Shown here: piece after piece, positions 1-64,000 of the stretch
Position numbering within the stretch: position 1 is the first letter of the stretch
Layout: each line of letters opens with the position of its first letter
NCBI GenBank assembly: GCA_024685285.1
Contig: JAIKVZ010000035.1
Span: 1-64,000, forward strand
Direction: 5' to 3'
DNA from: Bacteroidales bacterium
GTDB taxonomy: Bacteria > Bacteroidota > Bacteroidia > Bacteroidales > P3
DNA: 64,000 nt
Notes under the pieces: generated by a model
The model's database searches: none
The model's input: only the letters and a program-made list of their open reading frames with translations
What the model was told of the DNA's origin: nothing
Position numbers and translations under genes: made by a program

Positions 1-536
1 ATGCCGAGGTCGAGAATCATCTGCTTGAGGCCGGCGAGGTCGTTGGCGTTCATGCACTCGGCGTAGCGGGCGCGGATGTCGTCGATTTGCTTCTGGTGCT
101 CGAGCACGCGGGCGTTGGTGGTTACAAACTGGTTGCGGTCGAAAGCGTCGCCGAAGCGTTTCTGGGCCTTGGCGCACTCTTTCTCGATTTTGTCTTCAAT
201 CTTGGCTATGTGGTCTTCGATGAGGACATCGGCGCGGTAGCGTTTCTTGCTGTCGCGGTTGTCGATGAGAGGGTCGTTGAAAGCGTCGACATGGCCGCTG
301 GCCTTCCAGATTCTGGGGTGCATGAATATGGCGGAGTCGATGCCCACGATGTTTTCGTGGTATTGCACCATTGAGCGCCACCAGTATTGCTTGATGTTGT
401 TTTTGAGCTCGGTTCCGAGCTGGCCGTAGTCGTACACGGCGGCCAGTCCGTCGTAAATCTCGCTCGAGGGGAATATGAAACCGTATTCTTTGGCGTGGGC
501 TACCACTTTTTTGAAGAAATCGTCTTGGTTTGCCAT
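1..536 (-). CDS. glyS: Glycyl-tRNA synthetase, class II dimeric type (3' end beyond window)
   Basis: Charges tRNA-Gly with glycine in the cytoplasm. The visible 178 codons start [20 protein letters not shown] and carry the conserved N-terminal block of the dimeric (alpha2, archaeal/eukaryal-like) Gly[21 protein letters not shown] near residues 23-41, then the WKASGHV sequence near residues 78-84. The frame is open to the window edge, so the C-terminal two thirds, including motifs 2 and 3, are not visible. The ATG at 534-536 lies 28 bp after the proS stop, so the two synthetase genes probably form one operon read leftwards. No strong Shine-Dalgarno site is visible. The family call rests on the N-terminal motifs only, but these are distinctive. 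Confidence 0.93.
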
Positions 537-564
537 GGTATGGTGTTGCGTGTTAATGGGTTGG

Positions 565-2037
565 TTAATATGATCTGGCGAAAATGACGCGGCGGTGGCT
601 GGGGCGTCCGCTGAATATGCAGGAGCCCTCTTCGTCGGGTGCGTCGAAGGGTATGCAGCGTATGGTGGCCTTGGTGAGTTCCTTGATTTTCTCTTCGGTC
701 TCGACGGTGCCGTCCCAGTGGCAGAGCAGGAAACCGCCCTTTTCTATCTCGGTCTGGAAATCGTCCCAGGTGTCGACACGGCGTGTCTGTGCGGCGCGGA
801 AGGCGGCGGCTCGGTCGAAAAGCGACTGCTGTATTTCGTCGAGCAGGGTGGTGACGCGGTCGGCAATGCCCTCGATGGGCAGGTTCTGTTTCTCGAGCGT
901 GTCGCGGCGGCACACTTCGCAGGTGCCGTTTTCGAGGTCGCGCGGCCCTATGGCGAGGCGCACAGGGACGCCCTTGAACTCATATTCGTTGAATTTCCAG
1001 CCGGGTTTATACTCGGTGCGGTTGTCGTATTTCACGGTCAGCCCCTTGGCCTCGAGAGCCTTGATTATGGGGGCTATGTGTTCGTCGAGCTGGCGCTGCT
1101 GCTCGTCGCTCTTGCAGATGGGTACTATTGCGACGTGTATCGGGGCCAGCTTGGGTGGCAGCACGAGGCCGTTGTCGTCGCTGTGGGTCATGATGAGGGC
1201 GCCCATAAGGCGTGTGCTCACGCCCCACGATGTGGCCCAGACATACTCCAACAGGTTCTCCTTGTTGAGAAACTGGACTTCGAAAGCCTTGGCGAAGTTT
1301 TGCCCGAGGAAGTGGCTGGTGCCGGCCTGCAAGGCTTTGCCGTCCTGCATCATGGCCTCGATGCAGAGGGTGTCGAGAGCGCCGGCGAAGCGCTCGTTGG
1401 GGCTTTTGTGGCCCTTGATGACAGGCACGGCCATATAGTGCTCAACAAAGTCGGCGTAGACATCGAGCATACGGCGGGCCTCCTCTTCGGCCTCCTCGCG
1501 AGTGGCGTGGGCGGTGTGGCCTTCCTGCCACAGGAACTCGGCGGTGCGGAGGAACATACGGGTCCTCATCTCCCAGCGCACCACGTTGGCCCACTGGTTG
1601 CAGGGGATTGGCAGGTCGCGGTATGATTTAATCCAGTTTTTGTATGTGCTCCATATTATAGTCTCGGAGGTGGGGCGCACAATGAGTTCCTCCTCCAGTT
1701 TGGCGGCTGGGTCGACGACAACGCCGTTGCCGTTGGGGTCGTTCATGAGGCGGTGGTGGGTCACCACGGCGCACTCTTTGGCAAAACCTTCAACGTGCTC
1801 GGCTTCGCGGCTGAGGAAACTTTTGGGTATAAAGAGAGGGAAGTATGCGTTGACGTGGCCGGTGGCCTTGAACATACTATCCAACTGGTGCTGCATTTTC
1901 TCCCAAATGGCGTAGCCGTAGGGCTTGATGACCATGCATCCGCGCACCGCAGAGTTCTCCGCCAAGTCGGCTCGCGACACTAATTCGTTGTACCATTCTG
2001 AGTAATTTTCAGAGCGTTTTACAAAATCTTTTGCCAT
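565..2037 (-). CDS. proS: Prolyl-tRNA synthetase, archaeal/eukaryal type
   Basis: Class II synthetase that joins proline to tRNA-Pro. The 490-residue protein begins [20 protein letters not shown]; an upstream in-frame ATG at 2106 would add 23 lysine/asparagine-rich residues and overlap the promoter, so it was not used. Motif 2 region [15 protein letters not shown] and the [11 protein letters not shown] block are present, followed by the anticodon-binding domain and a C-terminal domain with CEVCRRD (residues about 373-379). The chain ends in tyrosine (FARSY), typical of this subfamily, which lacks the bacterial-type editing insertion. This form is the usual ProRS of Bacteroidetes. It precedes glyS by 28 bp and is divergent from the envelope operon starting at 2144. 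Confidence 0.96.
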
Positions 2038-2075
2038 TTTTATAATTTTTATTTCCTTATTATCAAATATTTTTG

Positions 2076-2083
2076 TAATTTTG
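2076..2083 (+). promoter_or_regulatory. Candidate -7 element, outer-membrane/waaA operon
   Basis: TAATTTTG fits the Bacteroidetes -7 consensus TAnnTTTG and lies 61 bp before the ATG at 2144. A second match, TATTTTTG, overlaps just upstream at 2068-2075. No clear -33 TTG is seen at the right distance. Confidence 0.45.
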
Positions 2084-2103
2084 CCGTTGTTTTCAAAGCA
2101 CTG

Positions 2104-2111
2104 CAAAGGTA
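2104..2111 (-). promoter_or_regulatory. Candidate -7 element, proS-glyS
   Basis: On the minus strand the sequence reads TACCTTTG followed by CAG, a perfect TAnnTTTG. It lies 67 bp upstream of the chosen proS start and supports that start over the ATG at 2106. The divergent promoter of the next operon lies within 30 bp. Confidence 0.55.
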
Positions 2112-2143
2112 CGAAAATAATATCAATTAGGCGATTAAAAATA

Positions 2144-2998
2144 ATGAAAACGGGTAAAAAAATATTCCTGCCGCTTCTGATTGGCCTTGTGCAGCTTGTC
2201 TGGTTGCCTGTCGGCCAGGCTCAAATCAAGCTCTCGGTCGATACCCTCGAATGCCCCATTGTGGGTTTTGGGGTGGGGTTGGTGGCACCGTCGGGAGGCA
2301 ACTCTTACGCTTTTGCCCTCGATGGCTCAAAGTCGGCCGATGGCACCATGGCCACGTTATACGATGCTCCATACCTTGACTTTACTATCAACTCTGCATT
2401 CAAATTCGCCTCGAATTGGCTTATTACTCTCGACGGCGACCTCTGGTTCGGCCTCAGCGGCGACAACCTGACACACCGCAAGGAGCGTATGGGCGACATA
2501 TTTTCCGGAGAGGTATTGCTTGGCTTCGGTGGCTACGACGGTGTCGTTACCTGCTACAACCGCGCCCTCATGGCTCGTATAGGTGTGGGCAATATTCAGC
2601 CTATAATTAAGGGTAACCCTAATTCGGGCATAATGCTGAGGTTGACCGGCGGCCCGATTTGGCAGCGCACCGTTTTTGCCCAGAATTTAAACGAGTCGCC
2701 TGTACCGCAGCTTAACGAGCGCTACCGCCGCATATACGACCACTACCGTAGCGGCATCATCCTCACCGAGGGCATAGGCCTGTGGTTTATGAGCAACTAC
2801 CTCAATTTAATCAACTTTTCAGTGGAACTGCAAGTGTCGCAGTGTCTAACATGGCCTGTACGTGCATACACCCTTGACAACTATTTGGGACTCAACGGTA
2901 AAGACGAGCATACATATCTCGATTTCCTTTTTGGGCTCAAATTTACCTGGATGTTCCCACTGAAAGGCAAAACATCATACGACTATTATCTATTCTAA
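2144..2998 (+). CDS. Outer-membrane beta-barrel-like protein of unknown function
   Basis: I do not recognise a named family. The 284-residue product has a signal peptide ([20 protein letters not shown]...GQA, about 26 residues) and then alternating hydrophobic/aromatic segments such as GDLWFGLSG and [13 protein letters not shown] that look like short beta-strands. It ends in phenylalanine, a common feature of outer-membrane barrels. The ATG at 2144 was preferred to an upstream ATG at 2081 because it places a clean signal peptide at the start and lies after the promoter. It is 10 bp upstream of waaA and heads an envelope operon, so an outer-membrane location is likely. Function is not predicted. 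Confidence 0.75.
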
Positions 2999-3008
2999 AT
3001 CGCACGCA

Positions 3009-4247
3009 ATGAGATTGATATATACTATAGGCATACTTTTCTACGGCTTCGGGGTGCGTGTGGCTGCCTTGTTTGGTGGCAAAGCCAAACAGATGACTCG
3101 CGGCTGGCGCGAATCAACTCACATTGAACCCTCTGACAAGCCAACGGCATGGTTCCACGCTTCGAGTTTAGGCGAGTTTGAGCAAGCACGTCCCGTAATA
3201 GAACTGTTTAGGAAGTTGAACCCAGATTGGCTTGTGGTACTCACCTTTTTCTCACCTTCAGGCTATGAGGTGAGACACAACTACGACGGTGCTGATGTGG
3301 TGCGCTATTTGCCACTCGACACCCCAGGCAACGCCCGCCAAATGGTGGCAGCAATCAACCCGGAGGTGGCACTTTTTGTCAAGTACGACTTTTGGTTCAA
3401 CCATTTGGGAGAACTGCGCCGCAACAGAGTGCCGACCTACCTCTTCTCGGCTATATTCCGTCCCAGTCAATATTTTTTCAAGCCGTGTGGCAGTTGGTAT
3501 CGCAAGCAGCTTGCGATATGCTACCGGCATATCTTTGTGCAGAACGAGGCTTCATTGGCTCTACTTCAGAGTTTTGGCATATCCAATACCACAGTAGCAG
3601 GCGACACTCGTTTTGACCGCGTGGCCGACATTGCAGCCAAATCTGCTGAATTTCCGAATGTTGCCGAGTTAAGTTCGGTTTGGGGTCGGGTAATCGTCGC
3701 AGGAAGCACATGGGAACCCGACGAAGAACGCCTTAAACGCTTTGTCGACCGCTATCCGCACAGTATAGGTCTGGTGTTGGCGCCCCATGTTGTGAACCAG
3801 CAACATTTGCAATACATTGAGCAACTCTTTGGACCTGAGAACTGTGTGCGCTTTTCAGAACTTGGAGACAAGCCTGTTCAAGGTTCTTGTAAGGTTCTAA
3901 TAATTGACTGCATAGGCTTGCTGTCGGCTCTTTATCGTTATGCCGACGTGGCTTACATAGGTGGTGGCTGGGGCAAAGGTATACACAACCTGCTCGAAGC
4001 TGTCACATGGGGCAAACCTGTGGTGTTTGGCCCAAACTATGGCAAATTCAAAGAGGCTCACGATCTTATATCTGGCGGTGGCGGTTTCAGCTACGACACT
4101 GACGAGGCTCTTTACGCCCATCTTGCCGGTTTGCTCGACAACGAGCAGGCTTGGGCTGAGGCCAGCCGTTTCTGCAAAGCATATGTCGAGGGTAATATTG
4201 GCAGCAGTGCTATGGTGATTAAGAAAATTGAGGAGGATATATTATAA
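3009..4247 (+). CDS. waaA: 3-deoxy-D-manno-octulosonic acid (Kdo) transferase
   Basis: Inner-membrane-anchored glycosyltransferase of family GT30 that adds Kdo from CMP-Kdo to lipid IVA in lipopolysaccharide core synthesis. At 412 residues it has the family's usual length. An N-terminal hydrophobic helix (MRLIYTIGILFYGFGVRVAALF) is followed by the acceptor-side domain with WFHASSLGEFEQARPV (about residues 48-63; the conserved SxGE), and a C-terminal nucleotide-sugar-binding half with GSTWEPDEE, APHVV and YIGGGWGKGIHNLLE (about residues 316-330). Its stop codon overlaps the proposed non-AUG start of the following TamL-like gene, indicating translational coupling. Placement with outer-membrane assembly and isoprenoid genes fits a cell-envelope operon. 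Confidence 0.93.
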   Translation: MRLIYTIGILFYGFGVRVAALFGGKAKQMTRGWRESTHIEPSDKPTAWFHASSLGEFEQARPVIELFRKLNPDWLVVLTFFSPSGYEVRHNYDGADVVRYLPLDTPGNARQMVAAINPEVALFVKYDFWFNHLGELRRNRVPTYLFSAIFRPSQYFFKPCGSWYRKQLAICYRHIFVQNEASLALLQSFGISNTTVAGDTRFDRVADIAAKSAEFPNVAELSSVWGRVIVAGSTWEPDEERLKRFVDRYPHSIGLVLAPHVVNQQHLQYIEQLFGPENCVRFSELGDKPVQGSCKVLIIDCIGLLSALYRYADVAYIGGGWGKGIHNLLEAVTWGKPVVFGPNYGKFKEAHDLISGGGGFSYDTDEALYAHLAGLLDNEQAWAEASRFCKAYVEGNIGSSAMVIKKIEEDIL

Positions 4248-6607
4248 AAAGGTGGAGGCTCATATTGGCAGTGTTGGGTATGACGTTGGCGACATCGTGC
4301 AGCGTTGATAAGTATATTGGTGCCGACGACATGGTCCTTTATGCCAACCGCATTGATGTTACCATGGACGACGGCTCCAAGCCACCGCAAGAGATTGCCG
4401 AGGCTTTGTCGGCCAAGCGTAACTATCTTGTGCAGAAACCTAACAGCCGCTTGTTGTGGATAGGCCGTTTCTCAATGAGGGTCTACTGCCTTTCGAATCC
4501 CGATAGCAAAGGCCCAGTAAGCAATTATTTGCGCCGTCAAGGTCAGGCGCCGGTTGTGTACGACGAATATTCTGCCATACGTTCAGCACAACAGATTGAA
4601 ACATTGCTGGCGTCAAAAGGCTGCTTTGGCTCCAAGGTAAATTTCGACACAATCAAAGTCAAAGGCAAAGACATCACTATCGGCTACCAAGTCCATCCCA
4701 GACAGCGCTACCGCATAGACGAGGTGGTATTCCGTGCTGAGACTCCGGCTGTGGCCAAACTGCTTGAGGATTTGCGTGGGGCATCGCTCCTCAAAGAGGG
4801 CGACTGGTATGACCAAGATAATATGTCCGCAGAACGCACCCGCATAGTCGAGGCTCTACGCAATGAGGGTTATTACAAGGTTACAAAGGAACTGGTATCA
4901 TTTGAGGTCGACACAACTTACACCGAGGGTTTGCTAAGTATAACCGTGCTGGTTAGAGGGACGAACTTGAAAGTCTACCACCTTAACAATATATTTATAT
5001 ACCCCAATAGCAGCGCCGGTTTGCAGAGTGAGAGGTTGGCCAGTGATACGCTGATACACAATTACAAACTTCGTACCCGTACTGTGGATTACCAGTTTGT
5101 GTATGACAAGAAGATGACAATCAGGCCACAGACAATATGCCGTAACCTTTTCCTGTTCCCAGGCCAGACCTACCGGCCACGTAACGTTGCCTCTACATAC
5201 AACTCGTTGCTCGGGCTGCATAATTTCCGTTATATTGACATAGAGTTTGCCGAATCACCGTCAAGTACTGACACCTTGCCGTTGGTTGATGCCCGTGTAC
5301 GTCTTCTAAATAGCACTCAGCAGAAAATCAGTCTCTCCCTTGAGATAACAAATGCTTCGCCTTTTGGAGCACAAGAAACAGGCAACTTCCTCACCAATGG
5401 CAATTTCGGTGTGGAGAGTGTGCTGGAATATCAGCATAAGAACCTCTTTGGTGGAGCCGAATTGCTCAAGGCGCAAGGGTCGCTGTTGGTCGAGTTGCCA
5501 AAGAATATCTTCCGCACAGGCGCTGGCGAGTTCTACGATAACTTCACCGCTTTCGAGACTGGGTTGGACCTCACTCTCAATATGCCGCGCCTACTTTTGC
5601 CGTTCACGTCAAATATATCGTGGCAGCGGGTCAAGCCGCATACATTGCTCTCGTTGGGCGCCAACTATCAGTATCGCAGTTATTTTGAGCGTATGTTGGC
5701 CAATGTGTCATTCGGTTACAGTTGGAGCCACAACCGACGCGTACACCATCAGCTTTTGCCATTAGAGTTCACCTACGCCAATTTCTTTAACCTTGACCAA
5801 GGATTTCTGTCGCGTCTATCATCGGTGAGCGACTTGAGACTAAAATACCTTTACAGCGACCATTTTATCATGGACGCCCGCTACGACTACATCTACACCA
5901 ATCAGGTTGTTGGCAGTCGCAGCAATTTCGAGTATTTCCGCTTCCAGGTAGAGTCGGCTGGCAATGTGCTGTCCGGTTTGAGCCATGCGTTCAATGGACC
6001 TGTGGATGATAACGGCATACGCCAGATATTCGATGTGCCTTATTCTCAGTACATAAGGTTTAGCACTGAATACAAACGTTACTTCTACCATGGTGGTAAA
6101 AGTACTTTTGTGGGTCGTGTGTTGCTGGGTCTTGGTGTGCCGTATGCTAACTCGCAGGCAATGCCTTACGAGAAGAGTTTCTTTGGTGGAGGCTCCACAA
6201 CGATGCGAGCATGGCAATTGCGTCGCCTGGGGCCAGGCTCCTACCGCAACAATACCGACGATGTCATAGAGCGAATGGGCGATATGACCCTTGTGCTGAA
6301 CCTCGAGGAACGTGTGCCGATAGTGGGTGTATTTGAGGCGGCCGCATTCGCCGATGTGGGCAATGTGTGGCTCTTGCGACCGTCGAACGATTTTCCTGAT
6401 GGCGAGTTCGGCTTCGGCAAATTATTGAAGGAGATGGCTGTAGGTGTTGGATTGGGTCTGAGAGTCAATGTGTCGATAATGACAGTACGACTCGATTTTG
6501 GCATACCGCTCTACGACCCAGGCTACGACGCCGCATACCGCTGGCGGCCGCCACACTGGCACATAAACCAGGTTGTGACCAATTTGGGAATAGACTATCC
6601 ATTCTAA
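4244..6607 (+). CDS. BamA/TamA-family outer-membrane lipoprotein (TamL-like), probable AUA start
   Basis: Omp85-superfamily barrel with N-terminal POTRA-like repeats; in Bacteroidetes the TamA-related lipoproteins are called TamL and act in outer-membrane assembly. From the start used here the product is 787 residues. The first 19 codons would read MKRWRLILAVLGMTLATSC, an almost ideal lipoprotein signal with basic n-region and lipobox ending in Cys19. No ATG, GTG or TTG gives this n-region: the frame is closed by TGA at 4229-4231 and the first common start is TTG at 4265. AGGAGG at 4231-4236 is 7 bp before the AUA codon at 4244, which overlaps the waaA stop as ATAA. The barrel has the loop-6-like MRAWQLRRLGPG segment near residue 655 and ends in GIDYPF. 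If AUA is not used, TTG at 4265 yields a shorter signal lacking positive charge. Confidence 0.88.
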   Translation: MKRWRLILAVLGMTLATSCSVDKYIGADDMVLYANRIDVTMDDGSKPPQEIAEALSAKRNYLVQKPNSRLLWIGRFSMRVYCLSNPDSKGPVSNYLRRQGQAPVVYDEYSAIRSAQQIETLLASKGCFGSKVNFDTIKVKGKDITIGYQVHPRQRYRIDEVVFRAETPAVAKLLEDLRGASLLKEGDWYDQDNMSAERTRIVEALRNEGYYKVTKELVSFEVDTTYTEGLLSITVLVRGTNLKVYHLNNIFIYPNSSAGLQSERLASDTLIHNYKLRTRTVDYQFVYDKKMTIRPQTICRNLFLFPGQTYRPRNVASTYNSLLGLHNFRYIDIEFAESPSSTDTLPLVDARVRLLNSTQQKISLSLEITNASPFGAQETGNFLTNGNFGVESVLEYQHKNLFGGAELLKAQGSLLVELPKNIFRTGAGEFYDNFTAFETGLDLTLNMPRLLLPFTSNISWQRVKPHTLLSLGANYQYRSYFERMLANVSFGYSWSHNRRVHHQLLPLEFTYANFFNLDQGFLSRLSSVSDLRLKYLYSDHFIMDARYDYIYTNQVVGSRSNFEYFRFQVESAGNVLSGLSHAFNGPVDDNGIRQIFDVPYSQYIRFSTEYKRYFYHGGKSTFVGRVLLGLGVPYANSQAMPYEKSFFGGGSTTMRAWQLRRLGPGSYRNNTDDVIERMGDMTLVLNLEERVPIVGVFEAAAFADVGNVWLLRPSNDFPDGEFGFGKLLKEMAVGVGLGLRVNVSIMTVRLDFGIPLYDPGYDAAYRWRPPHWHINQVVTNLGIDYPF

Positions 6608-6622
6608 ATACTTTATAGCACT

Positions 6623-7597
6623 ATGAAAGATCTGAATGAGCTGCTCGCCACAGTGAGCCAATTGTTTGACCAAGCCAACCATACAGCTGCACCGGCGGGG
6701 CTGTACGACCCAATAGAGTATACCATGCACCTGGGCGGCAAGCGGTTGCGTCCGGCGCTGCTTATGGCCGCTTGCGAGATGTTTGGCGGCGAGGCCGAAC
6801 AGGCTGCCAACGCGGCAATGGGCATCGAAATGTTCCACAACTACACACTGCTTCATGACGATTTGATGGACCAGTCGCCGCTACGTCGAGGCAAACCTAC
6901 GGTGTATCGTAAGTGGAACTCAAACACGGCCATCCTTTCAGGCGATACTATGTTCGCTTTGGCGTGGCGCTATATGTTGCAGAGTCGCTGCCAGCGTCTT
7001 AGCGAGGTGCTGTCGTGTTTTTGCAACACCGCCATCGAGGTCGTGGAGGGTCAGCAATTAGATATGGATTTTGAGCGGACTGCCAAAGTGCCTATAGCCG
7101 ACTATATGGAGATGATACGCCTCAAGACAGCGGTGTTGCTGGCCTGCGCCCTAAAGGTTGGTGCGTTGCACACCAATGCCTCCGCTGCTGATGTGGAGCG
7201 CCTGTATGGTGTTGGAATTCACTGCGGACTGGCTTTCCAACTGCAGGACGACCTTCTTGATGTCTATGGTGATGTAGCCGTGTTTGGCAAACAGACGGGC
7301 CAAGATATCATTGACCGCAAGAAAACATATATGGTGCTGCGCGCCATGGAGCTGCTCCCGCCCGACGAGGCTGCAAGTTTGGAAACGATGTATGCCGAGC
7401 CTTGCATCGACGCAGCAGGCAAGGTGGCCCGTGTCAAGGAGGTGTATGACCGCCTCGACCTGCGCACTGTAGTCGCAGAGGCGGTTGACCGCGAATTTGA
7501 AATCGCCACTGCCGAACTCGATGCAATTGCAGTGCCGGAAAGCAATAAGAGCACTATGCGCGAGCTCGTGAAATCGCTCGTTGGACGTAAAAAATAA
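6623..7597 (+). CDS. Polyprenyl diphosphate synthase
   Basis: Trans-isoprenyl diphosphate synthase that extends an allylic diphosphate with isopentenyl diphosphate units, supplying quinone side chains or other isoprenoids. The 324-residue length is typical. The lysine/arginine substrate site HLGGKRLRPALL is near residue 37, the first Asp-rich motif LLHDDLMD near residue 78 and the second, FQLQDDLLD, near residue 205. Product length depends on residues just before the first motif and cannot be read with confidence, so ispA versus ispB is left open. It begins 15 bp after the TamL-like gene, is the last member of the envelope operon, and is followed by a new promoter. Confidence 0.92.
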   Translation: MKDLNELLATVSQLFDQANHTAAPAGLYDPIEYTMHLGGKRLRPALLMAACEMFGGEAEQAANAAMGIEMFHNYTLLHDDLMDQSPLRRGKPTVYRKWNSNTAILSGDTMFALAWRYMLQSRCQRLSEVLSCFCNTAIEVVEGQQLDMDFERTAKVPIADYMEMIRLKTAVLLACALKVGALHTNASAADVERLYGVGIHCGLAFQLQDDLLDVYGDVAVFGKQTGQDIIDRKKTYMVLRAMELLPPDEAASLETMYAEPCIDAAGKVARVKEVYDRLDLRTVVAEAVDREFEIATAELDAIAVPESNKSTMRELVKSLVGRKK

Positions 7598-7617
7598 AAA
7601 AAAATAGTGCAAAACGC

Positions 7618-7646
7618 TTGTGGATTAGAAAAATAATGTATATTTG
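7618..7646 (+). promoter_or_regulatory. Promoter of the Exb operon
   Basis: TTG at 7618-7620 and TATATTTG at 7639-7646 are separated by 18 bp and match the Bacteroidetes -33/-7 pattern. The ATG lies 67 bp further on, leaving an AT-rich leader of about 60 nt. Confidence 0.6.
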
Positions 7647-7713
7647 CATGAGAATTGACAAAATTGAAATTTGTAACAATTAATTAATAATCAAAACACT
7701 AACTAATCAAGTC

Positions 7714-8547
7714 ATGAAAAAAGTAATTGCATTGATGTCAGTAATTGGCTTATTGACATTCACCAATCTCAATGGATTGATGGCTCAGGACGCTGTTGAA
7801 GCTCCCGCACCCCAAGAAGCAACCGAACAGGTAGACGAGGCCGCCGACTCTGTGGCCCCCGCCCTTGACGAGGCTGCCGAAGAGGTGGAAAACGTGGCCG
7901 CCGCTGAGGAGACCACCAAGTCGTTCCACCAGGTTCTGAAAGAGAAGTACATTCAGGGTGGCGCCGGCTGGATGACCCCTGTGCTTATCTGCCTTATCTT
8001 CGGTATGGCTCTGGTTATCGAGCGCATCCTCTATCTCAACATGGCCACCACCAATGTGCAGCAACTGCTCGATGGCATTGAGGACAACATGAAGAACGGC
8101 AATGTCGAGGGCGCCAAAGAGCTCTGCCGCAACACCCGTGGCCCCGTGGCCAGCATTTTCTACCAAGGTCTGGACCGTATCAACGAGGGTCTCGACAATG
8201 TTGAGAAGGCCGTCACCTCCTACGGTGGTGTTCAGATGGCCCGCCTCGAGAGCAACATGACCTGGATTTCGCTGTTCATCGCCCTGGCTCCTTCATTCGG
8301 ATTCCTTGGCACTGTGGTCGGTATGGTTCAGGCATTCGACGACATTGAGGTTGCCGGTGACATCAGCCCGACCGTCGTGGCCGGCGGTATGAAGGTCGCT
8401 CTGTTGACCACCATCTTCGGTCTCATCGTGGCCATTATCCTCCAAATCTTCTACAACTATCTTCTTACCAAAATCGAAAGCCTTGTGGGCCAGATGGAAG
8501 ACGGTTCCATCAGCTTCATGGACATCCTCGTCAAGAACAAGAAATAA
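7714..8547 (+). CDS. MotA/TolQ/ExbB proton channel family protein
   Basis: Inner-membrane proton channel subunit that, with ExbD/TolR partners, uses the proton motive force to drive TonB- or Tol-type work at the outer membrane. A signal-peptide-like start (MKKVIALMSVIGLLTFTNLNGLMAQ) is followed by about 45 acidic, alanine-rich residues (EAPAPQEATEQVDEAADS and onward), then TM1 near residues 88-105 (WMTPVLICLIFGMALVIE), a cytoplasmic segment, TM2 with WISLFIALAPSFGFLGTVVGMVQAF (about residues 184-208) and TM3 with MKVALLTTIFGLIVAIILQIF. The TM2/TM3 sequences are characteristic of the family. The extra acidic N-terminus is longer than in the classic ExbB. It is co-directional with a small membrane protein and two ExbD genes. 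Confidence 0.93.
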   Translation: MKKVIALMSVIGLLTFTNLNGLMAQDAVEAPAPQEATEQVDEAADSVAPALDEAAEEVENVAAAEETTKSFHQVLKEKYIQGGAGWMTPVLICLIFGMALVIERILYLNMATTNVQQLLDGIEDNMKNGNVEGAKELCRNTRGPVASIFYQGLDRINEGLDNVEKAVTSYGGVQMARLESNMTWISLFIALAPSFGFLGTVVGMVQAFDDIEVAGDISPTVVAGGMKVALLTTIFGLIVAIILQIFYNYLLTKIESLVGQMEDGSISFMDILVKNKK

Positions 8548-8602
8548 TAGTCTAAGGAGATCGCAAACCGTTTTGTCAAACCATAAAAATCCTTAAACTG
8601 TT

Positions 8603-9052
8603 ATGAAAGAAAAAACCGATAAACTGGTGACCCTGGTGTGCCTGGGCCTCGCCCTGCTTGCTACGGTTTTTGCCATAATCTTCGCACTCAATATTGACAA
8701 AAACGCCGGATTCTACGGCATCACCTACTGGATGCTGCTCATTCTGCTCGGAGTGTCAATCATTGCAATCTTTGTGTTCCTTGGCAAAAAACTGGCAGAA
8801 CGTTTCAAGACCCAGCCCGGTTACCTCAAAAAATTCCTTCTCCTCATCGGCCTCATCGTCGTGGTGTGCGTGGTGTCATACTTGCTCTCCACCGGCAACG
8901 ACGTAAGCATAGCCATGCTTGAGAAAAACAACCTGACCGTCGGCACGTCCAAACTCATCGGTGCCTTCTGCATCGTGGTCTACATACTGGTCATCGGGGC
9001 AGCAGCCTCCATCCTCTATGTAGAGTGCTCCAAACTATTTAAAAAGAAATAA
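8603..9052 (+). CDS. Four-helix membrane protein in the Exb operon
   Basis: I do not recognise a named family. The 149-residue product shows four hydrophobic segments: about residues 8-28 (VTLVCLGLALLATVFAIIFAL), 38-60, 74-95 and 118-140. A basic loop lies between helices two and three and a lysine-rich tail (KLFKKK) ends the chain, consistent with both termini in the cytoplasm. It sits 55 bp after ExbB and 4 bp before the first ExbD. A small membrane protein at this position between ExbB- and ExbD-like genes is common in Bacteroidetes as far as I know. A role as an accessory subunit of the proton channel is inferred only from position. Confidence 0.8.
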   Translation: MKEKTDKLVTLVCLGLALLATVFAIIFALNIDKNAGFYGITYWMLLILLGVSIIAIFVFLGKKLAERFKTQPGYLKKFLLLIGLIVVVCVVSYLLSTGNDVSIAMLEKNNLTVGTSKLIGAFCIVVYILVIGAAASILYVECSKLFKKK

Positions 9053-9056
9053 AACT

Positions 9057-9629
9057 ATGGGTAGAAAAACTCCTGGATTGAACACAAGCGCTATGTCCGA
9101 CATCTCGTTCCTGTTGTTGGCTTTCTTCCTGATGGTCTCCAACATCAACTCCGATTCGGGTATTGCACGTAAGTTGCCGCCCCCATTGCCGCCCAACCAG
9201 GACACCCCCGAAGTGCGCGAGCGCAACATCTTCGTGGTGATGGTCAACAAGGACGACCGACTGCTGTTCAACAAGGAATATGGTCGCATAGAGGATTTGA
9301 AGGACCGCGCCAAGGAATTCCTCGGCAACCCCAACAACCTCCCCAACCTGCCCGAAAAGGTCCCGACCGATATTCCTCTGTTAGGCAGAATGGATGTCTC
9401 CAAGGGCGTTATTTCTTTGCGAAACGACCGCGGCACATCGTACGATATGTACCTTCAGGTACAGAATGAACTCTCCGCAGCCATAAGCGAGATGCGCAAC
9501 GAACTCTCGACGCAACGCTTCGGCCGCAAATACGCAGACCTCTCAGAACCCCAGCGCGAAGCCATAGACCAGGCCATCCCCGTGGCCATATCCGAGGCTG
9601 AGCCTACAAAAATAGGAGATAAGAAGTAA
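9057..9629 (+). CDS. ExbD/TolR family protein (first copy)
   Basis: Single-pass inner-membrane partner of the ExbB channel with a periplasmic C-terminal domain. Of 190 residues, about 13-35 form the membrane helix (MSDISFLLLAFFLMVSNINSDSG). The helix begins with the conserved SDISFLLLAFF pattern; its Asp is the likely proton-carrying residue of the family. The periplasmic part is longer than in proteobacterial ExbD (about 140) and ends in SEAEPTKIGDKK. The gene starts 4 bp after the small membrane protein and its stop overlaps the ATG of the second ExbD by one base. Confidence 0.92.
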   Translation: MGRKTPGLNTSAMSDISFLLLAFFLMVSNINSDSGIARKLPPPLPPNQDTPEVRERNIFVVMVNKDDRLLFNKEYGRIEDLKDRAKEFLGNPNNLPNLPEKVPTDIPLLGRMDVSKGVISLRNDRGTSYDMYLQVQNELSAAISEMRNELSTQRFGRKYADLSEPQREAIDQAIPVAISEAEPTKIGDKK

Positions 9630-10099
9630 TGGCAAGATTTACAGGCAAAAAAGCTAAAGAAACACCCGCGTTGAACATGGGCTCCATGTCCGACATCATC
9701 TTCATGCTGCTCTTCTTCTTCATGGTCATCACCACAATGCGCGAAAGTTCGTTGTATGTCAAGATCATCCCTCCTCAGGGTTCCGAGGCCAGCAAACTCG
9801 AGAAAAAGAGCCTTGTGAGCTACATCAACGTAGGCACACCCCTGCAAGAACATCAGGCCAAATACGGCACCGAGCCCCGCATACAGCTCAACGACCAGAT
9901 TGCCGAAGTCTCCGACATCGGCCAGTTCGTCGAACTTGAAAAACAGGCCCGCAACGAAGCCGACCGCCCCTTTATCACCACCGCTATCAAGGCCGACAAA
10001 GAGGTGCGTATGGGCATGATCTCAGACATCAAGCAGGAGCTGCGCAACGCCGGAGCTCTCAAGATCTTCTACAACGCGCGCAAAGCCGAGCGCAAATAG
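9629..10099 (+). CDS. ExbD/TolR family protein (second copy)
   Basis: Second ExbD-type subunit, 156 residues. The membrane helix spans about residues 20-39 (MSDIIFMLLFFFMVITTMRES) with the conserved Asp in SDIIFMLLFFF, followed by a periplasmic domain ending in IFYNARKAERK. TAATG couples it to the preceding gene: the A of the ATG is the last base of the TAA. Paired, non-identical ExbD genes downstream of one ExbB are typical of Bacteroidetes and suggest a hetero-dimeric ExbD shaft; this is inference. A strong terminator follows 33 bp after the stop. No tonB gene is adjacent. Confidence 0.92.
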   Translation: MARFTGKKAKETPALNMGSMSDIIFMLLFFFMVITTMRESSLYVKIIPPQGSEASKLEKKSLVSYINVGTPLQEHQAKYGTEPRIQLNDQIAEVSDIGQFVELEKQARNEADRPFITTAIKADKEVRMGMISDIKQELRNAGALKIFYNARKAERK

Positions 10100-10131
10100 T
10101 AAAAGCACGGCGCAGCACGCTGACTACCAAC

Positions 10132-10173
10132 ACGTTCCGCACAACCTACAAGGTTGTGCGGAACGTCTTTTTT
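10132..10173 (+). terminator. Rho-independent terminator of the Exb operon
   Basis: A perfect 16-bp stem (10132-10147 pairing with 10151-10166, arms ACGTTCCGCACAACCT and its complement), a 3-nt loop and a run of six T after one C. It lies 33 bp after the second ExbD stop. Confidence 0.92.
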
Positions 10174-10200
10174 AATGCTTTGTAAATCAGATATATAAAT

Positions 10201-10283
10201 GGGTTAGGTTCGGGTTAAGGTCGGGTAGGGGTCGGTAAGCCATCGGCACCACCAGCATTCCGTCCCGCCGCTCCCCGAACAAA
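10201..10283 (+). repeat. Dispersed intergenic repeat, copy 1
   Basis: Core 10201-10240 begins GGGTTAGGTTCGGG-TTAAGGTCGGGT and continues AGGGGTCGG; the distal element CCGAACAAA is at 10275-10283. It lies downstream of the Exb terminator and upstream of the next promoter. The inner GTCGG/TTCGG and distal CCGAAC parts are potentially complementary. Confidence 0.8.
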
Positions 10284-10364
10284 CCCTATTGAAAGCACAA
10301 TGGTTGTTCATAAAAAAGACTAAAATTGTGCCTCACAATATCGTGGCAATCCAATTATTTTTCG

Positions 10365-10372
10365 TAAATTTG
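10365..10372 (+). promoter_or_regulatory. Candidate -7 element of the acyltransferase gene
   Basis: TAAATTTG matches TAnnTTTG and is followed by CAAATGC. It is 71 bp before the ATG at 10443. No convincing -33 TTG is seen. Confidence 0.5.
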
Positions 10373-10442
10373 CAAATGCACGTATAGCGCACCATTGTTG
10401 TGTGCTAAGGTGTAATATGTTGATTGTCAAGAAGTACGTTGT

Positions 10443-11006
10443 ATGAAGAGAATATGGATTGCGATAGTCAAACTGTTTGGATGGCACCTTGAGATACCCG
10501 ATATGGCGGCCCGTCCCGAGTTGCAGCACTGCGTCATCGCGGTGGCTCCGCACACCTGCGTTGAAGACTACCTTTGCGGTGTGGCGCTGCTGTGGGCCAT
10601 GAAACTCAACGTACGTATCTTCATCAAGAAAGAGTTTTTCGTTCCGGTCATAGGCCGTCTGCTGAAGCGTTTCGGTGCAGTGCCTGTCGACCGTGGCAAC
10701 CGTCACAACGGTTTGGTGGCCTCGGCAGTCGAAGCCCTCGGCTCAACCGAGCGGCTCACCATCGTCATCACCCCCGAAGGTACTCGTAAACCAGTACGCC
10801 GCTGGAAGCGTGGTTTCTATGAAATTGCAGTCAAGGCCAATGTGCCAATAGTTGCCGGCTATGTGGACTTCCGTACCAAAACTCTCAGTGTGGGTCCCAC
10901 GTTCATACCCACAGGCGATTTCGAGGCGGACCTGCCGCAAATCATGAAACTGTACGAAAATGTAACGCCAAAATATCCCGAAAAGTATAATAAAACAGTT
11001 AAATAA
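10443..11006 (+). CDS. PlsC-like acyltransferase (1-acylglycerol-3-phosphate acyltransferase family)
   Basis: Putative phospholipid acyltransferase of 187 residues, shorter than classical PlsC (about 240). The HX4D catalytic motif appears as HTCVED near residues 38-43, the acceptor-binding region as KKEFFVPVIGRLLKRFGAVPVDRG (residues 61-84, split by a glycine), and the third motif as ITPEGTRKPVRRWKRGF near residue 110. There is only a weak N-terminal hydrophobic stretch (IWIAIVKLFGW), so membrane association is probably peripheral. The exact acyl acceptor cannot be deduced; ornithine-lipid or lysophospholipid acyltransferases are alternatives. It is 12 bp upstream of purL, probably in the same transcript, without an obvious functional link. 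Confidence 0.85.
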   Translation: MKRIWIAIVKLFGWHLEIPDMAARPELQHCVIAVAPHTCVEDYLCGVALLWAMKLNVRIFIKKEFFVPVIGRLLKRFGAVPVDRGNRHNGLVASAVEALGSTERLTIVITPEGTRKPVRRWKRGFYEIAVKANVPIVAGYVDFRTKTLSVGPTFIPTGDFEADLPQIMKLYENVTPKYPEKYNKTVK

Positions 11007-11018
11007 TCGTAAAACATT

Positions 11019-14000
11019 ATGGTAAGACGAATTTTTGTCGAAAAGAAGGCGCCCTACGCAGTGCGCGCCAAAGAGCTCAAAACCGAGATGAGTGAATACC
11101 TCGGCATCGATGCCGAAGAGGTGCGAGTGCTGGTGCGCTATGATGTCGAGAATGTCACCGACGCCACTTTCAAGCAGGCTCTGACCACAGTCTTCAGCGA
11201 GCCACCGGTCGACGATGTGTATGAAGAGCAGTTTCCCCATAACGACACCGATTTCTGCTTCACTGTAGAATACCTCCCCGGCCAGTTCGACCAGCGTGCC
11301 GACAGCGCAGAGCAGTGCGTCAAACTACTGTGCGATAGCGAGGAACCAATCATCAAGAGTGCAACTACATATGTAATCGGTGGCCGCCTCAGCGAGGAAC
11401 AGCGTCAGTCTGTGGTGAAGCACTGTGTCAACCCTGTCGACAGCCGTGTCACCGACGAGCCCAAGCCTGCTACCCTCGAGGACCATTTTGACGAACCTGC
11501 CGACGTCATAACTTTCTGCGGTTTCAAGGATATGGCCGAACCGCAGCTGCATGAGCTTTACGACGGCCTTGGTCTTGCCATGACATTTGCCGACTTTAAG
11601 CACATTCAGTGCTACTTCCATGACGAAGAGCACCGCGACCCCACCATGACTGAAATACGTGTGCTCGATACCTATTGGAGCGACCATTGCCGACACACCA
11701 CTTTCGCCACCGAACTGAAGGATGTGCACTTCGACGATGGTTACTACCGTCCGCTCATTGAGGGCGCTTTCAAGCAATATCTTGCCGATCATAAGGAGCA
11801 TTATGCCGGTCGCACCGACAAGTTCGTATGTCTGATGGACATCGGCACGCTGGCAGCCAAACGTTTGAAAAAGGCTGGCATTCTCGACGACCAGGAGCCC
11901 AGCGATGAAATCAACGCCTGCTCTATTGTGGTACCTATTGTCATCGATGGCAACCGAGAGGAGTGGCTTATCAACTTCAAGAACGAGACGCACAACCACC
12001 CAACCGAGATTGAGCCCTTTGGCGGTGCTGCAACCTGCCTTGGCGGTTGTATACGTGACCCGCTTAGTGGTCGTACTTACGTCTACCAGGCCATGCGTGT
12101 TACCGGTGCTGCCGACCCCACCAAGCCTCTCAAGGAGACCTTGCCTGGCAAGTTGCCGCAGCGCAAAATCGTTACCACTGCCGCCCGAGGCTACAGCTCA
12201 TACGGCAACCAGATAGGGCTTGCAACAGGCTTGGTCAACGAGATTTACCATCCAAATTATGTTGCCAAGCGTATGGAGATAGGTGCCGTAATAGCTGCTG
12301 CCCCACGCCGTGCTGTGAAGCGTCTTACCAGCGACCCTGGCGATGTAATTATCTTGCTCGGCGGTCGTACTGGTCGCGACGGCATTGGTGGCGCAACAGG
12401 TGCTTCGAAGAGCCATACCACCAAGAGCTTGACCACATGCGGTGCCGAGGTTCAGAAAGGTAATGCCCCTACTGAGCGCAAGATCCAGCGCCTGTTTCGT
12501 CGCGAGGAGGTTTCCAGCATTATTAAGAAGTGCAACGACTTCGGCGCAGGCGGTGTCAGCGTGGCTATTGGCGAGCTGGCGGACGGCTTGCAAATTAACC
12601 TCGACCGCGTGCCAAAGAAATACGCTGGACTCGACGGTACAGAGCTTGCCATCAGCGAGAGTCAGGAACGTATGGCCGTGGTCGTTGACCCCAAGGATGT
12701 CGACCTCATGCTGAAATATGCCGATGAAGAGAATCTCGAGGCCACTGTTGTTGCCACCGTTACAAAAGAGCCCCGTATGGTCATCAACTGGCGTGGCAAG
12801 GAGATTGTTAACCTCAGCCGCCGTTTCATAGACACCAACGGTGCCCACCAGGAAACCACGGTGAGTGTTAGCATGCCCTCTCAGAATATTCAGAGCAATC
12901 AGAATGCTCAGAATAATTTGAAAACACTGTGGCTTAGTACCCTCGCCGACCTCAATGTCTGTTCCCAGAAGGGTTTGGTTGAGATGTTTGACAGTTCCAT
13001 CGGTGCCGGTAGTGTGGTGATGCCGTTTGGTGGCAAGTACCAACTCACGCCCACACAGAGCATGATTGGCAAACTGCCGTTGCTCGACGGCAAGTGCGAC
13101 ACCGTCACCATCATGGCCTATGGCATGGATCCCTACCAGACTTCGTGGAGCCCCTTCCATGGTGCCGTTTATGCTGTGCTGAGTTCGGTGGCCAAGATTG
13201 CCGCCGCAGGTGGCGACGCAAGCCGTGTGCGCCTCACATTTCAAGAGTATTTCAAGAAACTTGGCAACAACCCATACCGCTGGGGCGAACCCTTTGCCGC
13301 TCTGCTTGGTGCCTACAACGCCCAGATGGGCCTCAGACTGCCTGCCATCGGCGGCAAGGACTCTATGTCTGGCACATTCAACGACATCGACGTGCCGCCG
13401 ACGCTCTGCTCCTTCGCAGTGGGCATCAGCGATCTCCAGCATGTCGTCACCCCTGAGTTGAAGCAGGCCGGTAACAAGTTGGTGCTGCTCGATGTGAAGG
13501 AGAAAGAGTTCGGCATGCCCGATTATGAGGATGCCATCAACCAGTACGCCGCCTTGCGGAAAGCCATCGAAGCTGGGCAGGTCCGCAGCGCATACGCACT
13601 TGGTTTCGGTGGCATAGTCGAGGCCATCAGCAAGATGGCATTCGGCAACAAGCTGGGTGTGAAACTAAATGTAGCTAAATACCTAACTGCCAAGCATTAT
13701 GGTTGGATTGTAGTTGAAACCAATCCCTCAAACGACCTGCCTTTCCGTAATACCATCCTCGGCGAGGTTACTGAGGAACCCGTCTTTGAGGTGTGTGGCG
13801 AAAAGATTACTCTTGAGGAGGCTCTTACCGCCTGGCAGAAGCCCCTCGAGGGCGTCTTCCCCACCCGCTCCGCTGAAGTGGAGAGTGCAAAGTGCAAAGT
13901 GGAAAGCGCCATCTACAAGGCTGCGCAACCACTCACACATTCACGCATTAACACGTTAACGCATTCTGCCAAGCCACGTGTCTTCATCCCTGCTTTCCCA

Positions 14001-14768
14001 GGCACCAACTGCGAGTACGACAGTGCCCGTGCCTTCAATCGTGCTGGTGCCGAGAGTGAGATAATCGTCTTCCGCAACCAGAACGGCCAGCAGATACGCG
14101 AGAGTGTTGAAGCATATGTCCGTGCCATCAACAACAGCCAGATAGTGATGTTACCGGGTGGCTTCAGTGCCGGTGATGAGCCGGAAGGTAGTGCCAAGTT
14201 TATTACCAGTGTCTTCCGCAATCCGCGCATTGCCGATGCTGTAATGGAACTGCTCAACAAACGTGACGGACTCATGCTGGGTATCTGCAACGGTTTCCAG
14301 GCATTGGTTAAACTCGGCCTCGTACCTTATGGTGAAATCCGTCCGCAGACCGAAGATTCACCAACACTGACATTCAATACTATCGGTCGCCACCAGAGCA
14401 AGATGTCCTACACGCGTGTAGCCTCTAACCTCAGTCCTTGGCTTCAGCGAGCCGTACTTGGTGCCACATACGTTATTCCCATATCGCACGGCGAGGGACG
14501 CTTCGTGGCTCCGCAGGAATGGCTCGACCGCCTCTTCAAGAATGGTCAGGTGGCCACCCAGTACTGCGACCTCAATGGCGTGCCGACTATGGACGAGGAA
14601 TACAACATGAACGGCTCCTATTGTGCTATCGAAGGCATCACTAGTTCCGACGGCCGAGTCCTTGGCAAGATGGGTCACTCGGAGCGACGAAGCAAAGGCA
14701 GTGCCATGAATATCTTTGGCAACGACGACCAACAAATCTTTGAATCAGGCGTGGAGTATTTCAAGTAA
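11019..14768 (+). CDS. purL: Phosphoribosylformylglycinamidine synthase, single-chain PurL/PurQ type
   Basis: Fourth step of purine synthesis: converts FGAR to FGAM with glutamine and ATP. The 1249-residue chain fuses a PurS-like N-terminus, the PurL synthetase and a C-terminal glutaminase. ATP-site blocks include NHPTEIEPFGGAATCLGGCIRD (near residue 327, one of the metal/nucleotide loops), GGRTGRDGIGGATGASKSHT near 448 and FGAGGVSVAIGELADG near 508. The glutaminase has GTNCEYDSA near 994, nucleophile Cys in LGICNGFQAL near 1090 and the SHGEGRF site near 1157. Between the two halves (about residues 952-986) the linker is encoded by simple-sequence DNA (GAGAGTGCAAAGTGCAAAGT and an ACATTCACGCATT-like stretch) that resembles intergenic repeats elsewhere in the window; the reading frame is intact. 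Confidence 0.97.
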   Translation: MVRRIFVEKKAPYAVRAKELKTEMSEYLGIDAEEVRVLVRYDVENVTDATFKQALTTVFSEPPVDDVYEEQFPHNDTDFCFTVEYLPGQFDQRADSAEQCVKLLCDSEEPIIKSATTYVIGGRLSEEQRQSVVKHCVNPVDSRVTDEPKPATLEDHFDEPADVITFCGFKDMAEPQLHELYDGLGLAMTFADFKHIQCYFHDEEHRDPTMTEIRVLDTYWSDHCRHTTFATELKDVHFDDGYYRPLIEGAFKQYLADHKEHYAGRTDKFVCLMDIGTLAAKRLKKAGILDDQEPSDEINACSIVVPIVIDGNREEWLINFKNETHNHPTEIEPFGGAATCLGGCIRDPLSGRTYVYQAMRVTGAADPTKPLKETLPGKLPQRKIVTTAARGYSSYGNQIGLATGLVNEIYHPNYVAKRMEIGAVIAAAPRRAVKRLTSDPGDVIILLGGRTGRDGIGGATGASKSHTTKSLTTCGAEVQKGNAPTERKIQRLFRREEVSSIIKKCNDFGAGGVSVAIGELADGLQINLDRVPKKYAGLDGTELAISESQERMAVVVDPKDVDLMLKYADEENLEATVVATVTKEPRMVINWRGKEIVNLSRRFIDTNGAHQETTVSVSMPSQNIQSNQNAQNNLKTLWLSTLADLNVCSQKGLVEMFDSSIGAGSVVMPFGGKYQLTPTQSMIGKLPLLDGKCDTVTIMAYGMDPYQTSWSPFHGAVYAVLSSVAKIAAAGGDASRVRLTFQEYFKKLGNNPYRWGEPFAALLGAYNAQMGLRLPAIGGKDSMSGTFNDIDVPPTLCSFAVGISDLQHVVTPELKQAGNKLVLLDVKEKEFGMPDYEDAINQYAALRKAIEAGQVRSAYALGFGGIVEAISKMAFGNKLGVKLNVAKYLTAKHYGWIVVETNPSNDLPFRNTILGEVTEEPVFEVCGEKITLEEALTAWQKPLEGVFPTRSAEVESAKCKVESAIYKAAQPLTHSRINTLTHSAKPRVFIPAFPGTNCEYDSARAFNRAGAESEIIVFRNQNGQQIRESVEAYVRAINNSQIVMLPGGFSAGDEPEGSAKFITSVFRNPRIADAVMELLNKRDGLMLGICNGFQALVKLGLVPYGEIRPQTEDSPTLTFNTIGRHQSKMSYTRVASNLSPWLQRAVLGATYVIPISHGEGRFVAPQEWLDRLFKNGQVATQYCDLNGVPTMDEEYNMNGSYCAIEGITSSDGRVLGKMGHSERRSKGSAMNIFGNDDQQIFESGVEYFK
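13878..13967. repeat. Intergenic-type simple repeats inside purL
   Basis: Bases 13878-13912 read GTGGAGAGTGCAAAGTGC and related units; 13930-13967 read as ACTCACACATTCACGC, ATTAACACGTTAACGC and ATTC. The second block resembles the reverse complement of 57719-57750. It encodes the low-complexity purL linker. Confidence 0.6.
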
Positions 14769-14769
14769 T

Positions 14770-15102
14770 ATGGTGATAGATTTCAATAAGATAGACGAAG
14801 TAGCCAACTCGCGGTTCAAGGGTGGGAATGGAGACACAATGTTCCGTACGTTCAACGATGGGAAGAACAAGATTATGCGTGGACGGCTCGATCCAGGCTG
14901 CTCCATAGGCTACCACAGCCACGAGACCAATAGTGAGATTATCTTCGTCATCAGTGGTGAGGCTCGCTGTATGTACGACGAAGGTGAGGAGTGCCTTACA
15001 CAAGGCCAGTGCCATTATTGCCCCCAAGGCCACTCACACGCCCTCATTAACGCCAGTAATACTGAGCCGCTTGTTTTCTTTGCCATAGTCCCGGAGCAAT
15101 GA
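14770..15102 (+). CDS. Cupin domain protein
   Basis: Small single-domain cupin of 110 residues starting MVIDFNKIDEVANSRFKGG. The two cupin motifs are visible: GCSIGYHSHETNSEIIFVISGEARC (residues about 43-67, metal-type ligands His-49, His-51 and Glu-55) and CPQGHSHALIN near 85-95. The ATG is one base after the purL stop and is preferred to an in-frame start 54 bp inside purL. The substrate cannot be predicted; cupins include isomerases, dioxygenases and binding proteins. The gene overlaps the following NUDIX gene by 4 bp (ATGA), so translation is probably coupled from purL onwards. Confidence 0.88.
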   Translation: MVIDFNKIDEVANSRFKGGNGDTMFRTFNDGKNKIMRGRLDPGCSIGYHSHETNSEIIFVISGEARCMYDEGEECLTQGQCHYCPQGHSHALINASNTEPLVFFAIVPEQ

Positions 15103-15509
15103 CTATGAAGAATATTGAGGTTGTTGCAGCAATAATCAGCGATGCCGAAGGACGTCTTTTGGCCACCCAGCGCGGTTATGGCGAGTGGAAGGACTGGTGG
15201 GAGTTCCCAGGCGGTAAGGTTGAGAATGGCGAGACTCATGAGGTGGCTTTGCGGCGCGAGATATTGGAAGAACTTGCGGCGCACATTGTTATCGAGAGGC
15301 TATTGCAGACGGTGGAGTGGGACTACCCGAAGTTTCATCTCACCATGCATTGCTACCTCTGCCGTATGGAGAATAACGACTTAATCCTGAAGGAACATGA
15401 GGATGCCAAATGGCTTGGCAAGAACGAACTTGACAGCGTATGTTGGCTGCCCGCCGACAGGCAATTGATAGACATATTAAAACAATCAAGCATCAATACA
15501 CTCAGATGA
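15099..15509 (+). CDS. NUDIX hydrolase, MutT-like (deoxy)nucleoside triphosphate pyrophosphohydrolase
   Basis: Hydrolyses nucleoside diphosphates linked to another moiety, probably removing damaged dNTPs or CTP-related nucleotides as in the MutT/NudG group. The NUDIX box is complete near residues 38-60: GGKVENGETHEVALRREILEEL, with the REILEEL metal-binding glutamates. WWEFPGGK before the box is typical of MutT-type enzymes. Two start codons are possible at 15099 and 15105 (MTMKN). It overlaps the cupin gene upstream and the TSCPD gene downstream by ATGA. Oxidised-nucleotide clean-up after purL is an attractive but unproven link. Confidence 0.9.
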   Translation: MTMKNIEVVAAIISDAEGRLLATQRGYGEWKDWWEFPGGKVENGETHEVALRREILEELAAHIVIERLLQTVEWDYPKFHLTMHCYLCRMENNDLILKEHEDAKWLGKNELDSVCWLPADRQLIDILKQSSINTLR

Positions 15510-15763
15510 AACACATTCAGTATCAAACGCAAGGTACATGCTCCGTGCTAATAGATGCTTCGGCCGACGAGAATGACGTCATCCAGCAAGTCTTCTTTTT
15601 AGGTGGCTGCAACGGCAATCTGCAAGGTATATGTAGATTGGTGAAAGACCAAAAAATTGACGACGTGATAAACAAGTTGTATGGCATACGTTGTGGCGAC
15701 AAGCCCACTTCGTGCCCCGACCAACTCTGTCGCGCATTGGAGCAGCTGAAGCAGAAACAATAA
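15506..15763 (+). CDS. TSCPD domain protein
   Basis: Small 85-residue protein of the TIGR03905-type family named for its TSCPD motif, seen here as KPTSCPDQLCRALEQ near residues 67-81. This domain also occurs at the C-terminus of some ribonucleotide reductases and vitamin-B12-dependent enzymes; the stand-alone protein has no established activity. Three cysteines (CSV, GGCNG, GIC/RCG region) and the TSCPD cysteine could bind metal. It starts inside the stop region of the NUDIX gene (ATGA overlap), which fixes the start; longer in-frame starts lie within that gene. Confidence 0.85.
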   Translation: MKHIQYQTQGTCSVLIDASADENDVIQQVFFLGGCNGNLQGICRLVKDQKIDDVINKLYGIRCGDKPTSCPDQLCRALEQLKQKQ

Positions 15764-15773
15764 TGTTATTAAA

Positions 15774-16742
15774 ATGAAGAAAATACTTTTTATATTGGCG
15801 GCCGTGCTGGTTCTCACGGCGTGCAGCAACAAAGAAGCGAAGTTGCTGGAACGTGCTGCCGAATTGTGCAAATACATTCCAGACCATGAGCTGTTGGAAC
15901 AGTCGCGCGACTATATGACGGAAGATTTTTACAGCGTGCTCGATACGATGTTCAACCTTCCTAATCACGAAGCATTGGACCACGAGTGGCTCTACTATTT
16001 CGTCACCGGCAATGGAGGCTCTATAGCCGACTATGAGGTGGTCGGAGTGGAGCAGACCGACCCGACCCATTCTGTCGCCACCATCAACGTGAGGCAGAAA
16101 TGGGAGGACGGTAGTTTCGACCCCGAGAGCGACATCGAGGAACACAAACTATATATGGAAAAGGTGGGCGGACGATGGCTCATGTCCGACTTCGACGGGC
16201 ACAAGGCCGATTGTGTACGCTACATAGCCATCAATCATGAAGAACAGGCTGTGCGTCGAGCCATAAGCAATTACTTGGTGAGCAACATAGGCGAGCACTA
16301 CATGAAGGGCAATCTGTGTGTCCCCACGCTGATGATAGTATCGGAAACAGATGAAATGGACTCCAGATGTGCATTAGAATCGGAAGGTGACAGCACGGCA
16401 TCGCTATACTTTGTCTGGGGCGACTTTTGGGTGTTCTGGTACAATGAAGTTGGCGACACGCTGAAGTGCGTATCGGGTGGCAACCACTCGGGTCTGATGT
16501 CCCTTGAGAGAGTGGCCAGTGGCTACAATGTGACCTCGTTTGAGCAAACTGTGGATGGAGCAGGCAACCAGGCAAGTGCAAAACGTATATTTGGCGAACA
16601 TTACGACATATACTGTAATATGCATTCCAACGAGGAGGTTCGTGAGGCTGTACGCCGCGAGCAACTGGCCGAATATGTGAAGGGTCGCAACCTACCGTTC
16701 CGTTATTATCAAGACTACGGCCGCCCAGCCGTGGAGTTGTGA
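15774..16742 (+). CDS. Lipoprotein of unknown function
   Basis: I do not recognise the family. The 322-residue product has a lipoprotein signal (MKKILFILAAVLVLTACSNK, lipidated Cys near 17) and a soluble mixed alpha/beta remainder rich in acidic residues. No catalytic motif was found. Segments such as VASGYNVTSFEQTVDGAG and FGEHYDIYCNMHSNEE give no hint. It follows the TSCPD gene by 10 bp and is followed by the TfoX-domain gene, so it is probably the penultimate gene of the purL transcript. Confidence 0.78.
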   Translation: MKKILFILAAVLVLTACSNKEAKLLERAAELCKYIPDHELLEQSRDYMTEDFYSVLDTMFNLPNHEALDHEWLYYFVTGNGGSIADYEVVGVEQTDPTHSVATINVRQKWEDGSFDPESDIEEHKLYMEKVGGRWLMSDFDGHKADCVRYIAINHEEQAVRRAISNYLVSNIGEHYMKGNLCVPTLMIVSETDEMDSRCALESEGDSTASLYFVWGDFWVFWYNEVGDTLKCVSGGNHSGLMSLERVASGYNVTSFEQTVDGAGNQASAKRIFGEHYDIYCNMHSNEEVREAVRREQLAEYVKGRNLPFRYYQDYGRPAVEL

Positions 16743-16768
16743 CGAGAAACAATCAAAGCAATAACAAT

Positions 16769-17104
16769 ATGGCAAGCAACCCTGACTTTGTACAGTACAT
16801 TGTCGACCAGTGCACCGGTGCCGGCGACATCGAGACGCGCAAAATGTTCGGCGACTATTGTGTGTACTGTGGAGGGAAACCTTTCGGGCTTGTCTCCGAC
16901 AACGGTTTCTATGTGAAGCCTACCGAAGCTGGCCGCCGCCTGCTTCGCAGCGTGGATTTACGCCCACCATACAAGGGGGCGAAGCCCTACTTCTACATCG
17001 AGGATGTGGACGACCGCGACTATCTCTCAGCATTGGTGAAAGCCACCTGCGTCGAACTGCCAGCCCCCAAACCGAAAATTAAAAAGCAAAAAAAGAAATC
17101 TTAA
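16769..17104 (+). CDS. TfoX N-terminal domain protein
   Basis: The 111-residue protein has the TfoX/Sxy N-terminal domain: MFGDYCVYCGGKPFGLVSDNGFYVKPT near residues 24-50 and a conserved PYKGAKPYFYIEDVDD near 67-82. The domain occurs in the competence regulator TfoX of gammaproteobacteria, but stand-alone short forms in Bacteroidetes have no established role. A lysine-rich tail (KPKIKKQKKKS) ends the chain. The ATG at 16769 is preferred; a GTG at 16739 would add ten asparagine-rich residues and overlap the lipoprotein stop by 4 bp. Confidence 0.85.
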   Translation: MASNPDFVQYIVDQCTGAGDIETRKMFGDYCVYCGGKPFGLVSDNGFYVKPTEAGRRLLRSVDLRPPYKGAKPYFYIEDVDDRDYLSALVKATCVELPAPKPKIKKQKKKS

Positions 17105-17121
17105 TAATTAGATTTTTTTAG

Positions 17122-17129
17122 TATCTTTG
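17122..17129 (+). promoter_or_regulatory. Candidate -7 element of pepD
   Basis: TATCTTTG followed by CACCC, a perfect TAnnTTTG, 31 bp before the ATG at 17160. Confidence 0.6.
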
Positions 17130-17159
17130 CACCCACGAAATCAATAAAACTACATAACA

Positions 17160-18617
17160 ATGAAACAGAATGTATTGAAAGGACTCAAGCCGGAACGCGT
17201 GTGGCACTGGTTTGGGGAGATTATGGCCATCCCGCGGCCGTCGAAACACGAAGAACGAATCAGCGCATGGCTCGTTAATTGGGGTAAAGAGCATGGCCTC
17301 GAGACCCAAAGCGACAAGATTGGCAACGTGCTCATGCACAAGCCTGCCACAAAAGGCTACGAGAAGAGCCCCACAGTGTGCCTTCAGGCGCATATGGACA
17401 TGGTGTGCGAGAAAAACTCGGACAAGAAGTTTGACTTCATGAAAGACCCCATCCAGCCTGTATTGGACGGAGAGTGGCTCACGGCCGACGGCACCACCCT
17501 CGGCGCCGACGACGGTATTGGCGTGGCCGCCATACTTGCCATCCTCGAAGACAAGAAGATACAGCACCCCGCTCTCGAGGCCCTTATTACCGTGGACGAG
17601 GAGACTGGTCTCACCGGCGCCAACGGCCTGAGCAAGAGCTGGCTCAAAAGCGAGATTCTGCTCAACTTCGACGACGAGGACGAAGGTGAGTACTGCATAG
17701 GCTGCGCCGGAGGCATAGACACCACTGCCGAACTTGATTACAAACTGGTGGCTCCCGTCAAGGGCTACAAGGCTTTCCGTATCAAGGTGAGTGGCCTCGT
17801 CGGCGGTCACAGCGGCGACGACATCAACCGTGGTCGCGCTTGCGCCAACAAGCTCATCAACCGCATACTCTGGGAGGGGACATATAAGTACGGTATGCGC
17901 CTGGCCACCATCGACGGCGGTAATCTGCGCAACGCCATAGCCCGAGAGGCCGAAGCCGTAGTTTCCGTGCCCGACGAGCGTGTCCGTGCCTTCAAGGCCA
18001 TGTTCACCAAGATGAGCAAGGCCATGGTGTTCGAGTTCCGCAGCACTGAGCCGGATATGGAATTTGAGTTGCGCGATGCCGATATGCCAAAGAAACTCAT
18101 CGACAAAGAGACCCAGGGACGCCTTGTTGACCTCATCTATGCCTGCGCCCACGGCGTACTCGCCATGAGCCGCGAGATAGAGAATTTCGTCGAGACCAGC
18201 ACCAACCTCGCCAGCATCAAAATGAAGAATGGCGTTATCCATATCGCCACCAGCCAACGTAGCAGCGTCGAGAGTGCCAAGATGGCCGCCGCCGCCAAGT
18301 TGGAGAGCACCTTCCGTCTGGCCGGTTGTCGTGTGAAACACAGTGACGGCTACCCGGGCTGGACGCCCAATCCCGACAGCCGTGTGCTCAAAGTTGGTGT
18401 CGACGTCTACAAAAAGATGTACGGTCGCGAGCCCATAGTCCGCGCCATCCATGCCGGACTGGAATGCGGCCTGATAGGCGAGAAGTATCCCAACATGGAC
18501 ATGATCAGCTACGGCCCCACACTGCGCGGCGTGCACAGCCCCGACGAGCGCATAGAAATTAAAACCGTCGAGATGTTCTGGAACCAGACCTTAGAAATCC
18601 TCAAAAAACTGAAATAA
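17160..18617 (+). CDS. pepD: Aminoacyl-histidine dipeptidase (peptidase M20 family)
   Basis: Cytosolic zinc dipeptidase of 485 residues, the usual PepD length. Metal and catalytic sequences are visible: LQAHMDMVCEKN (about residues 76-87, zinc His and catalytic Asp), TLGADDGIGVAA near 115 (bridging Asp), ITVDEETGLTGA near 143 (catalytic Glu and ligand Glu), and GGHSGDDINRGRACA near 215 in the lid domain. The C-terminal ligand region is SYGPTLRGVHSPDERI near 455. The preceding -7 element supports the ATG at 17160. A terminator follows 8 bp after the stop, so the gene is probably monocistronic. Confidence 0.95.
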   Translation: MKQNVLKGLKPERVWHWFGEIMAIPRPSKHEERISAWLVNWGKEHGLETQSDKIGNVLMHKPATKGYEKSPTVCLQAHMDMVCEKNSDKKFDFMKDPIQPVLDGEWLTADGTTLGADDGIGVAAILAILEDKKIQHPALEALITVDEETGLTGANGLSKSWLKSEILLNFDDEDEGEYCIGCAGGIDTTAELDYKLVAPVKGYKAFRIKVSGLVGGHSGDDINRGRACANKLINRILWEGTYKYGMRLATIDGGNLRNAIAREAEAVVSVPDERVRAFKAMFTKMSKAMVFEFRSTEPDMEFELRDADMPKKLIDKETQGRLVDLIYACAHGVLAMSREIENFVETSTNLASIKMKNGVIHIATSQRSSVESAKMAAAAKLESTFRLAGCRVKHSDGYPGWTPNPDSRVLKVGVDVYKKMYGREPIVRAIHAGLECGLIGEKYPNMDMISYGPTLRGVHSPDERIEIKTVEMFWNQTLEILKKLK

Positions 18618-18625
18618 AATGAATG

Positions 18626-18657
18626 AGCGGCTGCCACGGGCGGCCGCTTCCTTTTTT
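18626..18657 (+). terminator. Terminator of pepD
   Basis: Stem AGCGGC-T-GCC (18626-18635) with GGC-G-GCCGCT (18639-18648), loop ACG, one T-G wobble, followed by TCCTTTTTT. Confidence 0.85.
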
Positions 18658-18669
18658 ATTGTGAAAAAG

Positions 18670-18686
18670 TTATGCCGTTGGCATAA
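18670..18686 (+). repeat. Small hairpin upstream of folE
   Basis: Perfect 7-bp inverted repeat TTATGCC-GTT-GGCATAA followed by TATTTTTTGCG. It may be a second weak terminator or mark the folE promoter, since TATTTTTTG is one base longer than the -7 consensus. Confidence 0.4.
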
Positions 18687-18737
18687 TATTTTTTGCGTTT
18701 TGACGTTATTATTGGAAACAATGACTTCAGCGAACCA

Positions 18738-19343
18738 ATGGAATTAGGATACCAAAAGATAGACAAATACGACGAACAGTGCGTGCAGGAGATGGCAGAA
18801 CATTATAAAGCCATTCTGCGACTGCTGGGCGAAGACCCCGACCGCGAAGGCCTCGTCAAGAGCCCGGAGCGCATAGCCAAGGCCATGCTCTTCTTCACCA
18901 ACGGCTACGACCTCAACCCCGAGGAGATACTGCGCTCGGCCATGTTCCACGAAGACTACAAGCAGATGGTGGTAGTGAAGGATATAGAGCTCTACTCCCT
19001 CTGCGAGCACCACATGGTGCCCTTTGTCGGCAAAGCCCATGTGGCCTATATACCCAACGGCACCATAGTAGGTCTGAGCAAGATACCGCGCGTGGTCGAC
19101 GCCTACGCCCGCCGTCTGCAAGTGCAGGAACGCCTCACCAAACAAATCAAAGACTGCATACAAAACACCCTCAACCCGCTGGGTGTAGCCGTGGTCATCG
19201 AGGCGCAGCACATGTGCATGAGTATGCGCGGCGTGCAGAAGCAGAACAGTGTGACAACCACCAGCGACTTCACGGGAGCCTTCATGAAGGACCCTAAAAC
19301 CCGTGAGGAGTTTATGCATATCATAGGAGTAAATCTGCATTGA
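18738..19343 (+). CDS. folE: GTP cyclohydrolase I
   Basis: Converts GTP to dihydroneopterin triphosphate, the first step of folate (or queuosine-type pterin) synthesis. The 201-residue protein has the zinc and catalytic sequences [22 protein letters not shown] near residues 84-105 and [22 protein letters not shown] near 155-176, including both zinc cysteines. The ATG at 18738 gives the usual family length; a TTG at 18693 would add 15 residues. The gene is followed 5 bp later by the LolA-like gene. Confidence 0.96.
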
Positions 19344-19348
19344 AAGCT

Positions 19349-19996
19349 ATGAAAAAGATATTGACAGCCTGCACTTTGTTACTTGCCTTGTTTGCCGCAC
19401 AGGCCCAGATTACGCATACCGACAAGGGTGGCCTCGACAAGCGTGCCGACGAAATCTTGAAACGTGCTGCGGCCAAGATGGGTGGCACTGTCTCTTTTGA
19501 CGTTAAGGCCACCATGACGGGAGCCGACAAGAAGGTGGCCACCACCGCCAACGCCGCGGTGCTATATAGCAAGGGCCGCTACCGCATGACCGCCGACGAC
19601 TATGTGCTCTACTGCGACGGCTCGTCGGTGTGCCAGTGGAACCGTCAGGCTAAGGAGTTGGTGATCAACCCTATGGCCGAAGGCGAGGTGAACCTGATGA
19701 ATCCTTCGGCTCTGTTGGCCAACTATGCCAAGAATTTCCGCCCAAAATACATACGCACCGAGCCCGACGGCACTGCCGTGATAGACTTGCAACCGCGCCA
19801 GGCCGCCTCATACCATAAGGTGCGCCTGCTAATAACAGAGAAAAGCGGCTTGCTCAAGAAAATCGAGGTGCACCGCTACGACTCTTCGCGAGAGGAGTTT
19901 GTTATCAGCCGTTTTGCCAATGCGCGTGCCACAGAGGCCGATTTCCGCTTCGACACCAAAGCCCATCCCGAGGTCGAGGTGATAGACATGAGGTAG
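19349..19996 (+). CDS. LolA-like outer-membrane lipoprotein carrier protein
   Basis: Periplasmic protein of 215 residues with signal peptide MKKILTACTLLLALFAAQAQ. The sequence after it follows the LolA/LolB-like fold pattern: an N-terminal helix (DKRADEILKRAAAKMGG), then a series of short strands including YSKGRYRMTADDYVLYCDGSS and EEFVISRFANAR. LolA carries lipoproteins from the inner to the outer membrane. Bacteroidetes often have several LolA-like paralogues, so equivalence to E. coli LolA is not certain. The ATG at 19349 is preferred to a TTG at 19340. It follows folE by 5 bp and precedes tsaB by 30 bp. Confidence 0.83.
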   Translation: MKKILTACTLLLALFAAQAQITHTDKGGLDKRADEILKRAAAKMGGTVSFDVKATMTGADKKVATTANAAVLYSKGRYRMTADDYVLYCDGSSVCQWNRQAKELVINPMAEGEVNLMNPSALLANYAKNFRPKYIRTEPDGTAVIDLQPRQAASYHKVRLLITEKSGLLKKIEVHRYDSSREEFVISRFANARATEADFRFDTKAHPEVEVIDMR

Positions 19997-20026
19997 GGTA
20001 TAGTCCATATTTAGAGTTTTGTTGAG

Positions 20027-20737
20027 ATGACAATATTGCTGCTCGAAACCGCCACCGAAGTCTGTTCCACCGCCATAGTGCGCGACGGGCAGTTGCTGTG
20101 TCAGCGCCGCTCGACCGAGCCCAACGCCCACTCGAGTCTGCTGGCCGTGTTTGTGGACCAGATGTTGGTCGAAGCCGGCTTGGGACCGAGCAGCCTCGAT
20201 GCCGTGTGCGTCTCGGCAGGACCAGGCAGCTACACCGGTCTGCGCATAGGAGTCAGCACGGCCAAGGGTCTTTGCTACGGCTTGCAAATACCGCTTTTGT
20301 CAGTGCCAACGCTACGTTCCATGGCCGCACTATATTATGAGCAACATCCGGACTATGGCGGCCGCGTGTGCCCAATGCTCGATGCCCGCCGCATGGAGTG
20401 CTACACAGCTTTTTTTGCACGCACCGCGGACGGCGTGGAACAGTTGGCTGAGACCTCCGCCGACGTTATTGTTGAAGGACTGTATGACAACTGGCTCGAC
20501 AGCGGCGAAGTAACCTTTATAGGCCCAGGCGCCGCCAAGACCCAACCCCTGCTGAGTCGCCATCCCAATGCACGGTTTGACACTACATTCGCGCTATCGG
20601 CTATGGGCATGGCCGCAGAAGCCGAGCGTGCCCTGCGAGAGGGCAGAGTAGAGGACGTGGCCTACTTCGAACCCCTCTATCTCAAGGATTTTGTGGCCAA
20701 GAAAGCCGCGGTTCGTGGTCTGTTCAAAAACCAATAA
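20027..20737 (+). CDS. tsaB: tRNA threonylcarbamoyladenosine biosynthesis protein TsaB
   Basis: ASKHA-fold partner of TsaD in making the t6A modification at position 37 of ANN-decoding tRNAs. The 236-residue chain begins MTILLLETATEVCSTAIV, the family's LxIDT-like start, and has the diagnostic VSAGPGSYTGLRIGVSTAKGLCYG segment near residues 62-85, then MLDARRMECYTAFF near 117-130. Length fits TsaB (220-240). The next gene begins 3 bp after the stop. Confidence 0.94.
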   Translation: MTILLLETATEVCSTAIVRDGQLLCQRRSTEPNAHSSLLAVFVDQMLVEAGLGPSSLDAVCVSAGPGSYTGLRIGVSTAKGLCYGLQIPLLSVPTLRSMAALYYEQHPDYGGRVCPMLDARRMECYTAFFARTADGVEQLAETSADVIVEGLYDNWLDSGEVTFIGPGAAKTQPLLSRHPNARFDTTFALSAMGMAAEAERALREGRVEDVAYFEPLYLKDFVAKKAAVRGLFKNQ

Positions 20738-20740
20738 CCT

Positions 20741-21820
20741 ATGCTCGGATATGTTGCCAGAAGACTGCTCTACGGACTCCTCGTCGTTTTTGGCGTGGTG
20801 ACGCTGGTCTTTTTTCTGTTCAACATACTGCCCGGCGACCCGGCCCGCATGATGTTGGGACAGCGTGCCGACGCCGAGAGCATTGCCATGATTAACCGCG
20901 ACTTGGGTCGCGACCGCCCTGTGGCGGTGCAGTATGTGGCCTACCTCAACGACTTGGCACCGGTGTCGCTGCACAACAATGCCGACCCCGAGCACTATTT
21001 CTACCTTTCCGATGAGAAATACGCCCCATACGCAACCCTTTTTACCATAGGCAACACCACCGTGGTGGCCAAACAACCCTATCTGCGCCGCTCATACCAA
21101 AGCAAACGCAAAGTGAGCGAGGTGATTGCCGCAGCCTTCCCACAAACCGCCATGCTGGCCGTGGTGGCTATGGCTTTTGCACTCATAGTGGGCATATTGC
21201 TCGGCGTGCTCTCGGCGCTGCACAAAGACTCGTGGATTGACCGCCTGGCGTTGGTGCTCTCCACGCTTGGTATGTCGCTGCCGTCTTTTTTTGCCGCCAT
21301 ACTCATCGCGTGGCTTTTTGCCTACGTGTTGGCCGACTTCACCCACCTCAATATGTTCGGCAACCTCTACACGGTTGACGACTACGGCACGGGCGAGTAT
21401 ATTGACCTCAAGAACCTGATACTGCCCGCCTTCACCCTCGGCATACGTCCGCTGGCCACCCTCACACAGCTCACCAAGAACTCGATGCTCGAGGTGCTCT
21501 CGCAAGACCACATTCGCACAGCTCGCGCCAAAGGCCTCAAGTGGCGCCGCGTGGTGCTGCACCATGCCTTGCGCGGTGCCATGAACCCCGTGGTGACCTC
21601 AGCCTCGGGCTGGTTGGCAAGCCTGCTGGCCGGTGCAGTGTTTGTAGAGTATGTCTTTGACTGGAAGGGTATGGGCATCGTGATAGTCGACGGGCTGGAA
21701 AAGTACGATTTTCCGGTTGTGATGGGGGCCATACTTTTTGTGTGCCTACTGATAGTGGTGATCAATATCGTCACCGACATACTTTACGCAGTGTTAGACC
21801 CCAGAGTAAGAGTACGTTAG
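20741..21820 (+). CDS. ABC transporter permease, DppB/OppB type
   Basis: Inner-membrane subunit of a peptide/nickel-type ABC importer, 359 residues. The N-terminus MLGYVARRLLYGLLVVFGVVTLVFFLF is the typical first helix of this family and is followed by LPGDPARMMLGQ. The EAA-type loop that contacts the ATPase is IRTARAKGLKWRRVVLHHALRGAMNPVV near residues 258-285. About six hydrophobic segments are seen. The periplasmic segment between TM1 and TM2 (about residues 45-120) is longer than in proteobacterial DppB. No second permease, ATPase or binding protein is adjacent, so its partners must be encoded elsewhere. Confidence 0.93.
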   Translation: MLGYVARRLLYGLLVVFGVVTLVFFLFNILPGDPARMMLGQRADAESIAMINRDLGRDRPVAVQYVAYLNDLAPVSLHNNADPEHYFYLSDEKYAPYATLFTIGNTTVVAKQPYLRRSYQSKRKVSEVIAAAFPQTAMLAVVAMAFALIVGILLGVLSALHKDSWIDRLALVLSTLGMSLPSFFAAILIAWLFAYVLADFTHLNMFGNLYTVDDYGTGEYIDLKNLILPAFTLGIRPLATLTQLTKNSMLEVLSQDHIRTARAKGLKWRRVVLHHALRGAMNPVVTSASGWLASLLAGAVFVEYVFDWKGMGIVIVDGLEKYDFPVVMGAILFVCLLIVVINIVTDILYAVLDPRVRVR

Positions 21821-21847
21821 AGGTGCTGTGGTCGGGCCGAATATGCC

Positions 21848-21920
21848 TTTTGTTCGGAAATTTTGTGCCGACCGCCGAACCTTACCCGATGTTGACCCGA
21901 CCTTAACCCGAACCTAACCT
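21848..21920 (-). repeat. Dispersed intergenic repeat, copy 2
   Basis: Read on the minus strand the core runs from 21920 to 21875: AGGTTAGGTTCGGG-TTAAGGTCGGGTCAAC-ATCGGGTAAGGTTCGG, followed by the distal element CCGAACAAAA at 21857-21848. It is downstream of the ABC permease gene. Confidence 0.85.
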
Positions 21921-21982
21921 ATTTAAGGTGCTGAAATCCAGTATGTTATATCGTATTTATTTAAAGTGGTGAAAATCAGTAC
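21921..21982 (+). repeat. Imperfect 24-bp direct repeat pair
   Basis: ATTTAAGGTGCTGAAATCCA (start 21921) and ATTTAAAGTGGTGAAAATCA (start 21959), each extended by GTA, are alike at about 20 of 24 positions and spaced 38 bp apart. The first abuts repeat copy 2. Possible regulatory sites upstream of aguB. Confidence 0.5.
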
Positions 21983-22063
21983 ATTGAGTTATTTTGGTGG
22001 TTGCGGTTGGTTGTGTTGAAAAGTTTTTTTTTGGCGGGGCGTGGTCAATCCAGTTTTTTTGTG

Positions 22064-22071
22064 TATCTTTG
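22064..22071 (+). promoter_or_regulatory. Candidate -7 element of aguBA
   Basis: TATCTTTG followed by CAAG, a perfect TAnnTTTG, 21 bp before the ATG at 22092. It excludes an upstream in-frame start at 22041. Confidence 0.6.
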
Positions 22072-22091
22072 CAAGTTCAAACCACCGAGCT

Positions 22092-22955
22092 ATGAAAGTA
22101 AAAGTTGGATACCTCCAGATGGCCTGCGGGCCTGACAAACAGCAGAATATAGCGCGCTACACCGAGCAGGTGCGCCGTTTGGCGGCCGGCGGAGCACAGA
22201 TAATATGCTTGCAGGAACTGTTCGCGTCGCTCTATTTTTGCGACGAGGAGCGCTACGAGAATTTCAAGCTGGCCGAGCCCATCCCCGAGGGTCCCACGTC
22301 GCAGCACTTTTCGGCCTTGGCCGCCGAGTTGGGCGTGGTGATAGTCTGCTCCATGTTCGAGAAGAGGGCCGAGGGGCTCTACCACAACACCACCGCGGTG
22401 TTCGACTCCGACGGCTCATATTTGGGTAAGTACCGTAAAATGCACATCCCCGACGACCCGGGCTATTACGAGAAGTTCTATTTTACCCCCGGCGACTTGG
22501 GCTACCGCGTGTTCCACACCCGTTTCGCCACCATAGGCGTGCTTATTTGCTGGGACCAGTGGTATCCCGAGGCCTCGCGCATCACTGCGCTCATGGGTGC
22601 GCAGATATTGTTCTACCCAACCGCCATAGGCTGGGATGTGCGTCAGAACGAAGCCGACAACCGCGAGCAGTATGAGGCTTGGCAGACCATACAGCGCAGC
22701 CATGCCGTGGCCAACGGTGTTCCGGTGGTGAGTGTGAACCGCACCGGTCTCGAGGGTGGTATGCAGTTCTGGGGCGGCAGCTTTGTCACCAACGCCTTTG
22801 GACGCGTGCTCTACCAGTCGCCGCACAAAGAGGAGGATCTCCATATCGAAGAACTCGAACTGGACCAGACCGACCACTACCGCCGCCACTGGCCCTACCT
22901 GCGCGACCGCCGCATTGACTCTTACAACCCGATACTCAAAAGATACATTGACTGA
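22092..22955 (+). CDS. aguB: N-carbamoylputrescine amidase
   Basis: Nitrilase-superfamily enzyme that hydrolyses N-carbamoylputrescine to putrescine, CO2 and ammonia. The catalytic triad is in place in 287 residues: Glu in IICLQELFASLYFC (near 43), Lys in GKYRKMHIPDDPGYYEKFYF (near 116) and Cys in VLICWDQWYPEAS (near 153). The FYFTPGD and AIGWD segments are characteristic of the AguB group. The ATG at 22092 follows the -7 element at the usual distance. It is 24 bp upstream of agmatine deiminase, so the pair performs consecutive steps from agmatine to putrescine. Confidence 0.94.
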   Translation: MKVKVGYLQMACGPDKQQNIARYTEQVRRLAAGGAQIICLQELFASLYFCDEERYENFKLAEPIPEGPTSQHFSALAAELGVVIVCSMFEKRAEGLYHNTTAVFDSDGSYLGKYRKMHIPDDPGYYEKFYFTPGDLGYRVFHTRFATIGVLICWDQWYPEASRITALMGAQILFYPTAIGWDVRQNEADNREQYEAWQTIQRSHAVANGVPVVSVNRTGLEGGMQFWGGSFVTNAFGRVLYQSPHKEEDLHIEELELDQTDHYRRHWPYLRDRRIDSYNPILKRYID

Positions 22956-22979
22956 ACCGTTACCTAAAAGCACGTTGCA

Positions 22980-24020
22980 ATGACCCCCAAAGAACTTGGC
23001 TACTATATGCCTGCCGAATGGCATCGTCACGAGGCTACCTGGCTCACCTATCCGCATAACGAGGATTCGTGGCCGGGCAAGATTGAAACCATCTTTCCAT
23101 CGTATCACCTGTTTGTCAAGACTTTGGCCGAAGACGAACAGGTGCACATCAATGTCAATGACCTCGCTATGCAGGAACGTGTGGCGAAGGCTCTGGAGGC
23201 CGTTGGCGCCAACATGGCCAACGTGGTGTTCCACCTCTTCCCCTCAAACGATGCCTGGTGCCGCGACCACGGCCCGGCGTTCCTGCTCAACCATAACGAC
23301 AGCAAAAAGCGTGCCATAGTGAACTGGAACCACAACGCGTGGGGCGGCAAATATCCCTACGACCTTGATACTGAGATACCCCGTCATGTTCATAACTTTT
23401 TGCCCGGCATGGAGCTTTTCGAGCCCGGCATTGTCATGGAGGGGGGCAGTATTGACGTCAACGGCTGCGGCGACCTGCTCACTACCACTTCGTGCCTACT
23501 CAACCCCAACCGCAATCCCTCGCTGAGCCAGGACCAGATTGAGCGTTACCTGTGCGACTATTATGGCGTTGACAATGTGATTTGGCTGGGCGACGGCATT
23601 GTGGGCGACGACACCGACGGCCATGTCGACGACCTCTCGCGCTTCGTCTCGGCCGACACCATCGTTACCGCCGTTGAGGAGGATGTGTGGGACGAGAACT
23701 ACGAACCTCTGCGCAAGAACCTGGCTCAACTGAAGCGTTGCCGCTTAGCCAACGGCAAACAGCCCACGGTGGTGGAACTGCCGATGCCCGACATGGTGTT
23801 CTACGACAACCAGCGCCTGCCAGCCTCATACGCCAACTTCTATCTCGCCAACGGCAAGGTTATTTTCCCCACCTACCGTTGTCTTACCGACAATGAAGCA
23901 GCCTACATACTGGAGGCCTGTTTCCCCGACCGCGAGGTGGTGGGCATTGACTCTACCGACATTATCTGGGGCTTGGGCAGCTTTCACTGTCTGAGCCAGC
24001 AAATGCCGGCGGCAGAATAA
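22980..24020 (+). CDS. aguA: Agmatine deiminase
   Basis: Converts agmatine to N-carbamoylputrescine and ammonia (guanidino-modifying enzyme superfamily). The 346-residue protein has the catalytic elements of the family: substrate-binding WCRDHGPAFLLN near residue 86, MEGGSIDVNGCGDLLTT near 151, DDTDGHVDDLSRFV near 206 (catalytic His) and the nucleophilic Cys in GLGSFHCLSQQMPAAE at the C-terminus. It feeds its product to AguB, encoded just upstream. Agmatine would come from arginine decarboxylase, which is not in the window. Confidence 0.95.
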   Translation: MTPKELGYYMPAEWHRHEATWLTYPHNEDSWPGKIETIFPSYHLFVKTLAEDEQVHINVNDLAMQERVAKALEAVGANMANVVFHLFPSNDAWCRDHGPAFLLNHNDSKKRAIVNWNHNAWGGKYPYDLDTEIPRHVHNFLPGMELFEPGIVMEGGSIDVNGCGDLLTTTSCLLNPNRNPSLSQDQIERYLCDYYGVDNVIWLGDGIVGDDTDGHVDDLSRFVSADTIVTAVEEDVWDENYEPLRKNLAQLKRCRLANGKQPTVVELPMPDMVFYDNQRLPASYANFYLANGKVIFPTYRCLTDNEAAYILEACFPDREVVGIDSTDIIWGLGSFHCLSQQMPAAE

Positions 24021-24041
24021 ATCAAAACATAGACCAATCAA

Positions 24042-25655
24042 ATGAAAAAAATCGTCATACTACTCATCGCTGCCACATTGGCGCTGCCGGCCTCGGCGCA
24101 GCTCTTTGGCCGCAAAAAAAATGCCAAAGCCGCCGCACCTGACAAAATGGCAGTCGATACCTCGACCTCTGCCAACCGAGTGTTGGAACTGATGGACTTG
24201 GTGCGCAGCAACTATGTGGAGACCCCCGACATGAACCGTTTGAGCGAGGAGGCTGTTAAGGCTATGCTCAAATCGCTCGACCCCCACAGTGTTTATATCG
24301 CTGCCAAGGATGTTGAGCGCGCCAACGAGGGGTTGCAGGGCAATTTCGAGGGTGTGGGTGTGTCGTTCCAGATAGTGAGCGACACCATAAGCGTTACCTC
24401 GGTGATAAGCGGTGGCCCGTCGGAGAAAGTGGGTATTATGGTGGGTGACAAGTTTCTGCGCATTGACGGCGACGCCGCCACTGGCGACAGTATCAAGAAC
24501 GACTTCGTCTTCAAGCACCTGCGCGGCAAGAAAGGGACCACCGTGGTGGTCGATGTGCTGCGGCAGGGAAAGGTATACACTTTTCACATAGTGCGCGACA
24601 AAATACCGATTTACTCGGTAGACACCTATTTCATGGCCGACGATACCATTGGCTACATACGCCTAACACGTTTTGCACGCACTTCAGTAACCGAGGTTCG
24701 CAAAGCCATACACGACCTTCAGAAACAGGGTATGACAGCGCTCATGCTCGACCTGCGCGGGAACTCGGGTGGCTATCTTGATGTTGCCAACGCATTGGCC
24801 AACGAATTTCTGGCATCGGGTCAACTCATTGTGTACACTGAGGGTCGCGAGTCGCCGCGTCACAACTACCGCAGCAACAACTACGGCAGTTTCCGCAAAG
24901 GCCGGTTGGTGGTGCTTATCGACGAGGGCTCGGCTTCGGCCTCTGAGATCGTGTCGGGTGCAGTTCAGGACTGGGACCGCGGCGTTCTGGTTGGCCGTCG
25001 CTCGTTTGGCAAAGGCCTGGTGCAACGTATGTTCCAGCTCAAGGACGGCGCTCAGGTGCGCCTCACCACAGCCCGTTACTACACGCCGTCGGGACGTTGT
25101 ATCCAAAAACCTTATGACGACGGTGCCGAAGAATATCAGAAAGACGTGAGCAACCGCTACAAGCACGGCGAGTTGGTCAATGCCGACTCAATACATTTCC
25201 CGGATTCTCTCAAATTCAAGACTGCCAAGGGGCGCACCGTTTACGGCGGTGGCGGCATAATGCCAGATGTTTTTGTGCCGCTCGACACTATGCGTCTGAG
25301 CGACTATTGCATAAGCGTGCGCGGCAAAGGCCTCTTCAATACGTATTCGTTACAGTGGGCCGATGCCCATCGCGGCCAAGCCGAGGTGGTCGATTTTGAA
25401 ACTTTCGTAGCTAACTATGATAGTTTCGGACTCGACAGCCTCTTTGCCGCCGAGGCTATTGAGAAGGGCGTGGTTCGCGATGTAGAGAAAGAGGCCTTGG
25501 AACCCGAGCGTACCGCCCGCAGCGACAAGTATATGCAGCTGCTGCTCAAAGCCAATGTAGCGCGCAACTTGTTCGGCATTGAGTACTACTACAAAGTGAT
25601 GAAGGAGATGGACGATGGCTACAATACAGCCCTCAAACAGCTGCAAACCAAATGA
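24042..25655 (+). CDS. C-terminal processing peptidase, S41 family (CtpA-like)
   Basis: Periplasmic serine protease of 537 residues with signal peptide MKKIVILLIAATLALPASAQ. A PDZ domain covers about residues 95-175 (GVGVSFQIV...SGGPSEKVGIMVGDKFLRIDGD). The S41 core follows: LDLRGNSGGYLDVA near 237, catalytic Ser region DEGSASASEIVSGAV near 294-308, and catalytic Lys in RRSFGKGLVQ near 325. A C-terminal region of about 170 residues beyond the core is common in the Bacteroidetes forms. Substrates are unknown; the family trims C-termini of exported proteins. It starts 21 bp after aguA and may share its transcript by position only. Confidence 0.93.
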   Translation: MKKIVILLIAATLALPASAQLFGRKKNAKAAAPDKMAVDTSTSANRVLELMDLVRSNYVETPDMNRLSEEAVKAMLKSLDPHSVYIAAKDVERANEGLQGNFEGVGVSFQIVSDTISVTSVISGGPSEKVGIMVGDKFLRIDGDAATGDSIKNDFVFKHLRGKKGTTVVVDVLRQGKVYTFHIVRDKIPIYSVDTYFMADDTIGYIRLTRFARTSVTEVRKAIHDLQKQGMTALMLDLRGNSGGYLDVANALANEFLASGQLIVYTEGRESPRHNYRSNNYGSFRKGRLVVLIDEGSASASEIVSGAVQDWDRGVLVGRRSFGKGLVQRMFQLKDGAQVRLTTARYYTPSGRCIQKPYDDGAEEYQKDVSNRYKHGELVNADSIHFPDSLKFKTAKGRTVYGGGGIMPDVFVPLDTMRLSDYCISVRGKGLFNTYSLQWADAHRGQAEVVDFETFVANYDSFGLDSLFAAEAIEKGVVRDVEKEALEPERTARSDKYMQLLLKANVARNLFGIEYYYKVMKEMDDGYNTALKQLQTK

Positions 25656-25660
25656 TTTTT

Positions 25661-25690
25661 TTGTAGTATGTGGAAAAATTTGTATATTTG
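25661..25690 (+). promoter_or_regulatory. Promoter of arcA
   Basis: TTG at 25661-25663 and TATATTTG at 25683-25690, spacing 19 bp: a good match to the Bacteroidetes -33/-7 consensus. It begins 5 bp after the ctpA stop and 63 bp before the ATG at 25754. Confidence 0.65.
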
Positions 25691-25753
25691 CAATGAGACA
25701 ATTGGCACCTCTGTTTATAGAGTGTGCTGATATTTAGTATTTTAAAGCATTTT

Positions 25754-27004
25754 ATGATAAACGCAGACCATAGAACCCACAAGATTAGCGTAAACTCCGA
25801 AACAGGCAGGCTCAACGCGGTGTTGCTGCACCGTCCGGGACGGGAGATTGAGTTGATGACACCGCAAAACGCCGCCCATGCACTATATAGTGACATATTG
25901 AGCAAACCCATTGTCGACCAAGAGTATGCCAATTTCTGCGGCGTGTTTGAACGTTGGGCCAAAGTCTATTATGTCAAAGACCTCTTGCAAGAGCTGCTTG
26001 ATGATAACGCGACAAGAGAGTTTTTAGTATGCGAAAGTTGCAAAATAGATGGTTGCGAGAGCTTGATAGCTGAGTTGCTGCAACATAGCTCCGAGCAATT
26101 GGCCACCGAACTCATAGAGGGTGTGGAGGTGAATGGTTGGAAAGGAGACTCTGAAGAGGACCGCTACCTCCTCAAACCGCTATACAACCTCTTCTTCACC
26201 CGAGACGCCTCGTCATCGATGTACAACAGGGTGCTTATCAACTCTATGTCGTTTTCGGTGCGCAAGCGGGAGACCTTGATATACAAAACCATTTTTGAGC
26301 GCTACTTTAACTGCGAGACCCTCAATGCCGTGGCGTGGAACAGTGATGCCCGCACCGAAGGCGGTGATGTGCACATTGCGCGCAAGGACCTCCTCTGCAT
26401 AGGCGAGGGTATTCGTACCAACGCTAAGGGAATAGATTACTTAGCCCAGACCTTTGCCAAAGAACGTGAAAAGTTCAATATTATTGTGCAAGAATTGCCT
26501 TTCGAACCGGAATCGTTCATCCACTTAGATATGGTATTCACATTCTTGGGTAGCCACCAGTGCATGGCCTATGAACCAATGCTCAAGAAAACCGGCAATT
26601 TTGCAGGCAAAGCCACCACGCTCATCAGCATAGAAGGCGGCAAGACATCTTACACTACCTACGACAACATCCTACAGGCACTGCACGCCGTGGGTTGGGA
26701 TATGGAGCCTGTTATATGTGGAGGCAGCGATCCTTGGGTGCAACAGCGTGAGCAATGGCACTCGGGTGCAAACTTTTTCGCCTTGGGCGATGGCAAGATT
26801 ATTGGCTATCGTCGCAATCCGCATACAATCGAGGCACTGGACAAAGCGGGTTTCAGCGTACTGAAAGCCGAAGACGTGTGCAGTGACAAGACCTCAATGG
26901 AAGATTATCGTAAATTTGTTGTCACCTTTGCTGGCTCAGAACTGCCTCGCGGCGGCGGCGGAGCACGTTGTATGACAATGCCAATAAACAGAGAAGAAAT
27001 CTAA
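25754..27004 (+). CDS. arcA: Arginine deiminase
   Basis: Hydrolyses arginine to citrulline and ammonia. The 416-residue protein, starting MINADHRTHKISVNSETGRL, shows the family blocks VLLHRPGREIELMTPQN near residues 21-37, FTRDASSSMYN near 146, EGGDVHIARKDLLCIGEGIRTN near 201, HLDMVFTFLG near 257 and the catalytic Cys in GGGGARCMTMPI at the C-terminus. The ATG at 25754 is preferred to an upstream one at 25724 because it leaves a normal leader. Neither arcB nor arcC is adjacent; the citrulline branch must be encoded elsewhere or citrulline released. Position next to aguBA suggests a shared arginine/agmatine nitrogen or acid-stress role. Confidence 0.95.
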   Translation: MINADHRTHKISVNSETGRLNAVLLHRPGREIELMTPQNAAHALYSDILSKPIVDQEYANFCGVFERWAKVYYVKDLLQELLDDNATREFLVCESCKIDGCESLIAELLQHSSEQLATELIEGVEVNGWKGDSEEDRYLLKPLYNLFFTRDASSSMYNRVLINSMSFSVRKRETLIYKTIFERYFNCETLNAVAWNSDARTEGGDVHIARKDLLCIGEGIRTNAKGIDYLAQTFAKEREKFNIIVQELPFEPESFIHLDMVFTFLGSHQCMAYEPMLKKTGNFAGKATTLISIEGGKTSYTTYDNILQALHAVGWDMEPVICGGSDPWVQQREQWHSGANFFALGDGKIIGYRRNPHTIEALDKAGFSVLKAEDVCSDKTSMEDYRKFVVTFAGSELPRGGGGARCMTMPINREEI

Positions 27005-27020
27005 CAATCAAAACTAAAAC

Positions 27021-30000
27021 ATGAAGCAATACCATTTAGCTAACAACATCATAGGCTGGGTAATATGTGCCATAGCCTGTGCTGTTTACGTCCTCACGGC
27101 CGAGGCTACAGCCTCGTGGTGGGATTGCGGCGAGTATATCGCCACGGCATTCAAACTCCAGGTGGGTCATCCACCGGGAGCACCTACGTTCCAGCTTATT
27201 GGACGTATGTTCTCAATGTTCTCAGATCCAACTACGGCAGCCCATGCCGTCAATGTGATGTCGGCCCTGTGCAGTGGCTTCACCATCTTGTTCCTCTTCT
27301 GGGGCATAACGTTGTTGGGTAAGCACTTGCTGCCTGATCCTAAAAAGCCCTCTCTCAAAGATCCCCGCACTTGGGCTGTGTTTGCTGCCGGCGTGGTTGG
27401 TGCATTGGCCTATACTTTTACCGACACATTCTGGTTTTCGGCAGTCGAGGGCGAGGTGTATGCCATGTCGTCGTTCTTTACGGCGGTGGTGTTCTGGGCA
27501 ATACTGAAATGGGAAGAGCAGAGCGATGACCCGCGCTCGCTGCGTTGGCTTATTCTTATTTGCCTGTTGGTTGGTGTGGCTATTGGAGTCCACTTGCTCA
27601 ACTTGCTGACCGTTCCAGCCATAGTGTATGTGGTATACTTCAAGAAGTGGCCCAAGACTACCCTCAAAGGCTTCATTATAAGTGGAGTGGTGTCGGTGGT
27701 TCTATTGGCCGTGATACTGTGGGGTATCATCCCGGGCATTGTCAATGTCGATTCAGCATTCGACGTTTTCTTTGTCAACACCCTCGGCTTACCGTTCAAC
27801 AGCGGTACAATCTTCTTCTTTGTACTGTTGGCTGCTGCAGTGGTATGGGGACTGTGGTACACCCACAAGAAAGGCAAACCCATAGCCAATGCAGCCCTGC
27901 TGGGTTTCACCATGCTGGTAGTGGGCTACTCAACATTCTTTGTCTTGGTAATACGTGCCAACACCAATACCCCACTCAACGAGAATGCTCCAAAGGATGC
28001 TGTGGCCATGCGTGCTTACTTAGGCCGTGAACAGTATGGTGACACACCGTTGCTCACGGGTCAGTTCTATACTGCCGGCCGTCCCATAGACGTTAAACAA
28101 GGCTATACCAAGTATGTCAAGGGCAAAGACGAGCGCGGCAAAGACCGCTATATTGCTGTATCGCACGCACAGAAATATGTATATCGTCAAAACCATACCG
28201 GAGTGTTTCCGCGTATGTGGAGCGATGATGCCAAGCGCGGTCATCCAAAATTCTACGAATATTGGGCCGGCAAGGTGCGTGGTGATCATAAGCCCACAGG
28301 CAGCCAGAACCTCAAGTTTTTCAACCGCTATCAACTTGGGTGGATGTATTGGCGCTACTTCATGTGGAACTTTGCCGGTAGGCAAAACGACATTCAGGGC
28401 CATTATTTCAACGAGGATGGCTCGCGTGACTACATCGATGGCAACTGGATTAGCGGCATTAAGTTCATTGACGAGGCTCGCCTTGGCCCGCAAGACAACC
28501 TGCCGGACCATCTTAAGAACAACAAGGCTCGCAACACATACTATCTGCTACCGCTCATTCTTGGCATTATAGGATTGGTATACCACTGTGTCAAGAACAA
28601 GAAAGACGCGTTCATAGTCTTCATTATGTTCTTCATGACAGGTCTGGCCATAGCCATATATTTGAATATGCCGCCCAAGCAGCCTCGCGAGCGTGACTAT
28701 GCCTTTGTGGGCTCGTTCAGTTTCTTCGCCATCTGGATAGGACTGGCTGTGATGGGACTGGCCGAGTGGATTACCAAGGCTCTAAAGAACGAGAAACTCT
28801 ACAAGTTGGTGCTCCCCGTGGTATTTGTGCTCGGTATGGCCGGAGCGCCGGTGATACTGGCCGCTGAGAACTGGGACGACCACGACCGTTCTGAGAAGTA
28901 CGCTGCACGCGATTTTGCCCAAAACTATCTTGGCTCGGTCAAGAAGAACGGTATCCTTGTCACTTTTGGCGACAACGATACCTTCCCGTTATGGTACGCC
29001 CAGGAGGTTGAAGGCACCCGTACCGACGTGCGCATACTCAACTACACTCTCTCGGGTATGTACTGGTATGTCGAGCAGCTTTTCAACAAACTGTACGATT
29101 CTGACCCGCTGCCGTTCACGTTGCCTAAGTCGTATTACGGTCTGGGACGCGATGTGATGTACATAATGGACCGTTCAAACGACTATCTTGAGGTCTCTGA
29201 CGTGTTGGCTATGGTTCGCGACCATCCCGACCGGTTCACTATCGAGCAACGCGGCGAGAAACTGATGTATCTGCCCACCAAGCGTTTCAAGATTACACTT
29301 GATGTCGATGCTTTGGTGCGCGAAGGCATCATCACAGAGGAGGAGGCCGCACGGGTGAACCCAGAGATTCGCTGGGAAGTGAACAAGGGCAACCTCTACC
29401 GCCACGAACTTATGATGCTCGACATTCTGGGTACCAATAAGTTTATGCGCGAAATCAACATCATGAACCCGGGCTACATACGCGATGTGTTCCCGTTGGT
29501 CGACCGTTACTCGGTGCAGGAGGCCATGAACTTCAAACTCATACCCTATGCCCGCAACGCTGCCGACTCGCGCTATACACCCACTTCGGCCGACTACTTC
29601 ATGCACGGCCGTGACGGTGAACCGCTGAAATGGGGCAACCTCAACAGCGACATTTACATCGACCCGGTGAGCGACAACATGGTCACCGCACAGCGCCAGA
29701 CCTTCATTGTGCTCAGCTCTGAGCTCTATGCCCGTGGCGACACTGTCAAGGCACGCCAGTTGCTCGACCTCTGCGAGGAGATGTTCCCGGTGCGCAATTT
29801 CCCGCGCAATGTCTACGCGATCTACATATACACAGGCAACCAGAACTACTTGGATGTTATTCGACTCTACCGAGAACTCTACGGCGTCGAGCGCGCCCGC
29901 GAGATATGGCAGCAGGCCTATGAATACTACTGCCAGGATGCCGCCTACTATTCGCAGTTCCGCGGTACCAAGGCAGCCGGAGTGCGTGGCGAGTATCAGA

Positions 30001-30113
30001 CAAGTCTGCAACTTCTGGGTCTGTTGAGCGATATGGCACGTCGCTCGCTGGGCGACAACGAGTTGGCTGCACAGGTCGACAGTTTGCTCACTACCTATGG
30101 AGTACGTAACTAA
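27021..30113 (+). CDS. DUF2723 multi-pass membrane protein (putative protein O-mannosyltransferase-like)
   Basis: Large inner-membrane protein of 1030 residues. The N-terminus carries the DUF2723 signature: TAEATASWWDCGEYIATAFKL (about 26-46) and VGHPPGAPTFQLIGRMFSM; the acidic residues after WW resemble the DxE of GT-C glycosyltransferases. About twelve hydrophobic segments lie in residues 8-320 and 505-620, followed by a soluble C-terminal part of about 400 residues with FGDNDTFPLWYAQEVEGTRTDVRILN and TPR-like helices near the end. Human TMEM260 of this family is an O-mannosyltransferase, so protein O-glycosylation is plausible, but the Bacteroidetes members are not all characterised. Its stop overlaps the next gene's ATG. 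Confidence 0.88.
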   Translation: MKQYHLANNIIGWVICAIACAVYVLTAEATASWWDCGEYIATAFKLQVGHPPGAPTFQLIGRMFSMFSDPTTAAHAVNVMSALCSGFTILFLFWGITLLGKHLLPDPKKPSLKDPRTWAVFAAGVVGALAYTFTDTFWFSAVEGEVYAMSSFFTAVVFWAILKWEEQSDDPRSLRWLILICLLVGVAIGVHLLNLLTVPAIVYVVYFKKWPKTTLKGFIISGVVSVVLLAVILWGIIPGIVNVDSAFDVFFVNTLGLPFNSGTIFFFVLLAAAVVWGLWYTHKKGKPIANAALLGFTMLVVGYSTFFVLVIRANTNTPLNENAPKDAVAMRAYLGREQYGDTPLLTGQFYTAGRPIDVKQGYTKYVKGKDERGKDRYIAVSHAQKYVYRQNHTGVFPRMWSDDAKRGHPKFYEYWAGKVRGDHKPTGSQNLKFFNRYQLGWMYWRYFMWNFAGRQNDIQGHYFNEDGSRDYIDGNWISGIKFIDEARLGPQDNLPDHLKNNKARNTYYLLPLILGIIGLVYHCVKNKKDAFIVFIMFFMTGLAIAIYLNMPPKQPRERDYAFVGSFSFFAIWIGLAVMGLAEWITKALKNEKLYKLVLPVVFVLGMAGAPVILAAENWDDHDRSEKYAARDFAQNYLGSVKKNGILVTFGDNDTFPLWYAQEVEGTRTDVRILNYTLSGMYWYVEQLFNKLYDSDPLPFTLPKSYYGLGRDVMYIMDRSNDYLEVSDVLAMVRDHPDRFTIEQRGEKLMYLPTKRFKITLDVDALVREGIITEEEAARVNPEIRWEVNKGNLYRHELMMLDILGTNKFMREINIMNPGYIRDVFPLVDRYSVQEAMNFKLIPYARNAADSRYTPTSADYFMHGRDGEPLKWGNLNSDIYIDPVSDNMVTAQRQTFIVLSSELYARGDTVKARQLLDLCEEMFPVRNFPRNVYAIYIYTGNQNYLDVIRLYRELYGVERAREIWQQAYEYYCQDAAYYSQFRGTKAAGVRGEYQTSLQLLGLLSDMARRSLGDNELAAQVDSLLTTYGVRN

Positions 30114-30370
30114 TGGCACGCAAAGGTCATAAGTCAAGCAAGAGATACAGCGTCTCCCTTTCCGAGAGGGAAGGGAGGCTGCTGCAACTCTATGCCGACA
30201 GCCATGACTGGACCAAGCCCCAAGCCTTGAGGCACATAATCAAAGGTCAGTTGCGCCAGTACTGCACTACAGCCGCCAATGCAACCGCCGAAAACCAGCT
30301 GGAGCTCTTCGACTCGGTTCAAATAGACATCTTCAACCACCACACAAAAGTAAACGATAGCAACAATTAA
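30113..30370 (+). CDS. Small basic protein, possible ribbon-helix-helix DNA-binding protein
   Basis: 85 residues. The segment KRYSVSLSEREGRLLQLYADSHDWTKPQALRHIIKGQLRQY (read in two halves) resembles a ribbon-helix-helix: a short strand (RYSVSLS), then two helices. A basic N-terminus (MARKGHKSSKR) and an acidic tail ending in ELFDSVQIDIFNHH follow the usual order of such regulators. No named family was recognised. It overlaps the DUF2723 gene by one base (TAATG) and lies 3 bp before atpB, so it is part of this transcript. A regulatory role is inference. Confidence 0.65.
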   Translation: MARKGHKSSKRYSVSLSEREGRLLQLYADSHDWTKPQALRHIIKGQLRQYCTTAANATAENQLELFDSVQIDIFNHHTKVNDSNN

Positions 30371-30373
30371 TAT

Positions 30374-31468
30374 ATGAAAAAGATACTTCTAACTATACTT
30401 GCCGTGTTCATGACCGTCTTTGGTGTCATGGCGTCGGAGCAGGAGCAGGGTTTCGACCCGGGGTCGGTAATCATCGGCCACGTTACCGATGCCCACTCGT
30501 GGCACATGTTCGACTACCACTCTGCCGACGGACAGGAGCACGCCGTGGCTTTGTCGCTACCTGTTATACTTATCCGCGACGGCCATGTCGATGTCTTCAG
30601 TTCGGCTCGCTTCCATCATGGTCATGCCGACTACAAGGGCTACCGTTTGGTGGGCGGCGGCGCCGAGAAAGAGGAGGTGATATGTGTCGACGCCGAGGGC
30701 AACCCCTTGCTCAACGAGGCCGGCAAGGTTGTGAAACCCATCGACCTCTCGATAACCAAGACTTCGGCCGCAATAATGATTGCCACCGTGTTGCTTATTG
30801 TTATTGTATTTGTGGCCAAGGCCGGCTACAAGAAACGCAAGAACCAGGCGCCAAAGGGACTGCAGTCGCTGGTTGAGATGTTGGTGGTCTTTGTGCGCGA
30901 CAGCATTGTGCGCCCCATGATTGGCGAGAAGCACTACGAGCGCTACCTGCCTTATCTGCTCACTCTCTTTTTCTTTATCTTTTTCTGCAACATCCTGGGC
31001 CTGATACCCTTCTTCCCGGCCGGCGCCAACGTCACCGGCAACCTTGCCGTCACCGCCACGTTGGCAGTCATCACTTTCTTCATAACCAACATCAGCGGCA
31101 ACAAACACTATTGGGTCGACATCTTCAACACCCCTGGTGTGCCGGCCTGGCTCAAGATATTCCCGCTCATGCCCATTGTCGAGCTTGTGGGTGTCTTCAC
31201 CAAACCCATCGTGCTTATGATTCGTCTATTTGCCAATATGACCGCCGGCCATATCGTCATCCTCGGTTTCGTTGTCATCATCTTCATCCTCAGCAACCTC
31301 TTTGGCACTGCCGTGGGCGGCGCCGTGTCGGTGGTGTCGGTGGTGTTCAGCGTGTTCATCAGCGTGCTCGAGTGTCTGGTGGCCTACATCCAGGCATTCG
31401 TCTTCACCATGCTCAGCGCCCTCTACATTGGCATGGCTGTGGCCGAGCCTCACCACGAAAACGCATGA
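30374..31468 (+). CDS. atpB: F0F1 ATP synthase subunit a
   Basis: Membrane stator subunit that forms the proton path of ATP synthase. At 364 residues it is longer than E. coli AtpB (271) because of a signal-peptide-like start and a periplasmic N-terminal domain rich in His (about residues 22-125, SARFHHGHADYKGYRLVGG), a Bacteroidetes feature. The essential arginine helix is present as VLMIRLFANMTAGHIVILGFVV near residues 280-301; further helices follow with FVFTMLSALYIGMAVAEPHHENA. No other atp gene is within the window: the next gene downstream, after 33 bp, is pgk. In the Bacteroidetes arrangement I know, atpB is followed by atpE and atpF. Confidence 0.95.
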   Translation: MKKILLTILAVFMTVFGVMASEQEQGFDPGSVIIGHVTDAHSWHMFDYHSADGQEHAVALSLPVILIRDGHVDVFSSARFHHGHADYKGYRLVGGGAEKEEVICVDAEGNPLLNEAGKVVKPIDLSITKTSAAIMIATVLLIVIVFVAKAGYKKRKNQAPKGLQSLVEMLVVFVRDSIVRPMIGEKHYERYLPYLLTLFFFIFFCNILGLIPFFPAGANVTGNLAVTATLAVITFFITNISGNKHYWVDIFNTPGVPAWLKIFPLMPIVELVGVFTKPIVLMIRLFANMTAGHIVILGFVVIIFILSNLFGTAVGGAVSVVSVVFSVFISVLECLVAYIQAFVFTMLSALYIGMAVAEPHHENA

Positions 31469-31501
31469 TTTTAAACAATTAAACAATAAATAATCATAAC
31501 C

Positions 31502-32698
31502 ATGAAGAGTATTAAAGATATCAATTTTGCAGGCCGCAAGGTGCTGCTGCGCGTGGACTTCAATGTCCCCATGAACGACCAGAAACAGATTACCGACGAC
31601 ACCCGTATGCGTGAGTCGATGCCCACCATCGAGAAGCTCTTGAAGGACGGCGCCGCCGTCATCATCATGGCCCACTTTGGCCGTCCCAAGAAAGGCGGTT
31701 TCGAACCCGAGTTCACCCTCGAGCCCGTGGCCAAGTATCTCGAAACCCTCGTGGGCCGTCCCGTCAAGTTCACCCAGGAGCTCCTCGGCAGCGGCAAACC
31801 CGAGGCAATGGCCAAAGAGCTTAAGGGCGGCGAAGTGATGTTGCTCGAAAACATCCGCTTCTACCCCGAAGAGACCAAGGGCGGCGAGGCTCTCGCCCGC
31901 CAGCTGGCCAACCTTGGCGACTGCTACATCAACGACGCTTTCGGCGCCGCCCACCGCGAGCACTCCTCGACGGCCGTCATAGCCAAGTTCTTCCCCAACG
32001 ACAAATACTTCGGCTTCCTCATGGAGAACGAGGTGCGCAACCTCGAGAAGCTCATGCAGAACCCGCCGCGCCCCTTCACCGCCATCATCGGCGGCAGCAA
32101 GGTGAGCAGCAAGATTGGCATACTGGAGAACCTGCTCGACAAGGTCGACAACATGATCATCATAGGCGGAATGCGCTACACCTTCACCAAAGCCCTCGGC
32201 GGCAAGATTGGCAACAGTATCTGCGAAGACGACAAACTCGACCTCGCACGCGAACTTATGCGCCGCATGGACGCTAAGGGTGTCAAGTACTATCTGCCCG
32301 TCGACAGCGTTATCGGCGACAAGTTTGGCAACGACGCCAACACCCAGGTGGTGCCCAGCGGCGAAGTGCCCGACGGCTGGGAGAGCATGGACTGCGGTCC
32401 CGAGAGCTGCAAAGCCATACGCGACATCATCATGGCCTCCAAGACAATCCTTTGGAACGGTCCTGCCGGCGTTTTCGAGCTGTCAACCTTTGCCAAAGGC
32501 ACCAACCACATAGCCCAGAGCGTGGCCGACGCCTGCAAGCAGGGCTGCTTCGCCGCCGTGGGCGGTGGCGACAGCGTGGCTGCCGTCAAGCAGATGGGTC
32601 TTGCCGACCAGATGAGCTACGTCTCCACCGGCGGTGGCGCCATGCTCGAGTACCTCGAAGGCAAGGAACTCCCCGGCATCAAAGCCATCAAAGACTGA
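31502..32698 (+). CDS. pgk: Phosphoglycerate kinase
   Basis: Glycolytic transfer of phosphate from 1,3-bisphosphoglycerate to ADP. The 398-residue length is usual. Substrate-binding VLLRVDFNVPMND near residues 14-26, the basic cluster HFGRPK near 59, and the nucleotide-binding GGSKVSSKIGILENL near 199 and GGGDSVAAVKQMG near 358 are all present. It begins 33 bp after atpB with no TAnnTTTG element between them, so it may be read from the upstream promoter. A terminator follows 27 bp after the stop. Confidence 0.97.
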   Translation: MKSIKDINFAGRKVLLRVDFNVPMNDQKQITDDTRMRESMPTIEKLLKDGAAVIIMAHFGRPKKGGFEPEFTLEPVAKYLETLVGRPVKFTQELLGSGKPEAMAKELKGGEVMLLENIRFYPEETKGGEALARQLANLGDCYINDAFGAAHREHSSTAVIAKFFPNDKYFGFLMENEVRNLEKLMQNPPRPFTAIIGGSKVSSKIGILENLLDKVDNMIIIGGMRYTFTKALGGKIGNSICEDDKLDLARELMRRMDAKGVKYYLPVDSVIGDKFGNDANTQVVPSGEVPDGWESMDCGPESCKAIRDIIMASKTILWNGPAGVFELSTFAKGTNHIAQSVADACKQGCFAAVGGGDSVAAVKQMGLADQMSYVSTGGGAMLEYLEGKELPGIKAIKD

Positions 32699-32725
32699 TA
32701 GCCGCGAGGCTTCATACACATACAG

Positions 32726-32757
32726 AGCGCGGAACCATCGGTTCCGCGCTCGCTTTA
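32726..32757 (+). terminator. Terminator of pgk
   Basis: Perfect 11-bp stem AGCGCGGAACC (32726-32736) with GGTTCCGCGCT (32740-32750), loop ATC, followed by the modest T stretch CGCTTTA. Confidence 0.8.
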
Positions 32758-32786
32758 TAACGCCCACAACAGCAGCCATATAGGGG

Positions 32787-32860
32787 TTTTGTTCGGTCGC
32801 CGTCGTCCTAAGAGCGAACCAACCCCGACCTCAACCCGACCTTAACCCGAACCTAACCCA
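32787..32860 (-). repeat. Dispersed intergenic repeat, copy 3
   Basis: On the minus strand from 32860: TGGGTTAGGTTCGGG-TTAAGGTCGGGTTGAG-GTCGGGGTTGGTTCG, then the distal CCGAACAAAA at 32796-32787. It lies downstream of the pgk terminator. Confidence 0.85.
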
Positions 32861-32990
32861 TCTATCAACTTGATATAAAACGGTTTATGATTCATGAAAC
32901 GTCAATGCGCCATAAGCTCTTCAATATCAGACTGATTTCGCATGAGAACCTACTGCTTCGCAGACAGGTGTTTGTCTGCATAAAACGATT

Positions 32991-33010
32991 TGAGAAAATA
33001 AATTTTCTCA
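32991..33010. promoter_or_regulatory. Perfect palindrome upstream of sodB
   Basis: TGAGAAAAT-AA-ATTTTCTCA, 9-bp arms around AA. It ends 16 bp before the sodB -7 element, covering the place where a -33 element would be; no TTG is present there. A transcription-factor site is likely from this placement. Confidence 0.6.
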
Positions 33011-33026
33011 ATCCAGATAAAAATCG

Positions 33027-33034
33027 TAATTTTG
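33027..33034 (+). promoter_or_regulatory. Candidate -7 element of sodB
   Basis: TAATTTTG followed by CAGG, matching TAnnTTTG, 33 bp before the ATG at 33068. Confidence 0.6.
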
Positions 33035-33067
33035 CAGGCAGAATAATAACACAAAATCCATACCACT

Positions 33068-33658
33068 ATGAAAGATATCATGCCTGTCAACGGCCAGTTT
33101 GCAATGCCGCAGCTCGCCTACGAAAACCTTGGCACGGTGATTAGCCGCGAAACCCTTTCGTTCCATCACGGCAAACACCTCAAAGCCTATGTCGATAACC
33201 TCAACAAGATGCTGCCCGGCAGCGGCCTCGAAGGGCTGTCGCTGACCGAGGTGGTGTGTCGCGCCGAGGGCGGCCTCTTCAACAACGCCGGCCAGGTGCT
33301 CAACCACGCCATGTATTTCGAGCAGTTCCTCAACACGCCACGTCCCATGAGTGCCGAACTGACCGCCAAGCTTGAGGCGGCCTTCGGCTCGGTCGAGGCA
33401 TTCAAGACGGAGTTCGAGCAGAAGGGCGTCACCCTCTTTGGCAGCGGCTGGGTGTGGCTCAGCGCCGACAAGGACGGCAGGCTCGTCATCACGCAGCATA
33501 AGAACGCCGAGAACCCCGTGACGGCAGGCCTCAACCCGCTGCTCACCTTCGATGTGTGGGAGCACGCCTACTACCTTGACTACCAGAACCGCCGCGCCGA
33601 CCACCTCGCCGCCCTTTGGCAAATAGTCGACTGGCCGGTGGTCGAGAGCCGCTTGTAA
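33068..33658 (+). CDS. sodB: Superoxide dismutase, Fe/Mn type
   Basis: Cytosolic enzyme that dismutates superoxide to oxygen and peroxide. The 196-residue protein has all four metal ligands of the Fe/Mn family: His33 in SFHHGKHLKAY, His80 in LNHAMYFEQF, and Asp162 and His166 in FDVWEHAYYLDY. Bacteroidetes enzymes are often cambialistic, accepting Fe or Mn; the metal cannot be decided here. It has its own promoter with a perfect palindrome in the -33 region. The iron-responsive porin operon starts 158 bp downstream. Confidence 0.96.
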   Translation: MKDIMPVNGQFAMPQLAYENLGTVISRETLSFHHGKHLKAYVDNLNKMLPGSGLEGLSLTEVVCRAEGGLFNNAGQVLNHAMYFEQFLNTPRPMSAELTAKLEAAFGSVEAFKTEFEQKGVTLFGSGWVWLSADKDGRLVITQHKNAENPVTAGLNPLLTFDVWEHAYYLDYQNRRADHLAALWQIVDWPVVESRL

Positions 33659-33671
33659 AACATTATTTTTC

Positions 33672-33739
33672 AGGGGATGACGATAGCCTCCCCTAAGCGA
33701 CAACGTATGTAAAGCCATTGCCACAAGCAATGGCTTTAC
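33672..33739. repeat. Two hairpins between sodB and the porin operon
   Basis: AGGGGA (33672-33677 area) pairs with TCCCCT about 11 nt later, and GTAAAGCCATTG (33709-33720) pairs perfectly with CAATGGCTTTAC (33728-33739). Neither is followed by a T-run; the second may still end sodB transcripts. Both lie before the porin promoter. Confidence 0.5.
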
Positions 33740-33770
33740 TGCAAAATCACCAAAAATGGTTATTTCCCAT

Positions 33771-33793
33771 AAATGTGATAATCACTATCTTTG
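33771..33793 (+). promoter_or_regulatory. Fur-box-like operator overlapping the promoter of the porin-imelysin operon
   Basis: Bases 33771-33789 read AAATGTGATAATCACTATC and agree with the E. coli Fur consensus GATAATGATAATCATTATC at 14 of 19 positions. The core GTGAT-A-ATCAC (33775-33785) is a perfect inverted repeat. Its right end overlaps the -7 element TATCTTTG at 33786-33793, the usual arrangement for repression. Binding by a Fur-family protein is inferred, not shown. Confidence 0.6.
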
Positions 33794-33816
33794 CATTTGA
33801 AAAACAATGCAAAGAG

Positions 33817-35100
33817 ATGACATTAACTGAAAGAATACTAATTATTTGCGTATTGGCTGTGCTTGCCGTCAAACCGGCGGCACAGGCTCAGGGTGATACC
33901 GCCACAGCAAAAAGCCGTCTGATCGTAGGCGGCTACGGCGAAGCGGTCTACAACCATAACTTTTACAGCGACAATGTGTTCCGTTATTCATTCCCTGACC
34001 GCTACAAGCAATCTGCCGGTCATGGCCGAGTGGACCTCCCACATGCGGTGCTTATGCTGGGCTATGACTTCGGCCACGGCTGGACTATGGGTACCGAAAT
34101 AGAGTTTGAACATGGAGGCACCGAGAGCGCCGTTGAGATCGAAACCGAGGAGACCGGCGAGTTCGAGAAGGAAATAGAGCGCGGCGGTGAGGTGGCGTTG
34201 GAGCAGTTCTGGATCCAGAAAAGTTTTGCGCCCGCATTGAATCTCAGGATGGGCCATATCGTGGTGCCTGTGGGCATGACCAACAGCAACCACCTGCCCA
34301 CGCAATTCTTCACCGTATACCGGCCAGAGGGCGAGAACACCATCATGCCATGCACATGGCACGAGACGGGTGTTAGCCTTTGGGGCCGCTGGCGCTCGCT
34401 GCGATACGAAGCCCAGCTATTGCCGGGGTTGAACAGCAACTACTTCAACAATTCGGGGTGGGTACATGACGGTTCGGCCTCACCATATGAGTTTCGTCCA
34501 GCCAACAAGCTTGCCGGAGCAGTACGCGTTGATTTCACCGGCATAAAGGGTCTGCGCCTGAGTCTTAGCGGATACGTTGGCAATTCTTTCAATAACGACA
34601 TCGTGACCGACAAACGGACTCGGTATGACGACGTGAAGGGCACGGTTTTGATTGGCGCATTCGATTTTGCCTACCGCAACCGTTGGCTTGTCGTAAGAGG
34701 CAACGCCGACTATGGGCACCTGAGCGATGCCGCTGTGATAGGCCCGCGCAACCAGAATCAAAACCACAGTACATCGTCGCCATACCCCCACACCCTCGTG
34801 GGCGAAAAGGCTATGGCCACAGGCATTGAGGCTGGTGTAGACGTTTTGGCCGCCACCAACACCCGCCATAAACTGTTCTTGTTCGGCCGCTACGACTACT
34901 ACGATAGTTTTATCCCTGCCGATGGACAAGCCGACTTTGGCTGGAGCGACCGCAATGTCTTTACCGCAGGTGTCAATTACTACCCCATACCCGAAATTGC
35001 AATCAAGGCCGAAGGTGGCATACGCATATTGGGCGAAGAATACAACAATGAGCCTTTTGTGGCTGTTGGTGTCACATGGGCGGGATACTTTAATAAATAG
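33817..35100 (+). CDS. Outer-membrane porin-like protein
   Basis: Signal peptide MTLTERILIICVLAVLAVKPAAQA, then about 400 residues with beta-barrel character: repeated strands with alternating aromatic residues, such as RLIVGGYGEAVYNHNF, LNLRMGHIVVPVGMTN and HKLFLFGRYDYYDSF. It resembles OprO/OprP-type porins in overall pattern, though I do not see a specific family motif. It ends in GVTWAGYFNK, so the last aromatic is not terminal. The ATG at 33817 was chosen because it follows the promoter and starts the signal peptide; an upstream frame start at 33718 lies before the promoter. It is first in an operon with an imelysin, a di-heme protein and CcsBA, suggesting entry of an iron- or copper-containing substrate. 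Confidence 0.82.
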   Translation: MTLTERILIICVLAVLAVKPAAQAQGDTATAKSRLIVGGYGEAVYNHNFYSDNVFRYSFPDRYKQSAGHGRVDLPHAVLMLGYDFGHGWTMGTEIEFEHGGTESAVEIETEETGEFEKEIERGGEVALEQFWIQKSFAPALNLRMGHIVVPVGMTNSNHLPTQFFTVYRPEGENTIMPCTWHETGVSLWGRWRSLRYEAQLLPGLNSNYFNNSGWVHDGSASPYEFRPANKLAGAVRVDFTGIKGLRLSLSGYVGNSFNNDIVTDKRTRYDDVKGTVLIGAFDFAYRNRWLVVRGNADYGHLSDAAVIGPRNQNQNHSTSSPYPHTLVGEKAMATGIEAGVDVLAATNTRHKLFLFGRYDYYDSFIPADGQADFGWSDRNVFTAGVNYYPIPEIAIKAEGGIRILGEEYNNEPFVAVGVTWAGYFNK

Positions 35101-35132
35101 GAATAATATATAATTAAAAATACTAAATCAAG

Positions 35133-36335
35133 ATGAAAATCATTACTAAAAAATTTGCACTTGTGGCTTTCGCCACCGCAACTTTGCTGTTCGCAGCCTG
35201 CGACCCCGAAGGAAAGAACGAAGAGAAAGACAACACAGACATGGCCGCCATCAACGCGGCAGCCGCAAAAGTTGCCGACAAATTTGTTGAGAGAACCGTA
35301 GGCCCGACCTACCGTAACCTCGCAGCTAAAGCCGAAACGTTAGCTTCGCAGCTGGTTGCGTTCAGAGACAATCCCACTCAATCCAACCTCGATGCTGCCT
35401 GTGAGACGTTTCTTGAAGCACGCTCGTGGTGGGAGAAAAGCGAGGCTTTCCTGTTCGGTATAGCCACTGCCGAGGGTATTGACCCGCACATCGACTCATG
35501 GCCTCTCGAAGCCACCGCATTTAACAACATGATGCAGACGCCGAACCTGATGGATGCCCTCGGTGGCGAGGACGGAGACTTGGCTGCCGGAGAGCTTCAC
35601 AAAGCCCTGCTCGGATTCCATGGCATAGAGTACATTCTCTTCCGCAACGGTCAACACCGACAAGTGGCTGACATTGATAGTCTTTCTCGTGTGTATGTCG
35701 CTGCTGTGGCTGGTGACCTCCGCAACCGCTGCTATCAGCTTGAGGTGGGGTGGCTTGGCAGTGCTGCTCCTGCAGCCCATGTAGCTCTGTTTGAGGAGGG
35801 GGGGCGCCTCGAAGACCTTTCAGTCACTGTCTTGCAGGGCGACCTCAGTTATGGAGATAATCTCCGCAATGCCGGTGGTGCGGGCTCGACATATGCCACC
35901 AAGCTTGCGGCCATCTATGCTATTATTGATGGTTGCAAGACTATTGCCGATGAAGTAGGCACTTCGAAAATAGGCAAACCTGCCGGAATTGATGCCGAAA
36001 CTGCAGACACTACATATATCGAGTCTCCCTACAGTCAGAAGTCGATAGATGACTTTGTTGACAACTTCATCAGCATAAAAAACGTTTGGCTCGGTGGCAT
36101 AGAAGGCAACCGGGATGAAGCCAATTCACTATGCACCTTTGTCAAGGACAATCTTGGTGAGAATATGGCCAACCGTGTCAGTGCAGCCATCGACGATGCC
36201 ATTACAAAAATCGATGATATGCCTCGCCCATTTGTCAACAACTACACAAGCGAGAAGTGCAGAACCGCCATCACTGCCTGTCAAGCTGTTGATGCTATAT
36301 TTTCCGAGGTATCGCAGAAACTCGAGGAACTATAA
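35133..36335 (+). CDS. Imelysin-family lipoprotein (peptidase M75 / EfeO-like)
   Basis: Periplasmic or surface lipoprotein of 400 residues. Signal MKIITKKFALVAFATATLLFAACDPEG has a lipobox ending in Cys near 23. The imelysin signature GxHxxE appears as GFHGIE at residues 161-166, the proposed metal site of the family. The rest is predicted helical. Family members include iron-regulated IrpA, insulin-cleaving ICMP and the EfeO component of ferrous iron uptake; proteolytic activity is doubtful for many of them. It follows the porin by 32 bp and precedes the di-heme gene by 18 bp, an association also known from Pseudomonas. Confidence 0.9.
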   Translation: MKIITKKFALVAFATATLLFAACDPEGKNEEKDNTDMAAINAAAAKVADKFVERTVGPTYRNLAAKAETLASQLVAFRDNPTQSNLDAACETFLEARSWWEKSEAFLFGIATAEGIDPHIDSWPLEATAFNNMMQTPNLMDALGGEDGDLAAGELHKALLGFHGIEYILFRNGQHRQVADIDSLSRVYVAAVAGDLRNRCYQLEVGWLGSAAPAAHVALFEEGGRLEDLSVTVLQGDLSYGDNLRNAGGAGSTYATKLAAIYAIIDGCKTIADEVGTSKIGKPAGIDAETADTTYIESPYSQKSIDDFVDNFISIKNVWLGGIEGNRDEANSLCTFVKDNLGENMANRVSAAIDDAITKIDDMPRPFVNNYTSEKCRTAITACQAVDAIFSEVSQKLEEL

Positions 36336-36353
36336 ACTAACATTTAAGAGGAA

Positions 36354-37967
36354 ATGAAACAATACAAAATATATATCAGCATAGTCATAGCTGCCACCTC
36401 GCTATTGGTAGCATGCAACCCTGAAGGGAAAGATAACCCAGATGAGAAGCCGTCGGGTGCAAAAACCCAGATAGAGATAGAAACTTTGGCTGGCGGCGAG
36501 TTGGGCACTACTTTCAATCAGAGTGCTTCGGCCTATGAGGACCCCACACCCGCAACCGAGCAGGCTGGAATGGTCAATGCTTTCAAGTACGGAGAATTCT
36601 TTTTCGAGCACGTTATAACCCAGGACAGTAAACCCTTCAACGGTCTGGGACCTCTTTATGTGCGCAATTCTTGTGAGAGTTGCCATCCAGGCTACGGCCA
36701 TGGTCGCCGTATGGAACGCTACAACGCAGAAGACTGGGGCAACGGCTACCTCCTGGTCGTATACAATTCTCAAACCAATGGCTATGAGCCTTCGGTGGCT
36801 GGTATGCCTCAAACACGTGCAGTTGCACCGTTCAAACCATCAATAAAAGAGGACGGAATAAATATTGAATGGCGCCCATATACCGATGAATGGAATAATA
36901 AGTTTGATGATGGCGAAAGTTACGACCTCATTTACCCTGAGGTTACTATTGACCGCGAAGCTTTTTATGCACCAACTGTGACCCCTTATGAGCAGCTAGC
37001 CTATCGTCTCGAAACCACAATTGGCATCTACGGTACCGGTCTCATAGACGCTATACCCGACGACTCACTCAAGGCTCAATACCAAAAAGAGCACGATATG
37101 GGATTTGAACTCAACCCAGCTATGTGGGATGGTAATGATTGGGCCGCAACGGGTTACTATGGCTCTACACGCCACCCTAAACGCTATACATACGCCCTCA
37201 CCAGAGGCCCCTTGCAGGATGCCCCGGGCAGTAATGCCATTTGGAACATTACCAATGTAACCCGCAGTAACAAGCGCCAGCACTATCTCGACCTCAACTT
37301 CAATCCGGCCAAGGGTACACCGTCGCTCTATGCCCAAAAAGCCATGACCGACCCAGATGTTAAAGCGGACTTTTACCATCTCTTCCCCGATTTGAACATT
37401 ACTGGCGATACTGCTCAGGATATATACAACTACTTAACCAACACCAATTTACCAGCCGAGATGAGCGATGAAGATTATGTCAATTTCATGATATGGCATC
37501 GCGGTTTGGCTGTACCTGCTGCCCGCAACCTCGCCGATGCCGAAGTGCAACGTGGTCGCAAACTCTTCCGAGAGTTGGGGTGCGCCATCTGCCACCGTCC
37601 GAGTTGGAAGACGGGTGATGATTGCTACACCGACCCCACTGGATTCTTTAAGGATAACGACAACAAGTTGCCTCGCTATCCACACCAGACCATCTGGCCA
37701 TATAGCGATTTTGTGCAGCACCGTCTTTATATGGTGAACGACATTCGCACCGGATGGTGCCGGACCACACCGCTTTGGGGTCGAGGATTGGCTCCTATCT
37801 GTTCGGGCCATGCCGACCGCCTGCACGATGCTCGTGCCCGCAACGTCATTGAGGCTATTATGTGGCACGGTGCTCCACAGAGCGACGCTCGCCGCAGCGT
37901 GGAGAAATTCCGTGCATTGAGTAAAGCCGACCGTGATGCTGTGGTGAAATTTATCAATGCAATCTAA
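36354..37967 (+). CDS. Di-heme oxidoreductase (DUF1111-type, putative peroxidase/thiol oxidoreductase)
   Basis: Exported c-type cytochrome lipoprotein of 537 residues. Signal MKQYKIYISIVIAATSLLVACNPEG gives a lipobox Cys near 21. Two heme-c sites are visible: NSCESCHPGYGHGRR near residue 105 and LGCAICHRPSWKTG near 410, with candidate axial ligands such as Met and His between and after them. The C-terminal end PLWGRGLAPICSGHADRLHDARARNVIEAIMWHGA is typical of the DUF1111 group. Members are annotated as thiol oxidoreductase or di-heme peroxidase, without firm substrate. AGAGGAA lies directly before the ATG. Being encoded with an imelysin and CcsBA points to periplasmic iron redox chemistry. 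Confidence 0.9.
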   Translation: MKQYKIYISIVIAATSLLVACNPEGKDNPDEKPSGAKTQIEIETLAGGELGTTFNQSASAYEDPTPATEQAGMVNAFKYGEFFFEHVITQDSKPFNGLGPLYVRNSCESCHPGYGHGRRMERYNAEDWGNGYLLVVYNSQTNGYEPSVAGMPQTRAVAPFKPSIKEDGINIEWRPYTDEWNNKFDDGESYDLIYPEVTIDREAFYAPTVTPYEQLAYRLETTIGIYGTGLIDAIPDDSLKAQYQKEHDMGFELNPAMWDGNDWAATGYYGSTRHPKRYTYALTRGPLQDAPGSNAIWNITNVTRSNKRQHYLDLNFNPAKGTPSLYAQKAMTDPDVKADFYHLFPDLNITGDTAQDIYNYLTNTNLPAEMSDEDYVNFMIWHRGLAVPAARNLADAEVQRGRKLFRELGCAICHRPSWKTGDDCYTDPTGFFKDNDNKLPRYPHQTIWPYSDFVQHRLYMVNDIRTGWCRTTPLWGRGLAPICSGHADRLHDARARNVIEAIMWHGAPQSDARRSVEKFRALSKADRDAVVKFINAI

Positions 37968-37968
37968 T

Positions 37969-39981
37969 ATGAAAGCAGCAAGAGTTTGTCTTATGGTGCT
38001 TGTGGCCGCAGTATTAGCCGCAGGCACCATTTTTGAAAAATACCGCGGAGCGGAATGGGTGGCTAATAACTTCTATGGCTCGTGGTGGTTTGCTGTGCTG
38101 ATGGGTGTGGTAGCAGTTGGAGCGATTGTCGCTATAGTGCAGGGCCGAATGTGGAAACGTATCTCTACGTTACTTATCCACACTGCGATACCTGTTATTT
38201 TGTTAGGTGGTGCCCTTACTACTTGGATTGGTCATCACGGACAGATGACTCTTGCTTCCGGAGAGACTTCTTCTGAATTTATAGAAAACCAGACTGTCGT
38301 CCAACTACCATTTAGTATCACGTTGGAGGGTTTCGAAATTGTATACTACCCAGGCACACATACACCGATGGATTTTGTGAGCCACATATCCTCTGACGGC
38401 GAACATTATGACATCTCGATGAACCACATTTACCGTCGCGACGGCTATCGTTTCTATCAGGAGGACTATGACGAAGAGGGACATTCTACCCTCAGCGTAT
38501 CACACGACCCATGGGGTATTGCCGTCACTTATTGTGGCTACGCGTTGCTAGTACTTGGGCTGCTGGGATTGCTTATTTCACCCCAAGGCCACTTTCGCAA
38601 GCTAATGAAAAAAGCCGTGGCTATTGCTATCATACTGTTTCCTATAGTCGCAAACGCTACACCTCGAACCCTTCCCAAATCAACAGCCTCCAAAATGGGC
38701 GAGATGTACATCCTCTACAAAGGGCGCATATGTCCACTACAGACCTTTGCCAAAGATTTTACCACCAAACTCACGGGCAAAGCTACTTACAAAAGGCTCT
38801 CATCAGAACAGGTGCTCAGCGGCTTTATCTTCTATTACAACGACTGGGCTGATTTCACCAATCAACTGGGCAAGAAACGGCAAGCGGAAGGCGAGGCACT
38901 TGTCAAGATGCTTATTTCAGGGCACGGTTTGAAGCTTTTTCCAGTGGTCGACAGTACAGGCACCATAGGTTGGTATGCACAAAACGACATCCTGCCTATG
39001 ACTGTCAGCGACGACGAGTACATCTTCATCCGCAAACAGCTCAGTTATTGTCAAGAACTTGTCATAAAAGGCGATTACGATAATCTTGAACTTGTTTTCG
39101 ACAAAACCCGTCTTTTTCAGGAGAAACGTGCGGCTGCCGTACTTCCTTCGCCAACAAAGGTGAAAGCCGAGCGCCTCTACAACGCGCTCACCACCGGTCG
39201 CTGGTTGGCTATGTTGGCCGTAACTCTCGGCCTCCTTTTCTTCGCCTACAGGCTCTTTTGCACGGGACGAGGAAAAGAAATGCCCCGAGTTTTTCACCGT
39301 GTGGCGGTGGCTTGGGTGGCTGCGCTTACGGCTTTTTTGCTGCTCATTTTCGTACTACGTTGGATGGCAGGTGGACATATACCAATGGCCGGCGGTTTCG
39401 ATAGCATGAACCTCATGGCCATCATCATCGGCATTATTGGCTTGGCTCTTACACGTCGCCACCAAATGGCACTGCCGGTGGCCATGCTTGCCATGGGTTT
39501 CTGTATGTTGGTGTCAATGATGAGCGGCAGCAATCCGCCAGTGACCAACCTTATGCCAGTACTCAACTCGCCGCTGTTGTGCCTACATGTGGCCGTTATC
39601 ATGATGGCCTACGCCCTTTTCTTTTTCGTAATGATTGTGGGTATTGCTGGATTGATAAGCATGAACCGCCCAATTCTCAACTCTCAATTCTCAACTCTCA
39701 ATTTGGCGTTGCTTTACCCCGCAGTTTTTCTGTTGACTCTGGGAATTGTAATCGGTGCACTGTGGGCTAATGTGTCGTGGGGCAATTATTGGACGTGGGA
39801 CCCCAAGGAGGTGTGGGCTCTTATCACACTCATCGTCTATGCCGTCCCCCTGCACCCGTCGCTGAACATCAGCCGCAATCCGCGCCGCTTCAGCCTATAC
39901 TGCGTGCTGGCTTTCTTCAGCGTTATCGTGACCTATTTCGGTGTCAACCTGCTCCTTGGTGGAGTTCATGCATACAACTAA
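37969..39981 (+). CDS. Cytochrome c synthase CcsBA (ResB-CcsA fusion, system II)
   Basis: Inner-membrane protein of 670 residues that exports heme and attaches it to CXXCH apocytochromes. The N-terminal half is ResB/CcsB-like with several helices and a periplasmic domain; the C-terminal half is CcsA-like, with the tryptophan-rich heme-handling sequence WGNYWTWDPKEVWALI near residues 604-619 and external histidines including PLHPSL. It begins one base after the di-heme gene stop, so its likely client is that protein. Between helices (about residues 569-578) the coding DNA is a 14-bp tandem repeat (AATTCTCAACTCTC twice), encoding ILNSQFSTLN without breaking the frame. Confidence 0.92.
   Translation: MKAARVCLMVLVAAVLAAGTIFEKYRGAEWVANNFYGSWWFAVLMGVVAVGAIVAIVQGRMWKRISTLLIHTAIPVILLGGALTTWIGHHGQMTLASGETSSEFIENQTVVQLPFSITLEGFEIVYYPGTHTPMDFVSHISSDGEHYDISMNHIYRRDGYRFYQEDYDEEGHSTLSVSHDPWGIAVTYCGYALLVLGLLGLLISPQGHFRKLMKKAVAIAIILFPIVANATPRTLPKSTASKMGEMYILYKGRICPLQTFAKDFTTKLTGKATYKRLSSEQVLSGFIFYYNDWADFTNQLGKKRQAEGEALVKMLISGHGLKLFPVVDSTGTIGWYAQNDILPMTVSDDEYIFIRKQLSYCQELVIKGDYDNLELVFDKTRLFQEKRAAAVLPSPTKVKAERLYNALTTGRWLAMLAVTLGLLFFAYRLFCTGRGKEMPRVFHRVAVAWVAALTAFLLLIFVLRWMAGGHIPMAGGFDSMNLMAIIIGIIGLALTRRHQMALPVAMLAMGFCMLVSMMSGSNPPVTNLMPVLNSPLLCLHVAVIMMAYALFFFVMIVGIAGLISMNRPILNSQFSTLNLALLYPAVFLLTLGIVIGALWANVSWGNYWTWDPKEVWALITLIVYAVPLHPSLNISRNPRRFSLYCVLAFFSVIVTYFGVNLLLGGVHAYN
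39672..39703 (+). repeat. Tandem 14-bp repeat inside ccsBA
   Basis: Two exact copies of AATTCTCAACTCTC (39672-39685 and 39686-39699) followed by AATT. The unit is of the simple-sequence type usually found between genes. It encodes a short loop before the last CcsA helices. Confidence 0.75.
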
Positions 39982-40086
39982 CTTTAAGGGGGTTGAGACT
40001 GGTTATATAAAGGTGAAATTGAGGTGGTGGAGCAGCGAATTGTCATTTAATTATGCGGTAATTCAGTGATGTGAAAAAATAAATTT

Positions 40087-40116
40087 TGCCGCGTCAGGCT
40101 TTATTCGTATCTTTGC
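40087..40116 (+). promoter_or_regulatory. Promoter of yifB
   Basis: TTG at 40087-40089 (within TTTTG), 19-bp spacer, TATCTTTG at 40109-40116; the ATG is 26 bp further. One of the best consensus promoters of the window. Confidence 0.7.
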
Positions 40117-40141
40117 ACTCGCAAATCGATAAGAATAAATC

Positions 40142-41680
40142 ATGTTAGTCAAGACATACGGTTGTGCAATTGTGGGTGTCAACGCAGTGACGGTGACGGT
40201 CGAGGTCAATGTGGCCCCGGGCGCGAGCTTCAACATGGTTGGGCTTCCCGACAACGCCGTCAAGGAGAGCAGCCAGCGCATTGCCACGGCTTTCGAAGTC
40301 TCGGGCTTCAAGGTACCCGGCAGCCGTATTCTTGTCAATTTAGCCCCCGCCGATCTGCGCAAAGAGGGAACCGCTTACGACCTCACCATTGCTGTAGGCA
40401 TACTCGGAGCCATCGGCGAGCTGAATGCCGACGAGCTTAGCAACTACGTGATTATGGGCGAGTTGGGTCTCGACGGCAGCCTGCGCCCCGTCAAAGGGGT
40501 ATTGCCCATAGCTATCGAGGCGCGACGCCGCGGCTGCAAGGGCATTATTGTGCCGGCTGCCAACGCCCGCGAAGCCGCCATTGTCAACAATTTAGAGGTC
40601 TACGCTGCTGACACGCTGCGCCAGGTTGCCGGTTTCTTCAACGGCACCGAAACCATAGAGCCCACGGTGTTCGACACACGTGCCGAGTTCGCCCGCTCGC
40701 TCAACAGCTACGAGTTCGACTTTGCCGATGTCAAAGGTCAGAAAGACGTCAAACGCTGTCTCGAGATTGCAGCTGCCGGCGGCCACAACGCCATCATGAT
40801 AGGTCCCCCGGGCAGCGGAAAGACTATGCTTGCCAAGCGTCTGCCTGGTATTCTGCCACCGCTTACATTGAGCGAGAGTTTGGAAACCACGCAGATACAC
40901 TCGGTGGCCGGCCTTATGCGCAAAGAGGACTCGCTGATAGCTGTGCGTCCCTTCCGCGCGCCGCACCACACCATCAGCGATGTGGCCTTGGTGGGAGGCG
41001 GTAGCAACCCCAAGCCAGGCGAGATTTCTCTGGCCCACAACGGGGTTCTCTTTCTCGACGAACTGCCCGAGTTCAAACGCCCCGTCCTCGAGGTGTTGCG
41101 CCAGCCCATGGAGGAGCGCCGCGTCACCATCAGCCGTGCCAAATTCACCATAGAATACCCGGCCTCGTTCATGTTGGTAGCGGCCATGAACCCCTGTCCA
41201 TGCGGCTATTACAACCACCCCACGGTCGACTGCACCTGCCCGGCCGGCGCCGTCAAACGCTACCTCAACAAGGTCTCTGGCCCTCTTATGGACCGCATAG
41301 ACATACACATCGAAGTGACGCCAGTACCGGTCAGCCAGTTAAATAAAGAAGAAAAAGCCGAGAGCAGCGCCGTCATCCGAGAGCGTGTGCTTGCCGCCCG
41401 TACCATACAGACCGAGCGTTTCAAGAACACCGTCGGAGTCCACTGCAACGCTCAGATGGGAAGCAAGCTCACCCGTCAGTTCTGTGCGTTGACCGACGAA
41501 TGCCGTACCATCATGGAGCAGGCGATGAACCGTTTGGGGCTCAGCGCCCGAGCCTACGACCGCATACTCAAGGTTTCCCGCACCATTGCCGACCTCGAAG
41601 CCGCACTCGACATAAATCCCGACCACCTGAGGGAAGCCATTACATACCGCAGCCTCGACCGCGACAGCTGGGGCCAGTGA
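40142..41680 (+). CDS. YifB/ComM-family AAA ATPase (Mg chelatase-like)
   Basis: Cytosolic hexameric ATPase of 512 residues; ComM in Vibrio promotes branch migration during natural transformation. The N-terminal Lon-protease-like domain (LVKTYGCAIVGVNAVTVTVEV ... GELGLDGSLRPVKGVLPIA, residues 2-125) precedes the AAA core with Walker A GPPGSGKTM near 221, FRAPHHTISDVALVGGG near 273 and Walker B VLFLDELPEF near 301, then a zinc-type cysteine group NPCPCGYYNHPTVDCTCP near 344-361. The C-terminal Mg_chelatase_C domain ends the chain. It stands alone with its own promoter. Confidence 0.93.
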   Translation: MLVKTYGCAIVGVNAVTVTVEVNVAPGASFNMVGLPDNAVKESSQRIATAFEVSGFKVPGSRILVNLAPADLRKEGTAYDLTIAVGILGAIGELNADELSNYVIMGELGLDGSLRPVKGVLPIAIEARRRGCKGIIVPAANAREAAIVNNLEVYAADTLRQVAGFFNGTETIEPTVFDTRAEFARSLNSYEFDFADVKGQKDVKRCLEIAAAGGHNAIMIGPPGSGKTMLAKRLPGILPPLTLSESLETTQIHSVAGLMRKEDSLIAVRPFRAPHHTISDVALVGGGSNPKPGEISLAHNGVLFLDELPEFKRPVLEVLRQPMEERRVTISRAKFTIEYPASFMLVAAMNPCPCGYYNHPTVDCTCPAGAVKRYLNKVSGPLMDRIDIHIEVTPVPVSQLNKEEKAESSAVIRERVLAARTIQTERFKNTVGVHCNAQMGSKLTRQFCALTDECRTIMEQAMNRLGLSARAYDRILKVSRTIADLEAALDINPDHLREAITYRSLDRDSWGQ

Positions 41681-41757
41681 CAAAACAAATAAAAACAGTG
41701 TCATAAAACGGAATAAGAAGCAAGAAACGCTATTTTTTTTAACATAATTTCTCATAA

Positions 41758-41785
41758 AACGCAATATTTTTGCAATAATTGCGTT
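41758..41785. promoter_or_regulatory. Inverted repeat enclosing the -7 element of the PepSY-like gene
   Basis: AACGCAAT (41758-41765) and ATTGCGTT (41778-41785) are perfect 8-bp arms; the -7 element TATTTTTG spans 41765-41772. A further TCATAAAACG occurs at 41701-41710 and 41751-41760. The arrangement suggests an operator over the promoter, 42 bp before the gene. Confidence 0.5.
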
Positions 41786-41826
41786 ATTTATAGAACAAAA
41801 CAGGTAAACAGAACCCTTTCTGAACG

Positions 41827-42876
41827 ATGAAAAAGATTGCACTAATCCTCCTGCTCGCCTTGCCGCTGATAGCAGGCGCCCAGACCAAAATCAAAGAAAC
41901 CGCCGTGCCCCGCTCGGTGTTGCTCGCGCTCGAAAAGACCTACGACTCCTACAAAGTCAAGACCTGGTACCAGGCCCCCGGCCAGTATGTTGCCGAGTTG
42001 GTGATTGACGGCCAGAACGGGCGCGCCTACTTTACCGCTGGCGGCGACTGGCAGTACAGTGCCTTCCCGGTGCAGCTGGCAGAGTGCCCCACGCTCATGA
42101 ACACATATTTTGTCAACAACTATCCCGGCTACCGCGTCAAAACCATTGACTATGTGGAAGAGATGAACGGCGACAACTACTACCGCATGATTGTGGTGAA
42201 GAAGGGTGTGGGCGAGGCCGACTGCGAGATGATATTCGACACCCGTGGCAAACTCCAAAAGAGCAACGCCCCAGACCCCGACGCAGTGAAACGCGACTAC
42301 TACACCCACAACAATCCCGACGAGGACGAGAATGCCGTGGCCAAAGGCTCGGGCACCGAGCGCGTGCGCCGCAACCGTCCCGCACCGGTGGTCGACGAGC
42401 CCAAGGTGGAGAAATACGAACCCTCCGACGCCATCAAGGCCAACTTCACCGCCTCGGTAGGCAAGCGCATCAGCGCCGGCCCCGAATGGGTGAACCGCAA
42501 CAACGAGTATGCCGTGGCCTACTACAGCAACAACCAGAAAGTGAAGATGGAGGCCGTCTACGACATTGCCACCGAAACCCTCCGCATGACCGGTAAGAAC
42601 CTTGCCAAAGACCGCTACAACAGCACCATAGTGAAATACCTGGCCGAAAAATACAACGGCGAGCGCTACAAAATCGAGAAGATGGTTGTCTACGAATACT
42701 TCTCGAAATATCGCGACCCCGCCACCGGCAAGAAACCCAAGCCCTACACCTACGTCGTGATAAGCCAGAAGGTCAAAGGCAGCAAAGCCCTCAAATACAC
42801 CCGCATGGAGTTCGACAGCAAGGGCGAGTTCACCGGCCTTCTAGCTCAGCCCCTCGACGACAAGGACGTGCAGTAA
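41827..42876 (+). CDS. Exported PepSY-like (beta-lactamase-inhibitor-like) domain protein
   Basis: 349 residues with signal peptide MKKIALILLLALPLIAGAQ. At least two repeats of the PepSY-like/DUF2874 fold can be seen by pattern: VPRSVLLALEKTYDSYKVKTWYQAPGQYVAELVIDGQNGRAYFTAGGDW (residues 26-75, described here in parts) and PTLMNTYFVNNYPGYRV...YYRMIVVKKGVGEADCEMIFDTRGKL. A proline/charged linker (about 155-200) joins a third, more diverged region ending in the YTYVVISQKVKGSKALKYT block. Such proteins are common in gut Bacteroidales and are of unknown function. It is monocistronic: own promoter upstream, terminator downstream. Confidence 0.82.
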   Translation: MKKIALILLLALPLIAGAQTKIKETAVPRSVLLALEKTYDSYKVKTWYQAPGQYVAELVIDGQNGRAYFTAGGDWQYSAFPVQLAECPTLMNTYFVNNYPGYRVKTIDYVEEMNGDNYYRMIVVKKGVGEADCEMIFDTRGKLQKSNAPDPDAVKRDYYTHNNPDEDENAVAKGSGTERVRRNRPAPVVDEPKVEKYEPSDAIKANFTASVGKRISAGPEWVNRNNEYAVAYYSNNQKVKMEAVYDIATETLRMTGKNLAKDRYNSTIVKYLAEKYNGERYKIEKMVVYEYFSKYRDPATGKKPKPYTYVVISQKVKGSKALKYTRMEFDSKGEFTGLLAQPLDDKDVQ

Positions 42877-42924
42877 GAGCGGCTGACGGCACCCGCCTCC
42901 GACCAAGGACATCCAAAAACTATA

Positions 42925-42967
42925 CTAAAACCGCAACGTATTGATTTTGAACACGTTGCGGTTTTAG
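42925..42967 (+). terminator. Terminator after the PepSY-like gene
   Basis: 15-bp perfect stem CTAAAACCGCAACGT (42925-42939) with ACGTTGCGGTTTTAG (42953-42967), 13-nt loop. T-rich on the descending arm in both directions, so it may also serve the convergent gene. Confidence 0.8.
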
Positions 42968-42998
42968 CTTTAACATCCTGAACAACAGTGCGTTAGAT

Positions 42999-43073
42999 GG
43001 GTTAGGTTCGGGTTAAGGTCGGGTCAACATCGGGTAGGGTTCGGGGTTCCACGCCCGGGGTTGGTACAAAACC
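42999..43073 (+). repeat. Dispersed intergenic repeat, copy 4
   Basis: Core from 42999: GGGTTAGGTTCGGG-TTAAGGTCGGGTCAAC-ATCGGGTAGGGTTCGGGG. The distal part is diverged (GGTACAAAACCC near 43062-43073). It sits between two converging genes, after the terminator and 5 bp before the nuclease stop region. Confidence 0.85.
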
Positions 43074-43078
43074 CGATG

Positions 43079-44029
43079 TTAGTGCCTCAATAGCCTCAAA
43101 ATCAGGGGCAAATGGTCGCTGAAACCGCCGCGGTATTGCCGACCGTAGTAGGTGCGCATGGGTTGCACTCCCAATCGGGTGTTGACCTCGGTGAGCATGA
43201 ACTCAGGCGCGAACACCTCGTAGGCCGCCACTTGCCATACGCTGTCGGCGGGTTGGCTGAGCATCATGTGGTCGATATTGCTCCAGTAGCCGTGGTAGTA
43301 GTAGCTGTTCTGGCTCGGCGGCAGGCGCAAGGTTAGCAGCTCGGTGCCTTCGGCGTTGCGGCTGCCGTCGGCAAAGCCCATGGTCTGGTTCAGCGCCTCC
43401 TCTGAGGCTTCGCAGTTGAGGTCGCCCATGGCCATAATCAGAGCCGACGGATGCCAGCGGCGCAACTCGGCCATAGCCATACGCAGTGCCGATGCCGAAG
43501 CCATGCGCGTCGAGTCGGAGTGGCGGCGCGACGGCCAGTGGTTGAGCAGCAGCACAAGGGTGTCGCCCGTTGCGGTGCGGCCCGTTGCCACAAAGATATT
43601 GCGGCTGCCGCTGCCCTCGATTGCGTAGCTGGTGTCTGGCTCGAAACGGCCGGTGCGGTAAATCAGGGCGCAGGCAATGCCGCGGCGGTCGCTTGAGGGG
43701 CTGAGCAGGTAGGCGTAGCCCGCGTGGCGCAACGGGGTGCCGAGACAGAGCTCGCGCAGGGGTTCCTCGCCCTCTACTTCGGCCAGCCCTACCAGGTCGG
43801 GGCAGTCCATGGCGGCAATAACCTTGTAAATGCTGTCGCGTTTGGCGAGCATTTTGTAGCGGTTCCAATGGTAGGAGCCCTCGGGTGTGAAATCGTTGTC
43901 GGCTTTGTGGGGGTCGTCGGTGGGGTCGCAGTAGTTCTCGACATTCCACCATGCCACGGAGAGCTCCTGGGCAGGGGCCTGCAGTGCGACCACGACGGCG
44001 GCTGTCAGTATGAGCAGGGCGGTCCTCAT
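43079..44029 (-). CDS. Endonuclease/exonuclease/phosphatase family protein, exported
   Basis: 316-residue protein with signal peptide MRTALLILTAAVVVALQAPAQ. The EEP-fold active site is complete: Asn in WWNVENYCDP near 28-37, Glu in LVGLAEVEGEE near 80, LLNHWPSRRHSDSTR near 168 (catalytic His), MGDLNCEAS near 206 (Asp-Asn) and GGFSDHLPLIL near 304 (Asp-His). Substrate could be DNA, RNA or a phosphodiester; secretion argues for a scavenging nuclease or phosphatase. The ATG at 44029 overlaps the stop of the DUF1232 gene by 4 bp and is preferred to a longer frame that would run through that gene. Confidence 0.92.
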   Translation of the reverse strand: MRTALLILTAAVVVALQAPAQELSVAWWNVENYCDPTDDPHKADNDFTPEGSYHWNRYKMLAKRDSIYKVIAAMDCPDLVGLAEVEGEEPLRELCLGTPLRHAGYAYLLSPSSDRRGIACALIYRTGRFEPDTSYAIEGSGSRNIFVATGRTATGDTLVLLLNHWPSRRHSDSTRMASASALRMAMAELRRWHPSALIMAMGDLNCEASEEALNQTMGFADGSRNAEGTELLTLRLPPSQNSYYYHGYWSNIDHMMLSQPADSVWQVAAYEVFAPEFMLTEVNTRLGVQPMRTYYGRQYRGGFSDHLPLILRLLRH

Positions 44030-44475
44030 TTGCGACGTTTCAGCAAGGCCCCTTTGCGCACAGCCTCCACCACAGCGTCGAGCGTGGTGTCGTCGATGTT
44101 GGGCAGCCACTGGTGCAGTTGCTGCTTTGCGGCTTGAACCACCTCGGGTGTGAGGTTCGAGGCCACGGTGATGAGGGCGGCGGTCATGGCGGCCGCGTCG
44201 TCGGTGAAGCCAATGCCCGGCAGTATGTCGGCTATGAGGTCGACTGGCAGGATGAAGTAGCCCAAGGCCCCGGTTACCAAAGCCTTGTCGGCCAGTGGTG
44301 TCGACGGCGAGCGCAGCACGTTGTAGAGCAGCAGTGCGGAGAATATCACCGTAGCACCGGCCTTCTCGGCTCCGGCTTTGATTTTGTCCCAAAGGGCCGC
44401 GGTGCTGAAATGGCTGCCGTAGTTTTCTATGCTCTGCTGCGTGTTGTGCAGGGTGTTGTCGTCGTTGTTGTTCAT
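44026..44475 (-). CDS. YkvA family (DUF1232) membrane protein
   Basis: 149-residue protein with the DUF1232 motif DKALVTGALGYFILPVDLIADILPGIGFTDDAAA near residues 63-96 (given as one domain; key part PVDLIADILPGIGFTDD). A hydrophobic helix GATVIFSALLLYNVL lies before it near 39-53. The function of the family is not established; plant members affect chloroplast membranes. It overlaps the nuclease gene downstream (ATGA) and is 29 bp after the dehydrogenase gene. Confidence 0.9.
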   Translation of the reverse strand: MNNNDDNTLHNTQQSIENYGSHFSTAALWDKIKAGAEKAGATVIFSALLLYNVLRSPSTPLADKALVTGALGYFILPVDLIADILPGIGFTDDAAAMTAALITVASNLTPEVVQAAKQQLHQWLPNIDDTTLDAVVEAVRKGALLKRRK

Positions 44476-44504
44476 GGCCTATCTCAATAACGCAAATTGC
44501 CGTC

Positions 44505-45434
44505 TTATTTCAGGTAATCGTCGACGTGGTCAAAGACGATGTCGGCTCTGGCGGAAAAACTCTCCTCGGTGGCGAAGGCCACATGGGGGGTGAGCAGGCA
44601 GTTGGGCGCGTGCAACAAGGGGTGGTTCTGGGGTAGGGGAGGTTCCTGCTCGAAGACGTCGAATGCTGCTCCGGCAATCTGTCCGTCGGCGAGAGCCCGG
44701 GCCACGGCCTCGATGTTGCATACTGGGCCCCGAGCGGTGTTGACAAGCAGCGCGGTGGGCTTCATCATGGCTATTTCGGCGGCACCGATGAGGCCTCTGG
44801 TTTCGGCGTTGAGTGGAGTGTGCAGGCTCACTATGTCGGCTGCGGCGAGCAGTTCGGGCAGAGTCATGTAGGTCACGCCCATGGCCTCCACATCGGTTCT
44901 GCGAGTGCGGCTGTAGGCTATCACGCGTGCGCCGAAAGCCATGAGCAGGCGTGCGGTGGCGGAACCTATAGCTCCGGTGCCCACAATGCCCACGGTTTTG
45001 CCGCGCAGTTCGCGCCCCAGGAAGGTGCCTCGGCTGCCGCCCTGGCGTATGGTGCCGTCGGTGGCTGTGATGCCGCGAAGCAGGTCGAGCATCATGCCCA
45101 CGGCCAGTTCGCTCACTGCGGTGGTGCTATAGCCGGCGGCGTTTTGAACCTTGATGTTGTGGCTCTGGCAATAGGCAGTGTTGATGTGGTCGAGGCCAGT
45201 GAACGCTACGCTTAGGTAACGCAGGCACGGGCACTGCTCCAGCACCTCGGCCGGTAGCTTGATATTGCTCACCACCACAATTTCGGCCTCTTTCATGCGG
45301 GCGGCCATGGTGGCGGGGTCCTCGCGGCGGTCCATGTAGTAGGCAAAAGTGTGCCCCATGGCGGCGTAGTGACTCTTGAGTTCTTCAAAACGAGCCTGGC
45401 TAATGCCGAGCGGCTCAACGCAAACGATATTCAT
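44505..45434 (-). CDS. D-2-hydroxyacid dehydrogenase
   Basis: NAD-dependent oxidoreductase of 309 residues, reducing a 2-keto acid to a D-2-hydroxy acid. The Rossmann motif GIVGTGAIGSATARLL is near residues 148-163; catalytic Arg in VNTARGPVCN near 231, Glu in DVFEQEPPLP near 260 and His in CLLTPHVAFATEE near 283 are all present. Substrate is not readable; glycerate, hydroxypyruvate and lactate relatives are all possible. It begins the three-gene minus-strand group with DUF1232 and the nuclease. Confidence 0.93.
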   Translation of the reverse strand: MNIVCVEPLGISQARFEELKSHYAAMGHTFAYYMDRREDPATMAARMKEAEIVVVSNIKLPAEVLEQCPCLRYLSVAFTGLDHINTAYCQSHNIKVQNAAGYSTTAVSELAVGMMLDLLRGITATDGTIRQGGSRGTFLGRELRGKTVGIVGTGAIGSATARLLMAFGARVIAYSRTRRTDVEAMGVTYMTLPELLAAADIVSLHTPLNAETRGLIGAAEIAMMKPTALLVNTARGPVCNIEAVARALADGQIAGAAFDVFEQEPPLPQNHPLLHAPNCLLTPHVAFATEESFSARADIVFDHVDDYLK

Positions 45435-45499
45435 ATTATAATGTTATTCCGGTTATGTTTAAAAATAACGCCGATACATGGAAAATATTGTATCCTATG

Positions 45500-45528
45500 T
45501 GAGGCGGCGAGCGAAGCGAGCCGCCTCA
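45500..45528. repeat. GC-rich inverted repeat at the end of the flavin reductase gene
   Basis: TGAGGCGGC (45500-45508) and GCCGCCTCA (45520-45528) enclose GAGCGAAGCGA. The right arm contains the stop codon of the flavin reductase gene. It may terminate the dnaA transcript although no good T-run follows on the minus strand. Confidence 0.5.
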
Positions 45529-46092
45529 TTTCTTTTTGCGTACAGAAAATCCAAAACCGCCCAACTTTTCGCCCAAGGTGTAGTACTTGCCGTGGGAGTA
45601 TGCCAAAGGCTGTGCGTGGTTGAGTTGGAACTGGCCGGTACTGTGGTCTATTAGGGTGTCTTCGGCATTCACGGCCACAACGTTGGCTATATACATATCG
45701 TGGCTGCCCAAACGCTTGATCTCCACCACGCGGCACTCGATGTTGAGTGGGCTCTCCTTGATTAACGGGGCCGAGACTACCTGCGCTTTCTCGGGGTGCA
45801 GTCCCATGAGCTTGAATTTGTTGCAGTTGCGTCCGCTGTTTACTCCGCACCAGTCGGTCTGCTTTGCAAGGTCTGCGGTAGTGAGGTTGATTACAAATTC
45901 GCCGCTTTGTTCAATGAGGCCATGACTGTGGCGCTCGGGACGCACGCTGATGTAGCACATTGGAGGGTCGGAGCAAATGGTGCCCGTCCATGCAATGGTG
46001 ATGATGTTGTAGTTGTTTGGCGAGTTGCCGCAGCTGACCATTACGGCCGGCAACGGGTATATCATTGTTCCGGGTTTGAACGGGACTTTCAT
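45526..46092 (-). CDS. Flavin reductase family protein (FMN-binding split barrel)
   Basis: 188-residue flavoprotein of the flavoredoxin/DIM6 type. The FMN-binding barrel sequences are visible: MIYPLPAVMVSCGNSPNNYNIITIAWTG (residues 10-37 in parts), CYISVRPERHSHGLIEQSGEFVIN near 46-69, and KQTDWCGVNSGRNCNKF near 76. It probably passes electrons from NAD(P)H or ferredoxin-like donors to flavin or another acceptor. Its ATG overlaps the dnaA stop by 4 bp, so translation is coupled to dnaA. Confidence 0.88.
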   Translation of the reverse strand: MKVPFKPGTMIYPLPAVMVSCGNSPNNYNIITIAWTGTICSDPPMCYISVRPERHSHGLIEQSGEFVINLTTADLAKQTDWCGVNSGRNCNKFKLMGLHPEKAQVVSAPLIKESPLNIECRVVEIKRLGSHDMYIANVVAVNAEDTLIDHSTGQFQLNHAQPLAYSHGKYYTLGEKLGGFGFSVRKKK

Positions 46093-47534
46093 TCTCTGAA
46101 CTTCTTTTCGAGGTCCTCAACCCAGAAGTGGAACTGCTTGTCGGTTTCGCTGAGGTTGGCAATGGTTTTGCAGGCGTGGAGCACGGTGGCGTGGTCCTTG
46201 TTGCCACACTGAAGGCCTATGATAGCCAGCGAGGCCTTGGTCATCTTCTTTGCGAAGTACATAGTGAGCTGACGTGCCTGGACAATCTCGCGCTTGCGGG
46301 TGCGTGACTGGATGCTCTCCAACGGCAGGTTGAAGTAATCGCACACCACTTTCTGGATGTATTCTATGGTGATCTCGCGTGAGGTGTTTTTGACAAACTT
46401 GTCAATCATCTGCTTGGCGAGCTCGAGGGTTATCTGTTTTTTGTTGAGCGAGCTCTGGGCGATGAGTGAAATGAGGGCTCCTTCGAGTTCACGCACGTTG
46501 GTGCCGATATTGTAGGCAATGTATTCAACCACGTCGGCTGGCATCTCAATGCCGTCGCTTTCCAATTTCTGTTTGAGGATGCGGATACGGGTGTCGACAT
46601 CGGGTGTCTGCAGGTCGGCTGCCAAGCCCCACTTCATGCGCGAGAGCAGACGTGGGTTGAGGTCGCGCATTTCGCTCGGTGCCTTGTCGGAGGTGATGAT
46701 AATCTGACATGAGTGCTGGTGCAGGTAGTTGAAGATATGGAAAAAAGCATCCTGTGTGCCGGTGAATTTGTTCTCCCAGAACTGGATGTCGTCGACTATG
46801 AGCACGTCGATCATCTCATAGAAATGGATGAAGTCGTTGATAGTCTTGTTTTTGCCTGCCTCGGCATACTGTTGTGCGAACTGTTCGGAGCTGACGTATA
46901 GCACAGTCTTGTCGGGGTGGAGCTCCTTTGTCTTCAGACCGATGGCGTTGGCCAAGTGGGTCTTGCCAAGTCCCACGCCGCTGTGTAGCAGCAGCGGGTT
47001 GAAAGCTGTGGTGCCAGGGTTCTCGGCCACGGCATATCCGGCGGCACGGGCCAGGCGGTTGCAATCGCCCTCAACAAAGTTGTCGAAGGTCTTCTTGTCG
47101 CTCAGCTGCGAGTTGATGCGCACCTTCTGAATGCCTGGAATAATGAACGGATTAGGCAGCTCGGTGTCGCCTGTGCGGTTGATATTGATAGGAATGTCCT
47201 TGGGACGGTTCTGGGTATCCTGGCGGCCTGTTGAGGGTATGTTGGTTACTATCGGGGTGCCCGATATGCTCTGGTCCATAACAATACTGTATTTAAGCAT
47301 GCCGTTTGGTCCCAGTTGCAGGCGTATGGTGCGGCGCAGTAGGTCTATGAAATGCTCCTCTAGCCATTCATAGAAAAACGGGCTTGGCACTTGTATGGTA
47401 AGCACCGAGTCCTCGAGCTGTACGGGTACTATGGGTTCGAACCACGTCTTGAAAATCTTCTCGTTGTCTTTTCCGAGGTTGTCCTTTATAATTTCGAGGC
47501 AATTTGCCCATACTGTCTTGTAGTCTTGTGCCAT
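46089..47534 (-). CDS. dnaA: Chromosomal replication initiator protein DnaA
   Basis: ATP-dependent initiator that binds DnaA boxes and opens oriC. The 481-residue protein shows domain I (residues 1-85), a variable linker, the AAA core with Walker A SGVGLGKTHLANAIG near 183 and Walker B DVLIVDDIQFWENK near 245, and domain IV at the C-terminus with RTRKREIVQARQLTMYFAKK near 412 and GLQCGNKDHATVLHACKTI near 443 for box recognition. It is followed by a flavin reductase gene in overlapping frame. The upstream 652 bp are AT-rich and gene-free. Confidence 0.97.
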   Translation of the reverse strand: MAQDYKTVWANCLEIIKDNLGKDNEKIFKTWFEPIVPVQLEDSVLTIQVPSPFFYEWLEEHFIDLLRRTIRLQLGPNGMLKYSIVMDQSISGTPIVTNIPSTGRQDTQNRPKDIPININRTGDTELPNPFIIPGIQKVRINSQLSDKKTFDNFVEGDCNRLARAAGYAVAENPGTTAFNPLLLHSGVGLGKTHLANAIGLKTKELHPDKTVLYVSSEQFAQQYAEAGKNKTINDFIHFYEMIDVLIVDDIQFWENKFTGTQDAFFHIFNYLHQHSCQIIITSDKAPSEMRDLNPRLLSRMKWGLAADLQTPDVDTRIRILKQKLESDGIEMPADVVEYIAYNIGTNVRELEGALISLIAQSSLNKKQITLELAKQMIDKFVKNTSREITIEYIQKVVCDYFNLPLESIQSRTRKREIVQARQLTMYFAKKMTKASLAIIGLQCGNKDHATVLHACKTIANLSETDKQFHFWVEDLEKKFRE

Positions 47535-47610
47535 TGTTCTGTGCTTATGTGGTATAATTCTGTCTGTTATGTGTGTCGATATGTTTTTTCTTCACATTGC
47601 AAAGTTGCAC

Positions 47611-47618
47611 CAAAAATA
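47611..47618 (-). promoter_or_regulatory. Candidate -7 element of dnaA
   Basis: TATTTTTG on the minus strand, 76 bp before the dnaA ATG. A near match CAACTTTG lies closer at about 47600. Weak, no -33 seen. Confidence 0.35.
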
Positions 47619-47992
47619 ACGTATATATTTTGAAAAAAAAAATTGCAATTGTCAACTATTTTTTGTAAAGTTCATGCCCTTGGATTGGTGCCTCTCACCT
47701 CCCGTTTTTGACAAAAAAACTGAAATTTGAGGTACTTAAGTCTCAAAGGCCTTTCTGTGGCGCCCTTAAATATACAACTTTTTTTTGAAATTTCAACAAC
47801 TTTTTTTGCTTGTCGCGCGGCATTGTCGAGGTTTTTGTTTACAAATATACATCATGTTCAATATCAGTTAATTATATTATTGTTTTTGTTGTAATTAATT
47901 CATTTTTAGCCACTTTTTTCAACCCTCTGAATATCAAAGGGGGTAGTTTTGGGGGTGATGGCTAAGTTGCCCGTTTTCATTCAGATTGCTTT

Positions 47993-48001
47993 TTATGCAC
48001 A
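47993..48001 (+). promoter_or_regulatory. Exact DnaA box match
   Basis: TTATGCACA matches the consensus TTATNCACA. It is the only exact match I found between dnaA and the alpha-2-macroglobulin gene. Confidence 0.4.
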
Positions 48002-48072
48002 TTTTTGTGTTGAGAATTATTATTGTTTTGCGAGGATTTTTTTTTTGAAAAAAACAGCCAAGTCTCAAAGAG

Positions 48073-48107
48073 GGGTTGGGTTCGGGTTAAGGTCGGGTTG
48101 AGGTCGG
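48073..48107 (+). repeat. Dispersed intergenic repeat, copy 5
   Basis: GGGTTGGGTTCGGG-TTAAGGTCGGGTTGAG-GTCGG. The distal element is not clear; CTCCGAAAAA follows at about 48114. It lies between the alpha-2-macroglobulin terminator and the AT-rich region. Confidence 0.8.
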
Positions 48108-48117
48108 ATCAACTCCG

Positions 48118-48157
48118 AAAAATCCCTGTCGCGACAAGGTCTTCGACAGGGTTTTTA
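48118..48157 (-). terminator. Terminator of the alpha-2-macroglobulin gene
   Basis: CCCTGTCG (48124-48131) and CGACAGGG (48144-48151) form an 8-bp stem with a 12-nt loop, flanked by A-run and T-run, so it works in either direction. It lies 30 bp after the gene's stop. Confidence 0.75.
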
Positions 48158-48186
48158 CAGTTGTTTTAAACAGGTGTGGGCGACTT

Positions 48187-51100
48187 TTATTGTTCTTTCA
48201 CGTCAATGGTAAGTGCTGGTGCCGTGGCGCGGAACTCGGGTGCGTACATGCACTGCCAGGTCGTGAGGCCTGTGGTGTACAGCCCGGGGGCGGTGACGTA
48301 GGCATCGTAGTGGGCTGTATAACGCCCTTTGTCGACGCGGTCTATATAGAATTTCATATCGGTGTTGCCTATTGACAGGTAGTAGCTCAGCCCGCTGTTT
48401 CTTCGCCAGCCCGAGGCTGTGCTGAGGGGCTCGAGGCATGAGGCGCGGCTGTCGATGAGCTCTACATATTCCAGTGTGCGGTCGATTTTTATGTTAAGCA
48501 CTATGCGCACTTTGTCGCCTACCTGCAAGGTGGTTTTGTTGGCAGGCAGGGTGGTGCCGTCGGGTAGCAGCCTGAGTACCTCTTTGGTGAGGTGCACGCC
48601 GGTTTCCGAGGCCGGGATATTGCCCATTTCGTCCTCATACTGGTAATATGCGGTACCCCAGGCTATGCTGTTTGCCGTCTGTGTGTAGACTATGTGGCCC
48701 GATGTGGCCGGCATATTGTCGGCGTGCCAGCGTCGGCTCTGATAGCCAGTGCCGGCTTGCGGAGCCGTTGCCGCGGTTGTGGTATCGGTGCTTACGCTCA
48801 CTGTGCCGGTGGCTCTTGCGGCTATACTACTGTGCTCGTTGCCGACCATCAAGGCCTCTATGGCGCTCGTTGTGGCCACATCGGTGCCCCAGTGGGTGGT
48901 TTGTTTCTGTTTAAGGAGCCACTGCTGCATGAGGCCTATTGAGGTTGTATCGGCAGGGTCTATTTCGGCAAAGGCCTGTATGAGCATGGCCTGTGTCTCT
49001 ATGGGCCGGTTGTACCAGTTGTAGCCACCTGTGTTCTGCCGCCAGTACATGCCTGCCTCGTCGCTCAACAAGGATTTCTCGCGCAGCATTCGCAGCAGGT
49101 CCTGGGCCTGTTTTTTATCCCGATGCCGTGCAAAGGTCAAAGCCATCACTGCCTGGGTGTATAGGTTGTCGCTTTCGGCATAGCGTTGCAAGGCGTTGTT
49201 GTAGTAGTCGGTGTGGGCCTCTTTGGCTCCGCCAGCAAATGCAGTTCCCTCATAGAGGCTGCGCAGATACAGATAGGCAATGTTTGTCGGTGAGCATTGT
49301 GGCTGCTTTTTCTTGGCGAGGGGCTTGATGTATTTAACGTAGTATTGTTGTTCCTGCCGGTCAATGTATGCCAGCCCTTTGAGGGCAGCCTGCCACAGGT
49401 CGTGCCCTGCTTGGTCGCGCCCCATTAGGCCTATGTTGGTCACGATGAGGCGTGTGGTGTAGTCCGAGGGGTCACTACCGTCGGGCAGCCAACTCCACGA
49501 GCCGTCACTGCGCTGGTTGTCAATGAGTCGTCGTATTAGTTCAGCACGGTCTGAAGCCAGTTTTGAGGGATCCATATATGTTGCCAGGTTGGCAACAAGT
49601 TGGCTCTCGCTTTCGGCGGCGCGCAGCCATGGGGTGGAGGCAAGTGGCGTCTGCTTGATATCGGCGTTGAGCATCAAGGACGACTGCTGCGCGGCACTGT
49701 CGGTCTGCCATGCGGCAAAGACTTCGAGCATTTCGGGGTGGTTGGCTGCCAATTGCCGGGCCCGGGTGTTGACAAGCAGACTGTTGGCGGTGAATATGAG
49801 GCTGGGAGACTCGAGGTCCGCAATATAAGGCATACTTTTTATTGCTTGCCAGATGGGGTTTGGTGTATACTCCACGCATAACATCAACGGATGGTGGCTT
49901 TTGCCCGAAGTGTTCCCGCAAAGGTCGGCCAGTTCTATAGTCTTGTTGCCTGGCCCGTTCATGTACACCGATACGCTGCGGGTAACAATGGCGCGGTTGC
50001 TCATTACGGCTATTGCACCGCGCTCACCGTCGGCATAACCGTTGCCAGTTGCCACTATACGGTATTCTATGGCGTGCAGGCTGTCGGGTACTACGAATCC
50101 AAAAGTAACCCCCTGCGACGAGTGTGCCGTGAGGGTAAGACGTTTGTTCATCGTTGGAATTCCGGTCAGGCTCAGGGATACCTCAACCGCCATATCGCTG
50201 CTACTAACGTTGGTCACACGGGCCATAAAGCAGGCCGAGTCGCCTTGACGTAGAAAACGTGGCACGTTTGGCTGTACCATGAGTTGTTTTTGAGTTACCA
50301 TGGTTTTGGTGACCGAGCCGGTTTGTAGGTCCTTCGATATGGCAATGCCGCGCATCTGCCACCGTGTTAGCAGGTCAGGCAGTGTGAAAGTATATTCTAT
50401 GCGACCGTTGGAGTCGGTGCGTAACTGTGGAGCAAAAAATGCCAGTGTGCCCAAGTTGCTACGCACCTCCGTTGGCTGGCTCACAGTTTCTTCGCTTCTT
50501 TCCATATCGACGGTAGCCGTTTCTAACATATCGTTTGCAGCATTGTTTGCATAGATGGCCTCTTCTGCCTCGACTTCATTTCCAAATGCCTGTGTGGCAG
50601 TGTATGAGGCAGCATTGCGAGTACTGTGCCCCATCGTTTTGTAGAGTATTCGCGGACCACGCATGAAGCCGTATGCCTCGTTCAATGTCCATAGCGCGGT
50701 GGGGTATTCCTTGCTTTCGGGCCATGTGGCTGTATGCATATAGTTTAGTTGCCAATGTTGGTGTTGGTTTGTTAGGTTACAGAAGCGATATGTCCGATTG
50801 GAGCCCCAAGGCCACAGGTTCCAAGGGATTTCGCCATAAACGTCGAGTGCGGCATCGTAAAGGGTCATTGCCATGCTGTATGCGTTGCTGTTGGGAGCGG
50901 TGGTTTTGGGGTTTGTTATACGCAGATGCCATGTCTCTGTTTCGCCGGGGGCGAGCTTGTCTCGGAATGATTCAAAGCTCACATGTAGCCGTTTGCCAGG
51001 CATTTCTACTGTTGTGAAACGGTGTTCAAGTACTGTTTCACCGTCAAGACCGGCACATACATTGATGTCAATGCCGCCAATCATGCTGCTGTCGACAGTA

Positions 51101-53805
51101 AAGGCAAATGTCTTTGCCTCGTTGCTAAGTGTTGGTTGCCAAAATGCTATGGTCTTTCCTCCAGTTGATGCTATCACGGTTACAATCAAGCCACTGTGAC
51201 GAGTAGCCACTGTCACCGACAGAGTGTCACCTACCTGCGCGGTAGTTGGATTGGCACTTACCCACAAAAGTTCTTTTATATTAATATTATTGTTATCATT
51301 ATTAATAATGGCAACCTCTGTCGAGGTTTTGGCAGTGTCGCCGCTGGCATCGACGGCCATGAGGTCAAGGCGATAGCGTCCAGATGTTAGTGGTGGTAAA
51401 GCAAAGTGACCGCCGCTGATAGAGGCCTTGGTAGCTTGGAATACTTCGCGGTCAATATCTTGGCAGTCATATTCTGTCTCATCGTATGCAACCAGTGGAA
51501 AGCGTTGGTGAAATTCATGACGCGAAAGAGGCTGGTATGCACTGTCTATCATCATCGGGTGCTTATGGCGTGGCACGACAGTGCTACCCATACGTGATAA
51601 ACGCAGTGAGACCTTGCCCTCTATAGGGTTACGACTCAAATCAGTATAAGTAAAGGCCACGCTGTCAAGGTGCGTGGTCATGTCAGGTACATCAAGCAGT
51701 GACACAATACCACCACGATAGCCTACAATCTGAGTATATGATTGTTGATGGGTTTCGCCACTGAGGTCGGTCACGTCGGCACGCACAGTGAACATAAACG
51801 CTGGCTTGTGTGAAAGTTCTACATTCGAGTCGGGTTCGGGTACATATTTTATTACAAATCGGCCGTCGTCGCCGGTAACGGTGGAACCTTCGGCTACTAC
51901 CGTAGTTTCTCCATACCATAAACGTGCGTTACGGCGTTGCACACTGTATGTCACTTTGGCGTTGGCTATAGGTGCATCGGCATACGATACGGCCAAACCT
52001 TCCAATTGGACTTCATGGCCAAAGGCATATGCTTGGTCTGCTTGGATAGTGTTGAGTTGTACCGCAAACTTTGGTTGCTTGTATTCTTCAACCTTCACCA
52101 TACTCATATTACTGGTGTTGCTGCTTTTAAGAGCAATGTGCCACTGGCCGTTGAGGCCGCCGCTGGGCAGTAGAAAGCGTCCAGTAAAGGTACCGTATTC
52201 GTCAGTTATAAGGTGCAGGGTGTCGATGTCACTATAATTAATATCACGCAGAATAGCTGTGACATTGCGCTGAGGCAGTACACGCCCTTGGCTGATGTGA
52301 TCGGTTTCATATATCATACCAACAAACTGCACTTCTTCGCCAGGGTGGTAAAGTGGTCTGTCTGTAAAAATGGAAATTTGTTCTGCAACTTTGGCTGGCG
52401 AGTGCAGATTGCCATTTGTGTAAAATTCTAACTGTCTACCTTCGTATATTGTTCGGTATGTAACAGATGGTTGTCGACCGGATATTGTTGGAAGGTGATA
52501 GGTAAATCGTCCATTGTTATCGGTAGTAGCTGTGGTGGTGTTTAATTTCCAACCGTTTTTATAATATTTCTGCTCCACTTCAATTACAAGTCCTGACACT
52601 GGCCGACCGGTGCTACGTCGCAAAGCGATACCAGCCTCTTGCCCGTCAAGGCGTATTATGTCAAGATTGCTTACCTCAAAATTGTGCACAACAAACCCTT
52701 TGTCTTTCAATGATTTTGATGGGGAGACAATTAGTGTGTATTTGCCTGGATCCAGTGGTGGTAGATATGCTTGTGCCATAGCTTGCCGGTATTCGTTGTT
52801 TGTGGGTACATCCATTTGCCACACCTTTATACGTTGCGGTTTTGAGTAGACTGCGGCACAGTCGGTACAGTTTGGCGTAATCTGTTTTATTACTGCAAAG
52901 TAGAGTCTGCTGATGTTGCGATATGTGATACGCATTATGTCGTAATGCTGGCTCATGGCTACGCTCCCCATCTCTACATTCAATTGCGGCATGGTAATAT
53001 TTTGTTTGAGCATATAGCACTGAGCGGCACCATTGCTGCCGGCAAAGCGTATGTTGGCGGTATCGCAGTAGGCCACGGCTTCGGTAAAGTGGCTTTGCTG
53101 GGTAAGTTTTGAGGCCATGGTGTAGTATAAATCGGCAACTAACGGGCATAAAGATGTGTTGTATTTGTGTAGATATAGAGCAAGGTCTGCGGTAGTTAGG
53201 CTGCGGTTAGGTATGCGGTCAATAAATTCAATCTCACGGAGGTCGAGCCATATACGCAAATATTCGGCATCATTGGCATGGAAGTCTATTAACTTGCGGT
53301 TCAGCCTGTAGGCTTCGGCTGGTGATGCGTTGCTTATCAGGCGTTGCATGAGCAGGTCGTAGAGGGTTGGGGTAATTAGCAGCGAGTCGTTGCTTGTGTG
53401 GCAGAAACGTGCATATGGGTGTATATCGGTATGTTTCAGATACTCTTCATTAGCTAACGCCGCGCTGTCTTTGCCCATCAAGGCTCTACATATTGCCTGA
53501 TCGGCCGGTTGTAGGCTACCGGCTATGTCAGTGTATCGCTCCAGAGCCGAATCTCGCCAATCTTCCTGATAGTAAGAGGCTATGCGCTCGAGGTAGTAGG
53601 CTGACGTAATTGTTTGGCGAGAATTGCCTTCCATTCGGGCGTTATTATAAAGCTTAGTGGCGGCAGAGTAGGCAGTAGAGTACGACTTCTTGGCTATCAA
53701 TGCGTCGATTTTGTCCCATTCGCTATCGTTGACGGTTTGTGCGTTGATGGTGTAGGTCACCGTTAGGATAAAGACAGTGAGCAACAGGCTGCAAATCTTT
53801 TTCAT
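48187..53805 (-). CDS. Alpha-2-macroglobulin family protein without thioester motif
   Basis: Very large exported protein of 1872 residues, signal peptide MKKICSLLLTVFILTVTYTINAQ. It has the bacterial alpha-2-macroglobulin layout: N-terminal helical/TPR-like region (residues 25-270), MG2-type domain with TDRPLYHPGEEVQFVGMIYET near 530, further MG domains, the A2M domain DLLTRWQMRGIAISKDLQTGSV near 1220 and a terpenoid-cyclase-like thioester domain with DNQRSDGSWSWLPDG near 1490. Where relatives have CxEQ after the IWQAIKSMPY segment, this protein has ESPSLIF, so covalent trapping is not expected. The start at 53805 follows a -7 element; a frame start at 53946 does not. It is probably a protease-inhibiting or structural periplasmic/surface protein. 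Monocistronic, divergent from the U32 gene. Confidence 0.92.
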   Translation of the reverse strand: MKKICSLLLTVFILTVTYTINAQTVNDSEWDKIDALIAKKSYSTAYSAATKLYNNARMEGNSRQTITSAYYLERIASYYQEDWRDSALERYTDIAGSLQPADQAICRALMGKDSAALANEEYLKHTDIHPYARFCHTSNDSLLITPTLYDLLMQRLISNASPAEAYRLNRKLIDFHANDAEYLRIWLDLREIEFIDRIPNRSLTTADLALYLHKYNTSLCPLVADLYYTMASKLTQQSHFTEAVAYCDTANIRFAGSNGAAQCYMLKQNITMPQLNVEMGSVAMSQHYDIMRITYRNISRLYFAVIKQITPNCTDCAAVYSKPQRIKVWQMDVPTNNEYRQAMAQAYLPPLDPGKYTLIVSPSKSLKDKGFVVHNFEVSNLDIIRLDGQEAGIALRRSTGRPVSGLVIEVEQKYYKNGWKLNTTTATTDNNGRFTYHLPTISGRQPSVTYRTIYEGRQLEFYTNGNLHSPAKVAEQISIFTDRPLYHPGEEVQFVGMIYETDHISQGRVLPQRNVTAILRDINYSDIDTLHLITDEYGTFTGRFLLPSGGLNGQWHIALKSSNTSNMSMVKVEEYKQPKFAVQLNTIQADQAYAFGHEVQLEGLAVSYADAPIANAKVTYSVQRRNARLWYGETTVVAEGSTVTGDDGRFVIKYVPEPDSNVELSHKPAFMFTVRADVTDLSGETHQQSYTQIVGYRGGIVSLLDVPDMTTHLDSVAFTYTDLSRNPIEGKVSLRLSRMGSTVVPRHKHPMMIDSAYQPLSRHEFHQRFPLVAYDETEYDCQDIDREVFQATKASISGGHFALPPLTSGRYRLDLMAVDASGDTAKTSTEVAIINNDNNNINIKELLWVSANPTTAQVGDTLSVTVATRHSGLIVTVIASTGGKTIAFWQPTLSNEAKTFAFTVDSSMIGGIDINVCAGLDGETVLEHRFTTVEMPGKRLHVSFESFRDKLAPGETETWHLRITNPKTTAPNSNAYSMAMTLYDAALDVYGEIPWNLWPWGSNRTYRFCNLTNQHQHWQLNYMHTATWPESKEYPTALWTLNEAYGFMRGPRILYKTMGHSTRNAASYTATQAFGNEVEAEEAIYANNAANDMLETATVDMERSEETVSQPTEVRSNLGTLAFFAPQLRTDSNGRIEYTFTLPDLLTRWQMRGIAISKDLQTGSVTKTMVTQKQLMVQPNVPRFLRQGDSACFMARVTNVSSSDMAVEVSLSLTGIPTMNKRLTLTAHSSQGVTFGFVVPDSLHAIEYRIVATGNGYADGERGAIAVMSNRAIVTRSVSVYMNGPGNKTIELADLCGNTSGKSHHPLMLCVEYTPNPIWQAIKSMPYIADLESPSLIFTANSLLVNTRARQLAANHPEMLEVFAAWQTDSAAQQSSLMLNADIKQTPLASTPWLRAAESESQLVANLATYMDPSKLASDRAELIRRLIDNQRSDGSWSWLPDGSDPSDYTTRLIVTNIGLMGRDQAGHDLWQAALKGLAYIDRQEQQYYVKYIKPLAKKKQPQCSPTNIAYLYLRSLYEGTAFAGGAKEAHTDYYNNALQRYAESDNLYTQAVMALTFARHRDKKQAQDLLRMLREKSLLSDEAGMYWRQNTGGYNWYNRPIETQAMLIQAFAEIDPADTTSIGLMQQWLLKQKQTTHWGTDVATTSAIEALMVGNEHSSIAARATGTVSVSTDTTTAATAPQAGTGYQSRRWHADNMPATSGHIVYTQTANSIAWGTAYYQYEDEMGNIPASETGVHLTKEVLRLLPDGTTLPANKTTLQVGDKVRIVLNIKIDRTLEYVELIDSRASCLEPLSTASGWRRNSGLSYYLSIGNTDMKFYIDRVDKGRYTAHYDAYVTAPGLYTTGLTTWQCMYAPEFRATAPALTIDVKEQ

Positions 53806-53835
53806 GGTTTTGTTTGCTATAGAATATATAATCTG

Positions 53836-53843
53836 CAAAAGTA
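53836..53843 (-). promoter_or_regulatory. Candidate -7 element of the alpha-2-macroglobulin gene
   Basis: TACTTTTG on the minus strand followed by CAG, 31 bp before the ATG at 53805. Confidence 0.55.
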
Positions 53844-53915
53844 CGAAAAAAATGCCACACCGTAATAAAAATATGTATATATGGATTTTCTTTTTTATGT
53901 TTTGTTTTTTTTGTG

Positions 53916-53923
53916 TACCTTTG
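53916..53923 (+). promoter_or_regulatory. Candidate -7 element of the U32 peptidase gene
   Basis: TACCTTTG followed by CAATTTG, 25 bp before the ATG at 53948. Confidence 0.55.
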
Positions 53924-53947
53924 CAATTTGATTTAGAAGAATACATT

Positions 53948-55189
53948 ATGGTTGAAATAATGAGTCCTGTGGGCTCCTACGAGAGTTTGATGGCTGCTAT
54001 TCAAGGCGGTGCCGGTTCTGTATATTTCGGAGTCGGTAAACTCAATATGCGGTCGCGCTCGGCACACAATTTTACCGCTGCCGACCTTCCGCGCATTGTT
54101 GCCACTGCGCGGGCCGCAGGAGTGCGAACGTACCTAACAGTCAATACTGTTGTATATGACCACGAGCTTGACGAGATGCGCGCCCTCGTAGATTTGGCCA
54201 AACGCGAAGGAGTGAGTGCCATTATTGCTTCGGATGTGGCAGTAATGTCTTATGCCCGCTCCATAGATATGGAGGTTCATATCTCAACGCAATGCAATGT
54301 TTCAAACATTGAAGCTGTGGATTGGTGGGCGCAATTTGCCGACGTAGTGGTGCTGGCCCGCGAACTCTCGCTGCAACAGGTGGCAAGGATAAATAATGAG
54401 ATTGTGGAGCGTGATATACGTGGACCACATGGAAATTTGATGCAGATAGAAATGTTTGCCCATGGCGCCCTTTGTATGAGTATCAGCGGCAAATGCTACC
54501 TGAGCCTTGACAATTGCGATTCTTCGGCTAATCGAGGTGCCTGTTTGCAACTTTGCCGCCGTGGCTATATTGTGAAGGACAAGGAAAGCGACCTTGAATT
54601 AGAGATTGACAACGAATATATAATGTCGCCCAAAGACCTCTGCACCATTGGTTTTGTAGACAAAATGATAAACGCCGGGGTGAAAGTGCTCAAGATTGAG
54701 GGGCGTGGCCGTAGCGCAGACTACGTTAGGACTGTAACTGAGTGCTACCGCGAAGCCGTGCAGGCTGTGGCCGACGGCTCATATAGTCCTGAGCGTATCG
54801 CTGAGTGGACACATCGGTTGGCTACGGTATTCAATAGAGGCTTCTGGGACGGCTATTATTTGGGACGACGTTTGGGCGAGTGGAGCAACCGCTACGGCTC
54901 ACAGGCCACCGAGCAAAAAATCTATCTTGGCCGCATAACCAATTATTTTAACCGTATAAGCGTAGCCGAGGCAAAACTCGAGACCGCAGAGCAACTCTTG
55001 ACCGGCGACAAGATAATGGTTACTGGCGAAACAACCGGTGTATACCTTGACACACCAGCAGAGTTGCGTACCGACAGAGGTGCTGTGAGTAGGGTGGACC
55101 AAGGCGAGAAATTCTCGTTTGTCACAACCGAGCCTCTTCATCGCGGCGATAAAGTTTACAAGGTCGTAACTGTAATTGACGAATTCTAA
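53948..55189 (+). CDS. Peptidase U32 family protein (probable RNA hydroxylation factor)
   Basis: 413-residue cytosolic protein starting MVEIMSPVGSYESLMAAIQGGAGSVYFG, the standard start of the U32 family. The signature EMFAHGALCMSISGKCYLSL (near residues 170-190) and the cysteine set in NCDSSANRGACLQLCRRGY near 191-209 are present. Related TrhP (YegQ) and RlhA in E. coli act in 5-hydroxyuridine/5-hydroxycytidine formation in tRNA or 23S rRNA with iron-sulfur help; which applies here is open. True peptidase activity is proposed for some relatives. It precedes radA by 14 bp. Confidence 0.93.
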   Translation: MVEIMSPVGSYESLMAAIQGGAGSVYFGVGKLNMRSRSAHNFTAADLPRIVATARAAGVRTYLTVNTVVYDHELDEMRALVDLAKREGVSAIIASDVAVMSYARSIDMEVHISTQCNVSNIEAVDWWAQFADVVVLARELSLQQVARINNEIVERDIRGPHGNLMQIEMFAHGALCMSISGKCYLSLDNCDSSANRGACLQLCRRGYIVKDKESDLELEIDNEYIMSPKDLCTIGFVDKMINAGVKVLKIEGRGRSADYVRTVTECYREAVQAVADGSYSPERIAEWTHRLATVFNRGFWDGYYLGRRLGEWSNRYGSQATEQKIYLGRITNYFNRISVAEAKLETAEQLLTGDKIMVTGETTGVYLDTPAELRTDRGAVSRVDQGEKFSFVTTEPLHRGDKVYKVVTVIDEF

Positions 55190-55203
55190 CAACAAGAGAC
55201 ACA

Positions 55204-56595
55204 ATGGCTAAACCAAAAACATACTATTCATGCCGCCAGTGCGGATATCAGTCGTCAAGTTGGCTTGGACGCTGCCCTGAGTGCGGCCAGTGGAATACCT
55301 TCGATGAGGAGGTCGTTGCACCCGTGTCGACCGCTGGCAGAAGTCCGAGACATTCCACTGCGCAGGATTCGTTGCCAAAGTTGCTGCACGAGGTTAGCAG
55401 TAGCGAGACACAGCGCATACCCACCCAGTGTGCCGAGTTTGACCGCGTGCTTGGCGGCGGCATTGTGCCTGGCAGCCTATTGCTCATAGGTGGCGAGCCT
55501 GGCATCGGCAAGTCGACTTTGCTGTTGCAGACAGCTTTGCAACTCAAGGATATGAGGGTCCTCTATGTGAGTGGAGAAGAGAGCGAGCAGCAGATAAAAA
55601 TGCGTGCCGATCGCCTGATGGACCCAAGTGCCCCGGAGCCAATGGCCTGCAACTCGTCGCTGTTTGTAGTGAGCGAGACTTCCACGCAACGTATTTTTGA
55701 ACACATTGAAGCCGTAAAGCCAGAGATGTTGATAGTTGATTCTATTCAGACTGTTAGCACCGACAGGGCACAGAGTTCGGCGGGTTCGGTGACGCAAATT
55801 CGTGAGTGTGCCGCCGAATTTCAGCATTATGCCAAAGAGAGCGGTGTGCCTGTGTTGCTGGTAGGCCATATCACCAAGGACGGTACGCTGGCAGGGCCAA
55901 AGGTCATGGAACACATTGTCGATGCAGTACTCCAGTTTGAGGGCGACAAAAATTATGGCTACCGCATACTAAGAGCTCAAAAAAACCGTTTTGGTTCTAC
56001 TGCCGAGATTGGCATATTCGAGATGCTGGAGGGTGGTTTGCGCCAGGTGGCCAATCCGTCGCAGTTTCTGCTCTCGCAGCGCGACAAGACCTTGAGCGGT
56101 GCTGCCGTGGCTGCCACACTCGAAGGAATTAGACCCATGTTTGTCGAGGTGCAATCGTTGGTGTCGAGCGCCGTGTACGGAACCCCTCAACGTAACGCCA
56201 ACGGGTTCGACCTCAGACGCATGAATATGCTCCTGGCAGTGTTGGAGAAACGCTGCGGTTTCAAACTTGGAGCCAAAGACGTTTTTCTCAACATAGCGGG
56301 TGGCATGAAGGTGAGCGACCCTGCAACCCACCTGGCTGTGGCAAGTTCAATACTGAGCAGTAATGTCGATATAGCCATAGACCCCACAGTGTGCTTTGCG
56401 GCCGAGTTAGGTTTGAGCGGCGAATTGCGGCCCGTGCGCAATCCCATGCAGCGCGTGGCCGAGGCCGACCGGCTTGGCTTTGAGCGCATCTTTGTGTCGG
56501 CCTACGATGCACGCTTGCTCAATAAAAAACGCTACCACCTTGAGGTTATAGGTGTTAGCGTTATAGAGGAGGTGTTTCGCAAACTGTTTGCGTAG
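55204..56595 (+). CDS. radA: DNA repair protein RadA
   Basis: RecA-related helicase helping branch migration in recombinational repair, 463 residues. The N-terminal zinc finger CRQCGYQSSSWLGRCPECGQW (residues about 10-30, four cysteines) is complete; Walker A is GEPGIGKSTLLLQTA near 98; the RadA-specific KNRFG appears as AQKNRFGSTAEIG near 259; the C-terminal Lon-like domain has GLSGELRPVRNPMQRV near 403. It probably shares the U32 promoter. Its stop is 7 bp from the stop of the convergent lipoprotein gene. Confidence 0.96.
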   Translation: MAKPKTYYSCRQCGYQSSSWLGRCPECGQWNTFDEEVVAPVSTAGRSPRHSTAQDSLPKLLHEVSSSETQRIPTQCAEFDRVLGGGIVPGSLLLIGGEPGIGKSTLLLQTALQLKDMRVLYVSGEESEQQIKMRADRLMDPSAPEPMACNSSLFVVSETSTQRIFEHIEAVKPEMLIVDSIQTVSTDRAQSSAGSVTQIRECAAEFQHYAKESGVPVLLVGHITKDGTLAGPKVMEHIVDAVLQFEGDKNYGYRILRAQKNRFGSTAEIGIFEMLEGGLRQVANPSQFLLSQRDKTLSGAAVAATLEGIRPMFVEVQSLVSSAVYGTPQRNANGFDLRRMNMLLAVLEKRCGFKLGAKDVFLNIAGGMKVSDPATHLAVASSILSSNVDIAIDPTVCFAAELGLSGELRPVRNPMQRVAEADRLGFERIFVSAYDARLLNKKRYHLEVIGVSVIEEVFRKLFA

Positions 56596-56602
56596 CCCTT
56601 GC

Positions 56603-57091
56603 TTACGGACGCACGGCGCAGATGCGGATGGTGTAGTTGGGAATGTTGAGCATATCGCTTGGCGGATTTCCGTCAAGGTCTTCAATGATAAACTGGATGT
56701 AGCCAGGCTCGAAGATAAAGCGCAGGTTTTCGCCAACAATCTGGTAGTCGGTGCCTATGACAGCGCCTGTGGAATCAAGCACATCGACAGGGCATGACAC
56801 AGGGACGATGAATGGGAGCGGATTTTGGGCACCGTTGGTGTAGATGTAGGCGTGAACTTGGCCGTTGTCTACCACCTCTTCGGTCAGGGCGTTCCACTGC
56901 ACGGTGGCGTAGTAGTAATCGATATAGGGGTTGGGGTTGCCGTTGGCATCGTATACTACTGCGGTGTGAGGGTGCCAGTCGTTTGCCTGGAGCACCACAA
57001 CGTCGGAGAAACTGTTGTAGTCGTCGCGGTCGCACGATGTGGTGAAGGTCAGCGCCATCAAGGCAATCAGTGGGAGGATTAATCGTTTCAT
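56603..57091 (-). CDS. Small lipoprotein of unknown function
   Basis: 162 residues. Lipoprotein signal MKRLILPLIALMALTFTTSCDRDD with Cys near 20. The mature part is predicted mostly beta, ending in a region SDMLNIPNYTIRICAVRP. I do not recognise a family. It has its own -7 element and converges on radA with 7 bp between stops and no separate terminator. Confidence 0.8.
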   Translation of the reverse strand: MKRLILPLIALMALTFTTSCDRDDYNSFSDVVVLQANDWHPHTAVVYDANGNPNPYIDYYYATVQWNALTEEVVDNGQVHAYIYTNGAQNPLPFIVPVSCPVDVLDSTGAVIGTDYQIVGENLRFIFEPGYIQFIIEDLDGNPPSDMLNIPNYTIRICAVRP

Positions 57092-57132
57092 TGTTCTATT
57101 GTTTATTTGTTTGTGTTTCTTAAATTCTGCTG

Positions 57133-57140
57133 CAAAGATA
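57133..57140 (-). promoter_or_regulatory. Candidate -7 element of the small lipoprotein gene
   Basis: TATCTTTG on the minus strand followed by CAGCAG, 42 bp before the ATG at 57091. Confidence 0.6.
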
Positions 57141-57255
57141 CATATTTTTTTTCAGGAAAAACCTTAAAAATGCAAGAAAATTATTTTATGCCGGAACAAT
57201 GCCAGTTGCTATGTGCACATTGTGAATGAGATACGTTCACGGTAGCCAACTTTTT

Positions 57256-57286
57256 TTGCGTGGGTGGATTATTTTGTGTATCTTTG
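57256..57286 (+). promoter_or_regulatory. Promoter of the DRTGG-domain gene
   Basis: TTG at 57256-57258, 20-bp spacer and TATCTTTG at 57279-57286. The gene starts 103 bp later, leaving a leader of about 95 nt that may fold. Confidence 0.65.
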
Positions 57287-57297
57287 CAACTTGAAAG

Positions 57298-57349
57298 AAG
57301 CAGGGCATGGCAGCCGCACCGGGCACCCGATTGGCAGGCAATTCTGCTT
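57298..57349 (+). promoter_or_regulatory. Possible structured leader of the DRTGG-domain transcript
   Basis: AAGCAG (57298-57303) can pair with CTGCTT (57344-57349), enclosing a GC-rich part with CGG-GCAC-CCG. No known riboswitch class was recognised. Ordinary leader sequence is the alternative. Confidence 0.25.
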
Positions 57350-57388
57350 TGAAGAACCGATTTGCAAACTATAACAACGACAATTATT

Positions 57389-57724
57389 ATGAAAGTTAAG
57401 GAACTTGTTGATGCTTTGGGACTTATGGTCCTTTCGGGCGAGAACGGCTTGGATCGCGAGATTGAGGGCTGCTATGTGAGCGACCTGCTTAGCGATGTGA
57501 TGGGCAACGCCGATATGGGCGATGTGTGGGTGACTCTGCAGACCCACAAGAATGTGATGGCCATCGCCTCGCTCAAGGAGCTGGCTTGCGTGGTGCTCGT
57601 CAAAGACCAGCAGGCCGCCCCGGACACGCTCGAGCAGAGCAACGAAGAGGGTATACCATTCCTCAGCACCTCAATGCAGACCTACGAGACCGTGGGCAAG
57701 ATATACCAGCTGTTGAATGCGTGA
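57389..57724 (+). CDS. DRTGG domain protein
   Basis: 111-residue protein with the DRTGG-like domain: MKVKELVDALGLMVLSGENG, then IEGCYVSDLLSDVMGNADMGDVWVTLQ near residues 30-56 and ACVVLVKDQQ near 70. In Clostridia and Bacteroidetes such proteins occur near PHP-domain and NADH/hydrogenase genes, and the next gene here is a PHP protein. No hydrogenase is visible in the window. The last residues LLNA and the stop come from a simple repeat GAATGCGTGAATGTGC, suggesting that the original end has been replaced. Confidence 0.82.
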   Translation: MKVKELVDALGLMVLSGENGLDREIEGCYVSDLLSDVMGNADMGDVWVTLQTHKNVMAIASLKELACVVLVKDQQAAPDTLEQSNEEGIPFLSTSMQTYETVGKIYQLLNA

Positions 57725-57800
57725 ATGTGCAAATGCGTGAATGCGTAAGCGGCTGACGAAATCAACACTAACGCAATAACACATTAACACTATAACACAT
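57714..57800. repeat. Simple-sequence intergenic repeat
   Basis: Units such as GAATGCGTGAATGTGC, AATGCGTGAATGCGTAAG and then AACACTAACGCAATAACAC-ATTAACAC fill the space between the DRTGG and PHP genes. The reverse complement of the first part resembles the second repeat block in purL. Confidence 0.65.
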
Positions 57801-57804
57801 TATT

Positions 57805-58572
57805 ATGGCTCCGTTCAAAGCCGATTTGCACATTCATACGGTGCTCTCGCCGTGCGGCGACCTCGAGATGTCGCCCACGGCCATTGTTGAGCGCGCTATG
57901 GCCCGCGGCCTGGATATGATTGCCATCACCGACCACAACACCACCCGCCAGGTCAAGACAACACAGAAGGTGGGTCGCGACCGCGGCCTCTTCGTGCTTG
58001 GCGGTGTCGAGATCACCTCGCAGGAGGAGGCTCATTGCCTGGCCTATTTCGAGGCCGACGACCAACTCGATGAGTTTCAGCAGTTTTTAGACCAGCATCT
58101 GCCGCCTATACCCAACGACGAGGACCGTTTCGGCTACCAACTCATTGTCGACGAGAACGACGAGATTACCGGCGAGGAGCAGTACCACCTGCTCAACGCC
58201 CTCGACGTGGATATCGACGGGCTTTACGACGAGGTGCACCGCATTGGCGGCCTCTTTGTGCCGGCGCATATCAACAAAGGCACCACGTCGCTCATGAGTC
58301 AATTGGGTTTTGTGCCGCCAGACCTCAAGGCCGACGGGCTCGAAATCAACTTCCGTACCACCAGGGACGAAATCCTGAAGAAGTTCGCATACCTCAAACG
58401 CTTCAACTTCATTACCGACAGCGATGCACATTTTATTGACAATGTGGGCGATGTATACAACGTGTGTTATTTGGAGCACCGCACGTTTGCCGAGTTTGGC
58501 ATGGCACTCCGCGGCGATGAGGGCCGTTATATAGATACCATGTATTTCCGCGACCACAAACTGCCGCGCTAA
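57805..58572 (+). CDS. PHP domain metal-dependent phosphoesterase
   Basis: 255-residue PHP-fold protein. The four PHP motifs are visible: DLHIHTVLSPCGDLEMSP near residues 6-23, AITDHNTTRQVK near 40-51, FVLGGVEITSQEEAHCLAYF near 68-87, PAHINKG near 153 and ITDSDAHFID near 209-218. Metal-binding His and Asp are in place. Members hydrolyse phosphoesters such as nucleotides or histidinol phosphate; this subgroup has no fixed substrate. It follows the DRTGG gene by 80 bp of repeat DNA. Confidence 0.9.
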   Translation: MAPFKADLHIHTVLSPCGDLEMSPTAIVERAMARGLDMIAITDHNTTRQVKTTQKVGRDRGLFVLGGVEITSQEEAHCLAYFEADDQLDEFQQFLDQHLPPIPNDEDRFGYQLIVDENDEITGEEQYHLLNALDVDIDGLYDEVHRIGGLFVPAHINKGTTSLMSQLGFVPPDLKADGLEINFRTTRDEILKKFAYLKRFNFITDSDAHFIDNVGDVYNVCYLEHRTFAEFGMALRGDEGRYIDTMYFRDHKLPR

Positions 58573-58616
58573 TCATTCACTGTACTAAGTTGCTGTAAGT
58601 ATGGCTCTTGTTCGCC

Positions 58617-58691
58617 TTTTGTTCGGTTGGCGTGGAGGGTTGCCCGAACCCTGCCCGATGTCAACCCGACCTTAACCCGAACCTAACCTAT
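58617..58691 (-). repeat. Dispersed intergenic repeat, copy 6
   Basis: On the minus strand from 58690: TAGGTTAGGTTCGGG-TTAAGGTCGGGTTGAC-ATCGGGCAGGGTTCGGG, then the distal CCGAACAAAA at 58626-58617. It lies between the convergent PHP and BtuG-like genes. Confidence 0.85.
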
Positions 58692-58726
58692 CTATAGTGT
58701 TGTTTTTCAGTTGGTTGCAAAAAGGA

Positions 58727-59791
58727 CTAAAAAGTGCTTAGATAACCATAGATATTTCCTTCGTAAGTGTCTATGTTATAGAGAGTTTTGCCCAGTTGAC
58801 GCACGCTGCCGCTCACCACGTCGACCACCGCCGCGCTGCCGGGGTCGTCGTCATAGTTGCCCATGCAGGCCACTGCCACACGGTTGGCATCGAGCGGCTT
58901 GACTTTGACGGGGTTGAGTCCTACCTCGACGGTGCCGCTAACGCTGAATGTGGCGGGGTCGATGAGGTAGAGGCGGTTGTCGTATGTGAAGTTTGAGTGC
59001 TCGTCGCTGATGTGGCTGCTGGCCACCACCAATTTGCCGCCAGCCACGGCTATGCCTTCGGGATGGTAGCCGCCCAGCGGGCACACGGCGTCGACAGTCA
59101 GGGTAGAGGTGTCAATGCGTATGACAGAACAGGGGTCGTAGCAGGTCACGTAGACCTTGCCGTCGAGGGCGGCTATGTAGCGTGGGTTCTTGGCGCCGGG
59201 GTTTGCGGTGTTGAGGTTGATTTGTGTGGAGTTGTCGTTGCGGGTGTCGAGAACCTCGATGGTGTTGGAGAATGTGACACTCAAGTAGGCCTTGTGACCG
59301 TAGGCCAAGATGTCCTGCGCCACATCGCCCAGGTCGCGGCGGTTGGCGGTGCGGAACACGTTGTTGGTTATGTAGCCCGAGGCGCGGTTCACCGAGCTGA
59401 GCGAGGCATCGTTGTTGCCCCATACACCCTCGTTGAGCACATAGGCCAGCAGGTTGCTATTGGCGTTCTCGTAGGGCTCCACCTTCGAGGGAAGCATACC
59501 GGCCTCCTCTTTCCACTGGCGTATGCCCGACATACTGAAGCAGTACACGTCGCCGTTGGCGGAGTAGTTGCTGTGGGTGGTGACATATATGCGCGAACCG
59601 AACACGTTGATGCCGTAGGGGTCTTTGATGCCGCACTCTTCGAGTATCGGGGTTTCGGCATAGGTGGTGCCGTCTATTTTCCAGAAAAGCGAGTTGCTTT
59701 TTTGCTCCTCATTAGGCTCTTCGGGGGTGCAGGCGGAGGCCATAAGTGCGGCCAATGCGGCAATTGCTATGAATGTGGTTCTGTGTGTCAT
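58727..59791 (-). CDS. Beta-propeller surface lipoprotein, BtuG-like (YncE/DUF5074 type)
   Basis: 354-residue lipoprotein: signal MTHRTTFIAIAALAALMASAC, Cys near 21. The rest follows a seven-bladed propeller pattern with repeats such as YGINVFGSRIYVTTHSN, DILAYGHKAYLSVTFSNTIEVLDT, RYIAALDGKVYVTCYDP and GIAVAGGKLVVASSHI. In Bacteroides, BtuG proteins of this type cap BtuB receptors and bind cobalamin very tightly. Here the gene is 21 bp downstream of a receptor with BtuB2-like plug sequence, which supports the assignment. The ligand is still inferred. Confidence 0.78.
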   Translation of the reverse strand: MTHRTTFIAIAALAALMASACTPEEPNEEQKSNSLFWKIDGTTYAETPILEECGIKDPYGINVFGSRIYVTTHSNYSANGDVYCFSMSGIRQWKEEAGMLPSKVEPYENANSNLLAYVLNEGVWGNNDASLSSVNRASGYITNNVFRTANRRDLGDVAQDILAYGHKAYLSVTFSNTIEVLDTRNDNSTQINLNTANPGAKNPRYIAALDGKVYVTCYDPCSVIRIDTSTLTVDAVCPLGGYHPEGIAVAGGKLVVASSHISDEHSNFTYDNRLYLIDPATFSVSGTVEVGLNPVKVKPLDANRVAVACMGNYDDDPGSAAVVDVVSGSVRQLGKTLYNIDTYEGNIYGYLSTF

Positions 59792-59812
59792 TGTGTTTCT
59801 TTATTTGTCCTG

Positions 59813-61831
59813 TTAAAATTCAAATGTCATTCCGAGCCTGTAGTTACGTCCCATCATGGGGTATGAGCGCACCACCTCGTACTGCACGTCGAAGATGTTG
59901 AGCACCTGTGCTTGCAGGCGCAGGGTGCCGAGGCGCAGGTTGAAACGGCGGTCGATGGAGAGGCTCTGGTCGGTGTAGGGTGGCAGACGGTACTCTGGAG
60001 AGTTCTGTCGGCGGCTGTAGCGCTCGCCCACCGCCATGAGGCTGTAGCCTGCGTTAATCCAGGGGGTTTCTACATAGATTTGCAGTCCGCCCGAGTGGCG
60101 TGGGGTGTAGGGTATCTGGTGGCCGTAGGTTCGGGTGTCAGTAGGGACGGTGCGGTCTGTTGCGTGCTGATAGGTGTAGGTGGCCGAAAGGGTCAGGGAT
60201 GTGCGCTGCCAGCGCCAGTTGTCCTCGACCTTGATATCAAGGCCTGCTATGCGCACTTTGCCGAGGTTATACATGCTCCATAGGAACATATTCTGTGCCG
60301 GCATGGCTACCAATTTGTCGGTGATGTTGTTCAGGTAGGCGTCGGCGGTTACGGCAAAGGTGTTAGACACGGAGGTATCGGCTGAGTAGTGGTTCCAGGT
60401 GAGGCCTATGTTGTGCTGCTCGGCACGCTCGGGGCGCAGCTGTTTGTAGCGCACAAAAAAATACATCTCGCTGAAGTTGGGCACACGGTAGGTCTCTTTG
60501 AAAAAATACCTTATGCGCAGTGGCACGCCTGCTATGGGCTGCACCGACAGGGCCGCGTAGGGCGAGAGACGGCGGTATGATGTGGGCCGTTGCGAGCCCT
60601 CGACGCCTGCTCTTGAGGCCTCCTCGCCAATGGCGGTGGCCAATGCGTTGGCACTGAATTTGAGTCGCCATAATGTGACTTCGGCGGCTGCCACAGCCAG
60701 CAGGCTACGCCTCAGCACACGGTTGTAGGTGCTGGCAAGGTCGCTGCCAAAGGCGTTGAGGGCGCCGTCGGCCGATAGGCTAAGACTCAGCTCCTTGAGA
60801 GGACTCCACACCGCCGAACCGCTCAGGTAGCCCTCGCCTTGGCGGTAGGTGTTGCTTAGGTAGTGGGTGGCGTTGGCGTAGGCCGTGTCTTCATAAAAAT
60901 CGTAGTTGTATTGCAGTTTGCCGATGGTCTGCCACTGCCAGCGGTCCCGTTTGCCACGCCATTTGGCTTGAGCAAATGCTATGCGCTCGCGTGTGAATTC
61001 CGAGCCGTGGGGGTTGTAGTACTGCACAGGTCCTGGAAGAGCGTGGTTGCCGCTCATTAGGTGCACCTTGGCCACCAAGGTCTGATGAGGCTTGATCTGG
61101 TAAAAAAAGTTGGCATCGGCAGTGGTGGCGTTCATCTGCGAGTTGCGACGCACCTCGGCCGAACTGCTGTCGGTGCGACCTGGAGTATAGTATAGGGTGA
61201 AAGGGTAGTTGCCGTTGGAGCGCAGGTGATTGACCCATAGCGTCATGGAAAGCTTGTCGCTCAGTTTCTGCTCCCATAGCAGTGAAGGAACCAGCAGTCC
61301 GAAAGAGCCGCCCTCGAGACCGACCTTGAGATTTGTGCGCTCAGCCAGGAAGAATACAGGAGCAAGGCTCTCCATATTGAGCAAGCTGCCGGCGGCATAG
61401 GCTCTGGCCGATTGCAGCAGACCATCCTGTTGCCCGTGACTCAGGCTTATGTAGGCCGCTCCGGCCACAAGGTAGCGCCCCAAATCGACCTGGCCGTTTT
61501 GGGCATCGCTTACCGCCACGCCGTCGATGGTGAGGGTCGAGAACTGGCTGCCCAAGCCACGAGCCGAAACGGTTTTCATACCGCCCACTCCGCCATAGTC
61601 CTTCAAGGTCACTCCGGCCATTTGTCGAACTACGTCGCTCAGTTGTATGGCTCCGGTTTGCTCTATCTTTTCGAGCGTGGCTACCTGTGTCGGAGCTTGT
61701 GAGCGCAGTGTGGCAGGAGCACTCTGGGCCGTCACGCTAACCTCGTCGAGGGTCGAGCGGCGCAGGGTGTCTTGTCCGTGCAGGGCGGTGGCAGAGGCTA
61801 CTGCCAATAGTATGAGCGCAATACGTTTCAT
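59813..61831 (-). CDS. TonB-dependent receptor, BtuB-like
   Basis: 672-residue outer-membrane receptor with signal peptide MKRIALILLAVASATALHGQ. The plug domain has LDEVSVTAQSAPATL near the TonB-box side and the conserved VRQMAGVTLKDYGGVGGMKTV then SARGLGSQFSTLTIDGVAVSD near 78-118, which closely resembles the plug of Bacteroides BtuB2-type cobalamin receptors as I recall it. The barrel ends in RNYRLGMTFEF with terminal Phe. The ATG at 61831 starts the signal peptide; an upstream ATG at 61855 overlaps the -7 element. It is first in an operon with the BtuG-like lipoprotein. No cobalamin riboswitch was found in the short leader. Confidence 0.86.
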   Translation of the reverse strand: MKRIALILLAVASATALHGQDTLRRSTLDEVSVTAQSAPATLRSQAPTQVATLEKIEQTGAIQLSDVVRQMAGVTLKDYGGVGGMKTVSARGLGSQFSTLTIDGVAVSDAQNGQVDLGRYLVAGAAYISLSHGQQDGLLQSARAYAAGSLLNMESLAPVFFLAERTNLKVGLEGGSFGLLVPSLLWEQKLSDKLSMTLWVNHLRSNGNYPFTLYYTPGRTDSSSAEVRRNSQMNATTADANFFYQIKPHQTLVAKVHLMSGNHALPGPVQYYNPHGSEFTRERIAFAQAKWRGKRDRWQWQTIGKLQYNYDFYEDTAYANATHYLSNTYRQGEGYLSGSAVWSPLKELSLSLSADGALNAFGSDLASTYNRVLRRSLLAVAAAEVTLWRLKFSANALATAIGEEASRAGVEGSQRPTSYRRLSPYAALSVQPIAGVPLRIRYFFKETYRVPNFSEMYFFVRYKQLRPERAEQHNIGLTWNHYSADTSVSNTFAVTADAYLNNITDKLVAMPAQNMFLWSMYNLGKVRIAGLDIKVEDNWRWQRTSLTLSATYTYQHATDRTVPTDTRTYGHQIPYTPRHSGGLQIYVETPWINAGYSLMAVGERYSRRQNSPEYRLPPYTDQSLSIDRRFNLRLGTLRLQAQVLNIFDVQYEVVRSYPMMGRNYRLGMTFEF

Positions 61832-61852
61832 GCTGTCGGCACTAATGCTATG

Positions 61853-61860
61853 CAAAAATA
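61853..61860 (-). promoter_or_regulatory. Candidate -7 element of the BtuB-like operon
   Basis: TATTTTTG on the minus strand followed by CATAGC, 21 bp before the ATG at 61831. The leader is too short for a riboswitch. Confidence 0.5.
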
Positions 61861-61969
61861 CACAAAAAAAATGATATTGGCGAGAGTGAGGATTAAATTT
61901 TTTTGGTATAAAAATGCAATATTTGCAACGCTGCCCCTACTAATTAATGTATATCTATAAAAAGAAGCA

Positions 61970-64000
61970 ATGAAACGTACTAAAATCTTCACCTTACTAT
62001 CATTTGTAGCAATGCTCACGATGGCTGTAGCCGTAGATGCTCAACCTGGTGGCCCCGGCGGTTTCCCTGGCGGCAGCCCCCCATCGGGTCGCCCAGGAGG
62101 CCAGCGTCCGCCAACCCCGGGTCGAGACTGGAACCAGCATCCCGACAGCCAGCAGGCTCAACAGGTAAAACAGAAAAAGAAAGTCAAAGATAGCGACACA
62201 TTCAAGGTTGTAGGCTCTCTGCGCGATTCTGTCAGTGGCGAGTTCCTGCAGTTTGTCAATGTTGCTGTGCTCGATTCGGCCGACAGTTCTTTCGTCAAAG
62301 GAGGTTCAACCAATTTTGACGGTCTGTTTGAAGTAACCGGCATTCCTGCGGGAGGCTATCTGCTGCGAGTCTCGGCCATAGGCTACCAGAACCAGCTCTT
62401 CCCGTTTCATGTTAGTAACAACACCGCCCTTGGTACCTTGCGAATCAAGCCTGGAGCCACTACGTTGCAAGAGGTTACCATCACCGAGCAGAAACCTCTC
62501 TATGCAATGGATGGCGAGAAGATGATATACAACGTGAGCGAAGACCCCTCAATACAGACCGGTACTACAGAGGACGCCCTGCAGAATGCTCCAGGTGTAG
62601 AGGTTGATGTAGAGGGCAATGTGTCGCTTCGAGGTGTTACCAGCGTTGAGATATGGATTAACGACAAACCGTCGAAATTGACCGAGGAAAATCTCAAGAC
62701 CTATCTGCAAACCCTGCCGGCCAACGCTTTGGCTCGCATTGAGACCATAACCAACCCCTCGGCCAAATACGCAACCGATGCTGAGGCTGTGATTAACATT
62801 ATCACATCGGCTCATATCAAGAGCAACCAGTTTGTCAGTTTCGGAGTCAACGGTTCTAACCAGCCGTTCGTTTCGCCGTGGGTGAGTTATATGTGGGCCA
62901 AGGAGAAACTAAGTTTCAATATTTTCGCTTCGGGACGCCTTAGCGACCGATATAACAATAGCGAAAGCGAGGCTTGGCAACGTATAGACCGAGCTGGCGG
63001 CGAAAAAGGCAAAGACTTTGACACTTCAATGTATATGCATGCCATAAGCGACGATACCACACTCTCTCGAAGTGCCAATTTCTTTGCTAACCTCAACTAT
63101 GAGATTGATTCTACGAGCGAACTGTCTATTGACGGAGGCGGATTCTTCAATTACAATAAAAGTAACGCCGACCGTATAAACAACCAGATTTTCTTTAGGC
63201 AGCCTGTCGACAGTGTACTGGACTACTCCATACGTGACAATATGGTCTCGCCTATGGGCTTCGGCCATTTCGGCGCCGATTATACCAAGAAGTTCGACAA
63301 TGAGGGGCACAACTTGCGTATCGGAGTCAACAGCCGTTTCTCGCACAACCATTCCAAAGAGTGGTATGAGCGCCACTACACTACTTATACTAACTTGAAC
63401 GAGGATCGCTATATGCTGAGCGATAGCCGCTCGGCAGGAGCCAGCCTCGATGCGCGCTACAACCGTCCATACTCCAAAGATGGCGAGTTGAGCTACGGTC
63501 TGCGTGCCGACTATAACAGCAATAATAGCGATTTCAACCGCTACAATGACCTGGACGGTAACACCGTGGATCAGATACGCTCCTATTCTCTGAGTGGTAG
63601 CGAGGTGTCAGCCGATGCCGACGTGAACTGGACCCATCGTTGGGGCGGATTCACACTGAGCAGCGGCCTGGGTGTGGGTATAGAGCAGAGCGACTACATT
63701 TACGGCAGCACACAGGATTTTGCCGACACTGGTTCAAACCTCAACTTCACCTTTCGCCCGTCGGTTCACTTGAGCTACCGTACCGAGAGTATGCACAACT
63801 TGAAACTCAACTACTCTATGCGCATGAGCAACCCCAGCGACGAGCAACTCAGCAGTTTCCGTCGCTACGGCGAGGACAGTTATTCACGTGGCAATCCTAA
63901 CCTCAAGGCCAGCTACACCCACTCGATGGAGGCAGGATGGCAGAAGTTTTTCGAGACTTTTGGCAATGTAGGTGTCGAGGCTTACGGCCGACTGAGCACC
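61970..64000 (+). CDS. Outer-membrane receptor-like beta-barrel protein (3' end beyond window)
   Basis: 677 codons are visible. Signal peptide MKRTKIFTLLSFVAMLTMAVAVDA is followed by an unusual Gly/Pro-rich stretch (about residues 25-52, QPGGPGGFPGGSPPSGRPGG then QRPPTPG), a carboxypeptidase-regulatory-like beta domain (FKVVGSLRDSVSGEFLQFVN to about 160), a TonB-plug-like region (TTEDALQNAPGVEVDVEGNV near 208-227) and the start of a large barrel of the OMP_b-brl_3 type. It is divergent from the BtuB-like operon with 138 bp between starts. The ligand is unknown; there is no SusD-like gene in view. Confidence 0.9.
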   Translation, partial: MKRTKIFTLLSFVAMLTMAVAVDAQPGGPGGFPGGSPPSGRPGGQRPPTPGRDWNQHPDSQQAQQVKQKKKVKDSDTFKVVGSLRDSVSGEFLQFVNVAVLDSADSSFVKGGSTNFDGLFEVTGIPAGGYLLRVSAIGYQNQLFPFHVSNNTALGTLRIKPGATTLQEVTITEQKPLYAMDGEKMIYNVSEDPSIQTGTTEDALQNAPGVEVDVEGNVSLRGVTSVEIWINDKPSKLTEENLKTYLQTLPANALARIETITNPSAKYATDAEAVINIITSAHIKSNQFVSFGVNGSNQPFVSPWVSYMWAKEKLSFNIFASGRLSDRYNNSESEAWQRIDRAGGEKGKDFDTSMYMHAISDDTTLSRSANFFANLNYEIDSTSELSIDGGGFFNYNKSNADRINNQIFFRQPVDSVLDYSIRDNMVSPMGFGHFGADYTKKFDNEGHNLRIGVNSRFSHNHSKEWYERHYTTYTNLNEDRYMLSDSRSAGASLDARYNRPYSKDGELSYGLRADYNSNNSDFNRYNDLDGNTVDQIRSYSLSGSEVSADADVNWTHRWGGFTLSSGLGVGIEQSDYIYGSTQDFADTGSNLNFTFRPSVHLSYRTESMHNLKLNYSMRMSNPSDEQLSSFRRYGEDSYSRGNPNLKASYTHSMEAGWQKFFETFGNVGVEAYGRLST

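What the first reader, a model, noticed from the sequence alone, without database searches (positions are those of the whole stretch)
10201..58691. New family of dispersed intergenic repeats: six copies with core GGGTTAGGTTCGGG-TTAAGGTCGGGT
Seen directly: six sites (10201 +, 21920 -, 32860 -, 42999 +, 48073 +, 58690 -) share a core of about 26 bases that is nearly invariant, followed by a variable YRAS-RTCGGG-YAGGGTTCGG part. All six are between transcription units, never in a gene, and usually next to a terminator. The G/T-rich strand with repeated GGGT/GGTT units resembles telomere-like or G-quadruplex-prone DNA. The conservation is greater than for neighbouring intergenic DNA, so selection, gene conversion or recent spread is implied. 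I know of no named element with this sequence; this is the strongest candidate for undescribed biology in the window.
Basis: seen in the sequence. Interest (0 to 1): 0.85.

Follow-up and report, generated by a model that had tools for sequence, protein, structure and literature searches.

The report
Regularly spaced 11-bp-phased chromosomal repeat
A probable gut Bacteroidales bacterium carries about 200 copies of a near-invariant DNA signal placed roughly every 9,000 bases along the part of its chromosome examined, sometimes even inside genes, and some relatives have similarly spaced signals with other letters but the same 11-base rhythm, which points to an undescribed chromosome-wide marking or folding system.

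Summary
The six copies are real and belong to a genome-wide family: 233 pattern matches in the 2.0 Mb genome, reversed control 0, or about 190-210 distinct copies. (1) Spacing is regular. In 818 kb, 85 copies lie 9.4 kb apart with CV 0.37; random use of convergent and tandem gaps gives 0.87. A congener shows 8.9 kb, CV 0.31. (2) Weaker copies, some inside genes, lie in wide gaps; one is in this window at 3666. Seven in-gene copies align without insertion to homologues, so substitution, not transposition, made them. (3) The unit is 11-bp-phased. Congeners keep period 11 with other unit sequences; 245 kb from five other genera had none. Randomised spacers beside a near-invariant core argue against recent spread. 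Termination, Rho and REP/RAYT fit poorly. Best reading: sites of a chromosome-architecture or topology system with about 9-kb domains (gyrase is one candidate); main rival: a DNA-uptake signal. The protein is unknown, and searches count against a literal gyrase motif. The paper searches made showed no description.

The parts
10170..10308 (+). copy 1 (-31..+107 of the aligned element; core from 10201), tandem gap
10132..10173 (+). intrinsic-terminator-like hairpin plus T run just before copy 1
   Evidence: read from sequence
21813..21951 (-). copy 2 (core 21886-21920), tandem gap
32752..32890 (-). copy 3 (core 32825-32859), tandem gap
42968..43106 (+). copy 4 (core 42999-43033), convergent gap; terminator-like hairpin at about 42930-42966 just before it
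   Evidence: hairpin read from sequence
48042..48180 (+). copy 5 (core 48073-48107), about 540 bp upstream of dnaA, just past the 3' end of its neighbour; 18 of 64 dnaA loci of relatives have an 11-bp array 300-900 bp upstream of dnaA (1.6 expected)
   Evidence: (DnaA)
58582..58720 (-). copy 6 (core 58655-58689), convergent gap
3635..3773 (+). seventh, weaker copy inside the KDO-transferase ORF 3009-4247 (core 3666-3700); same length here as the two closest homologues

Best explanation
Each copy is a double-stranded-DNA recognition or wrapping site of a chromosome-organising system that needs one site about every 9 kb. The site is built from 11-bp modules, so that one face of the helix carries the conserved marks turn after turn. 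In this species it has one strong arm (four direct 11-mers), a loosely conserved middle and a weaker mirrored arm, with a TAACnnnCTGAWWWTCAG-like motif in front. A protein that wraps DNA, most simply DNA gyrase or an unidentified architectural protein, would bind there and set topological domains or loops. Selection keeps the spacing. Sites settle in the least constrained DNA available, and form by substitution inside a gene where no intergenic place lies within reach. SHOWN (in the sequence examined): the sites, their regular spacing, 11-bp phasing, in-gene copies without insertion, absence from the sampled stretches of other genera, species-specific units. INFERRED: that a protein binds, that its role is architecture or topology, the gyrase candidacy, and that selection rather than drive keeps the spacing.
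For: Regular spacing. G000 (window genome, 818 kb): 85 copies, 76 spacings, mean 9383 bp, CV 0.37, against 0.87 +/- 0.09 (minimum 0.64 of 2000) for random use of convergent and tandem gaps. G016: 44 copies in 385 kb, mean 8909, range 4435-14510, CV 0.31, null 0.85 +/- 0.11. G010 + G038: 39 spacings, CV 0.54, uniform null 0.93 +/- 0.13, 0 of 5000 as even. Pairs under 4 kb among all 91 G000 sites: 1; uniform placement expects 36.1. Gap filling: all 6 weak G000 sites lie at least 4.6 kb from a strong one, though only 32% of random positions lie beyond 3.5 kb; 4 of the 6 are in ORFs. Seven in-gene copies align gap-free with homologues (6, 1). Near-invariant core beside random fixed-length spacers. 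Phasing: GC period 11.0 in the left arm, 10.75 in the right; right-arm amplitude 0.106 against 0.034 +/- 0.015 for shuffled columns; phases mirrored within about 0.7 bp about +54, a dyad chosen on the same copies. The published E. coli gyrase motif has two 47-bp arms with 10.75-bp GC periodicity around a 36-bp centre, and gyrase also binds BIME-2 (PMC6379681, passages). No consistent strand rule in tandem gaps: C-rich strand sense 14, antisense 10 in G000; 4 and 12 in G016; 8 and 16 in G098, G010 and G038.
Against: In 76 distinct 11-mer units of relatives, A/T bases are not clustered on one side of the turn (z -0.94), so sequence-directed bending is not the shared property. In G016 (36 of 44 copies aligned) the layout differs: array in the middle, flanking motifs outside, best GC period of the array stretch 10.25 (0.145; 0.129 at 11). 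The two arms of G000 pair within a copy hardly better than between copies (0.446 against 0.428 +/- 0.007). GyrA is ordinary: 6 PF03989 matches in all 12 family genomes tested, 5 and 6 in two others. No candidate protein stood out among 840 ORFs screened for internal repeats, top 40 looked at. Gene context differs: mostly convergent in G000 and G016, but 17 divergent, 24 tandem, 5 convergent and 2 in ORFs among 48 arrays of G098, G010 and G038, so relief of positive supercoils between convergent genes is not the general rule. In G098 the period-11 excess is small (6 peaks in 171 kb; 2, 2 and 3 at periods 10, 12 and 14).
Confidence: 0.4

Rival explanations
1. DNA-uptake signal (USS/DUS-like): competent cells prefer DNA carrying the motif, and biased recombination accumulates it genome-wide.
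For: Known uptake sequences are over-represented, often inside ORFs (65% and 35% in two species), without orientation bias, described as significantly or relatively evenly spaced (PMC1939737, PMC7811141), with species dialects and inverted pairs (PMC3630211; passages). Copies by substitution in genes fit molecular drive. ComEC is present in G000 and in 12 of 14 genomes.
Against: About 200 copies against 1471-5918 in the cited species; a phased element of about 100 bp rather than about 10-30 bp; several unit families in one genome (G010, G038; sorted by eye), which in G010 do not come closer than 3.35 kb to each other (8 sites, P 0.02, threshold chosen after seeing the data). ComEC does not discriminate: it occurs inside and outside the genus and was not found in G010 (82% complete), which has arrays. 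[quoted passage not shown]
Confidence: 0.25
2. Mobile element (MITE or REPIN type) with transposition immunity giving even spacing.
For: Many dispersed copies; terminal inverted motifs in G016; few pairs closer than 4 kb; in one ORF, G016 78420, the array coincides with at least 16 extra residues against its homologue, and G016 89345 also aligns with gaps.
Against: Seven in-gene copies without insertion; randomised spacers beside a near-invariant core; no Y1 transposase hit in G000, which is 90% complete (other transposases were not searched); period 11 kept while the unit changes.
Confidence: 0.12
3. Recombination or repair signal (Chi-like, possibly bidirectional) or other self-marker that limits DNA degradation.
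For: Regular occurrence, tolerance of genes, no need of one gene context.
Against: Known Chi sites are 5-8 bp and strand-biased (recalled); here the element is long and orientation does not follow GC skew (51 of 85).
Confidence: 0.1
4. Transcription terminator, Rho rut site or mRNA 3'-end element.
For: In G000 30 of 30 convergent gaps of 120-300 bp have a copy and 0 of 47 divergent gaps under 300 bp do, though the element itself lengthens a gap; C-rich strand with CCC every 11 nt; a hairpin or terminator lies just upstream of some copies.
Against: No consistent strand preference in tandem gaps; copies inside ORFs; divergent location in other species; regular spacing.
Confidence: 0.05

Closest known systems
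REP/BIME and RAYT-mobilised REPs
   Same: dispersed, mostly intergenic, partly palindromic, species-specific, often near 3' ends; BIME-2 binds gyrase
   Different: not a short GTAG-headed palindrome (definitions: passages); no Y1 transposase hit in G000; regular 9-kb spacing; 11-bp phasing; in-gene copies without insertion
Strong gyrase sites (Mu SGS) and the E. coli gyrase motif
   Same: in G000 two arms with 10.75-11 bp GC periodicity mirrored about a loose centre, over roughly 130 bp
   Different: near-invariant sequence in G000; layout not kept in G016; units of relatives lack A/T phasing; no binding test
DNA uptake sequences (USS, DUS dialects)
   Same: over-represented, evenly spaced, partly in ORFs, no orientation bias, species dialects
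   Different: several- to tenfold or more fewer copies, much longer, several unit families in one genome, uptake untested
Dispersed architecture or segregation signals (matS, parS, KOPS; recalled)
   Same: chromosome-wide protein sites acting on DNA
   Different: those are short and confined or oriented; this is a long, phased, regularly spaced site throughout the examined 41% of the chromosome

Membership tests
REP/RAYT elements | cognate Y1 (PF01797) RAYT transposase in the genome | tested here: not met
   0 matches in G000; 16 of the 21 genomes searched had one; G000 is 90% complete
REP/RAYT elements | short GTAG-type headed palindrome, seldom in genes | tested here: not met
   element anatomy; in-gene copies
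Strong gyrase site | mirrored 10.75-bp GC-periodic arms around a loose centre | tested here: inconclusive
   met in G000, not kept in G016, no A/T phasing in units of relatives
Strong gyrase site | gyrase binding and cleavage | not testable with these tools
   needs Topo-Seq or a cleavage assay
DNA uptake sequence | one over-represented species-specific motif genome-wide | tested here: inconclusive
   G000 and G016 yes; G010 and G038 carry several unit families
DNA uptake sequence | enhances DNA uptake | not testable with these tools
   needs a transformation assay
MITE | copies are insertions relative to empty sites | tested here: not met
   7 in-gene copies gap-free against homologues (6, 1); but G016 78420 coincides with an insert, G016 89345 aligns with gaps, and intergenic copies could not be tested
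Rfam families | match at gathering score | tested here: not met
   0 matches in the window

The most novel reading that the evidence does not exclude
A chromosome-wide ruler: an unknown, rapidly evolving DNA-binding or wrapping protein reads 11-bp-phased sites that selection keeps about 9 kb apart, rewriting gene sequence where needed. The recognised letters change from species to species while the rhythm and spacing stay.
Probability: 0.3. Interest if true: 0.93.

Novelty: new variant of a known kind. Interest (0 to 1): 0.8.

Why it matters
Regularly spaced sites on a bacterial chromosome would make the question of what sets topological domains or loops directly testable. If it is instead an uptake code, it would be the first such code that I know of in Bacteroidota (recalled, not searched). 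In either case it supplies a marker and candidate self-code for a group known mostly from ruminant and horse gut assemblies, and an example of a motif that changes letters but keeps helical phase.

Tried and rejected
Rfam (0 matches at gathering score) and tRNA (0) on the window. Exact 26-mer in genome contigs: 0 stretches, though records very near the window genome may be left out. Conserved RNA hairpin as the essential part: only a subset of copies has the mirrored left arm; pairing within a copy in the variable part is 0.397 against 0.285 +/- 0.025 for shuffled partners. Rho rut: no consistent strand rule. REP/RAYT. Bendability of units. GyrA change. ComEC as discriminator. A tandem-repeat DNA-binding protein: nothing obvious in the top 40 of 840 ORFs of the fetched G000 and G016 stretches. 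Orthologous junctions G016/G000: 6 adjacent pairs fell within the size filter; read by eye, none shows an element. 3' ends of 131 orthologues: 10 with an element in both, 13 only G016, 17 only G000, 91 neither. ORF calls are naive (codon score, no annotation; thresholds differ), so gap classes are approximate. Three ORF-located G000 sites with 5-6 mismatches (C1 30093, C29 120388, C5 9749) are not in the profile list and were dropped. The autocorrelation over pooled dnaA loci used a poor mixed gene model and showed no lag-11 excess in convergent or tandem gaps. The reversed-pattern control was not empty: 26 matches in G010 and a few elsewhere. Conservation is counted on copies chosen by 3 or fewer core mismatches, which favours the core.
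Full report
WHAT IS THERE. The six reported sites exist, two of them one base from the stated coordinate. In the whole genome (G000, 2,007,956 bases in 61 contigs, 90% complete, 6% contaminated) the 15-mer GGGTTAAGGTCGGGT has 223 matches with at most one mismatch, 105 + and 118 -, and none in the reversed control; the 20-mer GGGTTAGGTTCGGGTTAAGG with at most three mismatches has 233 and none. Some elements match more than once, so the number of distinct elements is about 190-210: 104 matches of the 20-mer in the fetched part are 86 elements, and 85 strong profile sites lie in 41% of the genome. I fetched stretches which with the window make 817,599 bases. A 35-column profile finds 85 strong and 6 weaker sites there; the reversed profile finds 0, and eight column-shuffled profiles find 0 with a top score of 0.1. 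The exact 26-mer was not found in genome contigs. The window's dnaA (Pfam-confirmed) brought 80 named loci; the closest are rumen and gut Bacteroidales MAGs, 'bacterium P3' and Candidatus Colimorpha.

ANATOMY. In 80 aligned copies with at most 3 core mismatches the conserved stretch is far longer than 26 bp. In front stands ATATAACnnnCTGnnnnTCAGnnnnTTAGAT. Then come four 11-mers, GGGTTAGGTTC GGGTTAAGGTC GGGTYRASRTC GGGTAGGGTTC; 24 of the first 26 positions have one base in at least 95% of copies (position 0 is G or A, position 16 is A in 71). After a loose stretch an inverted arm follows with CCG marks at +63-65, +74-77 and +85-88, that is, every 11 bp. GC periodicity is best at 11.0 bp in the left arm and 10.75 bp in the right arm, with phases mirrored about +54; that dyad was itself picked on these copies. 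Bases between conserved blocks (-24 to -22, -10 to -8, +46 to +62) carry at most 0.25 bit at fixed length. A recent burst of copies would not look like this; selection on, or repeated conversion of, the marked positions would.

CONTEXT IN THIS GENOME. With naive ORF calls, 30 of 30 convergent gaps of 120-300 bp hold a copy and 0 of 47 divergent gaps below 300 bp do. That association is partly circular, because the element itself lengthens a gap; 3 of 20 convergent gaps below 120 bp hold one. Over all classes, 49 of 84 copies are intergenic convergent, 24 tandem, 5 divergent and 6 in ORFs. In tandem gaps the C-rich strand is sense in 14 and antisense in 10 (G016: 4 and 12).

REGULAR SPACING. 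The 85 copies at 4 or fewer mismatches give 76 spacings, mean 9383 bp, CV 0.37. Random choice among convergent and tandem gaps gives CV 0.87 +/- 0.09 (minimum 0.64 in 2000 draws), uniform placement 0.93, and convergent gaps themselves 0.77. Among all 91 sites one pair lies within 4 kb where uniform placement expects 36.1. In G016 a 385-kb contig holds 44 copies with mean spacing 8909, extremes 4435 and 14510, CV 0.31, null 0.85 +/- 0.11. The six weaker G000 sites all lie at least 4.6 kb from a strong one, and four are inside ORFs. Adding them shortens the mean spacing to 8.8 kb but leaves CV at 0.37.

COPIES INSIDE GENES. I listed 18 ORF-located candidate sites (6 of G016, 12 of G000) and looked for homologues among fetched sequence. 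Ten had an alignment across the site. Seven were gap-free at the site: two ABC-transporter ATPases (G016 163216 and C29 64957; PF00005), G016 223055, G016 330708, C21 131221, C3 65500, and C1 30093, which I drop because it is not in the profile list. The other three: G016 78420 coincides with at least 16 extra residues, G016 89345 aligns with gaps, and C5 15208 matched only a 24% paralogue with a one-residue gap. C29 161847 lies in a serine-rich stretch and had no alignment. The window's own in-gene copy lies in the KDO transferase at 3666; 11 homologues were aligned with it (of 120 listed): the two closest (65% and 64% identical) have the same length here and the nine others differ by -1 to +5 residues. 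Whether these homologues carry a site of their own at the same place was not tested. In several ORFs the array reads SGQGRVKV-like peptides, with TCAAGG in place of TTAAGG where TTAAGG would put a stop in frame (read from sequence). Sites without an insert arose by substitution, which transposition cannot do.

RELATIVES. The own-type core is common only in G000 and G016 among 59 genomes of the genus searched, own included (223 and 60 matches; two others had one each). A looser 11-bp pattern adds G108, G003, G038 and a few genomes with one to three hits (reversed control mostly 0, but 26 in G010). A unit-blind search shows the general rule: in loci L091-L190, tandem arrays number 70 at period 11, 5 at period 10 and 4 at period 12, with different units; shorter periods were also frequent (7: 135, 8: 29, 9: 40), probably because the threshold is looser there, and some of the G003 and G038 stretches had been chosen for hits. 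Several form inverted pairs, up to near-perfect palindromes. Of 64 dnaA loci with enough upstream sequence, 18 have a period-11 peak 300-900 bp upstream of dnaA (1.6 expected; 0 at periods 10 and 12), which matches the place of the window copy at 48073. In G010 two unit families and in G038 about five (sorted by eye) alternate along the contig, with combined spacing CV 0.54 against 0.93 +/- 0.13. Per 100 kb, six genus members have 3.5-11 period-11 peaks (G098 weakest: 6 peaks against 2, 2 and 3 at periods 10, 12 and 14); five other genera of the family had 0 in 245 kb, three other families 0 in 120 kb, and outgroup dnaA loci 1 in 143 kb. The motif TAACnnnCTGAWWWTCAG with one mismatch is frequent in G016 (82), G000 (50) and G108 (49); the other family genomes have 0-19, with a reversed control of 0-6, so only some stand clearly above background (190 genomes). 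In G098, G010 and G038 the arrays prefer divergent and tandem gaps (17 and 24 of 48; convergent 5, in ORFs 2), in G010 often 80-270 bp before a called start codon. Gene context is therefore not the constant; spacing and period are.

HOW IT PROBABLY WORKS. A signal that is regularly spaced, tolerated in genes, without a consistent strand rule and helically phased most likely acts on double-stranded DNA. I think it marks or anchors roughly 9-kb chromosomal domains through a DNA-wrapping protein. E. coli gyrase has a 130-bp motif with two 47-bp arms of 10.75-bp GC periodicity around a 36-bp centre and also binds BIME-2 (PMC6379681, passages read; PMC12393610, passages). G000 fits this geometry. 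Against a literal gyrase motif: the units of relatives lack A/T phasing, G016 has another layout, and GyrA is ordinary. The strongest rival is an uptake code, since known uptake sequences share even spacing, ORF copies and dialects (PMC1939737, PMC7811141, PMC3630211, passages). Copy number, length and multiple unit families speak against it, and PMC1939737 notes that uptake sequences are less evenly spaced than compaction signals should be, but none of this excludes it.

NOVELTY. Eight paper searches listed nothing that, by title and abstract, describes such an element in this group; I read passages of seven papers. The library lacks most subscription journals and all bioRxiv preprints.

Noticed in passing
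window 48042-48180 and 18 of 64 dnaA loci, e.g. L114, L121, L125, L126, L133, L142, L146, L148, L154: An 11-bp array lies about 300-900 bp upstream of dnaA in the window and in 18 relatives' loci, with differing units.
   Followed up: partly
L129 9486-9580, L133 9312-9400, L161 7220-7330: Near-perfect palindromes of up to about 110 bp built from inverted 11-bp units.
   Followed up: partly
G031:C198:1482-1911: TAACTCGCTGATTTTCAA recurs five times in 430 bp at about 90- and 140-bp steps, like a small satellite.
   Followed up: no
G010 contigs C1 and C5 (L182, L186, L224-L233): Two unrelated 11-bp unit families alternate along the chromosome and in the fetched part do not come closer than 3.35 kb to each other (8 sites, P 0.02 with a threshold chosen afterwards).
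   Followed up: partly
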